Origin: Ruegeria sp. R14_0
Lineage (GTDB): Bacteria > Pseudomonadota > Alphaproteobacteria > Rhodobacterales > Rhodobacteraceae
Length of the DNA stretch: 64,000 bases
NCBI RefSeq assembly: GCF_017743975.1
Contig: NZ_JAGHRC010000004.1
Coordinates: forward strand, 62,001 to 126,000
Direction: 5' to 3'
Shown: piece by piece, positions 1-64,000 of the stretch
Layout of the letters: the number at the start of each line of letters is the position of its first letter
Numbering within the stretch: the stretch's first letter is position 1
Notes under the pieces: generated by a model
The model's input: the letters and a program-made list of their open reading frames with translations, nothing else
What the model was told of the DNA's origin: nothing
The model's database searches: none
Translations under genes and position numbers: made by a program

Positions 1-257
1 CTGTTGAATTGCCCGAGGCAATTGTTGAGCTGGTCGCATCGGATTTGGGTACCAGCGTTTTGTCCAACTGGGCGCTGCAATCGGCGTTGAATGAGGGACG
101 CATAGTCGCCGCAGGTGTAACCAAAGATGGAATTTCGGTTCCCTGGCGGGCTGTTCTGCGCACGGAAGACGTCGAAGAGGACGACCCTATCCACCAGGTC
201 GCCAAATTGCTTGCCGAATGGTGTAACCTCCCCGGTAACGGGTTTCATGTTGTGTAA
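1..257 (+). CDS. LysR-type transcriptional regulator, C-terminal fragment
   Basis: Only the last 85 or so codons are present; the reading frame is open from base 3 and the gene begins before the window. The fragment looks like the end of a LysR effector-binding domain of MetR-like type: an invariant-style stretch LVASDLGTSVLSNWAL, followed by a GRIVAAGVT strand and a short amphipathic helix before the stop. The DNA-binding part is not visible, so the family rests on the effector domain alone. It lies upstream of, and on the same strand as, an amino-acid ABC importer 250 bp away, but no link between them is shown by the sequence. Confidence 0.6.
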   Translation, partial: VELPEAIVELVASDLGTSVLSNWALQSALNEGRIVAAGVTKDGISVPWRAVLRTEDVEEDDPIHQVAKLLAEWCNLPGNGFHVV

Positions 258-508
258 GGACACAGCCTGTGGCCGCGCAGTGTTGCGAAATATAGTGTCT
301 TCGCTGAGAATTGCGGGAGTTACCGCGCCAGTCATGTGAATTCCCAACCTTCATGAATTCCTTCGAACAAGGACGATCCTTGCGCCCAGTTAGGGGGCAA
401 ACGTCGCAATCTGAGTTTTCCTGACTTGTTCACTCATCCAGGTTGGCCTAGACAATTCTTCTTGCTCATAAGAACCTGTGGGCGATTGAAAAACAGGGAG
501 ACGATTGG
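258..508. other. Intergenic region upstream of the ABC importer
   Basis: 251 bases without a convincing gene; reading frames crossing it look like shadows. It must carry the 3' end signal of the LysR gene and the promoter of the importer operon, but no strong hairpin or clear -35/-10 pair was found. A GGGAG ribosome-binding site lies about 8 bases before the ATG at 509. Confidence 0.4.
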
Positions 509-1333
509 ATGAAACTGATTGCTGGCACGGCTCTGGCCTTGATGTTGTCGACAACTTCGGTGCTTGCGGCCGGTGATGGAACCTGCGCCAAGGGCAAGAC
601 CCTGAACGACGGCACTTTGACAATCGCCACGGGGAATCCGGCCTATTACCCATGGGTTATGAACGATGCACCAGAAAGCGGTGAAGGGTTCGAAGCCGCG
701 GTTGCATACGCTATCGCTGAGAAAATGGGTTTCAGCCAGGACAACGTGTCCTGGGTGCGCACAAGCTTTGATGAGGCGATTCAGCCCGGCGCGAAGAACT
801 TTGATTTCAACATGCAGCAATACTCGATCACTCCGGAACGTGAAGAGATGGTCGACTTCAGCTTGCCTTATTACACGTCTGCAATGGCTGTGCTGACCAC
901 ACAGAATGTGGTTGACGGAGGCGCGCAGGCGACGCTGGACAGTCTCAAGGGGCTGAAATGGGGCGGAGTGGCCACGACGACTGCGATCCCGATGTTGAAA
1001 GACATCATCCAACCAACGGATGAGCCGCTTTTGTACAACGACAACGCCGATGTGAACGCGGCCATCATGGCCGGTCAGATCGATGCGGCGATTTACGATC
1101 TGCCCACGGCTCTCTATCTGTCGGCGGTGGTTGTTGAAGGGGGCACGCTGTTAGGCCAGTTCCCACCAGAGCAATCGGATAGCCCGGATCAGTTCGGCCT
1201 GTTGATGGAACAGGGCAACCCGTTGAAAGAATGCGTTGACGCCGCCATCACTGAGCTGACCGAAAGCGGTGAGTTGGCCGCGATTGAAGCGCAGTGGCTG
1301 TCCGAAGCAACCGGCGTTCCGGTTATCGAGTAA
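509..1333 (+). CDS. Amino-acid ABC transporter, periplasmic binding protein
   Basis: 274 residues with a classic signal peptide (MKLIAGTALALMLSTTSVLAA, mature from about residue 22). The mature part is a family-3 solute-binding protein of the polar amino-acid type: a TIATGNPAYYPW first strand, a FDFNMQQYSITPEREE segment that lines the ligand cleft, and a hinge region near residue 165. It should deliver an amino acid or related small polar solute to the permease encoded immediately downstream (stop TAA at 1331-1333, next ATG at 1334). The exact ligand cannot be read from sequence. A good RBS (GGGAG) supports this start. Confidence 0.85.
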   Translation: MKLIAGTALALMLSTTSVLAAGDGTCAKGKTLNDGTLTIATGNPAYYPWVMNDAPESGEGFEAAVAYAIAEKMGFSQDNVSWVRTSFDEAIQPGAKNFDFNMQQYSITPEREEMVDFSLPYYTSAMAVLTTQNVVDGGAQATLDSLKGLKWGGVATTTAIPMLKDIIQPTDEPLLYNDNADVNAAIMAGQIDAAIYDLPTALYLSAVVVEGGTLLGQFPPEQSDSPDQFGLLMEQGNPLKECVDAAITELTESGELAAIEAQWLSEATGVPVIE

Positions 1334-2194
1334 ATGGACAAATCGTCGGTGCAAAACGGGCCCGTTGAACACGCGGCCTCGGCGCCTACGCGTCGTGAGC
1401 TGTACGAGGCCGGCGTTCGGCGACGTTCCAACCGCATCGCGCTGATCTCGACGGTCAGCGTGGTGTTGGCCCTGATCGTCCTCGTTCCGCTTGCCCCTGG
1501 GTGGGACGCCGTTCAGCGAGCGTTTTTCAACGGCAAGGTCTTTGTTGCGACCTTCCCTGGACTACTTGAGGCTTTTCTTCTGAACGTGATGATCTTTGCC
1601 TGGTCGGCTCCTTTGATCGCGATCGTGGGGCTGGCCATCGCACTGTGTCGCGACACCCGCGCACCGGCGTTGTTTCCGCTGCGGTTGTTTGGAATTGCCT
1701 ATACTGACGTTTTCCGCGGCCTTCCCGTGGTTTTGGTCATCTATATCATCGGTTTTGGTATCCCCGGATTGGGACTGCCGCGGCCATGGAACAGCCCATA
1801 CATCTGGGGCACTCTCGCGCTGGTTCTTGTGTATTCGGCCTATGTGGCCGAAGTGATCCGTTCGGGCATCGACTCGATCCACAAATCGCAAAGATCTGCC
1901 GCAGCTTCACTGGGGCTTAGTGACCGGGACACCATGCGTTATGTGGTTCTGCCGCAGGCCATTCGGAATGTCGTTCCGGCCAACATGAACCTGTTCATCG
2001 CCTTGCAAAAAGATGTGGCTCTTTTGTCCTTTATCGGCCCGGTCGAGGTGTTTCGTCAGGCCGGTGTCTACAAGTCTCTTTACGCCAATTTCACCCCATA
2101 TGTGGGGGCGGCTTTGATTTTCCTGATCCTGACCATTCCGGCGACACGATATGCGGATTACCTCATGAACAAACAGAACAAGGCGCGCACATGA
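1334..2194 (+). CDS. Amino-acid ABC transporter, permease
   Basis: 286 residues. After a charged N-terminal tail of about 35 residues there is one membrane helix (residues about 37-57), then a HisM/GlnP-type permease core with about five helices. The cytoplasmic EAA loop is visible near residues 190-210 ([21 protein letters not shown]), which docks on the ATPase. Only one permease gene is present, so the channel is probably a homodimer. The gene directly abuts the binding-protein stop and overlaps the ATPase start by four bases, so the three are one translationally coupled operon. Confidence 0.88.
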
Positions 2195-2922
2195 CGGCAA
2201 AGCTTTCGCTGCGCGGCGTGCGCAAGCGGTTCGATGATCACGAGGTTTGCAAGGGCATCGACCTTGATGTGGCCGAGGGCGAGATGGTGTGCCTGATCGG
2301 GGCATCCGGTTCGGGTAAGTCCACGCTTTTGCGCTGCATGAACCTGCTTGAGCCGATCGATGACGGGACAATCTGGCTGGACGGTAAGGACATCTCTGAA
2401 CCCGGTCTGGACCCGCAGCCGGTGCGTCAGCAGATTGGCATCGTGTTCCAAAGCTACAATCTGTTTCCCCACATGACGGCGGTCGAGAATGTCATGCTTG
2501 CCCCCCGCCGGGTACGAGGTCTGAGCAGAGACGATCTGAGGCCGAGGGTCACGGAATTGTTCACACGCTTTGGCCTTGGCGAGCGGATGGAGCACTACCC
2601 CGATCAGCTGTCAGGCGGCCAGCAGCAGCGGGTGGCAATTATCCGAGCGCTGGCGATGGAGCCTCAGATCATGCTGTTCGACGAAATCACCAGCGCGCTG
2701 GATCCCGAATTGGTAGGCGAGGTGCTGGATGTGCTGCGCGACCTGCGTCAACAGGGCATGACCATGGTCCTGGCAACGCACGAGATGGGCTTTGCCCGAG
2801 AGCTGGCGGACAAGGTTTGCTTCCTGGATGCTGGCCGTATTCTGGAACAAGGCCCGCCCGAGGTTCTTTTTGCAGAACCCCGCGAGGCGCGCACCAAGGC
2901 CTTCCTGTCTCGTGTGCTCTGA
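2191..2922 (+). CDS. Amino-acid ABC transporter, ATP-binding protein
   Basis: 243 residues, the standard length for GlnQ/HisP-type ATPases. Walker A is GASGSGKST near residue 37, the Q-loop is in [12 protein letters not shown], the signature is [11 protein letters not shown], and Walker B is [14 protein letters not shown], followed by the switch histidine in LATHEMGFA. The aspartate-glutamate of Walker B is intact although the usual DEPTSALD reads DEITSALD. The start overlaps the permease stop (ATGA). It powers uptake by the two upstream proteins. Confidence 0.92.
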
Positions 2923-2938
2923 CCGCCTGGTACGGCGG
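2923..2938 (+). terminator. Weak hairpin after the importer operon
   Basis: A CCGCC/GGCGG stem with a six-base loop directly follows the ATPase stop codon. No T-run follows, so termination by this element is uncertain. Confidence 0.25.
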
Positions 2939-3092
2939 GGGCTCGATTTCGATAAAGCCCTGACGTAGCGGGAAGTCGCAGACCTAGGATCAGGATGGGA
3001 TACTCTGCCGCAGGGCGCGCTGTCGCAGGGTATCTTCAACCGGTGATTTCCAAGTCTATCTGTCCTTCAAACACAAGGAATACAGGTGTGAG

Positions 3093-4478
3093 ATGGACGC
3101 GTTTATGCTGTCTCGAATTCAATTCGGGGCGAATATTTCCTTTCATATTCTCTTCCCCACGATCACCATCGCGCTGGGGTGGGTGCTGCTGTTTTTCAAG
3201 CTGCGCTTCAACGCGACAAAAGACCATAAGTGGATGGGCGCCTATCGCTTTTGGGTCAAGGTCTTTGCCCTGTCCTTTGCCATGGGCGTTGTGTCGGGGA
3301 TTACCATGTCCTTCCAGTTCGGCACCAACTGGCCCGGATTCATGGAGGCCGTGGGCAACATTGCCGGACCGCTGCTGGCCTACGAGATTTTGACTGCGTT
3401 TTTCCTTGAGGCGGTGTTCCTGGGTATCATGCTGTTCGGGTTTTCCAGGGTACCCAACTGGTTGCACACGACGGCAACCTTTTTGGTCGCTTTCGGGACC
3501 ACGATGTCTGCGTTTTGGATTCTGGTACTTAACAGCTGGATGCACACGCCCGCAGGGTTCGAAATGCGGGATGGAGTGGCCTTTGCCACTGATTGGTGGG
3601 CAATCATTTTCAACCCGTCTATGCCATATCGCCTGACGCATATGCTGCTGGCCAGCGGCCTGACGGTGGCCTTCCTGATCCTTGGTTTCTCGGCCTTCCG
3701 CTGGCTGATTGGGGATCGTCGCCCGGATGTGCGGGCGACCTTCAGAACGGCGGCCTGGATGGGTGCTTTGCTGATCCCGGCGCAGATTTACATGGGCGAT
3801 CTGCACGGCCTGAACACGCTGGAGCATCAGCCCCAGAAAGTGGCCGCGATGGAAGGCAACTGGGATACCAAATCCAATGTTCCGCTGCTTCTTTTTGCCA
3901 TTCCGGACGAAGAGGCCCGAGAAAACCTGTACGAGGTCAGCGTGCCCAACCTCGCGTCGATCATTCTGACTCACAAGGCCGATGGGGTTGTGCAGGGTCT
4001 GAATGACTTTGTGGCCGAGGATGGCACCGCTCTGCACCCGCCGGTCCTACCCGTCTTTTGGTCGTTCCGTATCATGGTTGGCACAGGTGTCGCCATGTTG
4101 CTGCTGAGTTGGTCCGCGTTGTGGTTCATGCGGCGCGGTCGGGGGCCGGGTGGCGTGCCAAAGGTGATGAAAATCATCCTTGTGCCTATGGCTTTTTCGG
4201 GTTGGGTGGCGACGCTGGCCGGTTGGTACACGACAGAGATCGGACGCCAGCCCTGGCTTGTGCAGGGTGTGTTAACCACCGAGCAAGCGGTTGCTGATGT
4301 ACCAGCGCCGATGGTGGCAACCAGTCTGACGGCCTATCTGCTGGTCTACGTCTTTCTGCTGACGGCTTACATCGGAGTGCTGTTCTATCTGGCGCGAAAG
4401 GCAGCCGATACGGACAATTCTGACGACCGTAAACCAACGCCCGCGCCGAAAGGCGCAAAGGCAATTCCGGCGGAGTAG
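3093..4478 (+). CDS. cydA: Cytochrome bd-type quinol oxidase subunit I
   Basis: 461 residues, shorter than E. coli CydA (522), as in the cyanide-insensitive (CIO-type) branch with a short Q-loop. Haem ligands and conserved sites are visible: the N-terminal FGANISFHILFP histidine, the glutamates in YEILTAFFLEA, the histidine in LTHMLLAS, and GRQPW of the quinol-site loop. Multiple hydrophobic helices span the protein. It oxidises quinol and reduces O2 in the inner membrane with subunit II, encoded 2 bp downstream. No cydDC assembly genes and no CydX-like small ORF were seen nearby. It could equally be named cioA. Confidence 0.93.
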   Translation: MDAFMLSRIQFGANISFHILFPTITIALGWVLLFFKLRFNATKDHKWMGAYRFWVKVFALSFAMGVVSGITMSFQFGTNWPGFMEAVGNIAGPLLAYEILTAFFLEAVFLGIMLFGFSRVPNWLHTTATFLVAFGTTMSAFWILVLNSWMHTPAGFEMRDGVAFATDWWAIIFNPSMPYRLTHMLLASGLTVAFLILGFSAFRWLIGDRRPDVRATFRTAAWMGALLIPAQIYMGDLHGLNTLEHQPQKVAAMEGNWDTKSNVPLLLFAIPDEEARENLYEVSVPNLASIILTHKADGVVQGLNDFVAEDGTALHPPVLPVFWSFRIMVGTGVAMLLLSWSALWFMRRGRGPGGVPKVMKIILVPMAFSGWVATLAGWYTTEIGRQPWLVQGVLTTEQAVADVPAPMVATSLTAYLLVYVFLLTAYIGVLFYLARKAADTDNSDDRKPTPAPKGAKAIPAE

Positions 4479-4480
4479 AC

Positions 4481-5494
4481 ATGATGGAATTATTTGGAAA
4501 CCCTGCTCATTGGCTGCCGCTGACCTTTGCGATGCTGATGGGGTTGTCGATCCTGGTTTATGTTGTTCTGGATGGGTTCGATCTGGGCGTCGGCGTTCTG
4601 TTTCCCTTCGCGGATGATGCTGAGAAAGACCGGATGGTTGCTTCCATCGGGCCGTTTTGGGATGCGAATGAAACCTGGCTGGTCTTGGCTATCGGAATTC
4701 TACTGGTGGCTTTTCCAACGGCCCATGGGGTGATCCTGACCGCGCTGTATCTGCCGGTTGCGATCATGCTGATCGGCCTGATCCTGCGCGGTGTGGCGTT
4801 CGAATTCCGCGTCAAGGCGCCAGCGCACCACAAACACCTGTGGGACAAAGCCTTTTTTGCCGGATCGCTGATGACGGCGCTGGCGCAGGGTTTCATGCTG
4901 GGCAAGTACATCATGGGGTTAGACGGTGGGTTTGGAACATGGATCTTTGCCATGATTACGGCTGTGTTTCTGGCCGTTGGTTATTCTTTCATTGGTGCCT
5001 GCTGGATCATCCTGAAGACAGACAGCGTATTGCAGACAAAGGCCGTAAACTGGGCAAAAGGAGGGATCTGGGGCCTGATCATTGGCTTGATCGCCGTGTC
5101 GCTGGCCACGCCATGGGTTAGTCCGCGGATCTTTGACAAGTGGTTCACATTCCCCGAGTTTTTCCTATTGCTGCCTTTGCCCTTGATGTCGAGTGTCCTG
5201 ATAGCACTGCTCTGGTATGCTCTGCGCCATCTGCCCACGCGGAATGACAGTTGGGCCTGGTTTCCATTCGCGGCCTCGGTCGTATTGTTTATGCTGGCGT
5301 TCTTCGGAATGGCCTACAGTTTCTATCCGTACGTAGTCCCCGATCAACTGACGATCTACGAGGCGGCCAGTGCGCCTGAAAGTCTGTTTATCATTCTGAT
5401 TGGCTCGGTTTTTGTCCTGCCGATGATCGCGGGATACACGGTTTTGTCCTATACAATCTTCCGGGGGAAGGCGACGGAACTACGCTACGACTGA
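4481..5494 (+). CDS. cydB: Cytochrome bd-type quinol oxidase subunit II
   Basis: 337 residues with eight or nine predicted membrane helices. The family signature LDGFDLGVGVLFPF near residue 30 and GPFWDANETWLVLA near residue 60 are diagnostic of CydB. It starts two bases after cydA stops, so the pair is co-transcribed and makes the heterodimeric oxidase. Length is in the normal range (about 335-380). A strong hairpin downstream closes the operon. Confidence 0.93.
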   Translation: MMELFGNPAHWLPLTFAMLMGLSILVYVVLDGFDLGVGVLFPFADDAEKDRMVASIGPFWDANETWLVLAIGILLVAFPTAHGVILTALYLPVAIMLIGLILRGVAFEFRVKAPAHHKHLWDKAFFAGSLMTALAQGFMLGKYIMGLDGGFGTWIFAMITAVFLAVGYSFIGACWIILKTDSVLQTKAVNWAKGGIWGLIIGLIAVSLATPWVSPRIFDKWFTFPEFFLLLPLPLMSSVLIALLWYALRHLPTRNDSWAWFPFAASVVLFMLAFFGMAYSFYPYVVPDQLTIYEAASAPESLFIILIGSVFVLPMIAGYTVLSYTIFRGKATELRYD

Positions 5495-5569
5495 ACTGGG
5501 TTTTGCCGCCCGGAAAGGCTGCGATCCCGCCGGAGTCTTCGGCGGATGGATGAGCGTTTAAACGAATTG

Positions 5570-5600
5570 CGGGTGCCATGTCGGTCAAGCATGGCACCCG
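5570..5600. terminator. Bidirectional terminator between cydB and dabA
   Basis: A perfect 11-bp inverted repeat (CGGGTGCCATG / CATGGCACCCG) with a nine-base loop sits between two convergent genes, 76 bases after the cydB stop and 27 bases before the dabA stop codon. A short T-rich stretch (CCTTTG) follows on the plus strand. It probably serves both directions. Confidence 0.65.
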
Positions 5601-5626
5601 CCTTTGATGTGAAATCGGTGCAGAAC

Positions 5627-8035
5627 TTATTCCGCAGCGATGGCCTGCGCGTCATCGGACTGGCCTTTGAACCGGGTCCATGTCAGATCACCGCTGTAAC
5701 GCCAGGCCAGCTTGCCCTCATCGTCCATTGCGATCAGGTGCAGCCAGCCGTTGTCGAACAGCTCACGGACACCGGGGTGCCGGGACAGGGTGTCGGACAT
5801 GGCCTCGCGTGGGGCTTCGATGATCACGGACAACCGCAGCGGATCGTGCTGGAACGCGCTGCCGTCGTGAACGGATTGCCAGGGCAGACCCGCGCGGGGC
5901 GCGCCATTGTTGCCCTCCAGCACACCGACGCCCCCGACCACGTTGTGCAACAGCTTGTTGCCGCCGCCGAACAGGTTCGGCGCAACGGTCGAGCCGTAGT
6001 ACTGCAGGCTGATCCAGCTGGCGACAACGACCGGAGCGGTCATGATCAATTCGAGAACGCCGAATTCACTATCGCGCCGCCAGTCGTAGTTGTGCAGGAA
6101 AGTCTGCCCGGACAGGTCTGATCCATCCGTACGACCGCGCGGAGCGGCAACAAAGGCGCGGCAGCCAGCCAGACCCCATTCGGGACGTGTCTCGGCCCAG
6201 TCGCGTGCCCGGCGCAGCACGTTTGTCGCATCTGACGCGCGCGGTAAACGCTGCATCCGTTCGGCGCGCGCAAGGCTGCCCGCCGCGTCCAGATGTTTGC
6301 GCAACTGAGCAACGCCCGGGGTCGACATGCCCATTGGCAAGTCTTGGTCGTACAGCGTGACCTCATCCGTGGTCGTATGGTGAAGCGCAGGCAGGAATAT
6401 CGTATCCGACGGGATATCGATGCCTGCATCACGCAAGCCGTTCTGAACCTCACGATCATTCAACAGACCGGCCAGAAGGCGCGCGTTCACGTCGCCTGCA
6501 TAGCCGCCGCACGCCCCGCATTGCAGCGCGCTTTCATGCGGGTTGTTGGTAACATGCGCTCCGTGGCCAGTCAGCATTACGATCTTGGCGAAATTGTCGG
6601 TCAACGACATCGCCGATAACACTGATTTCGCCATGTCCACGCGTGCCTCAAGGTCGATTGCCGGATCCATTTTGGGGGCGGGATCCGCCTTGCAGCTGTG
6701 GCTTAGACCCAACGAGTCCTTGACCAGTTTGCCCGCATAAAGCGGCCCGGTCGCCTCGACAAAGGCAAAGGACGACACAGCGGCAAGCTTGAATCGGCCC
6801 CATGCGCGTTTGGCCCGTGCTGTGTACCGACGATCCAGATCGGCCTTTTCGGGTTCGTCGGCGTGCGAGGTCACGCCGGCCTGCAACAGCACAGGCCCCC
6901 GCATTTCGGTTACGTCAGAACCCGCAGCTTTGTGCGCGCTGGCCAGACCGAAGAAACCGGCAAAGCCAATGGTTTCGATATTCGCATCCTGCGCTTCCAA
7001 CGCCCGGCGGAACACTTCGGACCGGACGTCAATACAGAACGCCGCCTGTACATCCGCGCGCCCTTGCACCGTCCTTGGTTTGCCCTGACCCAGTTTTTCA
7101 GCCAGAACCCGCTGTTGTGCCCGTTCGCCTGCATCCTGAAGGATCGCATCGATCACAAAGTCCTTGGACGGGGTCACGGGTGCCCTGTGCGCCTCGACAA
7201 CGTCGGCCCACCGCGCTGCGATCTGATCTTCGTACAGGTCGAACAAGGCCTCGTCGAAGACCATCCGCACGGCCAAAAGTTCCGTTACAGTACTGTCTTC
7301 TGCGCCGTTCAGTTCTGCCTGCCAAAGGTGGTAGCGCCCGTATTGCGCCCATCCGCCCAGCGTCATCAGCCAGCGGTGAAAGGCGGTAGAGGCCGCATCG
7401 GTGTCAACGGCCAACCGTTCCGAAGCGCGACCAATGGCGCGCCAGTGCGACCGGTTGGTCTCGGCGACGAAGGCGCAGAACCCTTTCAGGCCTTGAATCT
7501 CGGGTGTCAGATCGCGCGAGGCAAAGTCGCGCCAGGATTGGAACGCGCCGCCTGCTTTGGCTTGTTGCCACAACGCCTGACCCTGATCGAAATGACCAGC
7601 GGCCCAAACGCCGATCCGATCATCAATCAGACCGGGCCAGTCGATTCCGGATACATCTGCGGCTAGTTCTGCGACTGTCGGCAGGGCTTGAGGCTCTGAC
7701 GTTTCGCTGTCCAGCGCGTTTTCTATGTCTTGCAATGTCGGCAAGGCGAAGGGTTCGTTCGATGCTGACAAGGCATCCATCAGGTCCGCTTCGATGATCT
7801 CGCCTGTGTTGATCCGGGCGGCCCAATGCGCGCGTGTCGGTGTGATCCGTTCGCCCCCGACGCGCGCCAGGCGGGCTGCAGTCACAGCAAGAGGTTCGCT
7901 GGTCTGGCCCAGAAACGGGTTCACAGCGACGCTTGCCGACAGTGGGAACAGCGGTGGAACAGCCTTGGCTGCGAGGTTGGCTTCGGTGACAAGTTCCAGC
8001 AGCGGAGCGGGGTAAGTTTCAAGTTTTGCAAACAT
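5627..8035 (-). CDS. dabA: DabA, inorganic-carbon accumulation subunit (DUF2309/UPF0753)
   Basis: 802 residues. The start at 8035 is chosen because a GAGGAAAA RBS precedes it and the encoded MFAKLE is a natural N-terminus; a longer frame to 8107 would overlap dabB. Zinc-site residues of the beta-carbonic-anhydrase-like core are in place: Cys334 and Asp336 (FCIDVRSE), His491 (TGHGAH) and Cys506 (LQCGACGG), with the same C-x-D and 15-residue H-to-C spacing known in DabA. The gene lies 13 bp after dabB. Family knowledge: DabA with DabB converts CO2 to bicarbonate vectorially, coupled to a cation gradient. Confidence 0.92.
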   Translation of the reverse strand: MFAKLETYPAPLLELVTEANLAAKAVPPLFPLSASVAVNPFLGQTSEPLAVTAARLARVGGERITPTRAHWAARINTGEIIEADLMDALSASNEPFALPTLQDIENALDSETSEPQALPTVAELAADVSGIDWPGLIDDRIGVWAAGHFDQGQALWQQAKAGGAFQSWRDFASRDLTPEIQGLKGFCAFVAETNRSHWRAIGRASERLAVDTDAASTAFHRWLMTLGGWAQYGRYHLWQAELNGAEDSTVTELLAVRMVFDEALFDLYEDQIAARWADVVEAHRAPVTPSKDFVIDAILQDAGERAQQRVLAEKLGQGKPRTVQGRADVQAAFCIDVRSEVFRRALEAQDANIETIGFAGFFGLASAHKAAGSDVTEMRGPVLLQAGVTSHADEPEKADLDRRYTARAKRAWGRFKLAAVSSFAFVEATGPLYAGKLVKDSLGLSHSCKADPAPKMDPAIDLEARVDMAKSVLSAMSLTDNFAKIVMLTGHGAHVTNNPHESALQCGACGGYAGDVNARLLAGLLNDREVQNGLRDAGIDIPSDTIFLPALHHTTTDEVTLYDQDLPMGMSTPGVAQLRKHLDAAGSLARAERMQRLPRASDATNVLRRARDWAETRPEWGLAGCRAFVAAPRGRTDGSDLSGQTFLHNYDWRRDSEFGVLELIMTAPVVVASWISLQYYGSTVAPNLFGGGNKLLHNVVGGVGVLEGNNGAPRAGLPWQSVHDGSAFQHDPLRLSVIIEAPREAMSDTLSRHPGVRELFDNGWLHLIAMDDEGKLAWRYSGDLTWTRFKGQSDDAQAIAAE

Positions 8036-8048
8036 CTGTGTTTTCCTC

Positions 8049-9599
8049 TCAGGCTGCGGACCGCTTGGACCAACCGTCCAGAAGCTTGTCGAAGATGGCA
8101 TTGGCATAAAGGCCGTTTGTCAGGTGGACGCGCAGGCCTGCGGCGGCCGGATGCGAGGCCCAGAGCGGGAAGGTCGATTGGGCCACGGCAACACAGCCAA
8201 AGCTGATCAGCGCGAGGACGATCAAGGCCCATTCCAGCGGTCCGGGGCTTGGCGTTGCCGGAAGTGTGCCCGCGGTCAGATGCTGCGCGATCACTTGCAG
8301 TGCGAAATAGCTGACTGAGGTTACCAGCGCGTAGATCACTGTACGCTGCATCAACTCACGCGGGGCCGAGTCTGCAAAGCCTTGGGCCAGCAGGTAGGCC
8401 ACGCCGAAAATCAGGATGACACCCAAGGCAATCGCCTGAACCGATTTACCGTCGAAGCCGACCAAGGTGCCGACGATCCCGTAAATCACAATCGAAGTGA
8501 CAAAGGCCTGCAGAACGTTCCGGGCGCTTGGAACGGCGATTGGACCGGGCCGGCGGATCGCAGCGACGTTGCGCACAGCTTCACCGGCGCTGAGGAAGGC
8601 ATGCGCCTTATACAGCGAGTGGGCCACGATGTGCAGCAGGGCAAGCGGGAACAAGGCCAAGCCACACTGCATGACCATGAAACCCATCTGCGCGATGGTT
8701 GACCAGGCCAGAGAGGTCTTCACCGCAGGTTGGGTCAGCATGACAAGACCCCCAAACAGAGCGGTAAATCCACCCAGCATCACCAGCAGCGCCATAACAC
8801 CCGGAGCCAGCAGCATCACATCTGCGAACCGGATCAACAGGAACCCGCCCGCATTGATTACACCCGCATGCAGCAGGGCCGATACTGGGGTAGGGGCCTC
8901 CATCACTTCTGTCAGCCAGCCGTGCAGTGGGAACTGTGCCGATGCAAGAACGGCCGAGATGGCGATCAGCAGGGCCGCACCCATTGTCAGCCATGTTGGT
9001 TCGGCCGTATTCAGGATCGTTTTGATGTCGGTTGTACCCGTGGATGCGATCAACAGGACGATGGCTGCGGCCAGGGAACCTTCGCTCATCCGGGCGACAA
9101 GAGCTTTCTTACGCGCTGCACGCCGGGCTGTCGCGCGTTCGGGATAGAATAGAAGCAGTCTGTTCAGTGACAGGCTGGTCAGAGTCCACGCCAGGAACAG
9201 CTGAGCAAGGTTGCCGGACATCACCAGCAGCAAGACCGCCGCGAGGGTCGCGGACATCCAACCGGTAAAAGCGCTCTGGCGGTCTTCTCCGTCCATGTAG
9301 GTTTTTGAATAGCGCAGGACGACCCAGCCAATAAAGCTGACCAGAACCAGCATGATCGCGCTGACAGCATCCAGTCGCACGGACAGGCCCACTCCGAACA
9401 CCCCGACCAGCGCCGACGTGCCCGATCCGTTAACGACAACCAATGCAGCCGCCAGAGCTGAGACTGCAAAAGCCGCAAACGCAGCTGCCTCGGTGATTGC
9501 GGGGATGTTGCCGGGGTATTTTCCGAGGTTCCGCGTCGCCAGATACGCCGCAGCGATCAGGATCAGCGGGCCCAGAAGCGGTAGAAAGAGATAAGCCAT
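8049..9599 (-). CDS. dabB: DabB, membrane cation-channel subunit (NuoL/MrpA-like)
   Basis: 516 residues, almost entirely hydrophobic, with about 13-14 helices and a proton-antiporter (NuoL/Mrp) core: WLTEVMEAPTPVSALLHAG near residues 225-243 carries the typical TPVSALLHA motif with the conserved histidine, and an MEAPTP glutamate. It starts opposite a LysR gene and runs directly into dabA, so the pair is one operon. It is known as NDH-5-like in older annotation; the partner DabA makes the DAB assignment firm. Confidence 0.9.
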   Translation of the reverse strand: MAYLFLPLLGPLILIAAAYLATRNLGKYPGNIPAITEAAAFAAFAVSALAAALVVVNGSGTSALVGVFGVGLSVRLDAVSAIMLVLVSFIGWVVLRYSKTYMDGEDRQSAFTGWMSATLAAVLLLVMSGNLAQLFLAWTLTSLSLNRLLLFYPERATARRAARKKALVARMSEGSLAAAIVLLIASTGTTDIKTILNTAEPTWLTMGAALLIAISAVLASAQFPLHGWLTEVMEAPTPVSALLHAGVINAGGFLLIRFADVMLLAPGVMALLVMLGGFTALFGGLVMLTQPAVKTSLAWSTIAQMGFMVMQCGLALFPLALLHIVAHSLYKAHAFLSAGEAVRNVAAIRRPGPIAVPSARNVLQAFVTSIVIYGIVGTLVGFDGKSVQAIALGVILIFGVAYLLAQGFADSAPRELMQRTVIYALVTSVSYFALQVIAQHLTAGTLPATPSPGPLEWALIVLALISFGCVAVAQSTFPLWASHPAAAGLRVHLTNGLYANAIFDKLLDGWSKRSAA

Positions 9600-9709
9600 A
9601 TTCAGGTTCCTTGCGTGTCTTGGGCCAAAGCCTTTGGACGCAGATAGGGCAGAAGGCCTGCCAATAAAAATTCATTGTTTGTGGCTTATAGTTCTACTAA
9701 ATAGAATGA
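9600..9709. promoter_or_regulatory. Divergent dabB / LysR control region with nested palindromes
   Basis: The 110-bp gap holds three inverted repeats: CCAAAG-C-CTTTGG at 9625-9637, TTCTA-CTAAA-TAGAA at 9692-9706, and an outer pair ATTCATT (from 9670) with AATGAAT (9705-9711). The last two abut or overlap the start codon of the LysR gene, a usual place for autoregulation by LysR proteins. The dab promoter must lie in the same gap. No Shine-Dalgarno sequence precedes the LysR ATG. Confidence 0.5.
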
Positions 9710-10600
9710 ATGCCGCTCAACTATCATCATCTGAGGTATTTCTGGGCCGTCGCGCATGACGGAAACCTGACGCGCACTGCGCAGCGGTTGAATCTGTCCC
9801 AGTCCGCGCTGTCGGTTCAGATCAAACAGCTGGAGGAACGGTTGGGTCACCCGCTGTTCGAACGACGCGGCCGTCAGTTGCACCTGACCGAGGCAGGGCG
9901 CATTGCGCTGGACCATGCGGACGCGATTTTCTCGACAGGTCAAGAACTTGTGGCCACCCTGACCGGCACTATGCAAACCCGCAAAGCCCTGCGGGTCGGA
10001 GCCTTGGCAACGCTGTCGCGCAATTTTCAGATTGGGTTTCTAAGGCCGATTTTGTCCCGTCTGGATGTCGAAGTGATCCTGCGCTCTGGCAGTCCGACCG
10101 AGTTGTTGGAGGGCCTGGAGGCCCTGAACCTTGATCTGGTTCTGATGAACCGTCCGCCGCCGGATGACAGCCTGACGCCCTATGAGACGCACCATATTGG
10201 TGAGCAGGACGTCAGCATTGTCGGCACCCCAAAACGCCTGGAAACCGACCTGCCGATCCAAGAGTTGCTGGCCGAGCAGCCCTTCATCCTGCCGACGACA
10301 GACAGCAGTGTGCGCACAGCGTTTGATGCCATGGCAAGCCGCTATTCCGTACGTCCTCAAATCGCGGCCGAAGTGGACGATATGGCCATGATGCGCCTTT
10401 TGGCGCGCGAGGACATCGGGCTGGCGCTGGTGGCACCCATCGTTGTGACGGATGAGTTGAACTCTGGCCGGTTGAAAGAGGCCAAGGAACATCCGCGCAT
10501 CAAGGAAAGTTTCTATGCCATCACTCTGCGTCGCCGGTTTCCAAACCCGCTGGTTCAGGAGATCATTGAACAGAACTCTGAGTCTGCATTTTTGTCGTGA
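9710..10600 (+). CDS. LysR-type regulator, probable controller of dabBA
   Basis: 296 residues. Residues about 1-60 form the winged helix-turn-helix (HHLRYFWAVAHDGNLTRTAQ, LNLSQSALSVQIKQLE), followed by the linker helix and a two-lobed effector domain. The N-terminus MPLNYHHLRYFW resembles the NhaR subgroup. It is divergent from dabB with a 110-bp shared gap, the classic layout of a LysR regulator and its target. Inference: it senses carbon status or an ion signal to control DAB. The start at 9710 lacks an RBS and may give a leaderless or weakly translated transcript. Confidence 0.85.
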   Translation: MPLNYHHLRYFWAVAHDGNLTRTAQRLNLSQSALSVQIKQLEERLGHPLFERRGRQLHLTEAGRIALDHADAIFSTGQELVATLTGTMQTRKALRVGALATLSRNFQIGFLRPILSRLDVEVILRSGSPTELLEGLEALNLDLVLMNRPPPDDSLTPYETHHIGEQDVSIVGTPKRLETDLPIQELLAEQPFILPTTDSSVRTAFDAMASRYSVRPQIAAEVDDMAMMRLLAREDIGLALVAPIVVTDELNSGRLKEAKEHPRIKESFYAITLRRRFPNPLVQEIIEQNSESAFLS

Positions 10601-10654
10601 AATCAATTCGGCGGACGGCTTGGATTTGGAGTAGCGGGACCTACCCTACATGGC

Positions 10655-12181
10655 ATGACCTCTGACCCGAATAGACAACCCGCATTGATCGTTGTGCTGG
10701 GCGATCAGCTTTCAACAGACAGTGCCGCTCTGCGCGCCGGGTCTGCAGATCTCGACATGGTTCTGATGGCCGAAGTGATGGATGAGGCGCAGTATGTGCG
10801 CCATCACAAGAAAAAGATCGCGTTTGTTTTCTCGGCCATGCGCCATTTCGCGGCCCAGCTTGAAGCGGCCGGGTGGCAGGTCAGGTATGTGCGGCTGGAC
10901 GATCCCGCCAACACGCACAGTCTGACTGGCGAAATCGAGCGCGCCAAACACGACCTAAACATCTCTCGTGCTGTTGTGACAGAACCCGGCGAGTACCGAT
11001 TGGCGCAGGCGTTTTCGGGTTGCGAGGGTTTGCACGTGCTTCCCGATGACCGGTTTATCGCCAGCCATCATGAGTTTCGGCAATGGGCGGAAGGTCGAAA
11101 GCAGTTGCGGATGGAATATTTCTACCGCGAGATGCGCCGCAAAACCGGGCTTTTGATGTCCGGGGACACACCAGAAGGCGGGCGGTGGAACTTTGACGCT
11201 GAAAACCGAAAGCCCCCCAAATCCGATCTTTTCATGCCGCGACCTTTGGAGACCGAACCGGACGAAATCACCCAAGAGGTTCTGACCCTTGTCGAAGCGA
11301 AATTCGCGGATCACTTCGGGACCCTGACCCCATTCTGGTTCGCCGTGACGCGACAGGGCGCGTTGGCCGCGCTGGACCATTTTGTTGATGTCGCGCTGCC
11401 CCAGTTTGGTGATTATCAGGACGCGATGCTGAGCGATGAGCCATTTCTGTACCACTCGGTCCTGGCTCAGTACCTGAATGCGGGCCTGTTGTCGCCGCTT
11501 GAGATTTGTCGGCGCGTTGAACGAGCTTACTATGATGGTGACGCGCCGCTGAACGCGGTCGAGGGGTATATTCGCCAGATCATCGGCTGGCGCGAATTTG
11601 TGCGCGGTATCTATTGGCTGCGGATGCCGGGCTACATTCAGGAGAATTACCTTGGAGCAAAACGTCCGCTGCCTGCTTTCTATTGGACCGCAGATACGGA
11701 CATGGCCTGCATGGCAGCAGCCATCACCCAGACACGCGACGAGGCTTATGCGCATCACATCCAACGGTTGATGGTCACCGGCAACTTTGCCTTGTTGGCC
11801 GGGATCGACCCGGTCGAGGTGCACGAGTGGTATCTGGCGGTCTACGCAGACGCTTACGAATGGGTCGAAGCGCCAAATGTGATCGGCATGAGCCAGTTTG
11901 CCGATGGCGGTTTGTTGGGGTCCAAGCCCTATGCAGCCAGTGGGAGCTACATCAACAAGATGTCCGATCATTGCGCGGCGTGTCGGTACGACGTGAAGCA
12001 AAAGACGGGCGAGGATGCCTGTCCGTTCAACCCGCTATATTGGGACTTTATGGTGCGTAACGCGGACCAGTTACGCGGCAATCCGCGTCTTGGGCATTCC
12101 TATCGGACCTGGGATCGGATGACCGAGGGCAAACAGCAGGACTATCTGGACAGTGCCCAAAAGGTGCTGGCGCGGCTTTAG
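10655..12181 (+). CDS. Fe-S cluster photolyase/cryptochrome, bacterial (6-4) type (PhrB/CryB-like)
   Basis: 508 residues of the deoxyribodipyrimidine photolyase-related family. Four cysteines expected to hold a [4Fe-4S] cluster are present at 352, 440, 443 and 456 (DMACMAAA; HCAACRY; DACPFN). As I recall, their spacing matches the Agrobacterium PhrB positions shifted by two. The N-terminal part (VLGDQLS) is the alpha/beta antenna domain and the C-terminal part binds FAD. Family members repair (6-4) photoproducts, use a lumazine antenna, or act as light regulators (CryB of Rhodobacter). Its 3' end overlaps the convergent gene by four bases. Confidence 0.9.
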   Translation: MTSDPNRQPALIVVLGDQLSTDSAALRAGSADLDMVLMAEVMDEAQYVRHHKKKIAFVFSAMRHFAAQLEAAGWQVRYVRLDDPANTHSLTGEIERAKHDLNISRAVVTEPGEYRLAQAFSGCEGLHVLPDDRFIASHHEFRQWAEGRKQLRMEYFYREMRRKTGLLMSGDTPEGGRWNFDAENRKPPKSDLFMPRPLETEPDEITQEVLTLVEAKFADHFGTLTPFWFAVTRQGALAALDHFVDVALPQFGDYQDAMLSDEPFLYHSVLAQYLNAGLLSPLEICRRVERAYYDGDAPLNAVEGYIRQIIGWREFVRGIYWLRMPGYIQENYLGAKRPLPAFYWTADTDMACMAAAITQTRDEAYAHHIQRLMVTGNFALLAGIDPVEVHEWYLAVYADAYEWVEAPNVIGMSQFADGGLLGSKPYAASGSYINKMSDHCAACRYDVKQKTGEDACPFNPLYWDFMVRNADQLRGNPRLGHSYRTWDRMTEGKQQDYLDSAQKVLARL

Positions 12182-13377
12182 CCCGTGAGACCAAGATCCC
12201 GCAACAGCCTTGGGATTTGTTTCTTCAATCCAAAGAAGCCGCGTGTTGCATGGGGCCAAACCAGATTGTCATAGGCCCGCCTGACGCGAATGAGCTCGAT
12301 ACCCTCGGACATCAAAACAGGCTCTGCGGCGTCCAAATGCGAGCGGACCAGCCCAATCGGCGCATATGGGGTTACAATCCTGCGGACACCGGTTCGTGCA
12401 GCCGCCTCGACCAGCGGCTGGCCCCAATTGTCGCTGGTGATTGGCTTTTGCCCCCAGTCATCCAAGGCAAATTCTAAGCCGCTGGCAGCGAAGTCAGTCG
12501 CCAGAAAGCCGCCGCTGGGCGACAGCAAACCTAACGCACCGTCCGGGGCATGCGGCATCAGTGCCGCGCCGCACAGGTCTTCGGCGGTGAGCAGCAGCAA
12601 GTATGGCCCCTCTGGTGGAGCGACTGATGCGGGGATAGACCTCAGCGGATGGTCCTGGGGCTCGGTTAATGGTTCGGCCACAGAGGCCAGCCCTGTGGGC
12701 TGAAATCGACCATTTGTGTATTTGGCGATGTTGTCTGGCCGGGCCAGATAGGTCTTGCCCTTGGTATGCAGCCCGGCGACCCAACGCCAACTGAGAGTGT
12801 TTGAGGCGGGATCTCCATCCAGCAGATGGTGTAAAAAGAATTCGGCACCCAATTGCCAAGGCAGGCGCAGAGTAAAGATCCAGATCGAGGCAAACCACAT
12901 GCGCGTGTGATTGTGCAGATACCCGGTTTCCCGCAACTCATGGGTCCAAGCGTCAAAGCAATCAATCCCTGTTCGACCCGCTAGGGCATCCTGGTAATCT
13001 TGGCCAACGGAGTGGCGAGCATTGTCCAACCCACTCAGATAGGCGGTCCATACGCTGGGATGCTGTTCCAACCAGCCTTTAAAGTAGCCGCGCCAAAAGA
13101 CCTCTTGCAGGAATTTCTCGCAGGCCGCGGGGCTGTGCCGCGCCAACGCCGCTGTCAGCACCTCTTGTTCCGTCACCAGACGGTGCCTGATCCAGGGCGA
13201 TAAGGCCGAAATGTTGCCGCGGTTTCCCGGCCCAAAATCATAATTGCGTTTGGTCGCGTAAGCGCGCCCCGTTTGCGGCGCAAACTGGCTGAGGCGCGCG
13301 AGACCTGCCGCTCGGGTCGGAGCCCACTCCACGGGCTGCGGGACCGGTTCAAGGCCGGGCAGGGAAGGGGTATTCAT
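12178..13377 (-). CDS. Photolyase-like FAD-binding protein with apparently inverted domain order
   Basis: 399 residues from ATG 13377, chosen because this ATG overlaps the stop of the DUF2256 gene (ATGA) and the frame upstream encodes that protein in another register. Residues about 30-225 match the helical FAD-binding half of photolyases: [28 protein letters not shown] (155 onward) and [15 protein letters not shown]. There is no antenna domain before it. Instead residues about 255-399 form an alpha/beta region whose end ([18 protein letters not shown]) resembles the end of an N-terminal photolyase domain. It is third in an operon with a photolyase and DUF2256. DNA repair or a maturation/cofactor role are both possible. 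Confidence 0.7.
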
Positions 13378-13505
13378 AGCGCGCGCCTGCACCGGTCCGA
13401 GCAATAGCGAACCTCGTCCCAGACCTTTTCCCATTTTTTGCGCCAACTGAACGGGCGTCCACAAGCAGCGCAGATCTTGGTGGGTAACTCGGATTTCTTT
13501 CTCAT
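13374..13505 (-). CDS. DUF2256 small zinc-ribbon-like protein
   Basis: A 43-residue ORF read directly from the minus strand between the photolyase and the FAD-binding gene. It starts [17 protein letters not shown], continues with a [16 protein letters not shown] block and ends DRCRRAL. Two CxxC/CxxxC pairs (CAAC near residue 12 and CSDRC near residue 35) suggest a metal-binding knuckle. The sequence is a textbook DUF2256, a family often found beside photolyase/cryptochrome genes; its function is unknown. It begins 9 bases after the photolyase stop, and its TGA overlaps the next gene's ATG, which indicates translational coupling. A GGAGG lies about 13 bases upstream inside the photolyase 3' end. 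Confidence 0.85.
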
Positions 13506-13514
13506 ACGCAGTTT

Positions 13515-15014
13515 TCAGCCCTCCAACGGTAGCGAGAGTTGCGCCGATTGCACGGTTTTGTTCGGTTTGCGTGACCGACGTTTGCGGCTGCCATGTTTCG
13601 ACTGGATGTTCGCCGCTTCGGACCGGAACTCAGGACTGCGACGAACAGCCCAAATCTGCGCGCGCGCATGTTTTGCGGCCTCAAGATGGTCAAACACGCG
13701 CTCGGGATAGCGTTTGCCGATCACGTCGCTGGCATTGGGTGCAGCCCACGGCTCTTGCATGAAAGGATCGGCGATGTCCGCAAGCTCGGGTACCCAACGG
13801 CGTGTGAACGCACCAGTTGGGTCCTGATCCTTGCCTTGCTTTACGGGGTTATAGATACGCACCGCGTTGATCCCCGTGGTGCCCGACTGCATTTGGACCT
13901 GGCTCCAATGGATGCCGGGCTCGTAGTCGGTGAACAAACGCGCCAAAACCAGACCGGGCGCGCGCCAGTCCAGCCAAAGGTGATAGCTGGCCGTCGACAT
14001 CACCATGGCGCGCATCCTGAAGTTCAGCCAGCCGGTGGCATGAAGCGATCGCATGCACGCATCCAGAAACGGATAGCCTGTCTGGCCGCTGGACCACGCC
14101 GTCAGCCGGATGCTATCCGGCTGTTCCGGGCGCAGCCCGTCATACATCCGGTGCATGTTTTCAAACTCGATCCGCGGGTCGTCCTCCAGCTTTTGGATGA
14201 AGTGGCAATGCCAGTGCAGCCGACCGGTGAAGGACCGGAGTGACTTGCGCCAGTTGCTTTGTCCCGCGCTCAGGTTTCGTCGTCGAAGCTCGGTTGCTTG
14301 AGAGACCTCTCTCATCGAAAGCGCCCCCCATGCCAGATAGGGCGATACGCGCGAGCACGCAGTTGCGCCCTCGAACGGAGAGGACATTGCCCGCTGATAA
14401 TGCTCACCGCGTTGATTCAGAAAGGTTTCCAAAAAAGCTACCCCGGCGGAGCGCCCACCAGTCTGACGATCCGTGCACAGGTCGTTCTCTAGCCCCAGAT
14501 CAGTGACAGTCGGCAGCCGCCCCAACCCCAAGTCCAAAGCATCAAGCGTGGGTTTAAGCGCGGCAGGTTGTGCCATGAACTTGTCCCAGCGCTGCGCCCA
14601 ACCGTTACGCGTGGACATGCGCCGAATAACCCCGTGGTTTTGAAACTCGTGCCATGAGATGCCATTGGCTTGGCACCACGTCGCGACCCGCTGATCGCGC
14701 TGATAGGTCCAGCCATTTCCCGTCTCTTCATGGGACCAAAGAGCCGTGAGGTGTCCGGCCTGCCGCAGCTCGGCCAGGATTTCGACAGCTTCACCTAGAC
14801 GGATCACCAAGGGCTGGCCAAGATAGGCCAGATCCTGACGCAGTTCAATCAGCGTTTCAGACACAAACTGCCAATGCCGGGCAGACATATCCGGTTGCTG
14901 CCAAAGCTCTGGCTCAACAATATACAAGGGCAGCACGGGTCCGCATTGCGCGGCATGCGCTAAGGCCGCGTTGTCCTGCGTGCGGAGATCTCTTTTGAAC
15001 CAGACGACCTGCAT
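13515..15014 (-). CDS. Deoxyribodipyrimidine photolyase/cryptochrome
   Basis: 499 residues with the normal two-domain layout: an alpha/beta antenna domain beginning VVWFKRDLRTQDNAAL, then the FAD-binding helical domain with TGYPFLDACMRSLHATG, WLNFRMRAMVMS and LFTDYEPGIHWSQ. It is expected to repair cyclobutane pyrimidine dimers with blue light, although the sequence alone does not exclude a cryptochrome role. The C-terminal 35 residues are rich in Arg and Lys (KHGSRKRRSRKPNK), probably an extra DNA contact. First gene of an operon with DUF2256 and the permuted-looking FAD protein. Confidence 0.85.
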   Translation of the reverse strand: MQVVWFKRDLRTQDNAALAHAAQCGPVLPLYIVEPELWQQPDMSARHWQFVSETLIELRQDLAYLGQPLVIRLGEAVEILAELRQAGHLTALWSHEETGNGWTYQRDQRVATWCQANGISWHEFQNHGVIRRMSTRNGWAQRWDKFMAQPAALKPTLDALDLGLGRLPTVTDLGLENDLCTDRQTGGRSAGVAFLETFLNQRGEHYQRAMSSPFEGATACSRVSPYLAWGALSMREVSQATELRRRNLSAGQSNWRKSLRSFTGRLHWHCHFIQKLEDDPRIEFENMHRMYDGLRPEQPDSIRLTAWSSGQTGYPFLDACMRSLHATGWLNFRMRAMVMSTASYHLWLDWRAPGLVLARLFTDYEPGIHWSQVQMQSGTTGINAVRIYNPVKQGKDQDPTGAFTRRWVPELADIADPFMQEPWAAPNASDVIGKRYPERVFDHLEAAKHARAQIWAVRRSPEFRSEAANIQSKHGSRKRRSRKPNKTVQSAQLSLPLEG

Positions 15015-15113
15015 AGGCTTCCAATTGGGAAGTTTCCGTTGTCAGGATGAACCTAGGTCTGACCGCGAATTCGGCCAGTCGTGGCTTTGCCAAACGTTTC
15101 TGATCGGCACTGA

Positions 15114-15491
15114 TCAAAGTGGGTTTTGAGCACCCACGTAGTAAGACAGTTTGCCTTGTTCATCGAACAGAGGCCGAATGCGCAGGCGGTTCATGAATGG
15201 GTCCCCGGATTTTCGGTAGTTCAGGATGTCGATCGAAAAAACAGTCTTTGCGGCCAGCGCCGCGCGAATGGCCTGAATTGCCTGCGGATCAGTATCTGGC
15301 CCCTGTAAAAAACGGCAGTTTCGACCCAGAGACTCCTCGGGCGTGTATCCGGTGTGCGTTTCGAATTCTTCGCTGACATAAATCATCGGGTTGTCGGTGC
15401 GTGCGGGGTTGGTGATGACAACGCTCATCCTGCGTTCATCCTCTTGCAGCATCGCGACCAGTTCTGCCTCTGTCGGCACGGATATTGACAT
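15114..15491 (-). CDS. Short LOV-domain blue-light photoreceptor
   Basis: 125 residues, essentially one LOV core with short caps and no output domain. The flavin-adduct motif GRNCRFLQG places the reactive cysteine at 59, and the FMN-contacting Asn/Gln positions are present (NYRKSGDPFMNRL, YYVGAQNPL). Family: short LOV proteins such as those of Dinoroseobacter and Pseudomonas dimerise and signal through partner proteins. It lies 100 bp upstream of the photolyase operon on the same strand, so blue-light sensing and photorepair genes are linked here. Its partner is not evident. Confidence 0.9.
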   Translation of the reverse strand: MSISVPTEAELVAMLQEDERRMSVVITNPARTDNPMIYVSEEFETHTGYTPEESLGRNCRFLQGPDTDPQAIQAIRAALAAKTVFSIDILNYRKSGDPFMNRLRIRPLFDEQGKLSYYVGAQNPL

Positions 15492-15610
15492 GGTGTCCTC
15501 TCACATGCGGCTCTGAAACAATGACCTAACAATAGTGCAGATCTTTGGGATTTCCGGTGCGCGGTGCTGCAAAGCCGCACGGAACGCTCGCCTAAGGTCG
15601 ATCAAAGGCT

Positions 15611-15886
15611 ATGTATACCGTGTGGGCGATGTCTAGTGCGGTGGCAAAAATGCTTGAGGACAAAAGAAAAGATCTGGTCGCGGAAAAGCAAAAAGAGCTG
15701 TTGGAACGGCTTGTCATAGAACTGAGCCGAACCCGTGGCGAGTTGTATTACCAGTCCACCAGTGAGGTCGCAGCGCAGCTGGAACGCCATATTCAAAGTG
15801 GGGCGAACCTTTTGGACGTGGAAAAGGACCTGATCGGTGAGCTCAGTCGGCGGGATATTGAGATAATCCTGAGTCTGGGCAGATAG
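15611..15886 (+). CDS. Small hypothetical helical protein
   Basis: 91 residues (86 if started at the ATG at 15629). The sequence is dominated by charged helix-forming residues: a Lys/Glu-rich first half (KDLVAEKQKELLERLVIEL) that could form a coiled coil, and an acidic second half ending in LSRRDIEIILSLGR. No cysteine, signal peptide or membrane helix. No clear Shine-Dalgarno precedes either start, so the start is uncertain. It is divergent from the LOV gene and stands alone before the megasynthase region. I do not recognise the family. Confidence 0.4.
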   Translation: MYTVWAMSSAVAKMLEDKRKDLVAEKQKELLERLVIELSRTRGELYYQSTSEVAAQLERHIQSGANLLDVEKDLIGELSRRDIEIILSLGR

Positions 15887-16300
15887 GTTCGCGTCTGGCG
15901 TCGAGTCGATTTAGGGGCTCTGCCAACGGTTGTTGATGGGGTGGTGAAGTAAACCTGAAAGCAACAATTGTCCCTAATGCGGAAACAAATTATTTCAATT
16001 GGTGGCGCCGAATTCAGCGAGCACATTGTTTGGGCATCGTGAAAATCCCCTGTTTTTCAAAGGGGTGACCGTCCGTTTTTTGGCCAATTAACCGCAAGGC
16101 GCGGTCTTGGTGTGTTCTAACTCAGCCAAGAGTCGACAGGCACCCAAGCATCGCATACGGTTAACACAGTCTTTTATTGTTTTTGACGACGTATTTCGCC
16201 TGGGGGGGTGTGCAGCAAATATCGTAGAGCACTTGGTCTGGCTGCATTGAATTTACGCCATGTGCTGCAATCGCCCCTTTGGACGGTGTGAGGGGTTGTT
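15887..16300 (+). promoter_or_regulatory. Long leader region before the megasynthase gene
   Basis: 414 bases with no gene I can support, relatively AT-rich in its centre. A CCCCT/AGGGG stem with a nine-base loop lies at 16047-16065, followed within about 10 bases by a T-rich stretch (GTTTTTTGG), which may end the upstream transcript. A TTGACG resembling a -35 box lies near 16183, but no matching -10 box was found. A GAGGGG ribosome-binding site lies just before the ATG at 16301. No lux-type palindrome was recognised. Confidence 0.4.
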
Positions 16301-19300
16301 ATGTTAAGTGGTTCTGCCGTCCGTGCACTTGGTACATTAGATTTCGATCCCAAGCTGGACCTTTATCAGAGCTTTCTGCGCGTTTGTGAAATTGTGCCTG
16401 AGACGGTCGCCCTGATGGGCGATGGTCGGCAATACACCTACGCAGAAATGGTGCGTGCCGCAGACAGGATCGCCGCGCATCTGATCAATCGGGGTGTCGT
16501 ACCCGGCGACAACGTGGTCATGATCACTGACCGAACGCCCGAAGCGATCCTGACCATGTGCGGCATCATGCGAGCGGGCGGCACCTATGTGCCTCTGGAC
16601 CCGGCCTACGATTCCAAACAGTTGGGGTATGTAGTCGGGGATTCAAAACCTTCGGCTATCTTGTGGGAAGATCCATATGGGGACCTTGCGACCGATCTGG
16701 CGGGGACCACAATTCCACAGCTTAAAATATCGGACGTTTTGAAGAACGATGTCGCAACCCCGCAGGTATTTCCTGTGCGAACCGGGGAAGATGCCTGTTA
16801 CATCATGTACACCTCGGGGTCGACAGGACAGCCAAAAGGCGTGGTTCTGCCCCACAAGGCCATATCGCGTCTGGGATACGACCAACCGACAGGTCAGATG
16901 AAGCCGGGGGACATCTCGTTGGCGAACTCGACCATAGCCTGCGATGTCTCGACCTGGGAAATCTGGGTGCCATTGCTGAACGGCGGGTCCGTGGCAGTCG
17001 TGACCGAGCCAAAGCCCGTGTTGGACGCTTTGGCCGAAACGATTGTCCGGTACGATGTCAATGTAGCCTATTTCTATACCGGTTTGTCGCATCTGATGAT
17101 CGAACACCACCTTGGGGCGCTGAAAGGCTTACGTCAGTTCGGAGCCGGCGGCGATGTTCTGTCCCCATCCCATGTGCGTCGGTTGATGGAAGCATATCCC
17201 GATATAGAGGTCGTCAACGGGTACGGACCGACTGAGAACTCGGTTTTCACGACGATGCATCTGGTGACGGCCGACGATCTGAAAGGAGGGTCCATTCCGA
17301 TCGGTCTGCCAACGGGTCATTGTGAGTGCTTTGTTGTCGACGAAAACTACAACGAACTTCCGATCGGAACGGTCGGGCAACTGGTTGCGGCAGGGCCGGG
17401 GGTCGCCTCGGAGTATCTCAACAAACCTGATCGCACGGCCGAGTCCTTTATCCCGGATCCGCGACAAGGTCATAGCGGTCAGGTTTACCTGACGGGCGAT
17501 CTGGCTCGCTGTCGCGAGGACGGCGTTTACGAGTTTCTTGGGCGGGTCGACCGGCAAGTCAAGATCGGCGGCCGCCGGATCGAACTCGATGAAATCGAAC
17601 ATTATCTGCGCGAAATCCCAATGTTGGTCGACGCGGCGGTTGCGCTGGTTGTCGCCAAAACAGGGGAAAAACGGATCGCGGCCTTCCTGAAACCCGCGGG
17701 CGAAATGCCGACGGATCACCGAGTTTTTATCCGTGATGTTATGGCCGAACTGGGCAAGGTACTGCCGGAGGGATGCCTGCCGCGGGTGAACCGCGTTTTG
17801 GCCGATTTTCCCCTAACCGTGAACAGCAAGATTGACCGCAAGGCGCTGGTGCGCAGCGTTGAGGCACCTGAAAGCGACAGCACTCCCGATACTGTAGTGG
17901 TCTTCCGTTCGAAGCGAAAGAAACGAAGTGCCGCCGAGGTTTTTGGAGTTCTGTCCAAAGTCTATGATGAGCATCTGGGTTGTGGACCGCTAGACAAAAC
18001 CGCAACCTTCTTCGAAGCAGGCGGCACATCGTTGCAACTTATCAGCGCGCATGCCGAGGTTATGAAACGGCTGGGACTGATCTTTGACATAAGCCTTGTG
18101 TTCGAAACACCGCGACTGGGACCATTGTCGCAAGCCATTGCCGAACTGGCAGTCGACGCACCGGTGGAAACCTCATTAGAAGTGCGCAGACCGGCGGCAG
18201 TTGAGGAAACTGCAACTCAGCCTGATCTGCCCGAAGGTGCAATCGCCATCGTTGGAATGGCGGCCAAGCTTCCGGGTGCGGACTCGTTGGAAACATTCTG
18301 GCAGCACATCCAGAACGGCGACAACTTGATCCGTCCATTCACGTCAGAAGAGCTTGAGGACGGGTTTTCCGAGGCGGACCGGTCCAAGGACAGCTATGTC
18401 CCCGTGCGCCCCGGCCTGCCGGATGCGGGCATGTTCGATGCCAAGTTCTTTGGCATGCACGCCCGTGAGGCCGCCGTGACCGACCCTCAGGCACGCGTCT
18501 TCATGGAGATTTGCTATAACGCGCTGGAAGACAGTGGGCATGATCCGTGGCGCATGCAGGGGACTGTCGGGGTCTATGCCGGGTGTTCGATGAACACATA
18601 CCTGATCCACAATGTTCTGGGGGACCGCAAAACCTCGGATGCGTTTACTTCGAATTACCAAACCGGAAAATTCTCGGAAATGACGGGCAATCTTAGCGAT
18701 TGTCTGGCCACCCGTGTGTCCTACAAACTGGACCTCAAAGGTCCGGCGATGACGGTTCTGACGGCCTGTTCCAGTTCGTTGACCGCGATATCTCAGGCAA
18801 TAACGGCGCTGCGGTCAGGCCAATGCGACATGGCCCTTGCCGGAGGGGTGTCGATCACCTTCCCGCAGAACCGTGGGTACATCACGCAAGAGGGCGGGCT
18901 TGCCTCGGATGACGGCACGTGCCGCCCGTTTGATACGCAAGCCAGTGGTACGGTCTTTGGGCACGGCGCTGGTGTCGTGGCGTTGCGGCGGCTGAAGGAT
19001 GCCATTGCGGACGGTGATCACATCCATGCGGTGATCCGCGGCTGCGGCATCAACAACGACGGGGCCGAAAAGATCTCGTACACCGCGCCCACGGTTGTGG
19101 GGCAGGCAGATGCCATTCGCCGTGCGCATGAGGACGCGAGGGTTTCCGCGGACACAGTTTCTTATGTGGAGTGCCACGGAACGGCGACTCCGCTGGGTGA
19201 TCCGATTGAGATCAAGGGATTGCGGCAGGCCTTTGGGGATGTGTCGCCCGATGGCGGCTGTGCGCTTGGATCGGTCAAGGGCAATATCGGCCATCTGGAT

Positions 19301-22300
19301 GCGGCCGCCGGGGTCGTTGGCGTGATAAAAACCGCGCTGATGCTGACCCACAGATCAATCCCACCCGTGGCCAACTTTGACAGCTTGAACCCACGAATTG
19401 AGTTGGATGGCTCGGGGTTCAGGGTTCCGAATACCGGTTCGAACTGGGTGTCCGACGGTCCGTTGCGGGCAGGTGTCAGCTCGTTCGGGGTTGGTGGGAC
19501 CAATGTGCATCTGGTGATGGAAGAGGCACCGGATACGCCGTGTGACGCCCCTCTCAAATCGGTTCAGGCCATTGTTCTGTCCGCCAAGACGCCAGAAGCG
19601 TTGGCCGAGATGCAGGACCAATTGGCCGACGCGTTGGAGCAATCCAATGCGTCTGAACTGGCAGACGTGGCCTTTACGTTGCAGGACGGTCGGGCAGAGT
19701 TCGATTTTCGCCAGGCCGTTGCCGGAACGGACAAGGCCGAGGTTGCCAAAACCCTGCGCGCGGCTCCGGCTGTTCGTAAACCCGCCATGCAGGGTGATCC
19801 GGCGGTGGCGTTCATGTTCCCGGGGCAGGGGTCTCAGTATCCCGGAATGGGCAGTGGCCTTTATCGTTCAGAGCCAGAGTTTGCCCGCTGGATCGATCAG
19901 GGCGCGGAAATCCTGCGCCCCGTGCTTGGGTTGGACGTCAAGACCATGCTGTGCTTTGGCGACCCCAGCGACCAAGATCTGGCCCGAGCTTTGCGAGAAA
20001 CGCGGTTGACGCAACCAGCGCTATTCCTGACCCAATATGCCTGCGCACGTCTTTGGATGACGCGCGGCGTGACCCCGGCGGCCATGATCGGGCATTCGGT
20101 GGGCGAGTTTACGGCGGCCGCCCTCGGCGGGGTCATGGATTTTGAAACCGGCCTGTCGATCATCTCAAAACGCGGGCAATTGATGCAGGATCAGCCTGAG
20201 GGCGCAATGCTGTCAGTGCGTGCGCCGATTGAAGTGCTTGAGGGCCATCTGGATGGCAGTGTTGACGTTGCTGCGCGCAATGCGCCGCGTCTGAATGTGC
20301 TGGCCGGTGACTTTGACGCCATTGCCGCGATGGAAGAACGGCTCAAGGCCGCTGACATTCCAGTCACGCGATTGCATACGTCCCATGCTTTCCATTCGCG
20401 CATGATGGACCCGGTTTGCAGCGCGCTAGAGGCTGAAATTGCGAAAACGCCCCTGAAGCCCACGGAAATTCCCTATGTCAGCTGTGTGACCGGGAACTGG
20501 GTGACTGAGGATGAGTGCACTAATCCTGCCTATTGGGCCAAACAGGCGCGCGCCGCGGTCAACTTTGGTGAAGCGGTTTCCAAACTTGTGACAGATGATC
20601 CCATCGCCTTGCTCGAGGTCGGTGCTGGTAACACGCTTTCGGCTTTCAGCACACAAACACTGCCCCGTGACGCATCGGTTGCGATTGTGCAATCTCTGCC
20701 GGACCACACGCGCGCCCAGACGGATGAGGTGGCGATGGCCACCGCAATGGGGCGATTGTGGAGCAGCGGCGTGGCCGTCGATTGGGCCAAACTGGGCCCT
20801 CGCGGCAACAGGCGCGTGCCACTGCCGACCTATCCGTTCCAACGCAAATTGCATTGGGTGGATGCACCTGAGCGCTCTGATGCGGGCGCGCAGTCCATCA
20901 CGGATGCTGAACCTGCATTTGCCACAAACCCTGTTTCCAGTGCCAATGAGATAATACCAATGCCTGCACCTACACCCGCAGAACCGGTCGAACGCAAACC
21001 GCGTCTGACCACCGAGATTCTGGCTGTTCTGAGTGATGTCTCAGGCGAAGATCTGAGGCCCGACGATGCCGGGGCCACGTTCCTGGAGCTTGGATTTGAT
21101 TCACTCTTTCTTGGTCAAGTCACCCAACGTCTGAACGCTGACTATGGGGTCGATCTGACGTTCCGCCAATTGCTGTCCAACTATCCAACGACCGCGGCTT
21201 TGGTCGCCTATCTGGATGAGGCCTTGCCGCCTGAACCGGTGGTTGCACCAGAACCCGCCCCTCAAGCCGCTTCGGCTGCGGCAATTCCTCAGACGCCACC
21301 AATTGCAGCGGCAAATGTCCCGACGTCGACTGATGGCTCGGTCGCCTCGGTTCTGCAGGCTCAGGTGGCAGCGATGCAGACGCTTTTTGAAAAACAGCTT
21401 CAGGTTCTGTCCGGTGCGCAGCCCGCAGTCTCGAATGCCCCAATGGTCGATCCCACGCCAGCGCCTCAAGCCCCGGCTAAAGAGTCGTCAGAGCCGAAGG
21501 TGAAAAACGGGTTCTCCATTGGCCGGGCAACCAATGCGTCCGGTGGGGATTTGACGGCGGAACAATTGGCGTTCGCAAAGGATCTGTCGGCCCGATACAG
21601 CGCACGGCATGCCAAATCCAAAGACTACGTCCAGACCTACCGGCACGTTATGGCAGACCCCCGCACCGCTGCCGGGTTCCGGGCTGAGTGGAAAGAACTG
21701 GTTTTCCCTGTTGTCTGTGATCGTTCAAAAGGTTCCCGCCTCTGGGATATTGATGGGAATGAGTTCATCGACCTGGTCAATGGATATGGGCAGACGGCCT
21801 TTGGGCATTCACCGGATTTCATCGTTGAGGCCGTCAGCAAGCAGATGGAACGCGGCTTTGCCATTGGACCGCAAAGTGATCTTGCTGGTCCGGTTGCCGA
21901 ACGGTTCGCTCGGCTTGTAGGTCACGACAGGGCAACGTTCTGCAACACCGGGTCCGAGGCGGTGATGGCCGCCATGCGACTGGCCCGCGCGGTCACCGGT
22001 CGGGAACGGATTGTCGTGTTTGGGAACGACTATCACGGCCAGTTCGACGAAGTGCTGGTTAAAGGCAAAACTCGGGGTGGCGATAATCCGGCGGCCTTGC
22101 CGATTGCGCCGGGCATTCCGCGATCAAGCCTGTCCAACATGGTCGTGCTGCCCTATGGCGCGGACGAAAGCGCTGCGTGGATTAGGGAGAACATCGACTA
22201 CATCGCTGCGGTCATCGTTGAGCCTGTGCAAAGCCGCCACCCGAACCTGCGACCACAGGATTTTGTGCGGGAACTGCGTGAGATCACCCGCGCGGGTGAT

Positions 22301-25300
22301 GTCGCTTTGGTGTTCGACGAAGTTGTCACCGGTTTCCGTGTCGGCCCGCGCGGGATGCAGGGCGTTTGGGACATCGATGCCGACTTGGCGACTTATGGCA
22401 AGGTGATCGGTGGTGGCATGCCCATTGGCATGCTGGCCGGAACCAACCGGTTCATGGATGCGCTGGACGGTGGCATGTGGCACTACGGCGATGACTCGGT
22501 GCCCGAGGCGTCTCCGACCTTTTTTGCAGGAACCTTTGTGCGCCACCCACTGGTAGTGGCAGCGGTTGATGCAACATTGGCCCATATCGAAGAGCACGGA
22601 ACCGACCTGTGGGAGGGCACCGCTGAGCGTACGGCCAAGGCCGTTGGCCAGATGAATGACATTCTTGAAGCCCGTGGTTTGCCGCGACTGCTAGAGAGCT
22701 ACTCCAGCTGGTTCGTCCCGAACCTTATGGACTATGATCCTAACGCGGCGCTGTTCTTCCCGCTGATGCGAATGGCGGGTATCCACGTGCAGATTGGGTA
22801 TCCCTGCATCTTCACCACCGCCCACTCGGATCAGGATTTTGCAGCCGTTGTGGCGGCGTTTGAAACCTGTATCGATACGCTCAGGTCCGTGGGGATTCTT
22901 ATTGGTGAAGGCCAAGTGGCTCCGGCAGATCCAGAGCCGATCCCGGAGACGCCAACACATGCCATTCCATTGACCGAAGCGCAGCGCGAAGTGTGGATGA
23001 CCAGCCAGCTCGGCGCGCGGGCCTCGTGCAGCTTTAACGAAAGCGTGTCCTTGCATCTCAAAGGCCCGCTGGATGTAGAGGCGCTTCAGCGTGCTTTGAA
23101 CAAGGTGATCGAGCGGCACGATGGTTTGCGCATGGTCTTTGCCAAATCTGGCGAGACGTTTGATATCCTCGCGCCATACGAACTGCAGCTGGGATCTCAT
23201 GACCTTACTGCGCAGGCTGACCCCGGCGATGCGCTGGACGCGCTATTGCAGCAGGATGCGGCGACAGAGATAGATTTGATTGCCGGACCGCCGCTGCGCG
23301 CCTTCCTAGCTCGCACAGCGCCGGACGTGCACGTGCTGGTGATCAATGCGCATCATATCGTCTGTGATGGCTGGTCCTACAACGTGCTGACCTCGGATCT
23401 GGCTGCGTTTTATGCACAAGAGGTTACAGGCGCGCCAGCCGATCTGCCACCCGCGCCGTCCTTTGCAGACTACGCGATGACTCAGGCGGAAAAAACGGTG
23501 CCAGCCGATACCCGGACGTATTGGCAGGCGCAATTTGCAGAACCCGTTGAGTTGCCCGAAATCCCGACCGACCGGCCCCGTCCAGCGATCAAAACCTTTG
23601 CTGGTTCCACCTGCACGGCATTTATCCCCGCTGAGGTTGCACAGGGCGCTCGCAGGGCGGGGGCCGCGCAGGGGTGCACATTGTTTTCGACGCTGTTTGC
23701 GTCGTTGCAAATCGTGTTCGCACGTCTGACGGGTTCGCATGATCTGGTTCTGGGTGTGCCGACTGGCGGGCAGGCATTGCTGGATGACAGTGATATGGTG
23801 GGACATTGCGTGAATTTTCTGCCCATCCGCACAGATCAAGACCCATCGGCATCAGCGGCCGAATTTCTGGCGCAGGTCAGTGATCGCGTTATGAACGCGT
23901 TTGACCATCAGGATTATACCTACGGAACGCTGGTGCGGGATTTGGACATTGAACGTACACTGAATCGTCTTCCGCTGACGGAGATTCAGTTCAATCTTGA
24001 ACGGCTGGGCGAAGCGATTGAGATGGGCCCGCTGACGGCGACTGTGACGCCAAATCCCAAAACGGCCGTCAATTTCGACCTGTTCTTCAATGTGATCGAA
24101 CGCAGCGACGGGCTTCGTGTGGACGTGGATTACAATACCGATGTCTATGATGAAGACACCGTTCAGCGCTGGATCGGCTATTTCGAAACCGTCCTGACCG
24201 AGCTTGCCGCGGATACGGCACGGCCTGTTTCAGCAATTCCAATTCAGCCCGCGGAAGAACGCGACTGGATGTTAGAGACAGTCAATCAGACAGAAGAAGA
24301 ACTGCCGCGAACCCAGACGTTGCATGAGCTGATCTCTAGGACGATGAAAGCGCAACGTGATGCCATTGCGGTCGAGGATAACGTGGTGCGGCTTACATAT
24401 GCCGAACTGGATATGATGAGTGATGCAATTGCCGCCGATATCCAGGCGCATGTACCCGGCTCGGGCGGGCGTGTCGCGGTGGCAATGGAACGCTCGGTTC
24501 GGTGTCTGGCGTCTTTGCTCGGTGTGCTCAAAAGTGGCAACGCCTACGTCCCCATTGATCCGGCGCAACCCGCATCGCGGCTGCGAATGATCCTTGAGAC
24601 TGCCGACGTGTCGGCCATCCTGCACGACCGGGACCAACTGCCCGAGTTTGCGCAGGGCCTTGGTTTGACCGAGCTTCAGGTTGATCAGATCAAGATGGGC
24701 GGCATTCCGGCTCTGATCCGAGATCAGGATGACCCGAGCGCATATGTGATCTTTACTTCCGGATCGACCGGAACGCCCAAAGGGGTTGAGATCGGTCACC
24801 GCGCTGTCATCAATTTGCTGACGTCGATGGCGCATGAGCCGGGCTTTGAACAAGGGTCGGTGATGCTGTCCGTGACCACCACGATGTTCGATATTTCGGT
24901 GTTGGAGCTGTTCTTGCCGCTGTTGCAGGGCGGGCGGGTTGTCATTGCATCGCAAGAAGACGTACTGGGTGGTTTCCGGTTGGTTGAACGCCTCAAACGC
25001 GGGGATGTAACGCATATCCAGGCCACTCCCACACTGTGGTCCATGCTGCTGGAGGCGGGTCTGGAACCCGGCACGGGGCTGACCCTGCTTGCAGGAGGAG
25101 AGCCGCTACCATCGGATTTGGCTGAAAGACTTTTGGCGCATGGTGCTGAACTTTGGAATGTCTACGGGCCGACCGAAACGACAATCTGGTCAGCGATTGT
25201 GCAAGTTCACCCTGACGAGCCGATTACGATAGGCCACCCGATCGCCAACACCCAATTGCATGTCCTTGGACCAGACAATGCGCTTCTGCCGATCGGTGCC

Positions 25301-26101
25301 GTGGGTGAGCTAAACATCGGCGGCGCGGGGCTGGCCAAAGGGTATTTCCGCCGCGATGACCTGACCCAAGCTGCGTTCAGAGACGTGATGCTGAACGGAC
25401 AGTCCCAACGACTGTACAAAACCGGCGATCTGGCGCGCCGTCTGGCCGATGGAACGATTCAGGTTCTGGGCCGCAATGACGGCCAGATCAAACTGCGCGG
25501 GTTCCGCATCGAACTGGGCGAAATCGAAACTGCCATGCGCGCTGTGCCCGGTGTTCAGGCCGCCGCCGCCGCGTTGCGCCCGTCGCCGCGCGGGGATACG
25601 CAACTGGTTGGCTATGTGGTGGCCGAACCGGGCAATAACCCCAAGCCTGAACAGTTGGCGACCGCCTTGGCGGACCGTTTGCCAAACTACATGGTGCCTG
25701 CGGCCTGGGTCTTCCTGCGCAGCCTGCCCAAGACCGGAAATGACAAGCTGGACCGCAAAGCACTGCCCGACCCGGATGTGAAAGCGACGGTAACGGCGCT
25801 GTACACGGAACCGGCCACGCCGACAGAGACGAAGATGGCCGAGATCTGGGAAGAGGCGTTGGGCATGGAAAGTGTCTCTACCTCGCAGACGCTTTTTGCC
25901 TTGGGGGCCGACTCGTTGACTGTGTTCCGAATAGCGGCCCGCATGATGGATGCGGATCTGAATATCGAGGCGCGGCATCTGCTGGAATACCCGTCGATCG
26001 CGCGTCTTGCTGCTTTTGTGGATAGCCGTGGCGAAGATGACAGCGGTCCGCGCAAGCCGTCGCTGAAATCCTATCGGCGTGGTGCACGAAGAGGACTTTG
26101 A
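16301..26101 (+). CDS. Hybrid NRPS-PKS megasynthase A-T-KS-AT-T-AMT-C-A-T
   Basis: 3266 residues. Domains in order: adenylation A1 (about 20-520; YTSGSTG at 170, NGYGPTE at 306, Lys510 in NSKIDRKAL), carrier T1 (Ser577 in GGTS), ketosynthase (about 648-1075; Cys823, His959, His998), acyltransferase (about 1170-1480; Ser1266 in GHSVGE, HAFHS at 1362, typical of malonyl-CoA), carrier (Ser1601 in LGFDS), class III PLP aminotransferase (about 1735-2205; Lys2034), condensation (from about 2220; HHIVCDG at 2351), A2 (FTSGSTG at 2818, NVYGPTE at 2953) and T2 (Ser3205). No KR, DH, MT or TE. Expected chemistry: amino acid, one malonyl extension, beta-transamination, then a second amino acid. My hand reading of the specificity lining is D-V-W-Y-G-G-G-V-F for A1 (no match I know) and D-I-L-Q-L-G-V-I-W for A2, close to remembered glycine codes. 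Confidence 0.92.
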   Translation: MLSGSAVRALGTLDFDPKLDLYQSFLRVCEIVPETVALMGDGRQYTYAEMVRAADRIAAHLINRGVVPGDNVVMITDRTPEAILTMCGIMRAGGTYVPLDPAYDSKQLGYVVGDSKPSAILWEDPYGDLATDLAGTTIPQLKISDVLKNDVATPQVFPVRTGEDACYIMYTSGSTGQPKGVVLPHKAISRLGYDQPTGQMKPGDISLANSTIACDVSTWEIWVPLLNGGSVAVVTEPKPVLDALAETIVRYDVNVAYFYTGLSHLMIEHHLGALKGLRQFGAGGDVLSPSHVRRLMEAYPDIEVVNGYGPTENSVFTTMHLVTADDLKGGSIPIGLPTGHCECFVVDENYNELPIGTVGQLVAAGPGVASEYLNKPDRTAESFIPDPRQGHSGQVYLTGDLARCREDGVYEFLGRVDRQVKIGGRRIELDEIEHYLREIPMLVDAAVALVVAKTGEKRIAAFLKPAGEMPTDHRVFIRDVMAELGKVLPEGCLPRVNRVLADFPLTVNSKIDRKALVRSVEAPESDSTPDTVVVFRSKRKKRSAAEVFGVLSKVYDEHLGCGPLDKTATFFEAGGTSLQLISAHAEVMKRLGLIFDISLVFETPRLGPLSQAIAELAVDAPVETSLEVRRPAAVEETATQPDLPEGAIAIVGMAAKLPGADSLETFWQHIQNGDNLIRPFTSEELEDGFSEADRSKDSYVPVRPGLPDAGMFDAKFFGMHAREAAVTDPQARVFMEICYNALEDSGHDPWRMQGTVGVYAGCSMNTYLIHNVLGDRKTSDAFTSNYQTGKFSEMTGNLSDCLATRVSYKLDLKGPAMTVLTACSSSLTAISQAITALRSGQCDMALAGGVSITFPQNRGYITQEGGLASDDGTCRPFDTQASGTVFGHGAGVVALRRLKDAIADGDHIHAVIRGCGINNDGAEKISYTAPTVVGQADAIRRAHEDARVSADTVSYVECHGTATPLGDPIEIKGLRQAFGDVSPDGGCALGSVKGNIGHLDAAAGVVGVIKTALMLTHRSIPPVANFDSLNPRIELDGSGFRVPNTGSNWVSDGPLRAGVSSFGVGGTNVHLVMEEAPDTPCDAPLKSVQAIVLSAKTPEALAEMQDQLADALEQSNASELADVAFTLQDGRAEFDFRQAVAGTDKAEVAKTLRAAPAVRKPAMQGDPAVAFMFPGQGSQYPGMGSGLYRSEPEFARWIDQGAEILRPVLGLDVKTMLCFGDPSDQDLARALRETRLTQPALFLTQYACARLWMTRGVTPAAMIGHSVGEFTAAALGGVMDFETGLSIISKRGQLMQDQPEGAMLSVRAPIEVLEGHLDGSVDVAARNAPRLNVLAGDFDAIAAMEERLKAADIPVTRLHTSHAFHSRMMDPVCSALEAEIAKTPLKPTEIPYVSCVTGNWVTEDECTNPAYWAKQARAAVNFGEAVSKLVTDDPIALLEVGAGNTLSAFSTQTLPRDASVAIVQSLPDHTRAQTDEVAMATAMGRLWSSGVAVDWAKLGPRGNRRVPLPTYPFQRKLHWVDAPERSDAGAQSITDAEPAFATNPVSSANEIIPMPAPTPAEPVERKPRLTTEILAVLSDVSGEDLRPDDAGATFLELGFDSLFLGQVTQRLNADYGVDLTFRQLLSNYPTTAALVAYLDEALPPEPVVAPEPAPQAASAAAIPQTPPIAAANVPTSTDGSVASVLQAQVAAMQTLFEKQLQVLSGAQPAVSNAPMVDPTPAPQAPAKESSEPKVKNGFSIGRATNASGGDLTAEQLAFAKDLSARYSARHAKSKDYVQTYRHVMADPRTAAGFRAEWKELVFPVVCDRSKGSRLWDIDGNEFIDLVNGYGQTAFGHSPDFIVEAVSKQMERGFAIGPQSDLAGPVAERFARLVGHDRATFCNTGSEAVMAAMRLARAVTGRERIVVFGNDYHGQFDEVLVKGKTRGGDNPAALPIAPGIPRSSLSNMVVLPYGADESAAWIRENIDYIAAVIVEPVQSRHPNLRPQDFVRELREITRAGDVALVFDEVVTGFRVGPRGMQGVWDIDADLATYGKVIGGGMPIGMLAGTNRFMDALDGGMWHYGDDSVPEASPTFFAGTFVRHPLVVAAVDATLAHIEEHGTDLWEGTAERTAKAVGQMNDILEARGLPRLLESYSSWFVPNLMDYDPNAALFFPLMRMAGIHVQIGYPCIFTTAHSDQDFAAVVAAFETCIDTLRSVGILIGEGQVAPADPEPIPETPTHAIPLTEAQREVWMTSQLGARASCSFNESVSLHLKGPLDVEALQRALNKVIERHDGLRMVFAKSGETFDILAPYELQLGSHDLTAQADPGDALDALLQQDAATEIDLIAGPPLRAFLARTAPDVHVLVINAHHIVCDGWSYNVLTSDLAAFYAQEVTGAPADLPPAPSFADYAMTQAEKTVPADTRTYWQAQFAEPVELPEIPTDRPRPAIKTFAGSTCTAFIPAEVAQGARRAGAAQGCTLFSTLFASLQIVFARLTGSHDLVLGVPTGGQALLDDSDMVGHCVNFLPIRTDQDPSASAAEFLAQVSDRVMNAFDHQDYTYGTLVRDLDIERTLNRLPLTEIQFNLERLGEAIEMGPLTATVTPNPKTAVNFDLFFNVIERSDGLRVDVDYNTDVYDEDTVQRWIGYFETVLTELAADTARPVSAIPIQPAEERDWMLETVNQTEEELPRTQTLHELISRTMKAQRDAIAVEDNVVRLTYAELDMMSDAIAADIQAHVPGSGGRVAVAMERSVRCLASLLGVLKSGNAYVPIDPAQPASRLRMILETADVSAILHDRDQLPEFAQGLGLTELQVDQIKMGGIPALIRDQDDPSAYVIFTSGSTGTPKGVEIGHRAVINLLTSMAHEPGFEQGSVMLSVTTTMFDISVLELFLPLLQGGRVVIASQEDVLGGFRLVERLKRGDVTHIQATPTLWSMLLEAGLEPGTGLTLLAGGEPLPSDLAERLLAHGAELWNVYGPTETTIWSAIVQVHPDEPITIGHPIANTQLHVLGPDNALLPIGAVGELNIGGAGLAKGYFRRDDLTQAAFRDVMLNGQSQRLYKTGDLARRLADGTIQVLGRNDGQIKLRGFRIELGEIETAMRAVPGVQAAAAALRPSPRGDTQLVGYVVAEPGNNPKPEQLATALADRLPNYMVPAAWVFLRSLPKTGNDKLDRKALPDPDVKATVTALYTEPATPTETKMAEIWEEALGMESVSTSQTLFALGADSLTVFRIAARMMDADLNIEARHLLEYPSIARLAAFVDSRGEDDSGPRKPSLKSYRRGARRGL

Positions 26102-26121
26102 TCCGACATTGGGTTAGGAAC

Positions 26122-27735
26122 CTAAGGCCCCGAGATTTGGATCCGCCGTGTTGTAAAACCATCCCCTTTGGGCCCGGCCGGCGCGACCTCAAAGTCAACG
26201 GTATCGCCCGGCTGCAGATCAAGCGTGATCTCGTTCAGGGTATAGCGCTCCGGCGTTATATCAGCCTCAGTCAGGACGGCATCCTTGTGTCGGATCACTA
26301 GTAGGGAAGACTCGGTCTGAGGCGAAGCCTGCCACCAGCCGCGGATACTATGCGGCCCGCTTGTTTCGGCTGTGAACCGTTCGATGACGCTATAGGGCTT
26401 GCCATCGAACCGCGCCGTCGTGATGCCGTCGTTGTTAATGCTAAGCGGCGAAAGGTCCGGCGCTCCGCGATAACTGGGCCAACGCCAATCGATGATTTCC
26501 AAGGGCGCGATCCCAACGTCGGGCCGCCGAGCAAAATAGCTCCAGGGTGGCAGGTTGAACTGGTATTGCGTGTCGGCAAGGTTGCCCGGAGACGTCAAGC
26601 TCACCGTCAGACCTTCACCGGTGATAACGACCGGAGTGTCGGTCAGCGCGGCAATTGGCTCAACCGGACGGCCCCATGCGTCTAAGTACTCAGCAGAGCC
26701 AGTAACCTCGATTTCTGCACCGCTGCCCCAGACAACAAAGCGGTTTCCGCCGTCCCCGAACTCATAGATATGGGCAGTGTCGAGTGTGTCGCGCGCGATA
26801 GGGCGTCCGAATGGAAGCAGGGTGTTTTGCAACAGTTCAAACGCATCCGCAGCCGGCTTTCGGTTCCGGGCGTTTTCGTCCAGCAACCCCATATTGGGCC
26901 ACCATTCCTCATCCAGCAGCGCGTACCAATAGGCATCTACGATGCCTGCCGCGCCAAGTTGTGTCACCATTTTCATCATGTAATCCGGTGCATCGTCGGG
27001 ATCGTCGAACCAATGCCCGAATTCGGTGACGTATAACGGCCGCACGCCGCCAAACTCCTCCATCAGGTCTGTCAGGCGGCTGAGTTCGATCAGTAGGGTG
27101 TCAGGGTTGTCGCGGTAGGGATGAACCGAGATCGCATCGCACGCGTCCAACCCACCGTGTTCAAAAAAGGCGCGATAAAACCCGATCGCAATCGTGTTGA
27201 GCCCGGCGCACATGATCCAGGCATCCGGGTGATCCTGATCCAGCTGATCCCGGATGGCGCGGACCAGGGCCGCGAAGTAAAATGGCGGATCCTCGGTGAA
27301 TGGTCCCCCGACGAAATCATCAGCATTCACTTCATTGCCGACTTCGATCTGCACGTTGTCGACGCCGTATTGGCTGAAGATTGCGCTGATCCAGGCGGCC
27401 ATTGCTGCGCGGCCTTCGTCGCTGTGTGGAGTGTCGCCGTTGTCATAAAGCGGATTAGTGTCTGTGATCACGATCAAAGGGGTCATGCCCTGCTGAATGA
27501 TCGGCAACATGTACTTGTCGGCTATATCAAAGTTGTAGACGCCCGGCTCTTTTTCCGCCGTGGCCCAACCTATTTCATCGCGTAAAAAAGTGGCCCCAAA
27601 ATCCCGCGCCTTACGGATCGAAGCATTTGACCATCCCTGTTCCATATGCGTCTGGACGCCCAGATTGAAAGGCCGGTCTTCGGCCAGCGCCGGACTGATC
27701 AGTAGTGTACCGCAGATCAGGGCCCGCCAGTTCAT
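26122..27735 (-). CDS. Secreted clan-A glycoside hydrolase (GH39/GH5-like)
   Basis: 537 residues with a signal peptide (cleavage after ALA, about residue 18). Residues 20-330 form a TIM-barrel hydrolase: the acid/base is Glu135 in IEVGNEVN, and Glu238 in LYVTEFGHW fits the nucleophile. About 200 residues of beta-rich sequence follow (residues 330-537), probably a beta-sandwich pair. The role may resemble glycosidases encoded in EPS loci such as PslG, which trim or release polymer in the periplasm. It overlaps the propeller gene by four bases (ATGA) and ends 20 bp from the megasynthase stop in convergent orientation. Confidence 0.75.
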   Translation of the reverse strand: MNWRALICGTLLISPALAEDRPFNLGVQTHMEQGWSNASIRKARDFGATFLRDEIGWATAEKEPGVYNFDIADKYMLPIIQQGMTPLIVITDTNPLYDNGDTPHSDEGRAAMAAWISAIFSQYGVDNVQIEVGNEVNADDFVGGPFTEDPPFYFAALVRAIRDQLDQDHPDAWIMCAGLNTIAIGFYRAFFEHGGLDACDAISVHPYRDNPDTLLIELSRLTDLMEEFGGVRPLYVTEFGHWFDDPDDAPDYMMKMVTQLGAAGIVDAYWYALLDEEWWPNMGLLDENARNRKPAADAFELLQNTLLPFGRPIARDTLDTAHIYEFGDGGNRFVVWGSGAEIEVTGSAEYLDAWGRPVEPIAALTDTPVVITGEGLTVSLTSPGNLADTQYQFNLPPWSYFARRPDVGIAPLEIIDWRWPSYRGAPDLSPLSINNDGITTARFDGKPYSVIERFTAETSGPHSIRGWWQASPQTESSLLVIRHKDAVLTEADITPERYTLNEITLDLQPGDTVDFEVAPAGPKGDGFTTRRIQISGP

Positions 27736-29270
27736 TCCGCCCCGCTCCAGTCCATGACGATCTGGTCGCCGGCAACGCTCAGGTGGTGCATGCCGCTAAC
27801 ACCGGGCCTGTCTTCTGGGGTGAACTGCCGGATTAGGCGTTCTTCGTATCCGGTCTCATCCAGCCGCAGGATTTCCATGATGTTGAGACCATAGCCGTAG
27901 ACGCCGTGGCTGTTGTTTTGCGACGGCCGAAACAGCCGGTTTCCCTGTCGGATCACTGCCCCCGCGTTTCTTGCGGAGGCAGATCCAAAGACCACGGGGT
28001 TGTCTGGATGCGGTTTTATCTGAGTCAGGTCCGGGCCATCGATTTCGAACAGGTACAATTCGCTGGAGTGGTCCTGGAAGGCATAGTGGTCCGACAGGTT
28101 CGTCAACAACCACCAACGATCATTGTCGTCGCGGAAGAGGCTGGATTCAGCCAGATGCTGCCCTTCAAACGCGGTCGCGTGCAGCTCCCACTTGTCCGGG
28201 AACCGTGTCGCGCGCCAAATCTCAAGCCGCCGTGCGGCCTGAGTCTCGGGCATCATGTAGATGGCGTCGCCGTCCCGAAACACGAAGGGGTAAGACAAGT
28301 GATAGGGGCGCTTTAGCGCGGTTGTGGGGTGTTCCAGATGATCCCCGTTCAGGTGTGCAACTTCGATCCAACCGTCGTGATTGTCTGCGTTCATCGCCTC
28401 ATAAAACACCCAATGCTGCCCTTCATGTTCGAACAGGAACGGGTCTGCCATGACAAATGCGGATCTGGACAGCGCAGTCGCCTTTCCGGGGTGAAACCCT
28501 GAAATCGAACCCTTGCTGCGGCCCAATTGCCAAAAATCCCGGGCTTTACCCGATCTCGCCAGGCGTTCGGTGCGAAGCTTGTCGGTCACAACCGAGACAA
28601 AATTCTGCGCATATGCCCAGGCCGAGTCGAACTCGGGCTTCAGGCTGGGGGCGGTCAGCTCGTTGCAGTTGACCAACGTCTGGTCTTGCGCCAATCCCGC
28701 CAAAGCGTGGGCCAGGAACAGAACCGATTTCTCGGCCACAAACGCGCCGGTCAGAACAGCGCCCGGCTTGCGGTTGTAGCTGGTCTCGCGCCACACGCAC
28801 GGCGCAGGGTTCTCGTAGGACCGGGTGAGAATGCTCACGCCAATTCGCGGGGCCCGCGCCGCATCTTTGGCCATCGCAGCGTTGAACGGGTCGGCCATTC
28901 CGCCAAATGTCAGGGAACATTCAGCCAGAACAATCTGCGCAAGCTGGTATTCCGTTAGGGACACAGAACCAAGAGACAGCGCGATATCGGCGCGTCTTTC
29001 AGTGAACGGCAATGAGGTCAGATAGTCCTCGGCAGGCTGAGTGTCATAGGGCAGTATCCGGTGGGCCGCTGCCAAATGTTCGACAAGCTTTACACAGCGC
29101 GTCAGCAGCGTGCCCGGGGGGTCTTGCCTTTCGTCCCCACCGATGATCTGGCCGGTGATTTCAAAACGCTCATCGCGGCGCAACCGGTCAATCAGAAGGG
29201 CCTGCCAGTCCATCAGGCGCAAGCCTTCCGGGGGCGTCACAAATGCGATCCGCAGCTGTTCAACCGGCAC
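27732..29270 (-). CDS. Formyltransferase-like / five-bladed beta-propeller protein (GINT1-N-like)
   Basis: 512 residues from a GTG at 29270. That start has GGAG seven bases upstream and overlaps the previous stop by the TGA/GTG region, whereas the longer ATG frame at 29324 would overlap the upstream gene by 65 bases. Residues 1-210 look like a Rossmann-type formyltransferase-like domain (LRIAFVTPPEGLRLMDW; ADIALSLGSVSL). Residues about 230-510 are a GH43/GH32-like five-bladed propeller similar to the N-terminal part of plant glucosamine inositolphosphorylceramide transferases (ADPFLFEHEGQHWVFYEA; HLSYPFVFRDGDAIYMMPE). Function unproven; a sugar-binding or sugar-modifying role is likely. Coupled to the genes on either side. 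Confidence 0.55.
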   Translation of the reverse strand: MPVEQLRIAFVTPPEGLRLMDWQALLIDRLRRDERFEITGQIIGGDERQDPPGTLLTRCVKLVEHLAAAHRILPYDTQPAEDYLTSLPFTERRADIALSLGSVSLTEYQLAQIVLAECSLTFGGMADPFNAAMAKDAARAPRIGVSILTRSYENPAPCVWRETSYNRKPGAVLTGAFVAEKSVLFLAHALAGLAQDQTLVNCNELTAPSLKPEFDSAWAYAQNFVSVVTDKLRTERLARSGKARDFWQLGRSKGSISGFHPGKATALSRSAFVMADPFLFEHEGQHWVFYEAMNADNHDGWIEVAHLNGDHLEHPTTALKRPYHLSYPFVFRDGDAIYMMPETQAARRLEIWRATRFPDKWELHATAFEGQHLAESSLFRDDNDRWWLLTNLSDHYAFQDHSSELYLFEIDGPDLTQIKPHPDNPVVFGSASARNAGAVIRQGNRLFRPSQNNSHGVYGYGLNIMEILRLDETGYEERLIRQFTPEDRPGVSGMHHLSVAGDQIVMDWSGAE

Positions 29271-31743
29271 GGCCGCTCTCCACCCGAGCTGCTTTGGCGT
29301 CCAACACCCGGGAAATTCGGTCAAACCCGGACCGCATCAAAGAGTCGCCGTGCCAGCCATTCACTGGGTAAACGGCCGTGTCTGCGGCCAGCAACTCGGA
29401 CCACCCCAATACACCATCTTTTGGTGTCATAGCCTGCGAGCGTGTCACGAACAGAACGACCTCGCCATCATAAGGTGCAAACTGGTAGGTGCGGGTCAGG
29501 TTGACCAACACATCAACCGTGTCGTCGACCAGTTCGGCGGTGGCGGTCTTGGAGGATGCCAAATTCATAGGTGCCAGCAACCGGCGCGCCAAGTTGTACT
29601 GGCTCAACAGGTCGGCTGTCCCGATCTCACCGCGCCATCTGAGGCCCAGGTAGTAGCGCAGCCTGCGCATTCGGATTGTCCATTTGTCCCGCCCACGCTG
29701 GAAACCGGAAAACTTGTAGATCGCGCCCGGAGCCCAAGTGTCAATCATGGCAACACAGCGCACGGATTCCCCTAGGTTTTGCAGATGCTGGGCCAGTCGC
29801 AGCGCCACGCGCCCATCCACACATAGCCCGCAAAGCATGATCTCGCGCCCGCCATAGTGGTTTTGGACATGCCGGGCGGCCTGTTCAATTGCTGGGTCAA
29901 AACCGGTGTTTCGCAGCATGTCCAACTGCGCCCGGGTCGCAATGCCCACATTTGCGACAGCGCAGTCCGAGTATACCTCGGTGCCCAGAGCATGATAGAG
30001 AAAGGGCTGGTTCACTGTCAGTAGGACAGGCGCGGTATCCGAGGCAGGTTTGAGTTCGGCCATGTCCCAGATGTTCTGGGCCGGTGGTTCAACCTCGGGC
30101 GTCGGCACGGGTTCTGCCGTGCTTAGCATGGCTGTAAGCCCGTCCAGTGTTGGATCGTTCAGAAAGGCATGCAGGCTGGGTCGTGTTCCAAACATCTCAC
30201 CTACGCGGGACAGCATTTGCAGCGCCAGAACAGAATAACCACCCAGATCAAAGAAGTCTCCGTCAACCTGATCGACCGGCAGCGCCAGAAGTTCGGCCCA
30301 GAGCATCGCCAGCTGCGGTCTCGTCGTGCTTGGAGGAAGAACCGGTTTTGCAACCGCAGTGGCGGGGTCGAGTTTCAGCGGATCAGCCAGGCTTTCCGGC
30401 GGCCGGGTCGGCGCGATACTGGAAATCGGTGCCGGATCTCTGCGCATCAGGGCTTGGAACACCTCAAGCAACACATCGGAAAAAGCCCGAACGGTTTCGG
30501 TGTCCAACAAATTGGCATTGTAGTCGATCACCATACGCCAGCCAGAGTTGCGGCCCACGATGTTTACATTGAGATCATACAGCGTGCCGGGAGAGTGGGA
30601 TTGAACCGAAACCAGTTCGATGTCGCCATAAGCCCTTTCGTTCAGAAACGCGCGTTGTAGGTTGAACATGATCGACACCAGGGGAATCCTCAGAGGGTTC
30701 CGCGGCGGGTTCAAGACCTGCACCAGTTTGTCAAACGGTAGCGTCTGATGTGCGAGCCCGCCATTGACGACATCGCGGGCAACCCGGCTGTGGTCGGTCA
30801 GTGATCCGGCAGGGTCCACATCCAAACGCATGACCAGCGGGTTGGTAAAGATCCCGATCAACGGCTCAAGATCAACCTCGGTGCGACCGGCGACCTGAAT
30901 GGCAAAGCTGATGTCACTGCGCCCGGAAAACCGTTCGAGTGCTGCGCTAAAGGCTGCAACACCCAATGCAAAGACCGAGGTCTCCAATTCTTTTGCGGTT
31001 TCGGCCAGTTGCGTTTCGAAGTCACCGGGTAAGTCTGCGGCCAGTGACCGGTGATCAGGTTCGGCTGGGACGCGCGGGCGGTCGAGCGGGAGCTCAAAAT
31101 ACTCCATCCCGCTGAGCGTCTTTTTCCAATATTCTTTTTCCTCATCCATGGCACCGCTTGCCTCGTAATCGGCAAGCCACATGGAATAGTCGCCATATTG
31201 TAGGGCAAGCTCGGGCAGGTCGGGGTCGGTTCCGGCCATCAGCGCCTCGAGGTGCGTTCCCAGTTCGTGACCCAGCACCCCTATCGAGAACCCGTCGAAC
31301 ACACTGTTGTGGACGGAAATCAGCAATGCTGCGCGTTCAGATTCGATCGGCACCATCGCAACACGAAACAAACATGGCCGCGACAGGTCAAATGGTTCCT
31401 CAGAGTGTGCAATGGCAATCGAGTCTATCCGCGCGGCGCGATCTTTTTCGGGAACTTTGCGAATGTCGACAAGATCAAGTTTGAAATCCACGTGGGCGAC
31501 AACTTCTTGCAGGGGGTCGCCGTCTTTTTCGATGAACCGTGTGCGCAGAATTTCATGGCGGTCCACGATTTTCTGGAAGGCCGCCTGCACAAGGTCACTT
31601 GTCACCGGCCCATGCACTTCCCACCGAACCGCGAGATTCAATCCCTTGTTGCCGGGATGAATCTGTTCCATGAACCAGCATCGTTTCTGGGTTACAGACG
31701 TTGGAAACGTTCCAATAACTTGCTGCTGTTGCAATGCCTTCAT
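29260..31743 (-). CDS. Stand-alone NRPS module C-T-TE with altered catalytic motifs
   Basis: 827 residues from ATG 31743, preferred over 31767 because GGAG lies nine bases upstream. Residues about 10-440 form a condensation domain, but the HHxxxDG motif reads HNSVFDG (145-151), so the catalytic second histidine is Asn146. A carrier follows (Ser504 in DLGGYS). Residues about 600-827 are an alpha/beta-hydrolase thioesterase in which the nucleophile elbow reads GLCVDG, with Cys641 in place of serine, and His798 (NGWHGDS) as the likely base. No adenylation domain, so its carrier must be loaded or bypassed in trans. It presumably ends the assembly line begun by the 3266-residue protein, which lacks a TE. 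Confidence 0.85.
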   Translation of the reverse strand: MKALQQQQVIGTFPTSVTQKRCWFMEQIHPGNKGLNLAVRWEVHGPVTSDLVQAAFQKIVDRHEILRTRFIEKDGDPLQEVVAHVDFKLDLVDIRKVPEKDRAARIDSIAIAHSEEPFDLSRPCLFRVAMVPIESERAALLISVHNSVFDGFSIGVLGHELGTHLEALMAGTDPDLPELALQYGDYSMWLADYEASGAMDEEKEYWKKTLSGMEYFELPLDRPRVPAEPDHRSLAADLPGDFETQLAETAKELETSVFALGVAAFSAALERFSGRSDISFAIQVAGRTEVDLEPLIGIFTNPLVMRLDVDPAGSLTDHSRVARDVVNGGLAHQTLPFDKLVQVLNPPRNPLRIPLVSIMFNLQRAFLNERAYGDIELVSVQSHSPGTLYDLNVNIVGRNSGWRMVIDYNANLLDTETVRAFSDVLLEVFQALMRRDPAPISSIAPTRPPESLADPLKLDPATAVAKPVLPPSTTRPQLAMLWAELLALPVDQVDGDFFDLGGYSVLALQMLSRVGEMFGTRPSLHAFLNDPTLDGLTAMLSTAEPVPTPEVEPPAQNIWDMAELKPASDTAPVLLTVNQPFLYHALGTEVYSDCAVANVGIATRAQLDMLRNTGFDPAIEQAARHVQNHYGGREIMLCGLCVDGRVALRLAQHLQNLGESVRCVAMIDTWAPGAIYKFSGFQRGRDKWTIRMRRLRYYLGLRWRGEIGTADLLSQYNLARRLLAPMNLASSKTATAELVDDTVDVLVNLTRTYQFAPYDGEVVLFVTRSQAMTPKDGVLGWSELLAADTAVYPVNGWHGDSLMRSGFDRISRVLDAKAARVESGRAG

Positions 31744-32039
31744 CAATAAACACTCCGCAGTCCCCATTGCCCCGGACTCGGAAAAAAAATGTTGCAGGCG
31801 TTAGCTGGGCAAATCTTCCGGCACGCTGCGAACAGGGCAAATGCGGTCACTCATAACTGGTTGCAAGTTTCCCCGCGGGGGTCGCACGAGTCAAACAAAA
31901 CAAGCGAAATTGCCGCCGATAAGTCATCACAATTGGACAGTCAGAGCGGGTCGGGGAATTTTTCACCGGGAAAACGACCCTGACAGAACGAGATAAATCG
32001 CTATCATGAATGTGTTGTTATTTAGTTGTAAGCGATTCG
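31744..32039. promoter_or_regulatory. Divergent promoter region between NRPS-release and EPS operons
   Basis: About 296 bases separate the minus-strand C-T-TE operon from the plus-strand polysaccharide export operon. The sequence is locally AT-rich (an A-tract near 31781-31789; ATAAATCGCTATCATGA near 32000). Both transcripts should start here, giving one place where peptide release and glycan export could be co-regulated. No repeat strong enough to be called an operator was found. Confidence 0.45.
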
Positions 32040-33311
32040 ATGAGTTGGCTTGAGGGTTTTGGGTGCGTCGCAGCGCTGAAGGTCGTATGCGGCATTTGCG
32101 TGGTTTCCATTTTTGCCATCGCAACAATGGTTTCGGGCGATGCCCAGGCCACAACACCGGACGGCTATCTGATCCATGTGGGCGACGAGCTTGAGCTTGA
32201 TATCCTTGACGACAACGATCCACCGCAACGCTTTACCGTAGGGCGCGATGGCGAAGTCCAATTGCCATTCATCGGCGGCCTGCAGGTTGCGTCCGTTGCT
32301 GTGGGTGAGGCGCGGGATCTGATACACCGCACCTATGTCGAACGCGAAATTTTCGTGAACCCTTCGATTGAGCTTTCTATCGCCAGTTTCCGTCCAATCT
32401 CGGTCCTGGGTGATGTGCGGGACCCGGGCAACTTTGATTACCAGCCGTTCATGACGGCCGAACAGGCTGTCGGAATGGCCGGCGGACCGTCGATATCCGC
32501 GAACAACGAAGAGGCCCGCGTGTTAGAGCGGCGCAATCTGAAAGGCATGCTGAACAGTCTGGAATACGATCTGGCGCTGGTGGCTGCCCAGTATGCCCGT
32601 GCGCAGGCATTGCTGAAAGGCGAAGACAGCCTGAGCTGGTCAAACCTGCCTGCCGATCTGCGCCCCGGTGTGAACCGTGAATTGTTTGACGAGCATAAGC
32701 CGAGCGAAGATCAGGTTATTGCGATTGAGTCCCGCAACGCGACAACGCAGCGGGAATCTCTGACGCAGGCGTTGGCCGAGGCGGACAATCAGATCGCCAT
32801 TCTTCGCGAGCGGGAAACGGTTCAGCGCCAGATTGTCGACGTGTCCAAGCGAGAGCTGGACAGAATGTTCGATCTGGCGGGTCGCGGGCTGATCCCAAAG
32901 TTCGATGTCCGACGCTTTGAGCTGAGCGTGTCGCGTGCGGAAAGTGATTTGCTGGATCAGCGTGAGAGACAGTCTGAAGCCATGATGGAGCAAGCGACGC
33001 TGAAGGGGCGCCTGTCGCAATTCGACTCGGATCTTGAACAGCGCCGCCTGACCGAGACGCAGAGTTACTGGAATGAGATCAACAAGCTGATTTCCAATCG
33101 GGAGTCGATCGAAGATCGTCTTTCGCTGCTGGATCAGTGGGTCGCTGCCGCGTCTGGTTTAGAGACAGAGGTACTGTTGGAGTACCAGGTTCGGCGGCGG
33201 GAAAGTGATGGCGTCCAAAACCTGCGTCTCAAGCCGCATGACGAGCTGGCACCGGGCGATATGTTGGTCGTTGTGATGAAGCCCCCGGAAATGCTGGGAG
33301 AGTCGCAATGA
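32040..33311 (+). CDS. Polysaccharide export protein (OPX/Wza-like)
   Basis: 423 residues from ATG 32040; an ATG at 32010 in the same frame would add ten residues, but the natural signal sequence begins MSWLEGFG with its hydrophobic stretch at about residues 8-33 and cleavage near AQA. The mature N-terminus has the OPX motif YLIHVGDELELDI, then a SLBB-like segment (RPISVLGDVRDPGNF). Residues about 180-340 are long, charged and helix-rich, as expected for a periplasmic coiled coil. No lipobox cysteine was seen at the cleavage site. Forms the periplasmic/outer-membrane exit of EPS; overlaps the tyrosine kinase gene by four bases. Confidence 0.85.
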   Translation: MSWLEGFGCVAALKVVCGICVVSIFAIATMVSGDAQATTPDGYLIHVGDELELDILDDNDPPQRFTVGRDGEVQLPFIGGLQVASVAVGEARDLIHRTYVEREIFVNPSIELSIASFRPISVLGDVRDPGNFDYQPFMTAEQAVGMAGGPSISANNEEARVLERRNLKGMLNSLEYDLALVAAQYARAQALLKGEDSLSWSNLPADLRPGVNRELFDEHKPSEDQVIAIESRNATTQRESLTQALAEADNQIAILRERETVQRQIVDVSKRELDRMFDLAGRGLIPKFDVRRFELSVSRAESDLLDQRERQSEAMMEQATLKGRLSQFDSDLEQRRLTETQSYWNEINKLISNRESIEDRLSLLDQWVAAASGLETEVLLEYQVRRRESDGVQNLRLKPHDELAPGDMLVVVMKPPEMLGESQ

Positions 33312-35527
33312 ACCTGCGCCGCAACCCGACGCATTCCACGGCACACGAGGCTGAACCGCACACCAAGGCTGATCCGGGTTCGCTTACGTACCAGCCAATT
33401 GATGCGATGTACCTGTTCTCAATCCTGCGGGTGAACGCACGTCTCATTGCGGGGGTCGCCATCGGATGCGTGATTGCAATGTACATCTACCTGCTGTTCG
33501 TGCCGTCGGTCTACACGGCCTATTCACAGGTCATTCTGGACACGCGCGAAGAGAGCATCTCGCCGGCAGAAGAGGTTGTTTCGGACCTCAGTATCAACAG
33601 CTCGGTTCTTGCGGGTGAGGTTGTGACCATCCGATCAAATGTCCTGGTCGGCAAAGTCGTCGATCAGCTGGGTCTGTTGGAACACCCACAATACGATCCG
33701 CGTCTGCCACGCCGCGAAAACCTGTTTTCGTGGGCGAAACGGGTGGTTCGTGGGGGGGAGCCGACGCATGTCATTGCCGCGACCATGTCTGATGACATGT
33801 TGCGGTCACTGGTGATTGATGAGATGCGCAAGGATCTGACGGTCAAGCAGATCGGCGTGTCCTATGCGATCGGGATCAGCTTCAAGAACACCAATCCCGT
33901 TCTGGCTGCGGATGTCGCCAATGCCATCGCGAACCAGTACATCGAAGGCCAGCTGGACGCCAAATTGGATGCCACCTTGCGGGCGAATTCCTGGTTGTCG
34001 GACAGGTTGGCCGAACTGAGCGGGCAACTGGAAGCTGCCGATGCGGCGGTTGTCGATTTCAAGGCGGACATGATCGACATCGCGGACGGGAACGAGGAGA
34101 ACATCAACCAGTTGCTGGCCGAGCTGAACACCCAACTGGTCGGAAGTGCCACTGAACGGGCCGATGCCGAGGTGCGGCTGACTCAGGTCGAGGCGCTGCG
34201 GACCGATGGTGGATTGCAGGCGGTGTCGGACGTGGTGACCTCGCCGCTTTTGGAAACATTGATCCGGCAACGGGCCGAGCTGACAGCCACGCAGGCGCAA
34301 CTTGCCAGCACATTGGGGCGAAAGCACCCCGACATGGTGCGTATCGCCGCGCAGATCAAAAATATCGACCGCACAATAGATTCCGAGCTGCAGCGTCGCG
34401 TCGAAGAGATGCGCGGGGATGTTATCGTGACCACGAACCGCGAAAACGCGCTACGCGAACAGATTGCGGTGGTCTCGGAACGTGCGGACTCGCTGGCCAA
34501 AGCTTCAGTACGTTTGGGCCAGCTTGAGCGTACGGCAAATGCCACGCGGCTGGTTTATGAGAACTTTCTGTCGCGCTTCAAGGAAACCAGTGCGCAGGCA
34601 GATTTTCAATTGCCCGAGGCTCGGGTGATTGGGCGCGCCGAGGTGCCAACGGTGCCATCCGGCCCACGCAAGACGCTCCATATCATCGTTGCCTTTGTGG
34701 TCGGCTTGTCTGGTGCAATTGGGTTTGTCTTCTTGCGCAATCTTATCCGGGCACCGATCAACACGGCCAACGAGCTTCAGGATCTGACCCACCGCCGAAA
34801 TCTGGCGCTACTTCCTTATGTTCGTCATTTCGGTCACAAGTACAAATGGTTGCGCCGCGAGATTGCGGGGACCGAACATTCGTCCTTTATGGAGAACGTA
34901 AGAACCATCCGCACCAGCCTGTTTGCGCTTGGCAAAGCGCGCCAGCCCAAGGTGATCATGGTGACCTCGTCTGTGCCGGCCGAGGGGAAGTCATCGTTGT
35001 GTTGTGCGTTGGCGCGGACGATCAGCGCGACAAATTCTTCGGTTTTGCTGCTGGACGCCGATCTGCGTCACCCCGATGTGCGTAAGGCTTTGGCCCTGCC
35101 TTCAGATGGCGCCTGTCTGGTCAGTTATCTGAACGGCGAAGAAAAGCTTAAGCAGTTGCCGGTCCGTTCAGAGTTGGCGGGCGCTGATGTCATCTCACCT
35201 TCGGTCGAAAGCGTGAATGCCGCCGATCTGCTGTCCTCGAACCAATTCACTGGACTGCTGAACCGGATGAGCGCGCGTTATGACGTGGTGGTCGTCAATG
35301 CGCCTCCGGTTCTCTACCTGTCGGATGCGGTTCTGCTGACCAAGCACGCTGATACGACGATCCTTGCGGTACGCAGTGGCAAGACACCAGCCAAGGTTGT
35401 CAGCAACTCGATTGCGCGGCTGGAAGAAGGCGGCCAGCCGGTCTTTGGCACCGTGATGACAATGGTCCGCCGCGGGGATGCGGCAGCCCGCGATTTGGGC
35501 GGCTATTCGTACAAGTACAACTATTGA
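33308..35527 (+). CDS. Wzc-type chain-length determinant and tyrosine autokinase
   Basis: 739 residues. An N-terminal Wzz region has one membrane helix near residues 40-58 and a second near 455-475, with a coiled periplasmic loop between them. The C-terminal cytoplasmic BY-kinase has Walker A in VPAEGKSS (Lys561) and Walker A' in VLLLDADLRHPD, and ends with a tyrosine cluster (GGYSYKYNY) for autophosphorylation. It controls polymer length and links the Wzy polymerase to the export channel. Overlaps the OPX gene (ATGA). Confidence 0.92.
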   Translation: MNLRRNPTHSTAHEAEPHTKADPGSLTYQPIDAMYLFSILRVNARLIAGVAIGCVIAMYIYLLFVPSVYTAYSQVILDTREESISPAEEVVSDLSINSSVLAGEVVTIRSNVLVGKVVDQLGLLEHPQYDPRLPRRENLFSWAKRVVRGGEPTHVIAATMSDDMLRSLVIDEMRKDLTVKQIGVSYAIGISFKNTNPVLAADVANAIANQYIEGQLDAKLDATLRANSWLSDRLAELSGQLEAADAAVVDFKADMIDIADGNEENINQLLAELNTQLVGSATERADAEVRLTQVEALRTDGGLQAVSDVVTSPLLETLIRQRAELTATQAQLASTLGRKHPDMVRIAAQIKNIDRTIDSELQRRVEEMRGDVIVTTNRENALREQIAVVSERADSLAKASVRLGQLERTANATRLVYENFLSRFKETSAQADFQLPEARVIGRAEVPTVPSGPRKTLHIIVAFVVGLSGAIGFVFLRNLIRAPINTANELQDLTHRRNLALLPYVRHFGHKYKWLRREIAGTEHSSFMENVRTIRTSLFALGKARQPKVIMVTSSVPAEGKSSLCCALARTISATNSSVLLLDADLRHPDVRKALALPSDGACLVSYLNGEEKLKQLPVRSELAGADVISPSVESVNAADLLSSNQFTGLLNRMSARYDVVVVNAPPVLYLSDAVLLTKHADTTILAVRSGKTPAKVVSNSIARLEEGGQPVFGTVMTMVRRGDAAARDLGGYSYKYNY

Positions 35528-35552
35528 AGCGTGTGAGTGAATTGGTGCTGTC

Positions 35553-36656
35553 ATGAAAGTCGCCATTGTTCACTATTGGCTGGTTGGAATGCGCGGTGGC
35601 GAACGTGTGTTGGAAGAGCTGGTAAAACTCTATCCGCAGGCGGATCTGTTCACCCATGTTGCGGATCGTGAAAAGCTGTCGGACCTGCTGCAAGACCGAC
35701 CCATCCACGAAACGTTCGTTTCCCGGCTTCCTGGCGCGCGGCGGCACTACCAAAAATATCTGGGCTTTATGCCACGCGCTCTCGAAGAGTTGGATTTGTC
35801 AGGTTATGACCTGATCATCTCGTCAGAAAGCGGCCCGGCCAAAGGGGTGATCCCGCCTCCGGGCACGCCGCATATCTGTTACACGCACTCGCCTATGCGA
35901 TACATCTGGGACCAGTATGGCGCGTATCGTGACCGGTTGTCCTGGCCTGGGCGGCTTTACTTTTCGCATCTCGCACACCGTCTGCGAATTTGGGATGTCT
36001 CCTCGGCCGCCCGCGTCGATCAGTTCGTGGCCAATTCGAGTTTTGTTGCCCAACGTATTCACAGCTATTACCACCGCGACGCGCAGGTGGTGCATCCTCC
36101 GGTCGATCTGGATGCCTTCCGTTTGCCCAAACAACCGACGGAGCGAACGCACTATCTTTTTGTCTCGGAACTGGTGCCTTACAAAAAGGCAGATTTGGTG
36201 ATCGGGGCGTTTCGTGGGTTGGATCACAAGCTATTGGTCGTCGGAGATGGCGAACAGCGGCCCGAACTGGAACGAAATCTACCGCCCAATGTGCACCTTT
36301 TGGGTCGCGTTCCGGGTAGCGACCTGCCGGGCCTGTACCAATCTGCCAAGGCGCTGATTTTCCCGGCCGAAGAGGACTTTGGCATTGTCCCGGTCGAAGC
36401 TATGGCTTGCGGTACACCGGTGCTGGCCTATGGGCGCGGAGGGGTTCGAGACAGCGTTATAGACGGGCGCACAGGTCTGTTTTTTGAGGATCAGACGACG
36501 CAATCCATTCGGGATGCGATCGACAGGTTCGAAGCTGTTGATTTCGACGCGACAGACATCAGCACCCACGCAAGCGGCTTTGGCGCGGACCGGTTCCGCC
36601 GGGAGTTCTCTGGCGTCGTTGATCAAGTGCTGAGCGGGTTGCGACACCAAAAATAG
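35553..36656 (+). CDS. Glycosyltransferase family 4
   Basis: 367 residues. N-terminal Rossmann part with a GGERVLEEL glycine loop and the CYTHSPMRYIWDQYG segment typical of WbaZ-like mannosyl/hexosyltransferases; C-terminal nucleotide-sugar part with the E-x7-E motif in EDFGIVPVEAMACGTPV. It starts 25 bases after the kinase gene. It is expected to transfer a hexose from a nucleotide sugar onto the growing undecaprenyl-linked repeat unit on the cytoplasmic face. The exact donor is not readable. Confidence 0.87.
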   Translation: MKVAIVHYWLVGMRGGERVLEELVKLYPQADLFTHVADREKLSDLLQDRPIHETFVSRLPGARRHYQKYLGFMPRALEELDLSGYDLIISSESGPAKGVIPPPGTPHICYTHSPMRYIWDQYGAYRDRLSWPGRLYFSHLAHRLRIWDVSSAARVDQFVANSSFVAQRIHSYYHRDAQVVHPPVDLDAFRLPKQPTERTHYLFVSELVPYKKADLVIGAFRGLDHKLLVVGDGEQRPELERNLPPNVHLLGRVPGSDLPGLYQSAKALIFPAEEDFGIVPVEAMACGTPVLAYGRGGVRDSVIDGRTGLFFEDQTTQSIRDAIDRFEAVDFDATDISTHASGFGADRFRREFSGVVDQVLSGLRHQK

Positions 36657-36736
36657 ACGACGCATTCTGCCCTCGCACTATCGACTTGCCCTGCGGTTCG
36701 CCTTTAGGTTTGGGACGTTAAGCAAGGAGAGCGCGC

Positions 36737-37417
36737 GTGCCCCGGATTGATCTTTGGCAATGGTCTCTGGACGTGCCCGAACAGGACATCCCGAAAGTTT
36801 CAAAACCTCTGTCCGACGACGAAATGAAACGCGCGGATCGGTTCGTGAAACCGGTCGACAGGCGTAGGTATATTGTGGGCCGATCCCGTCTGCGCGGTAT
36901 TCTGGGACAGTACTTGGACCTTCCTGCCGAAGCTGTTTCATTTGACTATGGCCCTCATGGCAAACCCATGTTGGCGGATGGCCCCGGATTCAACCTTAGC
37001 CACTCTGGCGGGCGTGCGGTTCTGGCGGTCAATAAAGACGGCGATCTAGGGCTTGATATCGAAAAGGTTCGGCCCATCGAGGATGCCGTCGCAAAGCATA
37101 ACTTTTCACCCGCTGAATACGCCGAACTGTCCGGGTTGCCAAAAGCAGATTGGTTGACCGGTTTCTTTCGGTGCTGGACGAGAAAAGAGGCGGTATTGAA
37201 GAAGTTGGGGCACGGGCTCTACATGCCGCTCGACTCGTTCGACGTGACTGTTTTACCCAATGCGTCGCCTTGTTTGACGCGGATTGAAGGCGACAACCCG
37301 GCGCGTTGGTCGCTGGTTCATCTCGACCTTGGACCAGGTTGGATCGGCGCGCTGGCATTGCGCGATGCTTTTGGTCCTGTCCAGCTTCGTTGGCGCGAAG
37401 CTGACGAACTAGGCTAG
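36737..37417 (+). CDS. Sfp-type 4'-phosphopantetheinyl transferase
   Basis: 226 residues from a GTG start with AAGGAG eight bases upstream. Motifs of the Sfp group are clear: FNLSHSGGRAVLAV, the Mg-binding GLDIEKVRP (Asp and Glu), and FFRCWTRKEAVLKKLGHGL. It moves phosphopantetheine from CoA onto the carrier serines (577, 1601 and 3205 of the megasynthase; 504 of the C-T-TE protein). Its position inside the EPS operon, 80 bp after a glycosyltransferase, is the best evidence that the NRPS-PKS and glycan genes form one functional locus. Confidence 0.93.
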   Translation: MPRIDLWQWSLDVPEQDIPKVSKPLSDDEMKRADRFVKPVDRRRYIVGRSRLRGILGQYLDLPAEAVSFDYGPHGKPMLADGPGFNLSHSGGRAVLAVNKDGDLGLDIEKVRPIEDAVAKHNFSPAEYAELSGLPKADWLTGFFRCWTRKEAVLKKLGHGLYMPLDSFDVTVLPNASPCLTRIEGDNPARWSLVHLDLGPGWIGALALRDAFGPVQLRWREADELG

Positions 37418-38215
37418 TCAGTCGCGGCGCTGAAGGAAGTACCCTTTACTGGTGCTGGGCCCTAGTCCGGGATGTGTTGAGATCACGTGGCTGAGCGACG
37501 GAATCTCCCATTGATCGCGGATCAAATATCCCATGTCCGATAGGCTGAGCTCGAATTCAGCCTTGTTTCGTATTTGATAGGGAACGCGCCGAGGGCCGAT
37601 CTTTTCTAAGGTCACGACAGTAGGCCCTTCCCGCGTGGCGACTTTGTTCAACAGGATGTGTTTTGGCGGTGCTTTCAGTTTGCCGACAAGTTGGGCCAAG
37701 GGGATGTCCAAGTATTGCAACAAACCTGACGCCAGAAGCAAATCAACGGGCCCGACCTGAGCGAGGTCATCCTGAAAAACGATCTCTGACGGCAGGTCCT
37801 CGGTCTGTTGCGCCGCGCGGGCCAGCCTGACTGTTGTTGGCAGGTCGTAGACTGTCCAGTTCACGCGTTCGAGCTGGCACAACTCGCGAAAAGCGGTGTA
37901 TTTTGTGCCAAGATGTCCGCCGGCATCCAGCACATGCATATTGTCGCGTTGTATGGTCTTAAGCCAAAACATGACCGGATAGTCCCAGACGGTCTTTCGG
38001 CTCATGAAATCGACGTTCACTTCGGCTACGTCTTCGTGGTCGTACCCGCCGCGTCCTGCATTGTGCATCGCGGTGGCGTAGTCGGGGTAGGCTCCGATCA
38101 TCGCTGGGGGGCGAATGCCCGTCGCCATCAGGTGCGCCCAAGCTGCCGAGGCTGGATGGCCGATATGCCGTTCCAACAGCCCAAGCCCGCCCTTTATCTT
38201 TTGCCTGAAAGCCAT
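37418..38215 (-). CDS. Putative SAM methyltransferase, TIGR04325 type
   Basis: 265 residues from ATG 38215 (MAFRQKIKGG); a frame to 38278 would add an unlikely 21-residue tail. The SAM-binding glycine motif is VLDAGGHLGTKYTAF, followed by VNWTVYDLPTTVRLA and LLLASGLLQYLD. It resembles the TIGR04325 family, found in glycan and secondary-metabolite loci. It lies on the opposite strand within the EPS block, with its stop directly against the end of the PPTase gene. Its substrate, sugar or peptide-polyketide, is unknown. Confidence 0.7.
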   Translation of the reverse strand: MAFRQKIKGGLGLLERHIGHPASAAWAHLMATGIRPPAMIGAYPDYATAMHNAGRGGYDHEDVAEVNVDFMSRKTVWDYPVMFWLKTIQRDNMHVLDAGGHLGTKYTAFRELCQLERVNWTVYDLPTTVRLARAAQQTEDLPSEIVFQDDLAQVGPVDLLLASGLLQYLDIPLAQLVGKLKAPPKHILLNKVATREGPTVVTLEKIGPRRVPYQIRNKAEFELSLSDMGYLIRDQWEIPSLSHVISTHPGLGPSTSKGYFLQRRD

Positions 38216-38626
38216 CGCGCGATCGCCCGTTCCAAAATGCACACACATAGGGCTGACACTTTGCCAAGCCCACACCAAACCAATGCGATCAAGTTACGGC
38301 CAATCTTCGTTTACGGAAACAACCACAACAAGTTTGGCGCGAGGTGCCCACGGTAAAGAAACAAAACCTGAAATTCGCTGGTATAGTTTCGAAGTGGATG
38401 ACGGCGCAGCGCAGCAGGTGGCGTGGAGTATTGGAGTGAATTCGTAAACTTTGACCTATTCAAACGCTCACGGTTCTATTGGCTGGGGCCGAGAGAAGTT
38501 TTTCCTTGATCTGCGGCGTCACAGGCGGTGATGCTGGGTCATCTGATCAATGAATTGTTGAAGCAGACCGATTTCTACACTGTTTCGCGCACAAGCGGTG
38601 CAGAAAAACAGTGAGTGAGGACTGAA
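38216..38626. promoter_or_regulatory. Divergent region before the Wzy-like gene
   Basis: About 411 bases. It should hold promoters for the methyltransferase (minus) and the Wzy-like gene (plus). A 27-codon frame beginning at 38531 ends at 38614, just before the next gene, and could be a leader peptide, but has no clear RBS. An ORF across 38115-38447 has no family features and is taken as a shadow. Confidence 0.35.
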
Positions 38627-40039
38627 ATGGCTGTTTATCCCGCAGCAGCCGCATTCTTGTTGTTGTGGCTGTGGCTCAGCGTCAAAAATGCCGACAATGG
38701 CGTCGTGATGGCCATTGCGATGATCCCGTTTGGCATGTTCGCTGCCGTTGTTGTGGGTGATCTATCTATCCTTATGGCCAATCTTTTGGCTGTTCTCTCA
38801 ATTTCGCTGCTTGTAGTGCGCAGGGCGGTTCGAACCGCGCCCGGTGCGTTGTTCGGGTTGCCGCCCTCGGGGCTCTACTTGTTGGTCTTCGCGCTGTACT
38901 CGGTCTTTTCTGCCATTGTGTTGGTTCGGTTGTTCGAAGGGAACTTCTCGGTCTTTCCCATGACAGTGACGTTTGTCGGCCCGCAGGTCAGTATTTTCTT
39001 TAGTTCGGTCATGCTGCCGCTACAGCCCTCAAATTCGAATATCGCGCAAGCGATCTATATCCTGCTGTCGGCCGCATTTTTCCTTTCACTTGTCGCAGTC
39101 GCCAGACGGCGCGGGGTTGCGTTTGCCGAGACTGGATTGGTCTGGGCTGCCGCGCTGAACGCCATTTTGGGATTGCTGGACTTTTTGCAGGCGGACATGG
39201 TGCTCGGCCTGGTCCGCACAGCGGATTACGCTTTGCTGAACGAACACCTGATCGGGCAATTCAGCCGCGTTATTGGCGGCTATTCCGAGGCATCAGGTTA
39301 CGGTGCGGCCTCGTCCGCGTTTTTTGCCTATTTCGCGATGTCCTATCTGATCGTTCGCAAGAACAGTCACGGGATTTTGGCCATTACCAATTTGATCGGT
39401 GCGTTGATGGCGTTGTCTAGCACGGGTGTTGTGGCAGTCGCGGGTGCCACATTCTTCGTTCTGCTGCATTTCAGGGTGTTCCTTGGCTTCAGCATGTCAC
39501 GCGTTTTCGGACATGTTCTGGTGCTTGTGCTGTCGGTGTTGGCGATTTTCGTTAGCGTGTCACTCCTGGTCCCGACCGTGGCAAACAGCGTTTCGGATGT
39601 ATTGGACCAGCTTATCTATTCCAAGCTTGATACATTGTCCGGACGCGAGCGCGGCGCATGGTCGGCCGCCGCGTTTGACGCATTTGTTCAGACTTGGGGG
39701 CTGGGGGCAGGCGTGGGGTCCTTGCGCGGCAACGGGCTGGCTTCGGTGCTATTGGGCAGTGTTGGGGTTCCTGGTACTGTGGCTTTTGTGCTGTTCCTTC
39801 TGAGCGCACTTGGCCCGCCCATCCGCGGTGCGGATCACGAGGCATTGCGCCTGTACTGCGCTGGCCGGGTCTGCGCGTTGACATTGTTGACGGCCATGCT
39901 GGTGTCGGCCACGACCCCGGACCCGGGTTTGTTTCTTATGGCTGCGACCGCAATTTGCGTCGCCGCTCGGGAACGGGTCTTTGCGCAGTCGGCCGCAAAA
40001 CGGATCAATCCGGCAAAACTGTCATCGGGTCGTATCTAA
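38627..40039 (+). CDS. Wzy-like polysaccharide polymerase / O-antigen ligase-like protein
   Basis: 470 residues from ATG 38627, which has GAGG six bases upstream and is preferred to the GTG at 38615. About ten or more membrane helices, with a longer extracytoplasmic loop near residues 330-360 (LIYSKLDTLSGRERGAWSAA) whose arginine-rich part and following GLGAGVGSLRGNG resemble the Wzy/WaaL superfamily. It should join undecaprenyl-linked repeat units on the periplasmic side, with length set by the Wzc-type protein. Members of this family diverge strongly, so the call rests on topology, loop and context. Confidence 0.7.
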   Translation: MAVYPAAAAFLLLWLWLSVKNADNGVVMAIAMIPFGMFAAVVVGDLSILMANLLAVLSISLLVVRRAVRTAPGALFGLPPSGLYLLVFALYSVFSAIVLVRLFEGNFSVFPMTVTFVGPQVSIFFSSVMLPLQPSNSNIAQAIYILLSAAFFLSLVAVARRRGVAFAETGLVWAAALNAILGLLDFLQADMVLGLVRTADYALLNEHLIGQFSRVIGGYSEASGYGAASSAFFAYFAMSYLIVRKNSHGILAITNLIGALMALSSTGVVAVAGATFFVLLHFRVFLGFSMSRVFGHVLVLVLSVLAIFVSVSLLVPTVANSVSDVLDQLIYSKLDTLSGRERGAWSAAAFDAFVQTWGLGAGVGSLRGNGLASVLLGSVGVPGTVAFVLFLLSALGPPIRGADHEALRLYCAGRVCALTLLTAMLVSATTPDPGLFLMAATAICVAARERVFAQSAAKRINPAKLSSGRI

Positions 40040-40271
40040 GGGTGGTGATTCTACAATGCTGTGACAGTGCCCATTTTAGCGACGGAACTGTTTCCTTTAG
40101 TGCGACAGATTGATTGAAAGCCCCAAGTTACCCACAGGCAGGGCGGAGTTTTCAAAAAAAGTTGCGACGTCGGCGGGGAATCTTCTATACACTAAGTTTA
40201 TTGACTTCCTTCTGCGGACCATCGTTTTTTGGGACGCAGTCGTATGTATAGTGTTAGCGATTGGCTGTGTT

Positions 40272-40973
40272 ATGGAATCTGATTTTCGTCGGGGGGCGGG
40301 CATTGATGCGCCGCAATCCCGAAGTTCAAACTCAGACATACAGCACAAAAATGGGGATGGTTGGTACGGCGTCGCAAAATCGTTGTTCGACCGAATTTTT
40401 GCGTTCTCTGCGCTTGTGTTTTTTGCGCCTTTTATTGCGCTGATTTCCGTGTTGATCCTGATCACGGACGGTGCACCGGTGTTCTTTGCCCATAGACGTG
40501 TTGGGCGCGACGGGCGTCAGTTCAATTGCCTGAAATTCCGAACCATGGCGCGGGATGCCGAACGGCGCCTGGAACATATCCTTGAAACCGACTCTGACGC
40601 CAAGGCGCAATGGGAAGCCCAACAGAAGCTGGATGATGATCCGCGCATCACCACGATTGGAGAGTTCTTTCGCAAAACCAGTCTGGATGAACTGCCGCAG
40701 TTCTGGAATGTGATTAAGGGCGAAATGTCTGTTGTCGGTCCTCGTCCGATCGTTGCATCCGAGGCATCACATTACGGGGAACATTACGACGACTACCTGT
40801 CCGTCAAACCGGGCATCACCGGCCACTGGCAGGTCAATGGACGCAGCAAGACGACTTATGCAGAACGGGTCGAGATGGATGTCGACTATGTGCGCAATCG
40901 GTCCTTTGCACGCGACATCGCGATCATCTTCAAGACGATCAAAGTGATCGTTATGGGCGATGGGGCCCAGTGA
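40272..40973 (+). CDS. ExoY-like initiating sugar-phosphate transferase
   Basis: 233 residues from ATG 40272, the usual length for ExoY-type short PHPTs; the frame continues upstream to a TTG at 40110 that would add 54 residues of weaker fit. One membrane helix (FAFSALVFFAPFIALISVLIL) is followed by the catalytic part: FNCLKFRTMARDAE, DELPQFWNVIKGEMSVVGPRP and KPGITGHWQVNGRS. It puts the first hexose-1-phosphate on undecaprenyl phosphate and starts the EPS repeat. It lies 230 bp after the Wzy-like gene. Confidence 0.9.
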   Translation: MESDFRRGAGIDAPQSRSSNSDIQHKNGDGWYGVAKSLFDRIFAFSALVFFAPFIALISVLILITDGAPVFFAHRRVGRDGRQFNCLKFRTMARDAERRLEHILETDSDAKAQWEAQQKLDDDPRITTIGEFFRKTSLDELPQFWNVIKGEMSVVGPRPIVASEASHYGEHYDDYLSVKPGITGHWQVNGRSKTTYAERVEMDVDYVRNRSFARDIAIIFKTIKVIVMGDGAQ

Positions 40974-40990
40974 CCAACTGATCGCCTGGA

Positions 40991-41161
40991 TCAGAAGAAA
41001 AGAAACAGACCGACAACCAACCAGAAAAGGAGACAACCACCGATCACCAGCCGCCTCAGTAGTTTTGGCGAGGCAGATTCAATCAGGTTAGCAAGGTTGA
41101 AGCGCAATGTTTTACTCTCGTGAGCGAGTGTCATTTGCTGTGCTCGATTTTTGTTATTCAT
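40991..41161 (-). CDS. Small single-span membrane protein
   Basis: 56 residues from ATG 41161, with GGAG six bases upstream. Residues about 1-34 are polar and basic (LLRRL just before the membrane), and residues about 36-56 form one hydrophobic helix ending the protein (GGCLLFWLVVGLFLFF), so it is tail-anchored in appearance. It ends 17 bp from the convergent ExoY-like gene. No family recognised. The RBS, membrane segment and position in an EPS locus argue for a real gene. Confidence 0.5.
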   Translation of the reverse strand: MNNKNRAQQMTLAHESKTLRFNLANLIESASPKLLRRLVIGGCLLFWLVVGLFLFF

Positions 41162-41546
41162 GATTGTCTCCACGGCTACGCGGAGTTGGTTTTCCTGTCA
41201 ATATCGCAGGTTTTCCGGGCTGTTTTTCGGCAAAAGTATGTCCAACCGAGGTTAGCCATATGCGTTTGAACGTTTTCATTTTATCAACAGTATCCCCCGA
41301 CAAATTACTGTCGGACTTTCCAAGATCAGTACGTAACCTGTTGGGGCGTTGTCATATTTTTCGCCCCGGCATTTTCCCGAGCGGTGCATTCGGTTATCTT
41401 GTTTTGCAACGTATCAGGTCACTTTCGCATCGATGCCACTCACCTAATTCACTTTGCGTGTATGGCAAGCAAGCTTTGCCACCCCAGCGGGTTTTTGCTG
41501 CCAATCGCCGATCACAAATGCGTGCTGGTGGTCAGACAGGGCTGCT
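41162..41546. other. Intergenic region before the second GT4 gene
   Basis: 385 bases, more AT-rich than its surroundings, with no convincing gene; the reading frame of the next gene extends upstream to 41454 but without family sequence. A CCGACA/TGTCGG stem with a six-base loop lies at 41297-41314. Promoters for the small membrane protein and for the GT4-flippase pair should be here. Confidence 0.35.
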
Positions 41547-42815
41547 ATGACCCGGGGCAAACCCAGTCGCGTCGTCATTCTGAGCGACTTTTCCAAGGTG
41601 CACGGCGGGGCGTCGAAATTGGCGGTTCTGCAGGCCGAGTTGCTTTCCAAACGGCGAATTGCCGTGACCTTCTTTTGTGGCGACGAAGGTGATCAAATGC
41701 CAGCGGGGGTCTCGCTTGAGGCCTTAGGCGGGCAACGTCTGCTGGATCAAAGTGCCGTTTCAGCCGCCGCATCCGGGATTTGGAACCGGGAAGCAGAACA
41801 GCGCCTGACCGACTGGATTTCTCGGAATGACGACCCCGATACGATCTATCATGTGCACGGGTATCATCAAACTTTGTCGCCGTCAGTGCTGCGGCCGCTT
41901 CTGCGAGTCAAACAGCGCACAGTGATGCACGCCCATGATTACTTCCTAAGTTGCCCCAACGGTGCATTCTTTGATTTTCGGGACCGTAAGACCTGCACGC
42001 GCAGGGCCATGTCACCAGCTTGTCTTGCGCGCAATTGCGACAAGCGAAACTATGGACAAAAGCTGTGGCGCGTTTCGCGACAGGCGGTTCAGAACCGCGC
42101 CCGCGGCAAGCTATTGCCCGAAGTGACAACGGTGCTGATCCATCGCGATATGGAACACCGCCTGTTTCCAGGCGGCGCATCCGGCCCTGTCGTTGCACTC
42201 CCAAACCCGGTCGAGCCTTTGTTGCCCGAACCGGTGATCAGCCAGAAGAATAACGAATTTCTCTATGTCGGAGATGTCCACGCTTACAAAGGCGTTTTTC
42301 TGTTGGCCGAAGCGGGGCGACAGGCGGGCGTCAAATTGCGTTTTGTTGGTGATGGTGAAGACCTGGAGCAGTTGAAAACCACCTATCCCGAGCATCGTTT
42401 TGACGGGTGGCAGGATCAAAAAGGGTTGCGCCGCGCCATGAAAGAAGCGCGGATGCTCGTGGCCCCGACGCTCGGCCCGGAGCCTTTTGGTCTGGCCCCG
42501 GTCGAAGCCCTGCTGTGCGACATTCCGGTTCTCGCCTCAGATAGCCTATTGCTCAGTAGAGACATCTGCATGAAGAAAATGGGTGCAAGCTTTATTGCCG
42601 GGGATGTCGGTGCGTTGGGGGCGGCGTTGGTTGATCTGTCGATGGACGATGACAAGATCGCGCAGATGGCCTCCAACGCACGCCCCGGTGGGCGTGCCCT
42701 TTCATTGTCGCCGGTGGCATGGTGCCAGGCACTGCTGGGTTTGTATCGAACAATCCTGCAGGGTTTGGAAGGCGGCTCCAAGCCGGAACAAAATTATGCA
42801 AATGTCGCATCTTAA
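41547..42815 (+). CDS. Glycosyltransferase family 4 (second)
   Basis: 422 residues from ATG 41547 (MTRGKPSRVVILSDFS), which precedes the conserved first strand directly; a longer frame to 41454 adds unrelated sequence. Glycine loop KVHGGASKLAV, a central cysteine-rich insert (SCPNGAFFDFRDRKTC, ACLARNCDKRN) with four or five cysteines that could bind a metal, and the E-x7-E motif EPFGLAPVEALLC. Adds a sugar to the lipid-linked repeat. The flippase gene follows closely. Confidence 0.85.
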   Translation: MTRGKPSRVVILSDFSKVHGGASKLAVLQAELLSKRRIAVTFFCGDEGDQMPAGVSLEALGGQRLLDQSAVSAAASGIWNREAEQRLTDWISRNDDPDTIYHVHGYHQTLSPSVLRPLLRVKQRTVMHAHDYFLSCPNGAFFDFRDRKTCTRRAMSPACLARNCDKRNYGQKLWRVSRQAVQNRARGKLLPEVTTVLIHRDMEHRLFPGGASGPVVALPNPVEPLLPEPVISQKNNEFLYVGDVHAYKGVFLLAEAGRQAGVKLRFVGDGEDLEQLKTTYPEHRFDGWQDQKGLRRAMKEARMLVAPTLGPEPFGLAPVEALLCDIPVLASDSLLLSRDICMKKMGASFIAGDVGALGAALVDLSMDDDKIAQMASNARPGGRALSLSPVAWCQALLGLYRTILQGLEGGSKPEQNYANVAS

Positions 42816-42881
42816 AGCTCTGATGTTGCCCCGAGATGTTCCATGTCGAAGGGCTCCTTTCCGGCCCGAAAGGGGACGGCG

Positions 42882-44357
42882 ATGACAGAGACCCCCAAAC
42901 AAAAGGAAACCGTTTTGCAGGGCGGGATTTGGACCATGCTGTCCAAGATCTTTACCCAGCTCACGCAATTCGCGATTTTCATGGTCGCGGTGCGGTTGAT
43001 GACACCCGCCGAATTCGGCGTCTTCGCATTGGCCGCTGCGGTCATCGTCATCCTGACGCAGGTTTCTACGGCGGGCTGGCCGGAATACATCATGCAATGG
43101 CACGGGGACAGGGCGCGCATACGTGAAACACTTTGCGTCGCAATGATCTGTGGATTTGTCATTGCAGTGATCGGGGTGTTTGGCGGTGGTTTTGCCGCGA
43201 CGCTGTTCTCTGATCCCGCTGTTGGACCGTTGGTTCAAATACTGTCGATCAGCGTGTTTTTCACCTCAGTTGGTGCAGCCTATAACGGAGTGATGGTCTG
43301 GCAGAACCGATTGTCCGGGGCGGCGTTGGTGACGCTTTTGGCCGATCTGGCAAATCTGATCGTAGCGATTTGGGCTTTGCTACAGGGCTATGGGGTTTTG
43401 GCGTTGGCCTGGGGCCGCCTGGTCAGCGCCGTGATCTGGAGCGCAAGCGGAGCCGTGGTCAGCAGAACAAAGCCCGTGATGGTCCACCCCGATACGCTGG
43501 CTGACTCGGCGGCGTTTTCGTGGAAGATCATCCTTACCCGTGTTGTGGTGAATATCCGCATCTACGCCGCGACGCTGATCATTGGTGGCTTCCTTGGGGC
43601 GACATCTGTCGGGTACTTTCGTGCCGCGCAACGCATCGTCGCGGCCTTCGAAGAAATTGTAAGCGAGCCGACACGCATTTTGTCGTGGAACCTGTTCCGC
43701 CGCAGCCGTGATGCGCAGGGCGGTTCAGTTGGGTTTGGCGCTGTCGCGCTACGGTTCTTCCCTGTGCTTTACTATGGGGCTGTCCCGCTGTTTGTCGGTG
43801 TGATCCTCATGGCCGACACATTGACGGCTGGTATTCTCGGACCCGGATGGGAGCCCGCGACACCTGTGCTGCGCATCCTTGCCGTCGCCGCTTTGATCCG
43901 TTGTAGCGGCCATGCCAGCCTTGCGATCCTTACGCTGGCTGGCCAGGTCTGGCTATTGCCGTGGGTTACAGCGCTGTATTCGGGAATCGCGATCGCAGCA
44001 GTTCTTGCTGCGGCGTCATTTGGGATCGCCGCAATCGCCATGGCCGAAGTTGTCGCCGCGACCATCGCCTTTGTGATCAATGCCGTCATCATGAAACGCT
44101 ACGCAGGGATCGCTTGGCAAATCATTCTGCTCAAGACATGGGCCGTTTTGCCTGCAGTGGCCTTGGCTTGTATACCGGTGATCCTGGCAGACATGTTCAG
44201 CCTGTTGTCAGGGGTCAATGACCTGATCCGGTTCATTGTACTGGGGCTATGTATGATGGTCGTTTTTGTGCCCGCCATTCTTGTTCTGGACAAATCCCTT
44301 CGTGCCATGCTGCGGAACAGAAGGGGTCCGGGCGCGCCGTCTGCCAAGACAACATAG
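42882..44357 (+). CDS. Wzx-like oligosaccharide flippase
   Basis: 491 residues from ATG 42882, with AAAGGGG about six bases upstream; an ATG at 42843 in the same frame is possible. Twelve to fourteen membrane helices, and the typical N-terminus of the polysaccharide-transport superfamily (LQGGIWTMLSKIFTQLTQFAIF, RLMTPAEFGVFALA). It moves lipid-linked repeat units to the periplasmic face. With ExoY-like, Wzy-like, Wzc-type and OPX proteins it completes a Wzx/Wzy-dependent secretion route. Confidence 0.87.
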   Translation: MTETPKQKETVLQGGIWTMLSKIFTQLTQFAIFMVAVRLMTPAEFGVFALAAAVIVILTQVSTAGWPEYIMQWHGDRARIRETLCVAMICGFVIAVIGVFGGGFAATLFSDPAVGPLVQILSISVFFTSVGAAYNGVMVWQNRLSGAALVTLLADLANLIVAIWALLQGYGVLALAWGRLVSAVIWSASGAVVSRTKPVMVHPDTLADSAAFSWKIILTRVVVNIRIYAATLIIGGFLGATSVGYFRAAQRIVAAFEEIVSEPTRILSWNLFRRSRDAQGGSVGFGAVALRFFPVLYYGAVPLFVGVILMADTLTAGILGPGWEPATPVLRILAVAALIRCSGHASLAILTLAGQVWLLPWVTALYSGIAIAAVLAAASFGIAAIAMAEVVAATIAFVINAVIMKRYAGIAWQIILLKTWAVLPAVALACIPVILADMFSLLSGVNDLIRFIVLGLCMMVVFVPAILVLDKSLRAMLRNRRGPGAPSAKTT

Positions 44358-44408
44358 CGTTCGGCTTGAACCTTGTCTCAGCGGCCCAATTCTGTATGTG
44401 TTTGTCGA

Positions 44409-45371
44409 ATGCTAGCACGTGCCGAGAACCAGAAATCGCAGCAAATCTCCTTTGAGATCTTTGTGCAGGCAGAGTTTTCGTATCTGGAGCTGTCGTCGAT
44501 CATTGCCGTGCTTCAGACAGCGAACGATGTCTTGAACCGGGATCTTTTCCAATGGCAGATTACCTCGGATACTCCCGGTTTCGTGTCCAGTTGTTCCGAC
44601 TTGATCGTGCGCGCCGCCCCGGCGATTTCCGATCAGTACCTAAGTGATTGCCTGTGCGTGGTCGGTGGCCAGTTGGGGGACATCGGCGCGTGGTTGCGGC
44701 GTGTGCGGGCCATGCAGAAACTCAAACGACCCGCCGCCCTGTTTTCAGATGCAGCGCGCGAATACATCAAGGCAACCGCACCTCAATCCGGGCCAGTTAC
44801 GGCGCATTGGCGCGATATCGGCGTGCTGCGCGAGGTCGGGGATTTCCCGACACTTTCGGACAACCTGGTCGCGCGCAACGGTACGGTGCTGACATGTGCC
44901 GGAGCCGCGCATACCGCCGAGGCTGTTATCGGTATTCTGTCTGAAGTACTTGAGCCACAGGACCGAGCCGAGCTTGCATGCCAGATGATACTCAATGACG
45001 TGCGCGGTCACGCACAAGAGCAGCCAAAGGGTCTAAGCGCCAATCCGAACTTTTTGGAAAAACGGCTGCAGAACGCCATCCGCATTATGGAAGAGAATAC
45101 CGAGCACCCTTTGCCAACCGCCACTCTGGCGCGGCGCGTGGGCGTCTCGACCCGTCAGTTGGAACGACAGTTCATGCTGCATTTGAGCACGTCTCCGGGC
45201 AAGTTTTACAGGAAAATCCGATTGAAAAAGGCGCTGACGCTGGTCTCGCATTCACAAATGCCAATCATCGATATCGCGATCGCCTGTGGGTTTTCCTCGA
45301 CTTCGACGCTGTCGCAAACATTCAAGGCCGAGTACGGAAAGACACCAAACCAATTGCGCCGGACCGAGTGA
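44409..45371 (+). CDS. AraC-family regulator with GlxA-like N-terminal domain
   Basis: 320 residues from ATG 44409; a TTG at 44373 is an alternative. Residues about 15-195 follow the DJ-1/GATase-like fold of GlxA/FtrA regulators (FEIFVQAEFSYLELSSIIAVLQ; CVVGGQLG; GTVLTCAGAAHTAEA). Residues about 215-320 hold two helix-turn-helix units of AraC type (PTATLARRVGVSTRQLERQF; IIDIAIACGFSSTSTLSQTF). It follows the flippase gene by about 50 bp on the same strand, so it may be co-transcribed with the EPS genes, but its targets are unknown. Confidence 0.85.
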   Translation: MLARAENQKSQQISFEIFVQAEFSYLELSSIIAVLQTANDVLNRDLFQWQITSDTPGFVSSCSDLIVRAAPAISDQYLSDCLCVVGGQLGDIGAWLRRVRAMQKLKRPAALFSDAAREYIKATAPQSGPVTAHWRDIGVLREVGDFPTLSDNLVARNGTVLTCAGAAHTAEAVIGILSEVLEPQDRAELACQMILNDVRGHAQEQPKGLSANPNFLEKRLQNAIRIMEENTEHPLPTATLARRVGVSTRQLERQFMLHLSTSPGKFYRKIRLKKALTLVSHSQMPIIDIAIACGFSSTSTLSQTFKAEYGKTPNQLRRTE

Positions 45372-45387
45372 CTTGCGCGGCGGCGTT

Positions 45388-47262
45388 TCACAGAGCTTCG
45401 GTTGCGTCCTGCGGTGCAGGTTCCGTTGGCCCGTCTGTCAGTTTGTACAGCCGCACCTTGCCAGAGCGCCCTTTGAGCGGGAACGTGCCGCAATCCTCCA
45501 GATCAAAAGATGACCCAATCTGCTGGGCCGTCGCTTCACTGATCAATATCTTGGTTTGTTCGTCGCCGGGCAGTTCTCCGGCCAGGGGTTCAATGCGGGC
45601 GCAAGTGTTCACAGTATCGCCGATCACCGTATAATTTGTTCTTTCTGTCGCCCCGATGTTACCTACAATCAGGGGGCCAGTATGAACCGCGATCTTGACG
45701 CCATAGGTCACCCCGGCTTGGCCCATGGCCTGTCTGATTTTCAGCGCCGTCCGGCACGCCCGTTCAGCGTGGTCCACCTGTTCCTGCGGAGCACCCCAAA
45801 ACGCCATCGCAGCATCGCCAATATACTTGTCGAGGGTGCCGCCTTCGGTTTGAATGCACCGGTTCAGGATTTCAAAATGACGGTTCAGCATGTCTGCCGT
45901 GGCTTGCGGCGTCATGGCCTCGGACGCTGGGGTGAACCCGACAATGTCTGCAAACATCACGGTCAGCTCGACCTCTCGCGGTTGCACGAGGTTGGGGTCG
46001 TCGGTGGTCAGCAATTGCCGTACCAGCGCCCGCGGCAAGTAGGTTTCAAACCATCGCAACCCATCCAGCATCTTGTTGAAGGCCACGGCCTGAAGGTTTA
46101 GTTCAGCAACCCGAGATGGGGGAAGATAGTCGATCTGATCCAGATGCAGTTCACTGATCTTGATAGCTTCTTCAGTGGATCTGTGAATGGGCGCGGCAAG
46201 TCTCTTTGCCAGTAGTAATGCGGCAATGACGGACGCCAATAGTAGCCCGCCACTGACAAGCGCTGCGTCGCTGAGCCGGGACCATTGGTTGCTCCAATCA
46301 CTTAATGGCGAATACTGACCGATCACCCAGGGTTCTGCGCCGAAGTCATGAACAGTGCTGGTCAAGACCAGATGCTCGCCATCTGCTCGTTCGACAACAA
46401 AACCATCAAAAGACGCGTCAATGCCCTGAAACTCGGGGGCTTGTGTCAGCATCTGAGAAATCACCGCATCATCCAGAGCGGCGACTGAATGCAACGGCGC
46501 GTCGGCGTTCAACCCATAGCCCGTCAGGTCCAGCAGTTTCGGGTGAGCCAGAACGCGGTTCTTGCCGTACAGTATGAAACCGGTTGCCCCGTATTTCCCG
46601 CCCAGCTCATTTATGAGACCCGAGAAGTGATGCACTGTAGACGACACAAGGATCGCCCCGAGGAACGTGCCGTCCCGGTACGCGGGTATGGTCGCCGAAA
46701 TGTGCGTGCGTCCCTGGTCGAAGAAAGGTTCGTTCCAGAACAGCTGATCATAGTCTTTTATGTCTTCCAGATACCTCAGCGTCCCTGCCGCCGGGGCTTG
46801 GCTAGTTGAGACAAAAGAGGGTCCGTCGGGTTCGGTCACATGCGTGGTGATAAACAGGCTTCCGTCCGGGTAGACGATGGCAAGGTCGCTCAGATAGGGG
46901 GCTGAGGCTGCGACGCCCTTGAAATACGCTTTCAGAAAATCGGTGTCCGACAGGTCAACCTCGCCCGATCTTGCGTCTTCCTCCAGGGATTTGGCCAATT
47001 CCTCGATCGGGGTTGTAAGGCTGAAGACATTGTCCTGAATCGACTCGACAATCATCGCGGCAGAGGTGTTCAGCAGTTCGGTGGTGTTCCGCACGTTTGC
47101 GTAAGTCGACACCAATAGCACCGCGCCCGCCGACAGCGCGACCAAGCCGCCGATGGTCAGTGCCAGCAGAACGGAAATTCTGATCTTTAATCCAGAGCCC
47201 GAACTCGTGCGTTCGCGCGCGACAGTATTGGAGCGCCCTAAGTCTATGTCTCTGCTGGCCAT
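45388..47262 (-). CDS. Membrane class III adenylate cyclase with Cache sensor
   Basis: 624 residues. Two membrane helices (about 30-52 and 336-354) flank a periplasmic double-Cache-like region (residues about 55-330; AIVYPDGSLFITTHV, TIPAYRDGTFLGAILV). A HAMP-like stretch follows, then the cyclase domain (about 430-600) with the metal aspartates in MFADIVGFT and LDKYIGDAAMAFW, and NYTVIGDTVNTCARIE. Expected to make cAMP in response to an external ligand. Faces the AraC gene in convergent orientation with a 16-bp gap. Confidence 0.9.
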   Translation of the reverse strand: MASRDIDLGRSNTVARERTSSGSGLKIRISVLLALTIGGLVALSAGAVLLVSTYANVRNTTELLNTSAAMIVESIQDNVFSLTTPIEELAKSLEEDARSGEVDLSDTDFLKAYFKGVAASAPYLSDLAIVYPDGSLFITTHVTEPDGPSFVSTSQAPAAGTLRYLEDIKDYDQLFWNEPFFDQGRTHISATIPAYRDGTFLGAILVSSTVHHFSGLINELGGKYGATGFILYGKNRVLAHPKLLDLTGYGLNADAPLHSVAALDDAVISQMLTQAPEFQGIDASFDGFVVERADGEHLVLTSTVHDFGAEPWVIGQYSPLSDWSNQWSRLSDAALVSGGLLLASVIAALLLAKRLAAPIHRSTEEAIKISELHLDQIDYLPPSRVAELNLQAVAFNKMLDGLRWFETYLPRALVRQLLTTDDPNLVQPREVELTVMFADIVGFTPASEAMTPQATADMLNRHFEILNRCIQTEGGTLDKYIGDAAMAFWGAPQEQVDHAERACRTALKIRQAMGQAGVTYGVKIAVHTGPLIVGNIGATERTNYTVIGDTVNTCARIEPLAGELPGDEQTKILISEATAQQIGSSFDLEDCGTFPLKGRSGKVRLYKLTDGPTEPAPQDATEAL

Positions 47263-47360
47263 GATTGAACACTATTTGGCTTGCTGGTTCGTTTCAACGC
47301 AGACATGGCCATTGCTCGACCCGTTCCCGCCAAGGCGCACCGAAGGGCAGGTCCGTTGTT

Positions 47361-48056
47361 CTACGAGCCGAGATAGGCGCGCAGGCTTGGCGGAGGGTTT
47401 TCGAACAATGTCTCAGTCTGAGCGGGCGCGTGTACCACCTCGTCCGAGACAAGTATAGTCTGATCGGCAATGCGGCGTGCATCCTGCGGATCGTGGCTGA
47501 CCATCAACAGGGTCGTGTCGGTCTCGGCCACAAGACCTGCGACCAAATCCAGCATTTCAGCCTTGAGTGCTGGCCCCAGAGCGGCAAAGGGCTCGTCCAA
47601 AAGCAAAAGCGCGCGGCGTTGGACCAAAACGCGGGCCAGTGCAACGCGGCTTTGCTGTCCGCCAGACAGTTCTGACGGTCGGCGGTCTCCAAGGCCGGGC
47701 AGGGCAACCCGGTCAAGTGCGGATAGAACCTGTGACTCTTCTTCGGTTGTTAAACGCCTGTTTGGACGCAGACCCAAAGCGACGTTCTGTGCTGCCGTAA
47801 GGTGAGGAAACAGGTTGCCGTCCTGAAACAACATCGCCAAAGGACGCTGACCCGGGTGCAGATTGGAAATGCGCGCGCCGTTCCATACGATCTGGCCTTG
47901 TTTGAGGTCCCGAAACCCGGCGACAGTTTCCAGAAGGGTGGATTTACCTGCACCAGAGGGGCCGATAATCGCCACCTTGGCGCCGGTTTCGATCTCGATG
48001 TCTGCGCTCAGGGTGAAAGATCCGTTTTCGATCACGCAGCGATCAAGCTTCAGCAT
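47361..48056 (-). CDS. thiQ: Thiamine ABC transporter, ATP-binding protein
   Basis: 231 residues, short as ThiQ proteins are. Walker A is GPSGAGKST near residue 33, the Q-loop is in AMLFQDGNLFPHLT (the FQDGNLFPHL form is typical of ThiQ), the signature is LSGGQQSRVAL, Walker B is LLLDEPFAALGP, and the switch histidine is in MVSHDPQDA. Starts inside the end of thiP (14-base overlap). Powers thiamine uptake with ThiB and ThiP under TPP control. Confidence 0.92.
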   Translation of the reverse strand: MLKLDRCVIENGSFTLSADIEIETGAKVAIIGPSGAGKSTLLETVAGFRDLKQGQIVWNGARISNLHPGQRPLAMLFQDGNLFPHLTAAQNVALGLRPNRRLTTEEESQVLSALDRVALPGLGDRRPSELSGGQQSRVALARVLVQRRALLLLDEPFAALGPALKAEMLDLVAGLVAETDTTLLMVSHDPQDARRIADQTILVSDEVVHAPAQTETLFENPPPSLRAYLGS

Positions 48057-49590
48057 GCCAGCGGCCTCCTCGATCCAACAGCCAGAACGCGCCCATTGAC
48101 AGAAACAGCAGCAATAGCGCGCCCCCAGCAGCAGCTTGCATCTGATAGGCTCCCATCAGGCGATAGATTTGCAAGGGTAGGGTTGCAATCTGTGGATCGG
48201 CAAACAGAGCGATCACACCAAGGTCTCCCATCGACAGTGCTGCCCCAAGTCCGGCGGCAAAACCGATCTGAGGGCGCATGCGCGGCAACAGAACGCGGCG
48301 GAGAAACGTCCATTTCCCCATGTTGAGTGACAAGGCCAGACGTCCGTGTCTGGCCGTGATGTCCTTTGCAGCAGGCACCAGAATACGCAAGGCAAAGGGC
48401 AGGGCCATCGCGGCATTCACCAAGGCGGTAACGGGCAAGGCCAGAGTGGTTGGGTTGGCGATAGGGCGGATCAGGATGAACAGGCCGGTGCCAATAACCA
48501 GAGGTGACGCGGCCAGCCCAAGGATCCCGCTCAACTCGACCAGCCCGTACCGGCCGCTTGCAACAGCGGTGGCCATGGGCAGGGCCAGCATCAATAAAAT
48601 GAGCGTGCTGGCTGCTGCAACAAGGACAGAGGTGAGCGCTGCGCGAAGTACCAATGCGGGCATATCAAACACGCCCGCCAGTCCAGAGATTGCGACCGAC
48701 GCCAAGGGCAGCAGCAGAAACGCCGCAGCTGCCGAAATCCAAAATACGTCTAGCGCGGGTGCGCCGCCGTCCCAGCGCCGCAAAGCGCGGTCAAGGCCGG
48801 CGCCAAACCCGTCGCCGCGCGAAAACCTCAACGCGGCCAGGGCTGCCGCAGCGGTCAAAGCCAACTGCAGGGCCGACAAAAGCGCGGCGCGGCCAAGGTC
48901 GAAATCGTAAGTGAATGCCTGATAAATCGCCAGTTCAATTGTGGTTGCCCGGGGCCCTCCGCCCAAGGTGAGGGCAACGGCGAAACTGGTCAGGCAAATC
49001 GCGAAGATTACGGCGACAACACCCGGCAAAGCCCGTTTGAGCATCGGCAACTCGATCAGGCGGAACATCGCCATGCCGTTGCAACCAAGCTGGGCCGCCA
49101 GTCGAAAGCGCTCGGCGGGGATCTCTTGCCAAGCCTGCAGCACAAGGCGCGTGGCCAGAGGAAGGTTGAAAAACACGTGGGCCAGAACAACCCCATGCAA
49201 GCCGTAGATCCGAATGGGCGGCAGGCCGAAAAGGCCCAGTAGGTCAGAAATCCATCCCGATCGGCCGAAGACCTGCAACAGACCGAGGATGGCAACGATG
49301 ACAGGAAGGATGAACGGCGCGCCCAGAAGGGCAATCAACGCGCGGCGACCAGGGAACCGCCGACGGGCCAAAGCACGCGCGACCGGTACCGCCAAGGCTA
49401 CGCTGAACAAAGCGGACAGGACGGCCTGGGTCAGCGTGAACCGCAGTGCAGCCCAATCGGCGGGGCTGAACCCGCCGCTTGTCTCGGCGCGCAGGGCAAC
49501 CGCGGCAAGCGTGCCCAGGATCAGCGCAGCGACCAGCGCCGCTGCACCGATACCCGGCCATGCGCTTACTGGCTTAGCGCGTTCTGCCAT
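48043..49590 (-). CDS. thiP: Thiamine ABC transporter, fused permease
   Basis: 515 residues with about twelve membrane helices in two homologous halves, the duplicated FbpB-like layout of ThiP. The EAA-type loops are visible in each half (WQEIPAERFRLAAQLG near residue 150 and DITARHGRLALSLNMG near 410). It overlaps thiB by 25 bases and thiQ by 14, so all three are translationally coupled. Confidence 0.92.
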   Translation of the reverse strand: MAERAKPVSAWPGIGAAALVAALILGTLAAVALRAETSGGFSPADWAALRFTLTQAVLSALFSVALAVPVARALARRRFPGRRALIALLGAPFILPVIVAILGLLQVFGRSGWISDLLGLFGLPPIRIYGLHGVVLAHVFFNLPLATRLVLQAWQEIPAERFRLAAQLGCNGMAMFRLIELPMLKRALPGVVAVIFAICLTSFAVALTLGGGPRATTIELAIYQAFTYDFDLGRAALLSALQLALTAAAALAALRFSRGDGFGAGLDRALRRWDGGAPALDVFWISAAAAFLLLPLASVAISGLAGVFDMPALVLRAALTSVLVAAASTLILLMLALPMATAVASGRYGLVELSGILGLAASPLVIGTGLFILIRPIANPTTLALPVTALVNAAMALPFALRILVPAAKDITARHGRLALSLNMGKWTFLRRVLLPRMRPQIGFAAGLGAALSMGDLGVIALFADPQIATLPLQIYRLMGAYQMQAAAGGALLLLFLSMGAFWLLDRGGRWHAEA

Positions 49591-50546
49591 TCCGCGAGGG
49601 CCTCATCACGCACTGCGGCGGCTTCATCGGGTGAGAACAGCAGGGACTTGGCAGGCACGGTCAGGGTGTCGAACCCCTCGGGCAGGCCGTCCGCCGGGGT
49701 AACGGCGGGGTACATCCAGTTGGTCGTCGGGATGATCTGCTGGAACGCGTCTGTCACCATGAAATTCAGGAATTGGTCGGCCAGTTCAGGTTGGTCTGTC
49801 GCGGCCAGCTTTGCTGCCACTTCGACCTGCAAATAGTTGCCTTCGTCAAAGGCAGCAGCTGCTTTGCTAGCATCTTCTTCAGCGATCAGGTGATAGGCCG
49901 GAGACGTGGTGTAGCTGAGAACCATTTCGGACTCGCCTTCCAGAAACAGGCCATATGCTTCGGACCAGCCTTTGGTGACGGTCACGATGTTATCGGCCAG
50001 ACCCGCCCAGATCTTGGGCGCTTCGTCGCCATAGGCTGCTTTGACCCACATCAGCAGGCCCAGCCCGGGTGTGGATGAGCGGGGGTCCTGGATAATGATC
50101 TTTGTGTCACTGTCGGCCAAATCGCGGAAATTGGTGGGCGCGGTGGCGTCAGCGTTGTGGACAAAGGCAAAGTAGCCCCAGTCATAGGGCGTAAAGGTGT
50201 CGTCCGACCACTCGATCGGCAGCGCGAAATCGGTCGAAACCGAGTTGGGCGCGAACAATCCGGTTTCCTTTGCCGCCGTGATCAGGTTGGTATCCAGACC
50301 CAGAACCACATCGGCATCCGAGTTTTCGCCTTCAAGCCGGATACGCGATAGCAAGGCCGCGCCGTCTTCAACGCCCACAAGGTTCAGCTCGCATTCGCAC
50401 ACGGCTTCGAACGCTTCTTTGACCTGCGGGCCGGGGCCCCAGTCAGATACAAAGCTGTCATAGGTGTAAACGGTCAGCTGAGGTTTGTCGGCGGCGATGG
50501 CCGACGTTGCACTCAGAATTCCCGCAGCAATCAGCAGATGTTTCAT
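49566..50546 (-). CDS. thiB: Thiamine-binding periplasmic protein
   Basis: 326 residues from ATG 50546, with GGAGG five bases upstream; the ATG at 50558 would put the RBS inside the gene. Signal peptide MKHLLIAAGILSATSAIA. The mature protein starts with the strand LTVYTYDSFVSDWGPG, which is characteristic of TbpA/ThiB, and carries IIQDPRSSTPGLGLLMWV in the middle. Binds thiamine (and probably its phosphates) for ThiPQ. Directly preceded by a TPP riboswitch. Confidence 0.93.
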   Translation of the reverse strand: MKHLLIAAGILSATSAIAADKPQLTVYTYDSFVSDWGPGPQVKEAFEAVCECELNLVGVEDGAALLSRIRLEGENSDADVVLGLDTNLITAAKETGLFAPNSVSTDFALPIEWSDDTFTPYDWGYFAFVHNADATAPTNFRDLADSDTKIIIQDPRSSTPGLGLLMWVKAAYGDEAPKIWAGLADNIVTVTKGWSEAYGLFLEGESEMVLSYTTSPAYHLIAEEDASKAAAAFDEGNYLQVEVAAKLAATDQPELADQFLNFMVTDAFQQIIPTTNWMYPAVTPADGLPEGFDTLTVPAKSLLFSPDEAAAVRDEALAEWQNALSQ

Positions 50547-50590
50547 GTCATCCTCCATTGCGGCGAGAGGGCAAGGATGGATGAAACCGA

Positions 50591-50685
50591 AACCCTTCCC
50601 TCCGCCGGTTCTAGCCGGTTCAGGTTCTACGGGTTCGCCAAAGGCATCTCAGCGCGGCAGGCCGCGCACCCCGAGGTAAAGGTGT
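50591..50685 (-). promoter_or_regulatory. TPP (THI-box) riboswitch upstream of thiBPQ
   Basis: Read on the minus strand the segment contains the conserved blocks in order: CUCGGGGUGC, GCUGAGAUG, CGAACCCGUAGAACCUGA, and a GGCUAG-GGAGGGAAG end, with a GC-rich P3 arm (GCGGC/GCCGC) between the first two. These are the diagnostic bases of the thiamine-pyrophosphate aptamer. About 45 bases separate it from the thiB start, so control of translation or a short antiterminator switch is likely. Confidence 0.95.
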
Positions 50686-50743
50686 CACTAGGAGGGATTG
50701 GTGCGAAAGACAACCATATTCGGCAACATGGAGGCGATCCGGG

Positions 50744-50779
50744 GCCCTCTGAACCAATTGGATGCATGGTTCAGAGGGC
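50744..50779 (-). terminator. Hairpin after the ion-transporter gene
   Basis: A 13-bp perfect inverted repeat (GCCCTCTGAACCA / TGGTTCAGAGGGC) with a ten-base loop lies eight bases beyond the transporter stop codon. No T-run follows on the minus strand, so it may stabilise the 3' end rather than terminate alone. Confidence 0.5.
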
Positions 50780-50786
50780 TATACGA

Positions 50787-52151
50787 TCAGAAGTAGCGCA
50801 GCCAGATATACACGTTCGCGATCATCAGGGTCAGGATCATGATCGGGAATGCGATTTTGGCAAATGCGATAAAGCCGATGGGTTGTTTGGCCTTTTCCGC
50901 GAATGCAGCCACGGTCAGGTTGGCGCTTGCCCCCAGCAGGGTGCCGTTGCCACCCAGACAAGCCCCAAGTGCCAGCGACCACCACAACGGCTCAATCGCG
51001 TCCTTGCCGCCAAAGGTGTCGGCGGTGGACTCGATCAGCGGGATCATTGTTGCGACAAACGGAATGTTATCCAGAATGGCCGACAGGATGCCGGAGGCCC
51101 AGAAGATGAAAAACGCGGTCCACATCATATCGCCCTGGGTAAGCTCCAGCACTTTTTCTCCGAAGAAGGCTAGAAGCCCGACGTGCTCGACCCCGGCAAC
51201 AATGACAAACAGGCCGCCGAAGAAAAAGATCGTGACCCATTCCACCTCACCAAAGATGTGGTGCACGGACTCGGTCTGTTCTTCACCGTGCTGATGACCG
51301 TAGGCCAGCAGCATCAGCAGGCCGGCACCGGCCAGTGCCGAGGTGCCCGGCTGAATGCCGTAGCTGTGCCCCAAGGTGAAGCCAAGCAAGACCAGTGCCA
51401 GAACAGATAGGGATTTGATCATCAAAGGCACATCGGTCACCGCTTCGGATTCGTTGAATCCCATGATCCGTTCACTGGCCGATTTCGGAATTCTGGCAAG
51501 TTCCTTGCGGTTCATCAGATAGATAATGCCGGTCAGAACAACCAGACAAATGGCAGAAATGGGGGCCAGGTTCACCACAAATTGGTTGAAGCTCAGCCCA
51601 GCGGCCGAGCCGATGATGATGTTGGGCGGGTCACCAATCAGGGTGGCGGTGCCGCCAACGTTCGACGCGAGGATTTCGGCAATAAAGAACGGAAAGACCC
51701 GCGTTTCCAGCGCTTCGGTGATCAGCAGCGTGATCGGAGCAATCAGCAACACGGTGGTCACGTTGTCCAACAGCGCCGAGAATACAGCTGTGATCAGGGT
51801 CAACATGATCAGAATGCCGGTTGGATTTGCCTTCACCGATTTTGCAGCCTTGATCGCTACGTACTGGAAGAGGCCACATTTACTGGTGATCCCCACGATC
51901 ACCATCATGCCGATCAGCAGGGCCAGAGTGTTGGAATCAACCCCGGCCACCGCCTGCTCTTGGTTGATGATGCCGAACAGGACCATCAGCGATGCGCCCA
52001 GCATTGCCAGAATGGCGCGGTTGACCTTTTCAGTGATCAGGACCGCATAGACCAGGATCAGAATGCCTGTTGCGACCCAAAGGGGATCGATTCCCAATAG
52101 TTGTGGAACAGAGAGAGTGGCCTCTCCGTGTGACGTCGAATGCGTTGCCAA
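50787..52151 (-). CDS. NhaD/ArsB-type (SLC13-like) ion transporter
   Basis: 454 residues with eleven or twelve membrane helices. Two half-repeats carry the hairpin motifs of the ion-transporter superfamily: SALLDNVTTVLLIAP with GGTATLIGDPPNIIIG in the first half, and SAILDNIPFVATMIP with GGNGTLLGASANL in the second. These fit Na+/H+ antiporters of NhaD type and ArsB-like carriers. Substrate not settled by sequence. Lies 24 bp after a CBS-domain gene on the same strand, likely its regulatory partner. Confidence 0.82.
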   Translation of the reverse strand: MATHSTSHGEATLSVPQLLGIDPLWVATGILILVYAVLITEKVNRAILAMLGASLMVLFGIINQEQAVAGVDSNTLALLIGMMVIVGITSKCGLFQYVAIKAAKSVKANPTGILIMLTLITAVFSALLDNVTTVLLIAPITLLITEALETRVFPFFIAEILASNVGGTATLIGDPPNIIIGSAAGLSFNQFVVNLAPISAICLVVLTGIIYLMNRKELARIPKSASERIMGFNESEAVTDVPLMIKSLSVLALVLLGFTLGHSYGIQPGTSALAGAGLLMLLAYGHQHGEEQTESVHHIFGEVEWVTIFFFGGLFVIVAGVEHVGLLAFFGEKVLELTQGDMMWTAFFIFWASGILSAILDNIPFVATMIPLIESTADTFGGKDAIEPLWWSLALGACLGGNGTLLGASANLTVAAFAEKAKQPIGFIAFAKIAFPIMILTLMIANVYIWLRYF

Positions 52152-52175
52152 GGTTTTAGTCCGGTTTGTAGGGGG

Positions 52176-52664
52176 TTAGCTGAGAGCGCGATCCAGAAGC
52201 GAGTTGGCGCTGACTGTGCCAACAAAACGGTTGGTTTCGGGCTCAACAAGGATCACGTGCCGTTTGTATTTGTAGATCAGGAAGATGCCCTCCATGACAG
52301 GCGTGTCGGGGGCAGCCACGGGGATGTTCGAGGGCCTCGACATGTTGTCGCGGACCTTCTCGGTCTTGAGCCTATCCAGCTGCTGTTCGAAATCGTCCCG
52401 CGTCAGGTTCATAAAGCTCAGCGATTCGATGGCGACGCGCGATGCATCATCATTCAAGCCAATGGTTGCGGCCTTCGGCAGGATCAGTTTCAGCAATGTC
52501 GGCGCGGTGAATACCCCAACATAGGTTCCGTCGGAGTCGACCACCGGCAAAAACCGGGCGCGACTGCGGCGTATGATGTTGAAGGCTGTGGCGACGCTTT
52601 CGTCGGGCAGAATGGTCTTTTGTACCTCTGGCGGTACCATTACGTCATAGCAGGTCAGGCCCAT
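52176..52664 (-). CDS. CBS-domain protein
   Basis: 162 residues made of two CBS motifs: one near residues 8-62 (VMVPPEVQKTILPDESVATAF; FLPVVDSDGTYVGVF) and one near 103-160 (VRDNMSRPSNIPVAAPDTPV; HVILVEPETNRFVGTVS), with a helical linker. CBS pairs bind adenine nucleotides. As the first gene of a two-gene operon with the ion transporter it probably gates or tunes transport. Confidence 0.85.
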   Translation of the reverse strand: MGLTCYDVMVPPEVQKTILPDESVATAFNIIRRSRARFLPVVDSDGTYVGVFTAPTLLKLILPKAATIGLNDDASRVAIESLSFMNLTRDDFEQQLDRLKTEKVRDNMSRPSNIPVAAPDTPVMEGIFLIYKYKRHVILVEPETNRFVGTVSANSLLDRALS

Positions 52665-52867
52665 GCTTTTCCTCTGACTTCGCGTGGCGTCAGGTGGGGA
52701 ACCACCAAAAAAGCCACAGAAAAACGCCCTGCCGAGGCCGGTTCAAGCCTGTTTGAGCGAATCAAAATTTGTAGATGCGCACTGATTCCATCGCCGGTCG
52801 GAATTGACCAGCCCTGATTCGAGATTAGGTCGCGATTCCCCTACGCGAAGTCGCCCACAGAAGTGGC

Positions 52868-54817
52868 TTACTGTCTTTGCAAGAAGTCCGGGCCACCCCT
52901 GTGGCGGGGAAAGCCGTAGCCGTTCACGAAAACCACATCGATGTCGCCGGGTCGGGCGGCAACGCCCTCATCAAGAATTGCCAAGCCTTCTTGCGCCAGT
53001 GCTTCCATGCAGCGCGACGCAATCTGTTCTTCGCTCAGCTTGCCTGGGGTCACTCCGTAGTCACGGGCAGTATCGGCAATCAAGTCCAATACCATTTGGT
53101 CTGTGGCTGCCCCGTCCGGGCTGTAAGAGTAGAAACCGGCCCCAGATTTGCGACCTTTGCGACCAGCCTCAACCAACGCATCGTGCACTTTGAAAGCATA
53201 AGGGTGGACCCTGTCACCGGGCAGGGATTTTCGCATCAGATAGCCCACATCAATTCCTGACAGATCAAGCACCTGAAACGGCCCCATGGCCATTCCGAAA
53301 TTGCGCAGCGCTTGATCTACGATCTCAGGCGACCCTGTTTCCAAAAGAAGAAGCCCGGCCGCTTTCTGGTAGCTTTGATACATTCGGTTTCCGATGAAGC
53401 CGTGGCAATTGCCTGCGATGACGCCGGTTTTGCCCAGTTTCTTCATCATTTGTGCCAAGGTCGCCAGAACCCATGGCGCAACTTGATCGGTGCGCACGAT
53501 CTCGACCAGTTTCATTACATGCGCGGGGCTGAAAAAGTGCAGGCCAGCAACTTGATCGGGCCTGTCCGTGGCGTTCGCAATTGTGCTGACGTCCAGATAG
53601 GACGTGTTCGTTGCTAATATCGCCGATGGCTTGCAGGCCTTGTCGAGCCGGGCAAAGATTTCTTTCTTTACCTCCAGCAGCTCAACGGCGGCTTCTATGA
53701 CCAGATCGACATCAGCCAGATCCGCATAGTCGGTCGTTGGGTGCACCAAGGGTAAAATCTCGGCAGCCCGCCCTTGCGTCAGCTTTCCACGTTTAACGCT
53801 TTGCGAAAGGTTTTCGCGAATGCGGTCGATACCTGTAGCGGCAGCCTCGGCTGAGATTTCGACCAACGTGACGGAAATCCCATTTGTGGCAAAGAATTGA
53901 GCGATTCCCGCGCCCATAGTGCCTGCGCCGATTACGCCGACCGACACAATCTGGCGGGCCACAGACGGATCAACGCCTTCGATCTTCGCACTGGCGCGTT
54001 CGGCTGCAAATATATGGCGCAAGGCTTTGGACTGCGGGCTTTTGCGCAGTTTCAGCGACAACGCGCGTTCCGTCGCCTTTCCCGCATCCACATCTGTTCC
54101 GGTTGCTGCCTCGATCGCATCAATGACAGCCAGGGGCGCATCCAGCCCGCGTTTGCGTTTGGCACACTTCGCGCGCCACTGGTCAAACAGGTCATGGGAA
54201 AAGCTGTCTGGCGCAATGGCCTGGTTCAGCTTGCGCGCAGTCTGACCCTGGGCGACAATTTTCCGGGCAAACTCAATGGCGTCTGGTTCCAGATCGTCAA
54301 CGATCTGGTCGATTAACCCTGTAGAGAGCGCCGCTTCGGTCCCGACCGGTTTGCCTTCAACCGCCATGTTCAAAGCTGGCTCAACGCCGATAAGCCGGGG
54401 CAGCCGTTGGGTGCCGCCCGCACCGGGGACAAAGCCAAGATTAACTTCGGGCAGGCCGAACCGGGTGCCGGGAACGGCGACGCGATGGGAACAGGACAGC
54501 GCTATCTCAAGCCCACCGCCCAAGGCCTGACCATGAATTGCTGCGACCAGTGGTTTCGAGCAACGCTCGATAGTGTCGGTCAGATCGTTCAGATGCGGGG
54601 GCAGCGGGGGCTTTCCCAGTTCAGAGATATCGGCCCCGGCCATGAACGTGCGGCCAGCGCACAAGATGACTGCAGCCTTTACCTCGGTGTCTGCCTCGAT
54701 TGCAGAAACGGCATCTTCCAGACCTTGCCGAACAGCTTGTGAAATTGCATTCACCGGAGGGTTGTCGACCCGAATGACCGCAATCGCGCCATGCTTTGTA
54801 GTGGTTGTCACAGTCAT
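52868..54817 (-). CDS. Bifunctional enoyl-CoA hydratase / 3-hydroxyacyl-CoA dehydrogenase (FadB/FadJ-like)
   Basis: 649 residues from ATG 54817 (MTVTTTTKHGAIAVIRV); the longer frame to 54856 has no better RBS. Residues 1-190 form the crotonase domain (AGADISEL; GQALGGGLEIALSC with the oxyanion glycines; PEVNLGFVPGAGGTQR with the catalytic glutamate). From about 290 the NAD-binding dehydrogenase follows (VGVIGAGTMGAGIAQFF), with the FFSPAHVMKLVEIVR histidine region and a C-terminal helical domain (GNCHGFIGNRM). Shorter than E. coli FadB (729). Acts in beta-oxidation; divergent from the ligase operon. Confidence 0.9.
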   Translation of the reverse strand: MTVTTTTKHGAIAVIRVDNPPVNAISQAVRQGLEDAVSAIEADTEVKAAVILCAGRTFMAGADISELGKPPLPPHLNDLTDTIERCSKPLVAAIHGQALGGGLEIALSCSHRVAVPGTRFGLPEVNLGFVPGAGGTQRLPRLIGVEPALNMAVEGKPVGTEAALSTGLIDQIVDDLEPDAIEFARKIVAQGQTARKLNQAIAPDSFSHDLFDQWRAKCAKRKRGLDAPLAVIDAIEAATGTDVDAGKATERALSLKLRKSPQSKALRHIFAAERASAKIEGVDPSVARQIVSVGVIGAGTMGAGIAQFFATNGISVTLVEISAEAAATGIDRIRENLSQSVKRGKLTQGRAAEILPLVHPTTDYADLADVDLVIEAAVELLEVKKEIFARLDKACKPSAILATNTSYLDVSTIANATDRPDQVAGLHFFSPAHVMKLVEIVRTDQVAPWVLATLAQMMKKLGKTGVIAGNCHGFIGNRMYQSYQKAAGLLLLETGSPEIVDQALRNFGMAMGPFQVLDLSGIDVGYLMRKSLPGDRVHPYAFKVHDALVEAGRKGRKSGAGFYSYSPDGAATDQMVLDLIADTARDYGVTPGKLSEEQIASRCMEALAQEGLAILDEGVAARPGDIDVVFVNGYGFPRHRGGPDFLQRQ

Positions 54818-55068
54818 GGCCGCCCCCGGTAATGTTGTTGTGGCTGAGGCTCTCACTAGCTCTTTTTCGGGGCAATCAAAAATATGATGTTGTGATGCAG
54901 TCTATCGATTTTTTGTATGGGGCGTCTCTGCAGAGCATAACAAAATCAGATGGCGTGCAGAGGTAAATAGTATTTTCCGAGATTTGTTCAGAGCCCTAAC
55001 CTTGCCGAAACTGACCACAGCTGCGCGCATCTCGTTTTGCGCTCTTGGCCCTATGCAAGGAAGTTGCA

Positions 55069-56610
55069 ATGAACCTTGGCTACCTCGTGACCCGATCCGC
55101 CCTGTACTGGGGCGATCGCATCGCTTTGAAAGATGAACGCGTTACCCTGACTTATGCGCAGGTGGACGAAAGGACCAACCGCCTGGCTTCTGCTCTGGCT
55201 GAGCTTGGTTTGATCAAGGGGGATCGCGTTGCCGTGCTTGCGTGGAACCGAGTGGAAATCGCCGAGGCGGAAGTTGCTTTGCTGAAAGGCGGCTATACCC
55301 GGGTTCCAATCAACGCGCGCCTGTCCGAGGACGAGGTTGTGCATGTCTGTGCCGACAGTCAGGTCAAAGTGCTGATCACGGATGAGGCCCATCTGGTCGC
55401 TGCACAAAAAGCGCTGGCCACGAACCCGGGTCTGCAAACGTTGCTGATCATGGGCGAGGGCAACAGCTACGAGGACGCGCTGCGCGACGCTGATCCGGCA
55501 CCCTTCTGTGCCGAAGTTTCGCCCGATGACATCATGGTGCACCACTACACGTCCGGGTCTTCTGGCGTGCTAAAGGCTGCGATGCATTCGTTGCGCAACC
55601 GCCGGGCAATCCTGCGCAAGATCACATTCCGGTCGCGCCTGTACCCGGATCAGCCTGAAACCTTTCTGCATGTCGGTCCGATCACCCACGTGTCGGGCAT
55701 GGCACTAATGCCGCTGCTGGCGCAGGGCCATACGAATATCATCCTTTCGCGGTTTGACGTGGACACTTACCTTTCGACGCTTCAGCGCGAAAAGGTGACA
55801 CAGACCTACCTGGTCCCGACCATGATCAACCGCATCCTGGCTGCACCGAACCGAGGCGACTATGACCTCTCTTCTCTGAAACTGCTTCGGTACGGTGCAG
55901 CCCCTATTTCTCCGGCGCGCCTGCGTGAGGCGGTCGCATTCTTCGGCCCAATCCTGAACCAAGGTTACGGCGCAGGCGAGGTCTGTTCCTCGGTCACACT
56001 GTTGACGGAGGAAGACCACAGGCTCGCCATGACCACGCGGCCCGAGCTGTTCAGCTCGTGTGGGCGGGCGCTGTTTGATACCGAGGTATTCGTTGTCGAT
56101 GATGAGGGTAACGAAATGCCCAATGGGCAAGCCGGTGAGTTGGTCGTGCGCGGCGAAGACGTCATGCAGGGCTACCACAATGCCCCTGAATTGACCGAAC
56201 CGGTTTTGAAGAACGGCTGTTATCATACTGGCGACATCGCTTACATCGACGAAACTGGCTATATCTTTATCGTTGACCGCAAGAAGGACATGATCGTCAC
56301 TGGTGGGTTCAACGTTTACCCCAATGAGGTCGAGCACGCCCTGTTCGAACGGCCCGAGGTATTCGAAGCCTGCGTTGTGGGTGTGCCGGATTCAGATCTG
56401 GGCGAGGCAGTCAAAGCCGTTGTGGTTCCGCGCGACGGGGTCAACGTGGATGCTGACGCCTTGATTGCGCATTGCGTCGACAAGCTGGGCAAGTTCAAAA
56501 AGCCGCACTCGGTTGATATTGTTGCTGAACTTCCCAAAAATGATGCGGGAAAAATTCTGCGTCGGCAAGTGCGAGACTCGTATTGGGCGGGTTCGGATCG
56601 GAAGGTGTGA
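55069..56610 (+). CDS. Acyl-CoA synthetase (AMP-dependent ligase)
   Basis: 513 residues from ATG 55069, with AAGGA seven bases upstream. ANL-family motifs: HHYTSGSSGVLKAAMHS (phosphate loop, with a variant KAAM instead of PKGV), GYGAGEVCSS, YHTGDIAYIDE, and KKDMIVTGGFNVYPNEVEH, with the C-terminal catalytic lysine in NDAGKILRR. Activates a carboxylic acid, probably medium-chain or aromatic, with CoA. First gene of a tight operon with an acyl-CoA dehydrogenase, CoA-transferase and thiolase; stop overlaps the next start (TGATG). Confidence 0.87.
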   Translation: MNLGYLVTRSALYWGDRIALKDERVTLTYAQVDERTNRLASALAELGLIKGDRVAVLAWNRVEIAEAEVALLKGGYTRVPINARLSEDEVVHVCADSQVKVLITDEAHLVAAQKALATNPGLQTLLIMGEGNSYEDALRDADPAPFCAEVSPDDIMVHHYTSGSSGVLKAAMHSLRNRRAILRKITFRSRLYPDQPETFLHVGPITHVSGMALMPLLAQGHTNIILSRFDVDTYLSTLQREKVTQTYLVPTMINRILAAPNRGDYDLSSLKLLRYGAAPISPARLREAVAFFGPILNQGYGAGEVCSSVTLLTEEDHRLAMTTRPELFSSCGRALFDTEVFVVDDEGNEMPNGQAGELVVRGEDVMQGYHNAPELTEPVLKNGCYHTGDIAYIDETGYIFIVDRKKDMIVTGGFNVYPNEVEHALFERPEVFEACVVGVPDSDLGEAVKAVVVPRDGVNVDADALIAHCVDKLGKFKKPHSVDIVAELPKNDAGKILRRQVRDSYWAGSDRKV

Positions 56611-57824
56611 TGATGGGCTTGAACAGAGCGACAACCGGATTGGAGACTGCCGCTTTTGCCGAGCTTCGCGGCAAGGTGAACGACCTTTTGTACAATGAAA
56701 TGATCCCGTTCGAGAAAGACAACGGGCTGACGCACGAAACTCGGTTCGAGCGTGCGCAGTTGGAAGAATGGTGGAAACGCTCGCGCGAGCTGGGAATCTA
56801 TGGCTGCAACTTGCCGGAAGAGTACGGCGGTCTGGGTTTGTCCATCGACCAGCTATGCACGCTGAAAGAGGACGCCACCCGCTCGAACGCCGCGCTTTAT
56901 GGGTGTGTTCTGGGCGAAAACGGTGGCCCGATGCGGATCGGCTATATCATCACACAAGCCTCAGACGAGCAAAACGAAGAGTTCTTTTATCCCGCTGCGC
57001 GGGGCGAGCGGGCAGGGTGCTTTGCCCTAAGCGAACCCAATGCAGGATCAGACGCCACGCGCATTCAAACACGGGCCGTTAAAGATGGAGATGATTACAT
57101 CATCAACGGTCACAAGCGCTATATCACCGCGTCTCGAACTGCTGATTTTGCCATCGTTATGTGTGTCACGGACCCGGATGCGGGAACGGACGGAGTGACG
57201 GCGTTTCTGGTCGACGCGAACTCGCCCGGGTACCGGATCGAGGGGCATTACCTGCCGATGTCAGGGCAGCATATCGACAATGACATTATCTTGGAAAACG
57301 TGCGCGTCCCGGCGCGAAACATCCTTGGTGGGTTGGGCCGAGGGTTCAAGCTGGGCATGGAGCGGATCAACATCAACCGTCTGTTGCAATGCCCGACAAT
57401 GTTGGGTCACGCGCAGTTTGCACTGGAACAGGCAGTGGATTATGCGAACCGTCGGGTGCAGTTCAATCGACCGATCGCTAACTTCCAGGCGATCCAGCAT
57501 ATGCTTGCAGATATGAAGACTGCCAACTACGCCGCTCATTCGATGATTCATGCCGCCGCAGCCAAAGCAGATCGGGGCGAGAACATCCGATCTGAGGCGT
57601 CGATGTGCAAGGTTTTCGTGGCCGAGAATGCATTTCAGGTGGCCGATAAAGCCATCCAGATCCACGGCGCTACCGGTATGACCAAAAACCACCCGGTCGA
57701 GTGGGTCTTCCGCCGCCTGCGCATGTTCCGCGTGCTGACCGGCAGTTCAGAAATTCAGCGCAACACCATCGGCAAGGGCATCCAGAAAGCGTGGCAGAAA
57801 GCCAACCCGGAGGCAGCAGAATGA
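56610..57824 (+). CDS. Acyl-CoA dehydrogenase
   Basis: 404 residues from ATG 56610 overlapping the ligase stop; the longer frame to 56583 lies inside the ligase gene. FAD and substrate motifs: GCNLPEEYGGLGLSI, CFALSEPNAGSDATRIQT, YIINGHKRYITAS, and the C-terminal TGSSEIQRNTIGKGI. Uses FAD to desaturate an acyl-CoA. The start codon of the CoA-transferase lies inside its stop region (ATGA). Confidence 0.9.
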   Translation: MMGLNRATTGLETAAFAELRGKVNDLLYNEMIPFEKDNGLTHETRFERAQLEEWWKRSRELGIYGCNLPEEYGGLGLSIDQLCTLKEDATRSNAALYGCVLGENGGPMRIGYIITQASDEQNEEFFYPAARGERAGCFALSEPNAGSDATRIQTRAVKDGDDYIINGHKRYITASRTADFAIVMCVTDPDAGTDGVTAFLVDANSPGYRIEGHYLPMSGQHIDNDIILENVRVPARNILGGLGRGFKLGMERININRLLQCPTMLGHAQFALEQAVDYANRRVQFNRPIANFQAIQHMLADMKTANYAAHSMIHAAAAKADRGENIRSEASMCKVFVAENAFQVADKAIQIHGATGMTKNHPVEWVFRRLRMFRVLTGSSEIQRNTIGKGIQKAWQKANPEAAE

Positions 57825-58993
57825 CGAACGACTGGTCCTTTTTGAATGGTATGCGCATCATCGACCTGTCGCGCCTTTTGCCCGGCCCTTTTGCAACACA
57901 ATCGCTTGCGGACCTGGGTGCTGAGGTTATCAAGATCGAAGAGCCCAAGCACGGTGATCCGGGCCGTTTTTTGGGCAAGGATATGTTCGCACGCTTGAAC
58001 CGGAACAAGATGTCGCTGACGCTGGACCTGAAATCTGATGAAGGGAAGGCGGTGCTGACTGACTTGCTAAAGAGCGCAGACGCGGTGATCGAGAGCTTTC
58101 GGCCGGGCGTCATGGATCGCCTCGGTTTTGGATACGAAGCGGTCAAAGCGATGAATCCGGCGATTGTGTATTGCTCGTTGTCCGGCTTTGGACAGACCGG
58201 CCCCTATCGTCATCGTGCCGGTCATGACATCGATTTTCTGGCCCTGTCGGGCTATTTCGCGGTGCCGTCGCAGGTGAATGACAGGCTTGCGCGGCCCAAG
58301 GTGCGGCTGTCGGATTATGCGGGGGCGATGTATGGGGCGTTGTCCATGGCTGTGGCGATGGCCTCGGCCAAGATCAGCGGCAAAGGTCAGTATCTGGATG
58401 TGGCGATCACGGACGCTATGGCCAATTGGTCGTCGCCTCTTGTCCGCATAGCGCATGACCTGTGTCAGGGCGATCCTGACCAAATGTCTTTTGTGATGCC
58501 CGACAACGATATCTTTGAAACCAAGGACGGCAAGCACATTGCCATTGGGTTGTTCGAAAACAAGTTCTGGGTTCTGTTGGCCGACATGATGGGTGACGAG
58601 TTCCCCTATCTCCGGCGCGAGGATTTCGCCACCAACCGCCTGCGGAACAATCAAAAACACGCGGTTCATAGCATGATGTCTGAGATGTTCGCGGCCAAAA
58701 CCCTAGAGGAGTGGGAGGTGCTGTTTCGCCCAACCGACCTGCCTTGGGCGGTCGTCTACGAAGATATGCGCCTGTTCGAGGATCCGCATCTGAACGAGCG
58801 TGGCATGTTCGGTGAACTGGGCGAAGGCGAAAACAAAACCTATCAGGCCGGGTATCCGACCAAGTTTTCTGCCGGGCTGGACGAGTTCCGATTGCCGCCT
58901 CCGCAAAAAGGGCAGAATACGGATGAAATTCTGAAAGGTCTTGGCCATAGCGAGGCCGCCATTCAGGCAATGCGCGATGCGGGGGTGATCTGA
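57821..58993 (+). CDS. Class III CoA-transferase (CaiB/BaiF type)
   Basis: 390 residues from ATG 57821. The frame is open further upstream, but the sequence there is shadow of the dehydrogenase gene. Family signatures: MRIIDLSRLLPGPFATQSLADLGAEV split over the first 40 residues, KIEEPKHGDPGR, the catalytic aspartate region SDYAGAMYGALSM, and the C-terminal GRVD-less helices typical of BaiF. Moves CoA between two carboxylic acids, or acts as an alpha-methylacyl racemase relative. Four-base overlap with the upstream gene and one-base overlap with the thiolase. Confidence 0.87.
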   Translation: MTNDWSFLNGMRIIDLSRLLPGPFATQSLADLGAEVIKIEEPKHGDPGRFLGKDMFARLNRNKMSLTLDLKSDEGKAVLTDLLKSADAVIESFRPGVMDRLGFGYEAVKAMNPAIVYCSLSGFGQTGPYRHRAGHDIDFLALSGYFAVPSQVNDRLARPKVRLSDYAGAMYGALSMAVAMASAKISGKGQYLDVAITDAMANWSSPLVRIAHDLCQGDPDQMSFVMPDNDIFETKDGKHIAIGLFENKFWVLLADMMGDEFPYLRREDFATNRLRNNQKHAVHSMMSEMFAAKTLEEWEVLFRPTDLPWAVVYEDMRLFEDPHLNERGMFGELGEGENKTYQAGYPTKFSAGLDEFRLPPPQKGQNTDEILKGLGHSEAAIQAMRDAGVI

Positions 58994-60198
58994 TGGCCGA
59001 AGCATTTATCTGCGACGCGGTGCGCACACCCATCGGGCGCTATGGTGGAGCCTTGTCATCGGTTCGCGCTGACGATCTGGGGGCGATCCCGATCAAGGCG
59101 TTGATGCAACGGAATACAGGCGTCGATTGGGCCGCCGTTGATGACGTTTTGTTTGGCTGTGCCAATCAGGCGGGAGAAGACAACCGCAACGTGGCGCGTA
59201 TGTCGTCACTCTTGGCGGGATTGCCGGAGTGTGTGTCAGGCACGACCTTGAACAGGCTCTGTGGATCAGGTTTGGATGCGGTCTCCTACGGCGCTCGTGC
59301 AATCCGGTCAGGCGATGCCGATCTGATCATTGCGGGTGGTGTCGAAAGCATGAGCCGTGCTCCTTTCGTGATGCCCAAAGCCACTTCCGCGTTCAGCCGG
59401 GCCAACGAAGTGCATGACACCACCATTGGTTGGCGGTTCGTGAACAAACAGATGGAGGCGCAGTACGGCGTCGACTCGATGCCCGAGACGGCCGAAAATT
59501 TAGCGGCCGACTTCAATATTAGCCGAGAAGATCAGGACCAGTTCGCCTTGAGATCCCAGCAACGCGCGGCAAAGGCGCAGTCGGAAGGTGTCTTTGCCCA
59601 AGAGATCTGCGCCGTGGAGATCCCTCAGCGCAAGGGTGACCCCAAGGTAGTTGAAAGCGACGAACATCTGCGGCCAGACACGACAATCGAAGCTCTGGCC
59701 AAATTGCGGGCGCCGTTCCGCGACGGAGGGAGCGTGACAGCAGGGAATGCTTCGGGTGTCAATGACGGTGCAGCGGCGCTGATCATCGCGTCCGAAGAGG
59801 CCGCACGCCGTCATGGCCTGACGCCTCGGGTGCGCGTCGTCGCCGGTGCAACCGCAGGTGTCCCGCCGCGGATCATGGGGTTCGGGCCAGCACCTGCCAC
59901 GCAAAGGCTATTGGACCGAACGGGCATGAAGATCGAACAGATCGATGTGGTCGAGTTGAATGAGGCATTTGCGGCGCAGGCGCTGGCCGTGACCCGCGCT
60001 TTGGGTCTGCCGGATGATGCTGCGCAGGTGAACCCCAACGGTGGGGCTATCGCTTTGGGCCATCCGTTGGGAATGTCTGGTGCGCGACTGGCGTTAACTG
60101 CCACGGCTCAGCTGACGCGCACAGGCGCTCGGTACGCGTTGTGTACAATGTGCATTGGCGTGGGTCAGGGAATTTCGGTCCTGTTGGAAAGGGTTTGA
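58993..60198 (+). CDS. Acetyl-CoA acyltransferase (thiolase, PcaF-like)
   Basis: 401 residues. Nucleophilic Cys90 in NRLCGSGLDAV, then GHPLGMSGAR with the catalytic histidine and CTMCIGVGQG with the second cysteine. The N-terminal block VLFGCANQAGEDNRNVAR is typical of beta-ketoadipyl-CoA thiolases (PcaF/PaaE-like), which suggests a dicarboxylic or aromatic-derived substrate. Last gene of the four-gene operon; a strong hairpin follows 30 bp downstream. Confidence 0.9.
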   Translation: MAEAFICDAVRTPIGRYGGALSSVRADDLGAIPIKALMQRNTGVDWAAVDDVLFGCANQAGEDNRNVARMSSLLAGLPECVSGTTLNRLCGSGLDAVSYGARAIRSGDADLIIAGGVESMSRAPFVMPKATSAFSRANEVHDTTIGWRFVNKQMEAQYGVDSMPETAENLAADFNISREDQDQFALRSQQRAAKAQSEGVFAQEICAVEIPQRKGDPKVVESDEHLRPDTTIEALAKLRAPFRDGGSVTAGNASGVNDGAAALIIASEEAARRHGLTPRVRVVAGATAGVPPRIMGFGPAPATQRLLDRTGMKIEQIDVVELNEAFAAQALAVTRALGLPDDAAQVNPNGGAIALGHPLGMSGARLALTATAQLTRTGARYALCTMCIGVGQGISVLLERV

Positions 60199-60228
60199 CC
60201 AAAAATCAAACGCCTCGGAAACAGGCGG

Positions 60229-60259
60229 GTTCCGCCGACCTCTCAGCGGTCGGCGGAAC
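60229..60259 (+). terminator. Strong hairpin after the acyl-CoA operon
   Basis: A 12-bp perfect inverted repeat (GTTCCGCCGACC / GGTCGGCGGAAC) with a seven-base loop lies 30 bases beyond the thiolase stop. No clear T-tract follows. The remaining bases before the tctC start contain an AT-rich segment (TACTTTTATAGTATTTC near 60315) that may hold its promoter. Confidence 0.55.
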
Positions 60260-60415
60260 ACCTATTGGCCCCTCAAGAAACGGCCATTAAGCTATACCTA
60301 AATCCGATGGGCCGAATACTTTTATAGTATTTCTGTAATTGCCGGGCGCTTTGTACCTTCCAAAAAGATCAAATCGGCGGAATCGACTCCGTCGCAAATC
60401 TGGGAGGATTTCTTC

Positions 60416-61372
60416 GTGTTTCAACTAAGCAAAATCAAGTCCGCCGTCGCAGGTGTTGCGCTGTCTATGACCGCTTCGATTGCGTTCGCGGCCGACTTTC
60501 CTGAACGTCCGATCGACCTCATCGTGGGCTTCAAGGCCGGTGGTGGCACCGACACCTATGCGCGTGCACTTGCAAGTGCCGCTGATGCTCACCTGGGTGG
60601 TCAACCGGTCGTTGTTGTCAACAAGCCGGGTGGCGGCGGTCTGGTCGGCGGACGCTTTGTGGCAGACCAACCGCCCACTGGCTATACACTGTATCTGGCT
60701 TCGGCAGGATCGATGGTTCTGAAGAACCTGATCAAACCACAGGTCGTGTCGGCCAAAGACTTTAAAATGGTCGGCACAATTGGTGAACTGACAGCCGGTA
60801 TCTTTGTGCCCGCCAGCTCTCCGATCCAGTCCCTGGATGAGTTGATCGAGGCGGGTAAATCGGCCGATACCAAGATGCGTTGGGGTCACACGGGCCGTGG
60901 CAATGTCTGGCATGTTGCGGGATTGGGTGTTCTGAACCCGAACGAAGTTGCCGCCAAGGATGTGCCGTTCAAGGGTGGTTCGGGCGTACGCGCGGCCCTT
61001 GCCAGCTCTGAGGTGGATTTTGGCATAATGGGCGCGCATCTGGGCCGTGGGTTTGAAGACGACGTGCGCCTGCTGGCCGTTCTGGCAAATGATCGCCATC
61101 CGGCAGCTCCTGATGCGCCTACCGCAAAAGAGTTGGGTGTCGATTTCGTTCCCGTGTCCTCGTCCATGATTGTGATGGCACCGGCGCGGACCTCTGACGA
61201 AGTCGTGGCTCAGCTGTCGGACGCAATTGTCGCGATTACACAGGATGAAGGCTATGTCGACACTCTTTCGACCGCCGGTCTGCCGACGTCCAGCGTGAGC
61301 GGTCCGGATACTGCAGTCGCTCTGACCGCCTCCGAGGCCGAGTGGGCGAAACTCCTGGAATCCATGGAATGA
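60416..61372 (+). CDS. tctC: Tripartite tricarboxylate-type transporter, binding protein (TctC)
   Basis: 318 residues with a signal peptide (MFQLSKIKSAVAGVALSMTA, cleavage after AFA near residue 25). The mature start ADFPERPIDLIVGFKAGGGTDTYAR is diagnostic of the Bug/TctC family, and KPGGGGLVGGRFVADQ follows. It binds a carboxylate in the periplasm for TctAB. Strong RBS (GGGAGGA) upstream. Overlaps tctB by four bases. The ligand is not readable, but the neighbouring hydroxyacid dehydrogenase points to a hydroxy- or dicarboxylate. Confidence 0.93.
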   Translation: MFQLSKIKSAVAGVALSMTASIAFAADFPERPIDLIVGFKAGGGTDTYARALASAADAHLGGQPVVVVNKPGGGGLVGGRFVADQPPTGYTLYLASAGSMVLKNLIKPQVVSAKDFKMVGTIGELTAGIFVPASSPIQSLDELIEAGKSADTKMRWGHTGRGNVWHVAGLGVLNPNEVAAKDVPFKGGSGVRAALASSEVDFGIMGAHLGRGFEDDVRLLAVLANDRHPAAPDAPTAKELGVDFVPVSSSMIVMAPARTSDEVVAQLSDAIVAITQDEGYVDTLSTAGLPTSSVSGPDTAVALTASEAEWAKLLESME

Positions 61373-61890
61373 GCACGGAAATCGAAAACGAAGTGGTGCG
61401 CAAAACTGCGCGCCACAACATTTTTGCGGGGCTCGCCCTGGGCGCAATTGCAGCTTTCTTTTTCTGGAAATCCTTCGCGATCTCGCTGGATTTCGTTGAT
61501 GAGGAAGGCATCGGGCCGCGGTTCTTCCCCCAAGCGATCTGTATGGCGCTGGGTTTGATCGGAGCGACGATGGTTGTCTTTGGGTTGCGAGAGCAAATCG
61601 CGCCTGCAGACAAATCCACCTTTGAAGCAAAGCGCTTCTTTGCGGATGCGGTGCCGTTGTTTCTGCTGGGTTTGGCTTACGTATGGATGTTCGGGGCCTT
61701 TGGCTACGTCACAGCGTGTTTCGTCCTGTTGCTGGTCGCAGCCGTTCTGTTTGCGGTACGGGGACCTGCGCTGATCCTTTTGCCCGTCTGTGCCACGGCC
61801 GCGTTGTATCTTCTGTTCTTCAAATTGATGACAGTCTTCGAGCCTGCCGCGACAATCTTCAACCCGCTGTCCCTGTTTGGGCTGAAGTGA
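61369..61890 (+). CDS. tctB: Tripartite tricarboxylate-type transporter, small membrane subunit (TctB)
   Basis: 173 residues from ATG 61369, which overlaps the tctC stop; a frame to 61342 lies inside tctC. Four membrane helices (near residues 18-38, 55-72, 88-135 and 140-160). The family is poorly conserved and the call rests on topology, size and position between TctC and TctA. Confidence 0.87.
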   Translation: MSTEIENEVVRKTARHNIFAGLALGAIAAFFFWKSFAISLDFVDEEGIGPRFFPQAICMALGLIGATMVVFGLREQIAPADKSTFEAKRFFADAVPLFLLGLAYVWMFGAFGYVTACFVLLLVAAVLFAVRGPALILLPVCATAALYLLFFKLMTVFEPAATIFNPLSLFGLK

Positions 61891-61901
61891 GGTAAGCGAA
61901 A

Positions 61902-63413
61902 ATGGAACTTCTTCACGGCTTCTACACAATCTTCACGACGCCCGAGACGCTGATGTTCGTCGTTCTGGGCGCTTTTCTGGGCGTGATCGTTGGCGCGGTG
62001 CCGGGCCTGACAGCTTCGGCCGCGATCGCAATGCTTGTGCCCATTACCTACTACATCGACCCACTGTCAGCGTTGGCGTTTTTGTACGTGATCGGAAAAG
62101 CCGGGCGCTTTGGAGGGTCGATATCGGCAATCCTGTTCAACACGCCCGGAACAACGGCGGCCGCGGCCACAGTGATTGATGGCCATGCCCTGACCAAGAA
62201 AGGCAAAGCCGGCAAAGCGCTCAAGACTGCGACCGTTGCATCGGTCATTGGCGACTTTATCGGCGAGTTGATCCTGATCTTTGGTGCGTTGACCATTGCG
62301 CAACTGACGCGAGAATTGGGCCCGCCAGATTACTTTGCCATCTATGTCTGTGCTTTCCTGATCATCGGTTCGGTCATCTCGGACTCGGTCCTCAAAGGTA
62401 TCGCCTCGACCCTGTTTGGCGCGACGCTGGCGATGATCGGTTTGGATCCGATCACATCCGAGCCGCGCTATGACTTTGGAATGGTCGAGCTATACAATGG
62501 CTTGTCCCTTGTTCCATTGCTGATCGGCTTGTTCGTGATCTCCGAGGTGTTCTCGCAGATATTCCCTGCCCGTAAAGGGCAAGCGCATCATGATGAGATC
62601 CAGGCGAAAAGCCCCGACGACGACCGTTTGAGCTGGGAAGAGATCAAGCGCTGCCTGCCCTTTATCGGTCGCGGATCGGCTATTGGATCGATGGTTGGAC
62701 TTATTCCCGGTGTGGGGTCGGCGGTTGCGTGTTTTGTGGCTTACGGGTCATCCAAGGCGAAGGCCAAAAACAAGGATGAATGGGGCAAGGGCGCGATTGA
62801 AGGCGTCGCCGCCCCCGAAGCGGCCAACAACGCCGTGTCCGGTCCTTCCATGATCCCGCTTCTGGCTTTGGGTGTTCCGGGTTCGACCATTGCAGCGATG
62901 CTGATGGGAGTTTTCCTGATTCATGGGATTCAGGTTGGCCCCAAAATCTTTGAGACCTCGGGAGATGTGGTTTATGGCCTGTTCGCGGCGGGTCTGACGG
63001 GAATCCTGCTCTATGGTCTGATCGGATGGTTTGGCGGTCCGTTGATCGGTCGCGTGATCGATAGGATCCCGCAGCGCCTGATCTACCCGACGATCCTGGC
63101 GGTCGCTCTGATCTCGGCCTATACCGCACGGTCGTCGATGTTCGACGTGGTGATCGCCTGCATCTTTGGCCTGATCGGGTACTTCATGCGGACCCTGAAC
63201 TTTAGCCCCGCCGCAACGATCATCGCCTTTGTTCTGGCACCCGGCGCGGAACAGGCACTGCGTCAGTCAGTTCTTCTGACGGATGACGGGTTCGGTATCT
63301 TCCTGACCCGCCCGGTGGCGCTGGTGTTCTTTGCCATTCCGCTGGTCGCCATCGGTATCCGCATTGTCGCGCGCTTCCGGGCGTCGAAGCAAACAGCCGA
63401 ATTATCCGCCTAA
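61902..63413 (+). CDS. tctA: Tripartite tricarboxylate-type transporter, large membrane subunit (TctA)
   Basis: 503 residues with about eleven or twelve membrane helices. The glycine-rich family motif is GVIVGAVPGLTASAAIAM near residues 28-45, with a matching repeat IGSMVGLIPGVGSAVACF near 264. FNTPGTTAAAATVIDGH and PEAANNAVSGPSMIPLLALG are also characteristic. The main channel of the carboxylate importer, starting 11 bases after tctB. Confidence 0.94.
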   Translation: MELLHGFYTIFTTPETLMFVVLGAFLGVIVGAVPGLTASAAIAMLVPITYYIDPLSALAFLYVIGKAGRFGGSISAILFNTPGTTAAAATVIDGHALTKKGKAGKALKTATVASVIGDFIGELILIFGALTIAQLTRELGPPDYFAIYVCAFLIIGSVISDSVLKGIASTLFGATLAMIGLDPITSEPRYDFGMVELYNGLSLVPLLIGLFVISEVFSQIFPARKGQAHHDEIQAKSPDDDRLSWEEIKRCLPFIGRGSAIGSMVGLIPGVGSAVACFVAYGSSKAKAKNKDEWGKGAIEGVAAPEAANNAVSGPSMIPLLALGVPGSTIAAMLMGVFLIHGIQVGPKIFETSGDVVYGLFAAGLTGILLYGLIGWFGGPLIGRVIDRIPQRLIYPTILAVALISAYTARSSMFDVVIACIFGLIGYFMRTLNFSPAATIIAFVLAPGAEQALRQSVLLTDDGFGIFLTRPVALVFFAIPLVAIGIRIVARFRASKQTAELSA

Positions 63414-63423
63414 CGCAGTAACA

Positions 63424-63443
63424 CCGGGCGCTGCGGCGCTCGG
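63424..63443 (+). terminator. Small hairpin between tctA and the dehydrogenase gene
   Basis: CCGGGCGC and GCGCTCGG pair with one G-T wobble around a four-base loop. No T-run follows and the next gene starts 22 bases later, so partial read-through is likely. Confidence 0.3.
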
Positions 63444-63465
63444 TACCCCTAACAGTGTGAGTGAA

Positions 63466-64000
63466 ATGCTGGATCAAACATCTACATCACTTGCCGGATT
63501 TCTAAAGTCCCTTTCCGAGTCCGGCTTTCAGGGCGATATCGAAAAGGATACAGCGTCGTGTCTGGTGGCTGCCACGGATAACAGCATTTATCGCCTGTTG
63601 CCCGACGCGATCCTGTTCCCAAAGAACAGCGGTGATGTTCAGCTTGCGGCCGATCTTGCCGCGCAACAGGGAATTGCGTTGACGGCAAGGGGCGGCGGTA
63701 CTGGAACCAACGGGCAATCGCTGAATACCGGTGTTGTTCTGGATACTTCTCGGCATATGACCGAGATCCTGTCGCTCGACTTGGATGCGGGCACGGTCAC
63801 GGTGCAGCCCGGCGTCGTCCTGGATCAATTGAACACCTTCCTCAAACCGCATGGCGTTTTCTTTGCCCCGACCGTATCCACGTCGTCCCGCGCAACGTTG
63901 GGTGGGATGTTTGCGACAGACGCCAGCGGAAAAGGAAGCCGGATTTATGGCCGCATGTCTGATCACGTTCTGGCCGCGGATCTGGTTCTGGCCAACGGGC
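63466..64000 (+). CDS. YdiJ-like FAD-linked D-2-hydroxyacid dehydrogenase, 5' part
   Basis: The first 178 residues of a gene cut by the window end, read by eye. The ATG at 63466 is used; a GTG nine bases upstream is also in frame. The sequence contains NSIYRLLPDAILFPKN, ARGGGTGTNGQSLN (FAD pyrophosphate loop of the PCMH fold), PGVVLDQLN, and ATLGGMFATDASGKGS, matching the large FAD plus Fe-S family of E. coli YdiJ (D-2-hydroxyglutarate dehydrogenase; full length about 1000 residues). The Fe-S half lies outside the window. Follows tctCBA closely, suggesting it oxidises the imported acid. Confidence 0.88.
   Translation, partial: MLDQTSTSLAGFLKSLSESGFQGDIEKDTASCLVAATDNSIYRLLPDAILFPKNSGDVQLAADLAAQQGIALTARGGGTGTNGQSLNTGVVLDTSRHMTEILSLDLDAGTVTVQPGVVLDQLNTFLKPHGVFFAPTVSTSSRATLGGMFATDASGKGSRIYGRMSDHVLAADLVLANG

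What the first reader, a model, noticed from the sequence alone, without database searches (positions are those of the whole stretch)
16301..44357. Nonribosomal peptide-polyketide assembly line embedded in a complete Wzx/Wzy exopolysaccharide locus
Over 28 kb, a megasynthase, a separate release module, a secreted glycosidase and a GINT1-like propeller protein are followed without unrelated genes by OPX export, Wzc-type kinase, GT4, Sfp-type PPTase, methyltransferase, Wzy-like, ExoY-like, second GT4 and Wzx-like genes. The PPTase that must activate the carriers is inside the EPS block. The layout suggests one system: a secreted glycan decorated or anchored by a peptide-polyketide, or a lipopeptide-like molecule exported with it. 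I know of no described pathway with exactly this content.
Basis: partly seen in the sequence, partly recalled or inferred. Interest (0 to 1): 0.8.

Follow-up and report, generated by a model that had tools for sequence, protein, structure and literature searches.

The report
Peptide-polyketide line inside sugar-polymer locus
A marine bacterium carries one block of genes that appears to build a short, strain-variable peptide-like group and a secreted sugar polymer together, and the same block recurs in many marine and root-associated bacteria, which suggests an undescribed way of decorating bacterial surface sugars.

Summary
Confirmed: window 16301-44357 holds an A-T-KS-AT-T-aminotransferase-C-A-T megasynthase, a C-T-TE release protein, a GINT1-type and a glycosidase-like protein, and OPX, Wzc, two GT4, Sfp-type PPTase, methyltransferase, Wzy-like, sugar-transferase and Wzx genes.

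Ten of 13 relatives from a family scan carry EPS genes beside the NRPS/PKS genes, in shuffled order. The same five of 54 genus genomes hold megasynthase, Wzy and Wzx. The block also occurs in Hyphomicrobiales and on plasmids. Of 18 genomes with more distant aminotransferase-PKS loci, 14 have neither sugar transferase nor flippase within 50 kb.

New: A2 keeps a glycine-type code in 85 of 86 loci, A1 has 42 codes in 73; the release thioesterase has Cys in 79 of 80; its C domain lost the second motif His in 63 of 80. The nearest solved thioesterase fold is Pks13, which releases onto sugars.

Best reading: a variable amino-acyl-glycine group is placed on the EPS repeat unit. Unity of the block is well supported; the chemistry is inferred. 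Nine literature searches found no description.

The parts
16301..26101 (+). megasynthase, 3266 aa: A1 - T - KS - AT - T - aminotransferase (class III) - C - A2 - T
   Evidence: Pfam, order from profiles; A2 code DILQLGVIW, A1 code DVWYGGGVF; KS Cys/His/His intact in 96 of 96 aligned KS domains, five loci held twice; AT HAFH in 89 of 89, same duplicates
26122..27735 (-). glycosidase-like protein with N-terminal signal-like stretch; in the loci scored, homologues were seen only in Rhodobacterales-type ones
   Evidence: PF11790 E=7e-4, below cut-off; no PDB relative; homologues
27732..29324 (-). GINT1-type protein: N-terminal alpha/beta domain and GH43-like propeller
   Evidence: Pfam GINT1_N; 28-sequence alignment; AlphaFold2 pLDDT 89.7; Foldseek GH43-type hits
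29260..31767 (-). release protein C - T - TE without an A domain; C motif HNSVFDG, TE elbow GLCVDG with Cys-Asp-His
   Evidence: Pfam for C and T; AlphaFold2 pLDDT 90.7; Foldseek Pks13 TE
32010..33311 (+). OPX outer-membrane polysaccharide export protein
   Evidence: PF02563, SLBB
33308..35527 (+). Wzc-type co-polymerase and tyrosine kinase
   Evidence: PF02706, PF13807, PF13614; TIGR01005, below its cut-off
35553..36656 (+). glycosyltransferase GT4a
   Evidence: PF00534
36737..37417 (+). Sfp-type 4'-phosphopantetheinyl transferase; the only one of its size found in the genome
   Evidence: PF01648; NCBIfam HetI-like, below cut-off
37418..38278 (-). methyltransferase, TIGR04325 family
   Evidence: NCBIfam 168.8 bits over cut-off 80
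38615..40039 (+). Wzy-like membrane protein
   Evidence: no family match; homologue in each of ten extended loci
40110..40973 (+). initiating sugar-phosphate transferase (WbaP/ExoY type)
   Evidence: PF02397; best NCBIfam TIGR03022 WbaP, below cut-off
41454..42815 (+). glycosyltransferase GT4b
   Evidence: PF00534
42843..44357 (+). Wzx-type flippase
   Evidence: PF13440, PF01943
44373..45371 (+). AraC-type regulator directly after Wzx; possibly regulatory, not seen as a recurrent part
   Evidence: PF12833

Best explanation
The block is one pathway that makes a Wzx/Wzy-type exopolysaccharide whose repeat unit carries a short non-ribosomal group. Inferred steps: A1 loads a strain-specific alpha-amino acid; KS-AT adds one malonyl unit; with no ketoreductase matched in the line, the aminotransferase turns the beta-keto group into a beta-amine; C-A2-T adds glycine. 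The beta,gamma-diamino-acyl-glycine chain passes to the T domain of the C-T-TE protein, whose C domain is a relic or docking domain in most members, and the cysteine thioesterase transfers it to an amine or hydroxyl of the lipid-linked sugar rather than to water. Wzx, Wzy, Wzc and OPX then flip, polymerise and export the decorated glycan. Shown: gene content, intact KS/AT/aminotransferase motifs, the A2 code and A1 diversity, the Cys-Asp-His triad, and the linkage. Inferred: the meaning of the codes, product structure, acceptor, and transfer itself.
For: Linkage: 10 of 13 relatives from a family scan not selected for EPS have three to eight EPS families beside the megasynthase or release gene, in different orders. 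By Pfam, 8 of these 13 have both a sugar transferase and a flippase within 50 kb on the same contig and 2 more have one of them, against 0 of 13 genomes with ordinary distant aminotransferase NRPS/PKS loci (several of those 13 loci sit on short contigs). 70 of 73 loci of at least 16 kb, among 80 aminotransferase-selected ones, hold at least one of eight EPS families. The same five of 54 genus genomes hold megasynthase, Wzy and Wzx. Ten extended loci have 7-8 of 8 EPS families (chosen for a nearby sugar transferase, so biased). EPS protein distances track aminotransferase distances, r 0.72-0.92, 0 of 500 permutations as high (five loci held twice). Blocks are annotated on plasmids, one complete in the stretch read, four partly so. 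Chemistry: A2 glycine-type code 85 of 86; A1 42 codes in 73; TE Cys 79 of 80; malonyl-type AT motif 89 of 89. Nearest solved TE by fold is Pks13, fifth row by sequence profile; its TE releases onto polyols, preferably trehalose (PMC9210659, passage). Exporters: none listed inside the block in 4 of 5 annotated plasmid stretches; one DMT transporter in the fifth (PLSDB gene tables are incomplete).
Against: G346 has the NRPS/PKS genes with only the methyltransferase of eight EPS families in 80 kb. G017 has a sugar transferase and a weak OPX match but no flippase on its contig; G253 has a lone release protein beside a flippase. L113 has only the methyltransferase in its 21 kb. The Pks13 resemblance is distant (17-20% identity, TM about 0.6, rmsd 7-9.5 A), and Pks13 has Ser where this has Cys. 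17 of 80 release C domains keep the second His. No acceptor enzyme or amino-sugar gene was identified in the window. Glycine, amino-acid and malonyl assignments rest on recalled specificity rules, and code positions were set by eye on the window's A2. Genes that lie side by side and are inherited together also co-occur and co-diverge without sharing a product.
Confidence: 0.5

Rival explanations
1. The NRPS/PKS part makes a free small secreted molecule (linear or cyclised by the cysteine thioesterase), and the EPS part makes a separate polymer; the two are clustered because both serve the same lifestyle, such as surface attachment.
For: Cysteine thioesterases of NRPSs can close rings (recalled). 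One plasmid block has a DMT transporter inside it. 10 of 26 loci hold an S15-family hydrolase that could process a small product. G346 has the assembly line without the EPS set.
Against: No dedicated exporter is listed in 4 of 5 annotated plasmid stretches. Gene order is reshuffled while membership is kept. Both halves are present or absent together in the genus.
Confidence: 0.25
2. The amino-acyl product is an anchor or primer at the reducing end of the polysaccharide, holding it to the cell, rather than a side group on each repeat.
For: PKS-like genes for a K-antigen lipid carrier are known in rhizobia (rkp-1, recalled, not tested). OPX and Wzc can feed capsules as well as free EPS.
Against: A normal initiating sugar-phosphate transferase lies within 50 kb in 9 of 13 family-scan relatives, so the usual lipid primer is expected. 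No fatty-acyl ligase was matched in the window's line.
Confidence: 0.1
3. The association is a chance neighbourhood or an annotation artefact of a few roseobacters.
For: The block is patchy: 14 of 394 family genomes, 5 of 54 in the genus.
Against: It recurs in Rhodobacterales and Hyphomicrobiales, on chromosomes and plasmids. 13 of 13 ordinary distant aminotransferase NRPS/PKS genomes have no sugar transferase or flippase within 50 kb on the same contig.
Confidence: 0.03

Closest known systems
Wzx/Wzy-dependent exopolysaccharide pathways (ExoY/WbaP-type initiation, Wzc, OPX)
   Same: sugar-phosphate transferase, GT4 enzymes, flippase, Wzy-like protein, co-polymerase kinase and OPX are present
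   Different: an NRPS/PKS line, a release module and an Sfp-type PPTase sit inside the locus
Aminotransferase-containing PKS/NRPS lines (mycosubtilin/iturin MycA, microcystin McyE; recalled)
   Same: KS-AT-T-aminotransferase-C-A-T order
   Different: loading domain is of amino-acid type, not a fatty-acyl ligase; the release protein is an A-less C-T-TE with Cys nucleophile; EPS genes surround it
Mycobacterial Pks13 thioesterase
   Same: nearest solved fold in the search; reported to release its product onto polyols, preferably trehalose (PMC9210659, passages)
   Different: Ser in Pks13 (an S1533A mutant is named in the same passages), Cys here; 17-20% identity; acceptor here unknown
XrtA/PEP-CTERM-associated EPS loci (Haft 2006, PMC1569441, passages)
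   Same: a distinct aminotransferase-PKS cluster in the same genus (G1106) lies among XrtA-type EPS genes, all scoring below the curated cut-offs
   Different: the window's Wzc and OPX score far below the XrtA cut-offs; exosortase was not searched
Agrobacterium vitis Sfp-type PPTase with associated PKS and NRPS (recalled; the paper was not in the listing)
   Same: an alphaproteobacterial PPTase with PKS and NRPS genes
   Different: not compared: its sequences were not searched here, so a relation can be neither claimed nor excluded

Membership tests
Wzx/Wzy-dependent EPS pathway | polyprenyl sugar-phosphate transferase | tested here: met
   PF02397 222.8 bits
Wzx/Wzy-dependent EPS pathway | Wzx flippase | tested here: met
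   PF13440 110.4 bits
Wzx/Wzy-dependent EPS pathway | Wzy polymerase | tested here: inconclusive
   no Pfam or NCBIfam match; homologue in each of ten extended loci
Wzx/Wzy-dependent EPS pathway | PCP/kinase and OPX export | tested here: met
   PF02706, PF13807, PF02563
Wzx/Wzy-dependent EPS pathway | secreted polysaccharide made | not testable with these tools
   needs a culture
Iturin/mycosubtilin-type lipopeptide line | KS-AT-T-aminotransferase-C-A-T | tested here: met
Iturin/mycosubtilin-type lipopeptide line | fatty-acyl-AMP ligase loading domain | tested here: not met
   A1 aligns best with A domains of linear gramicidin synthase LgrA and keeps the Asp of amino-acid codes in 73 of 73 loci scored
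Canonical condensing C domain (release protein) | HHxxxDG motif | tested here: not met
   HNSVFDG in the window; second His absent in 63 of 80, kept in 17
Pks13-type transfer of a chain to a sugar | TE fold related to Pks13 | tested here: met
   Foldseek ranks 1-23, best E 6e-14, TM about 0.6 with rmsd 7-9.5 A; other TEs follow closely
Pks13-type transfer of a chain to a sugar | acyl transfer to a polyol | not testable with these tools
   needs an enzyme assay
XrtA/PEP-CTERM EPS system | exosortase beside the locus | not tested
   no search was made for it

The most novel reading that the evidence does not exclude
A widespread alphaproteobacterial system that writes a strain-specific chemical label onto secreted glycan: a hypervariable first adenylation domain (42 codes in 73 loci) chooses the starter amino acid, a fixed chassis makes a diamino-acyl-glycine, and a cysteine thioesterase acts as a glycan acyltransferase with a catalytically reduced condensation domain as dock. 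The EPS would become cationic or zwitterionic and differ between strains much as serotypes do.
Probability: 0.3. Interest if true: 0.87.

Novelty: new variant of a known kind. Interest (0 to 1): 0.73.

Why it matters
If right, assembly-line enzymes thought of as makers of free metabolites also decorate structural polysaccharides, and many orphan NRPS/PKS clusters in rhizobia and roseobacters would be surface-glycan genes. It makes a specific, testable prediction about EPS structure in culturable strains, and it offers a cysteine thioesterase that may attach peptides to sugars. The variable first domain beside a fixed chassis suggests selection for differing surface chemistry.

Tried and rejected
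Lipopeptide reading: put behind because the loading domain is amino-acid type. Chance neighbourhood: rejected by synteny. Siderophore reading: considered; no siderophore transport gene is listed in the annotated plasmid stretches, not tested further. GINT protein as N-acyl or formyl transferase: considered because the N-terminal domain recalls a formyltransferase by eye; the 50 Foldseek rows shown are mainly GH43-type and related glycosidase propellers, with a few TolB and other propellers, so not claimed. My first ORF choice picked spurious antisense ORFs in GC-rich loci and was replaced by profile searches.

A control that first looked cleaner than it was: my window-built profiles found none of eight EPS families in 11 distant loci with wide flanks, but Pfam then showed EPS genes around each of three loci outside the main set that I scanned by hand (G957; G120; G667). 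I therefore repeated the contrast with Pfam models on whole genomes; those counts are used. There, G904, G820, G849, G420, G638, G487, G834, G808, G816, G889, G855, G837 and G732 have no sugar transferase or flippase on the contig within 50 kb (0 of 13), G986 has none within 50 kb (sugar transferase at 87 kb, a weak flippase match at 51 kb), and G120, G957, G667 and G1106 do: 4 of 18 in all. G957's flippase is matched by PF01943, not PF13440.

Literature: nine searches on the locus, seen as listings, and one on Pks13 found no description of this cluster in the open library; subscription papers were not seen. Papers seen by passage only: PMC4062626, PMC11225332, PMC10984933, PMC3557214, PMC9210659, PMC1569441. 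PMC4062626 names PKS and NRPS genes of Phaeobacter inhibens and, elsewhere, polysaccharide genes; in PMC10984933, on two EPS clusters of P. inhibens, the term NRPS does not occur. Whether P. inhibens holds this block was not tested.

Counting notes: held five loci twice (G182/L116, G321/L097, G007/L101, G251/L078, G299/L082); one search drops the copies and its numbers are used where given. The ten extended loci were chosen from 35 genomes because a sugar-transferase hit lay near, 33 of 35 had such a hit within 15 kb by coordinate, contig identity unverified for most. The 80 loci are the best 80 of 305. Only 29 of 80 show two or more EPS families in the fetched stretch, which is short. The contig of L120 is held in two versions of slightly different length (3,704,191 against 3,707,227 bases), so its joined flanks may be slightly off. 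Genus mates with 47-48% aminotransferase identity (G1106, G1112) were not counted among the five.
Full report
Setting. The window is a stretch of contig C21 of a 4.66-Mb genome. The nearest named relative by the aminotransferase domain is Ruegeria atlantica HKCCA5752 at 88% identity, so it is a Ruegeria-like roseobacter.

What is in the window. The megasynthase reads A-T-KS-AT-T-aminotransferase-C-A-T (order from the profile scan). On the other strand lie a C-T-TE release protein, a GINT1-type protein and a glycosidase-like protein as an overlapping set (gaps -65 and -4 bp). Then follow OPX, Wzc, GT4, PPTase, methyltransferase (minus strand), Wzy-like, sugar transferase, GT4, Wzx and an AraC-type regulator. 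The genome search found one other ACPS-family protein, of AcpS size.

Do the two halves travel together? A scan of 394 family genomes with the release protein found 14 including the window's own. Of the 13 others, G251, G299, G142, G310, G007, G321, G182 and G006 carry six to eight of eight EPS families by profile, and G091 and G139 carry three each on contigs of 15.8 and 10.8 kb. Gene order and direction differ between these loci. Of the remaining three, G346 has only the methyltransferase in 80 kb, G017 has a sugar transferase 6 kb away and a weak OPX match, and G253 has a lone release protein with a flippase next to it. A scan of named genomes with the aminotransferase domain kept the best 80 loci of 305; 73 of 80 have at least one of eight EPS families in the fetched stretch, 70 of 73 among loci of 16 kb or more, and 29 of 80 have two or more. 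Ten loci extended to about 61 kb, from Ensifer, Sinorhizobium, two Rhizobium, Nitratireductor, Chelativorans, Stappia, an unnamed Rhizobiales bacterium, Ruegeria marina and a Sulfitobacter, have seven or eight of the eight. They were chosen for a nearby sugar-transferase hit, so they show content and not frequency. In the genus, 5 of 54 genomes hold the megasynthase type (80% identity or more), and exactly these five hold the Wzy and the Wzx. As the genes are adjacent, this is gain or loss of a block, not many independent events. Pairwise distances of the eight EPS protein families follow those of the aminotransferase (r 0.72-0.92, 0 of 500 permutations as high, five loci held twice); shared descent gives part of this. 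On plasmids, a complete block is annotated in Rhizobium sp. CCGE532, and blocks lacking one or a few members in the stretch or gene table read are in Jannaschia sp. M317 (a 71.7-kb plasmid), Rhodobacter sp. CZR27, Loktanella salsilacus and Rhizobium sp. SL42. A sixth record, Ensifer canadensis, has no gene annotation in the stretch.

Contrast. My window-built profiles are narrow, so the contrast was redone with Pfam models over whole genomes. Among 13 genomes with ordinary, more distant aminotransferase NRPS/PKS loci, 0 have a sugar transferase or a flippase within 50 kb on the same contig; several of these contigs are short. Among the 13 family-scan relatives, 8 have both and 2 have one. Five further loci were looked at apart: G986 has neither within 50 kb, while G957 (another family; Wzx, Wzy_C, sugar transferase, GT4 and deacetylases), G120 (flippase and Wzy_C), G667 (Wzz, GT4 and flippase) and G1106, a genus mate with a different aminotransferase-PKS cluster among XrtA-type EPS genes, do. 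So related assembly lines sit in EPS loci in more than one form, and the association is wider than this block.

Chemistry read from sequence. Across loci without duplicates, A2 keeps a DILQ-type code, the glycine code by recall, in 85 of 86; the exception is G017. A1 has 42 codes in 73 and the amino-acid-type Asp in all 73. Code positions were set by eye on the window's A2 and carried over by alignment. The AT has the malonyl-type HAFH motif in 89 of 89 and the aminotransferase its lysine in 92 of 92; KS Cys and both His are intact in 96 of 96; these three counts hold five loci twice. No ketoreductase was matched in the window's line. This predicts starter amino acid + two carbons + beta-amine + glycine. 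The C-T-TE protein has no A domain match. Its C motif has lost the second His in 63 of 80 (Q 49, N 11, S, R and Y one each) and kept it in 17. Its TE has Cys in 79 of 80, the other one unread; Cys, Asp and His are invariant in a 30-sequence alignment. In G667 the release protein is a full C-A-T-TE with an intact C motif, so the A-less form may be a reduced module. The TE model (pLDDT 90.7) is nearest to Pks13 TE in Foldseek (ranks 1-23, 17-20% identity, TM about 0.6, rmsd 7-9.5 A). By sequence profile, an Acinetobacter NRPS, EntF and NocB come before Pks13. Paper passages say the Pks13 TE releases its product on polyols, preferably trehalose (PMC9210659). This is a hint about the kind of acceptor, not evidence of it.

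Other parts. The GINT1-type protein has a confident model (pLDDT 89.7), with GH43-type propellers as nearest folds and many invariant residues. It is present in the Ruegeria/Sulfitobacter-type and Hyphomicrobiales loci and not detected in several others. Recurrent extra genes elsewhere, out of 26 loci: a glycosyltransferase-like gene (21; named by eye, Pfam gave no match), an S15-family hydrolase (10), a DegT aminotransferase and a GMC oxidoreductase (7 each). GH16 and pyruvyltransferase genes were also seen.

Verdict. The linkage is real and wide. The best mechanism is decoration of the EPS repeat unit by a variable amino-acyl-glycine group, at about even odds; a free secreted product is the main rival. 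Nine searches of the open literature library found no description of such a locus (listed in Tried and rejected).

Noticed in passing
window 10655-15491: A short PAS protein with a LOV-type motif (GRNCRFLQ, motif recalled; 125 aa, 15114-15491) and three photolyase/cryptochrome-family proteins lie directly upstream of the megasynthase; two of the photolyases also flank the block in L076. Possible light control of the block.
   Followed up: partly
L205-L206 (G1106, 77419-113128): A genus mate carries a different PKS/NRPS set (A-T, KS-AT-T, and a 3447-aa line with the aminotransferase) among XrtA-type EPS genes.
   Followed up: partly
L153-L154 (G957): In a genome that shares only the phylum with the window, an aminotransferase-PKS plus a two-module NRPS lies inside an EPS locus with two polysaccharide deacetylases.
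   Followed up: partly
L202:3858-5642, L210:13899-15731, L211:1461-3272: An S15/CocE-type hydrolase recurs near the PPTase in a number of loci but not in the window; it could trim the peptide part.
   Followed up: no
window 40974-41453: Gap of 480 bp where most other loci examined have an extra glycosyltransferase-like gene; the close relative G1080 also lacks it.
   Followed up: partly
L008 (G346), L007 (G253): Two relatives where the parts have come apart: an assembly line without the EPS set, and a release protein with a flippase but no megasynthase found nearby. Useful for asking what each part does alone.
   Followed up: no
window 5627-9599: DabA inorganic carbon transporter protein next to a proton-antiporter-M protein, a DabA/DabB-like pair.
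   Followed up: no
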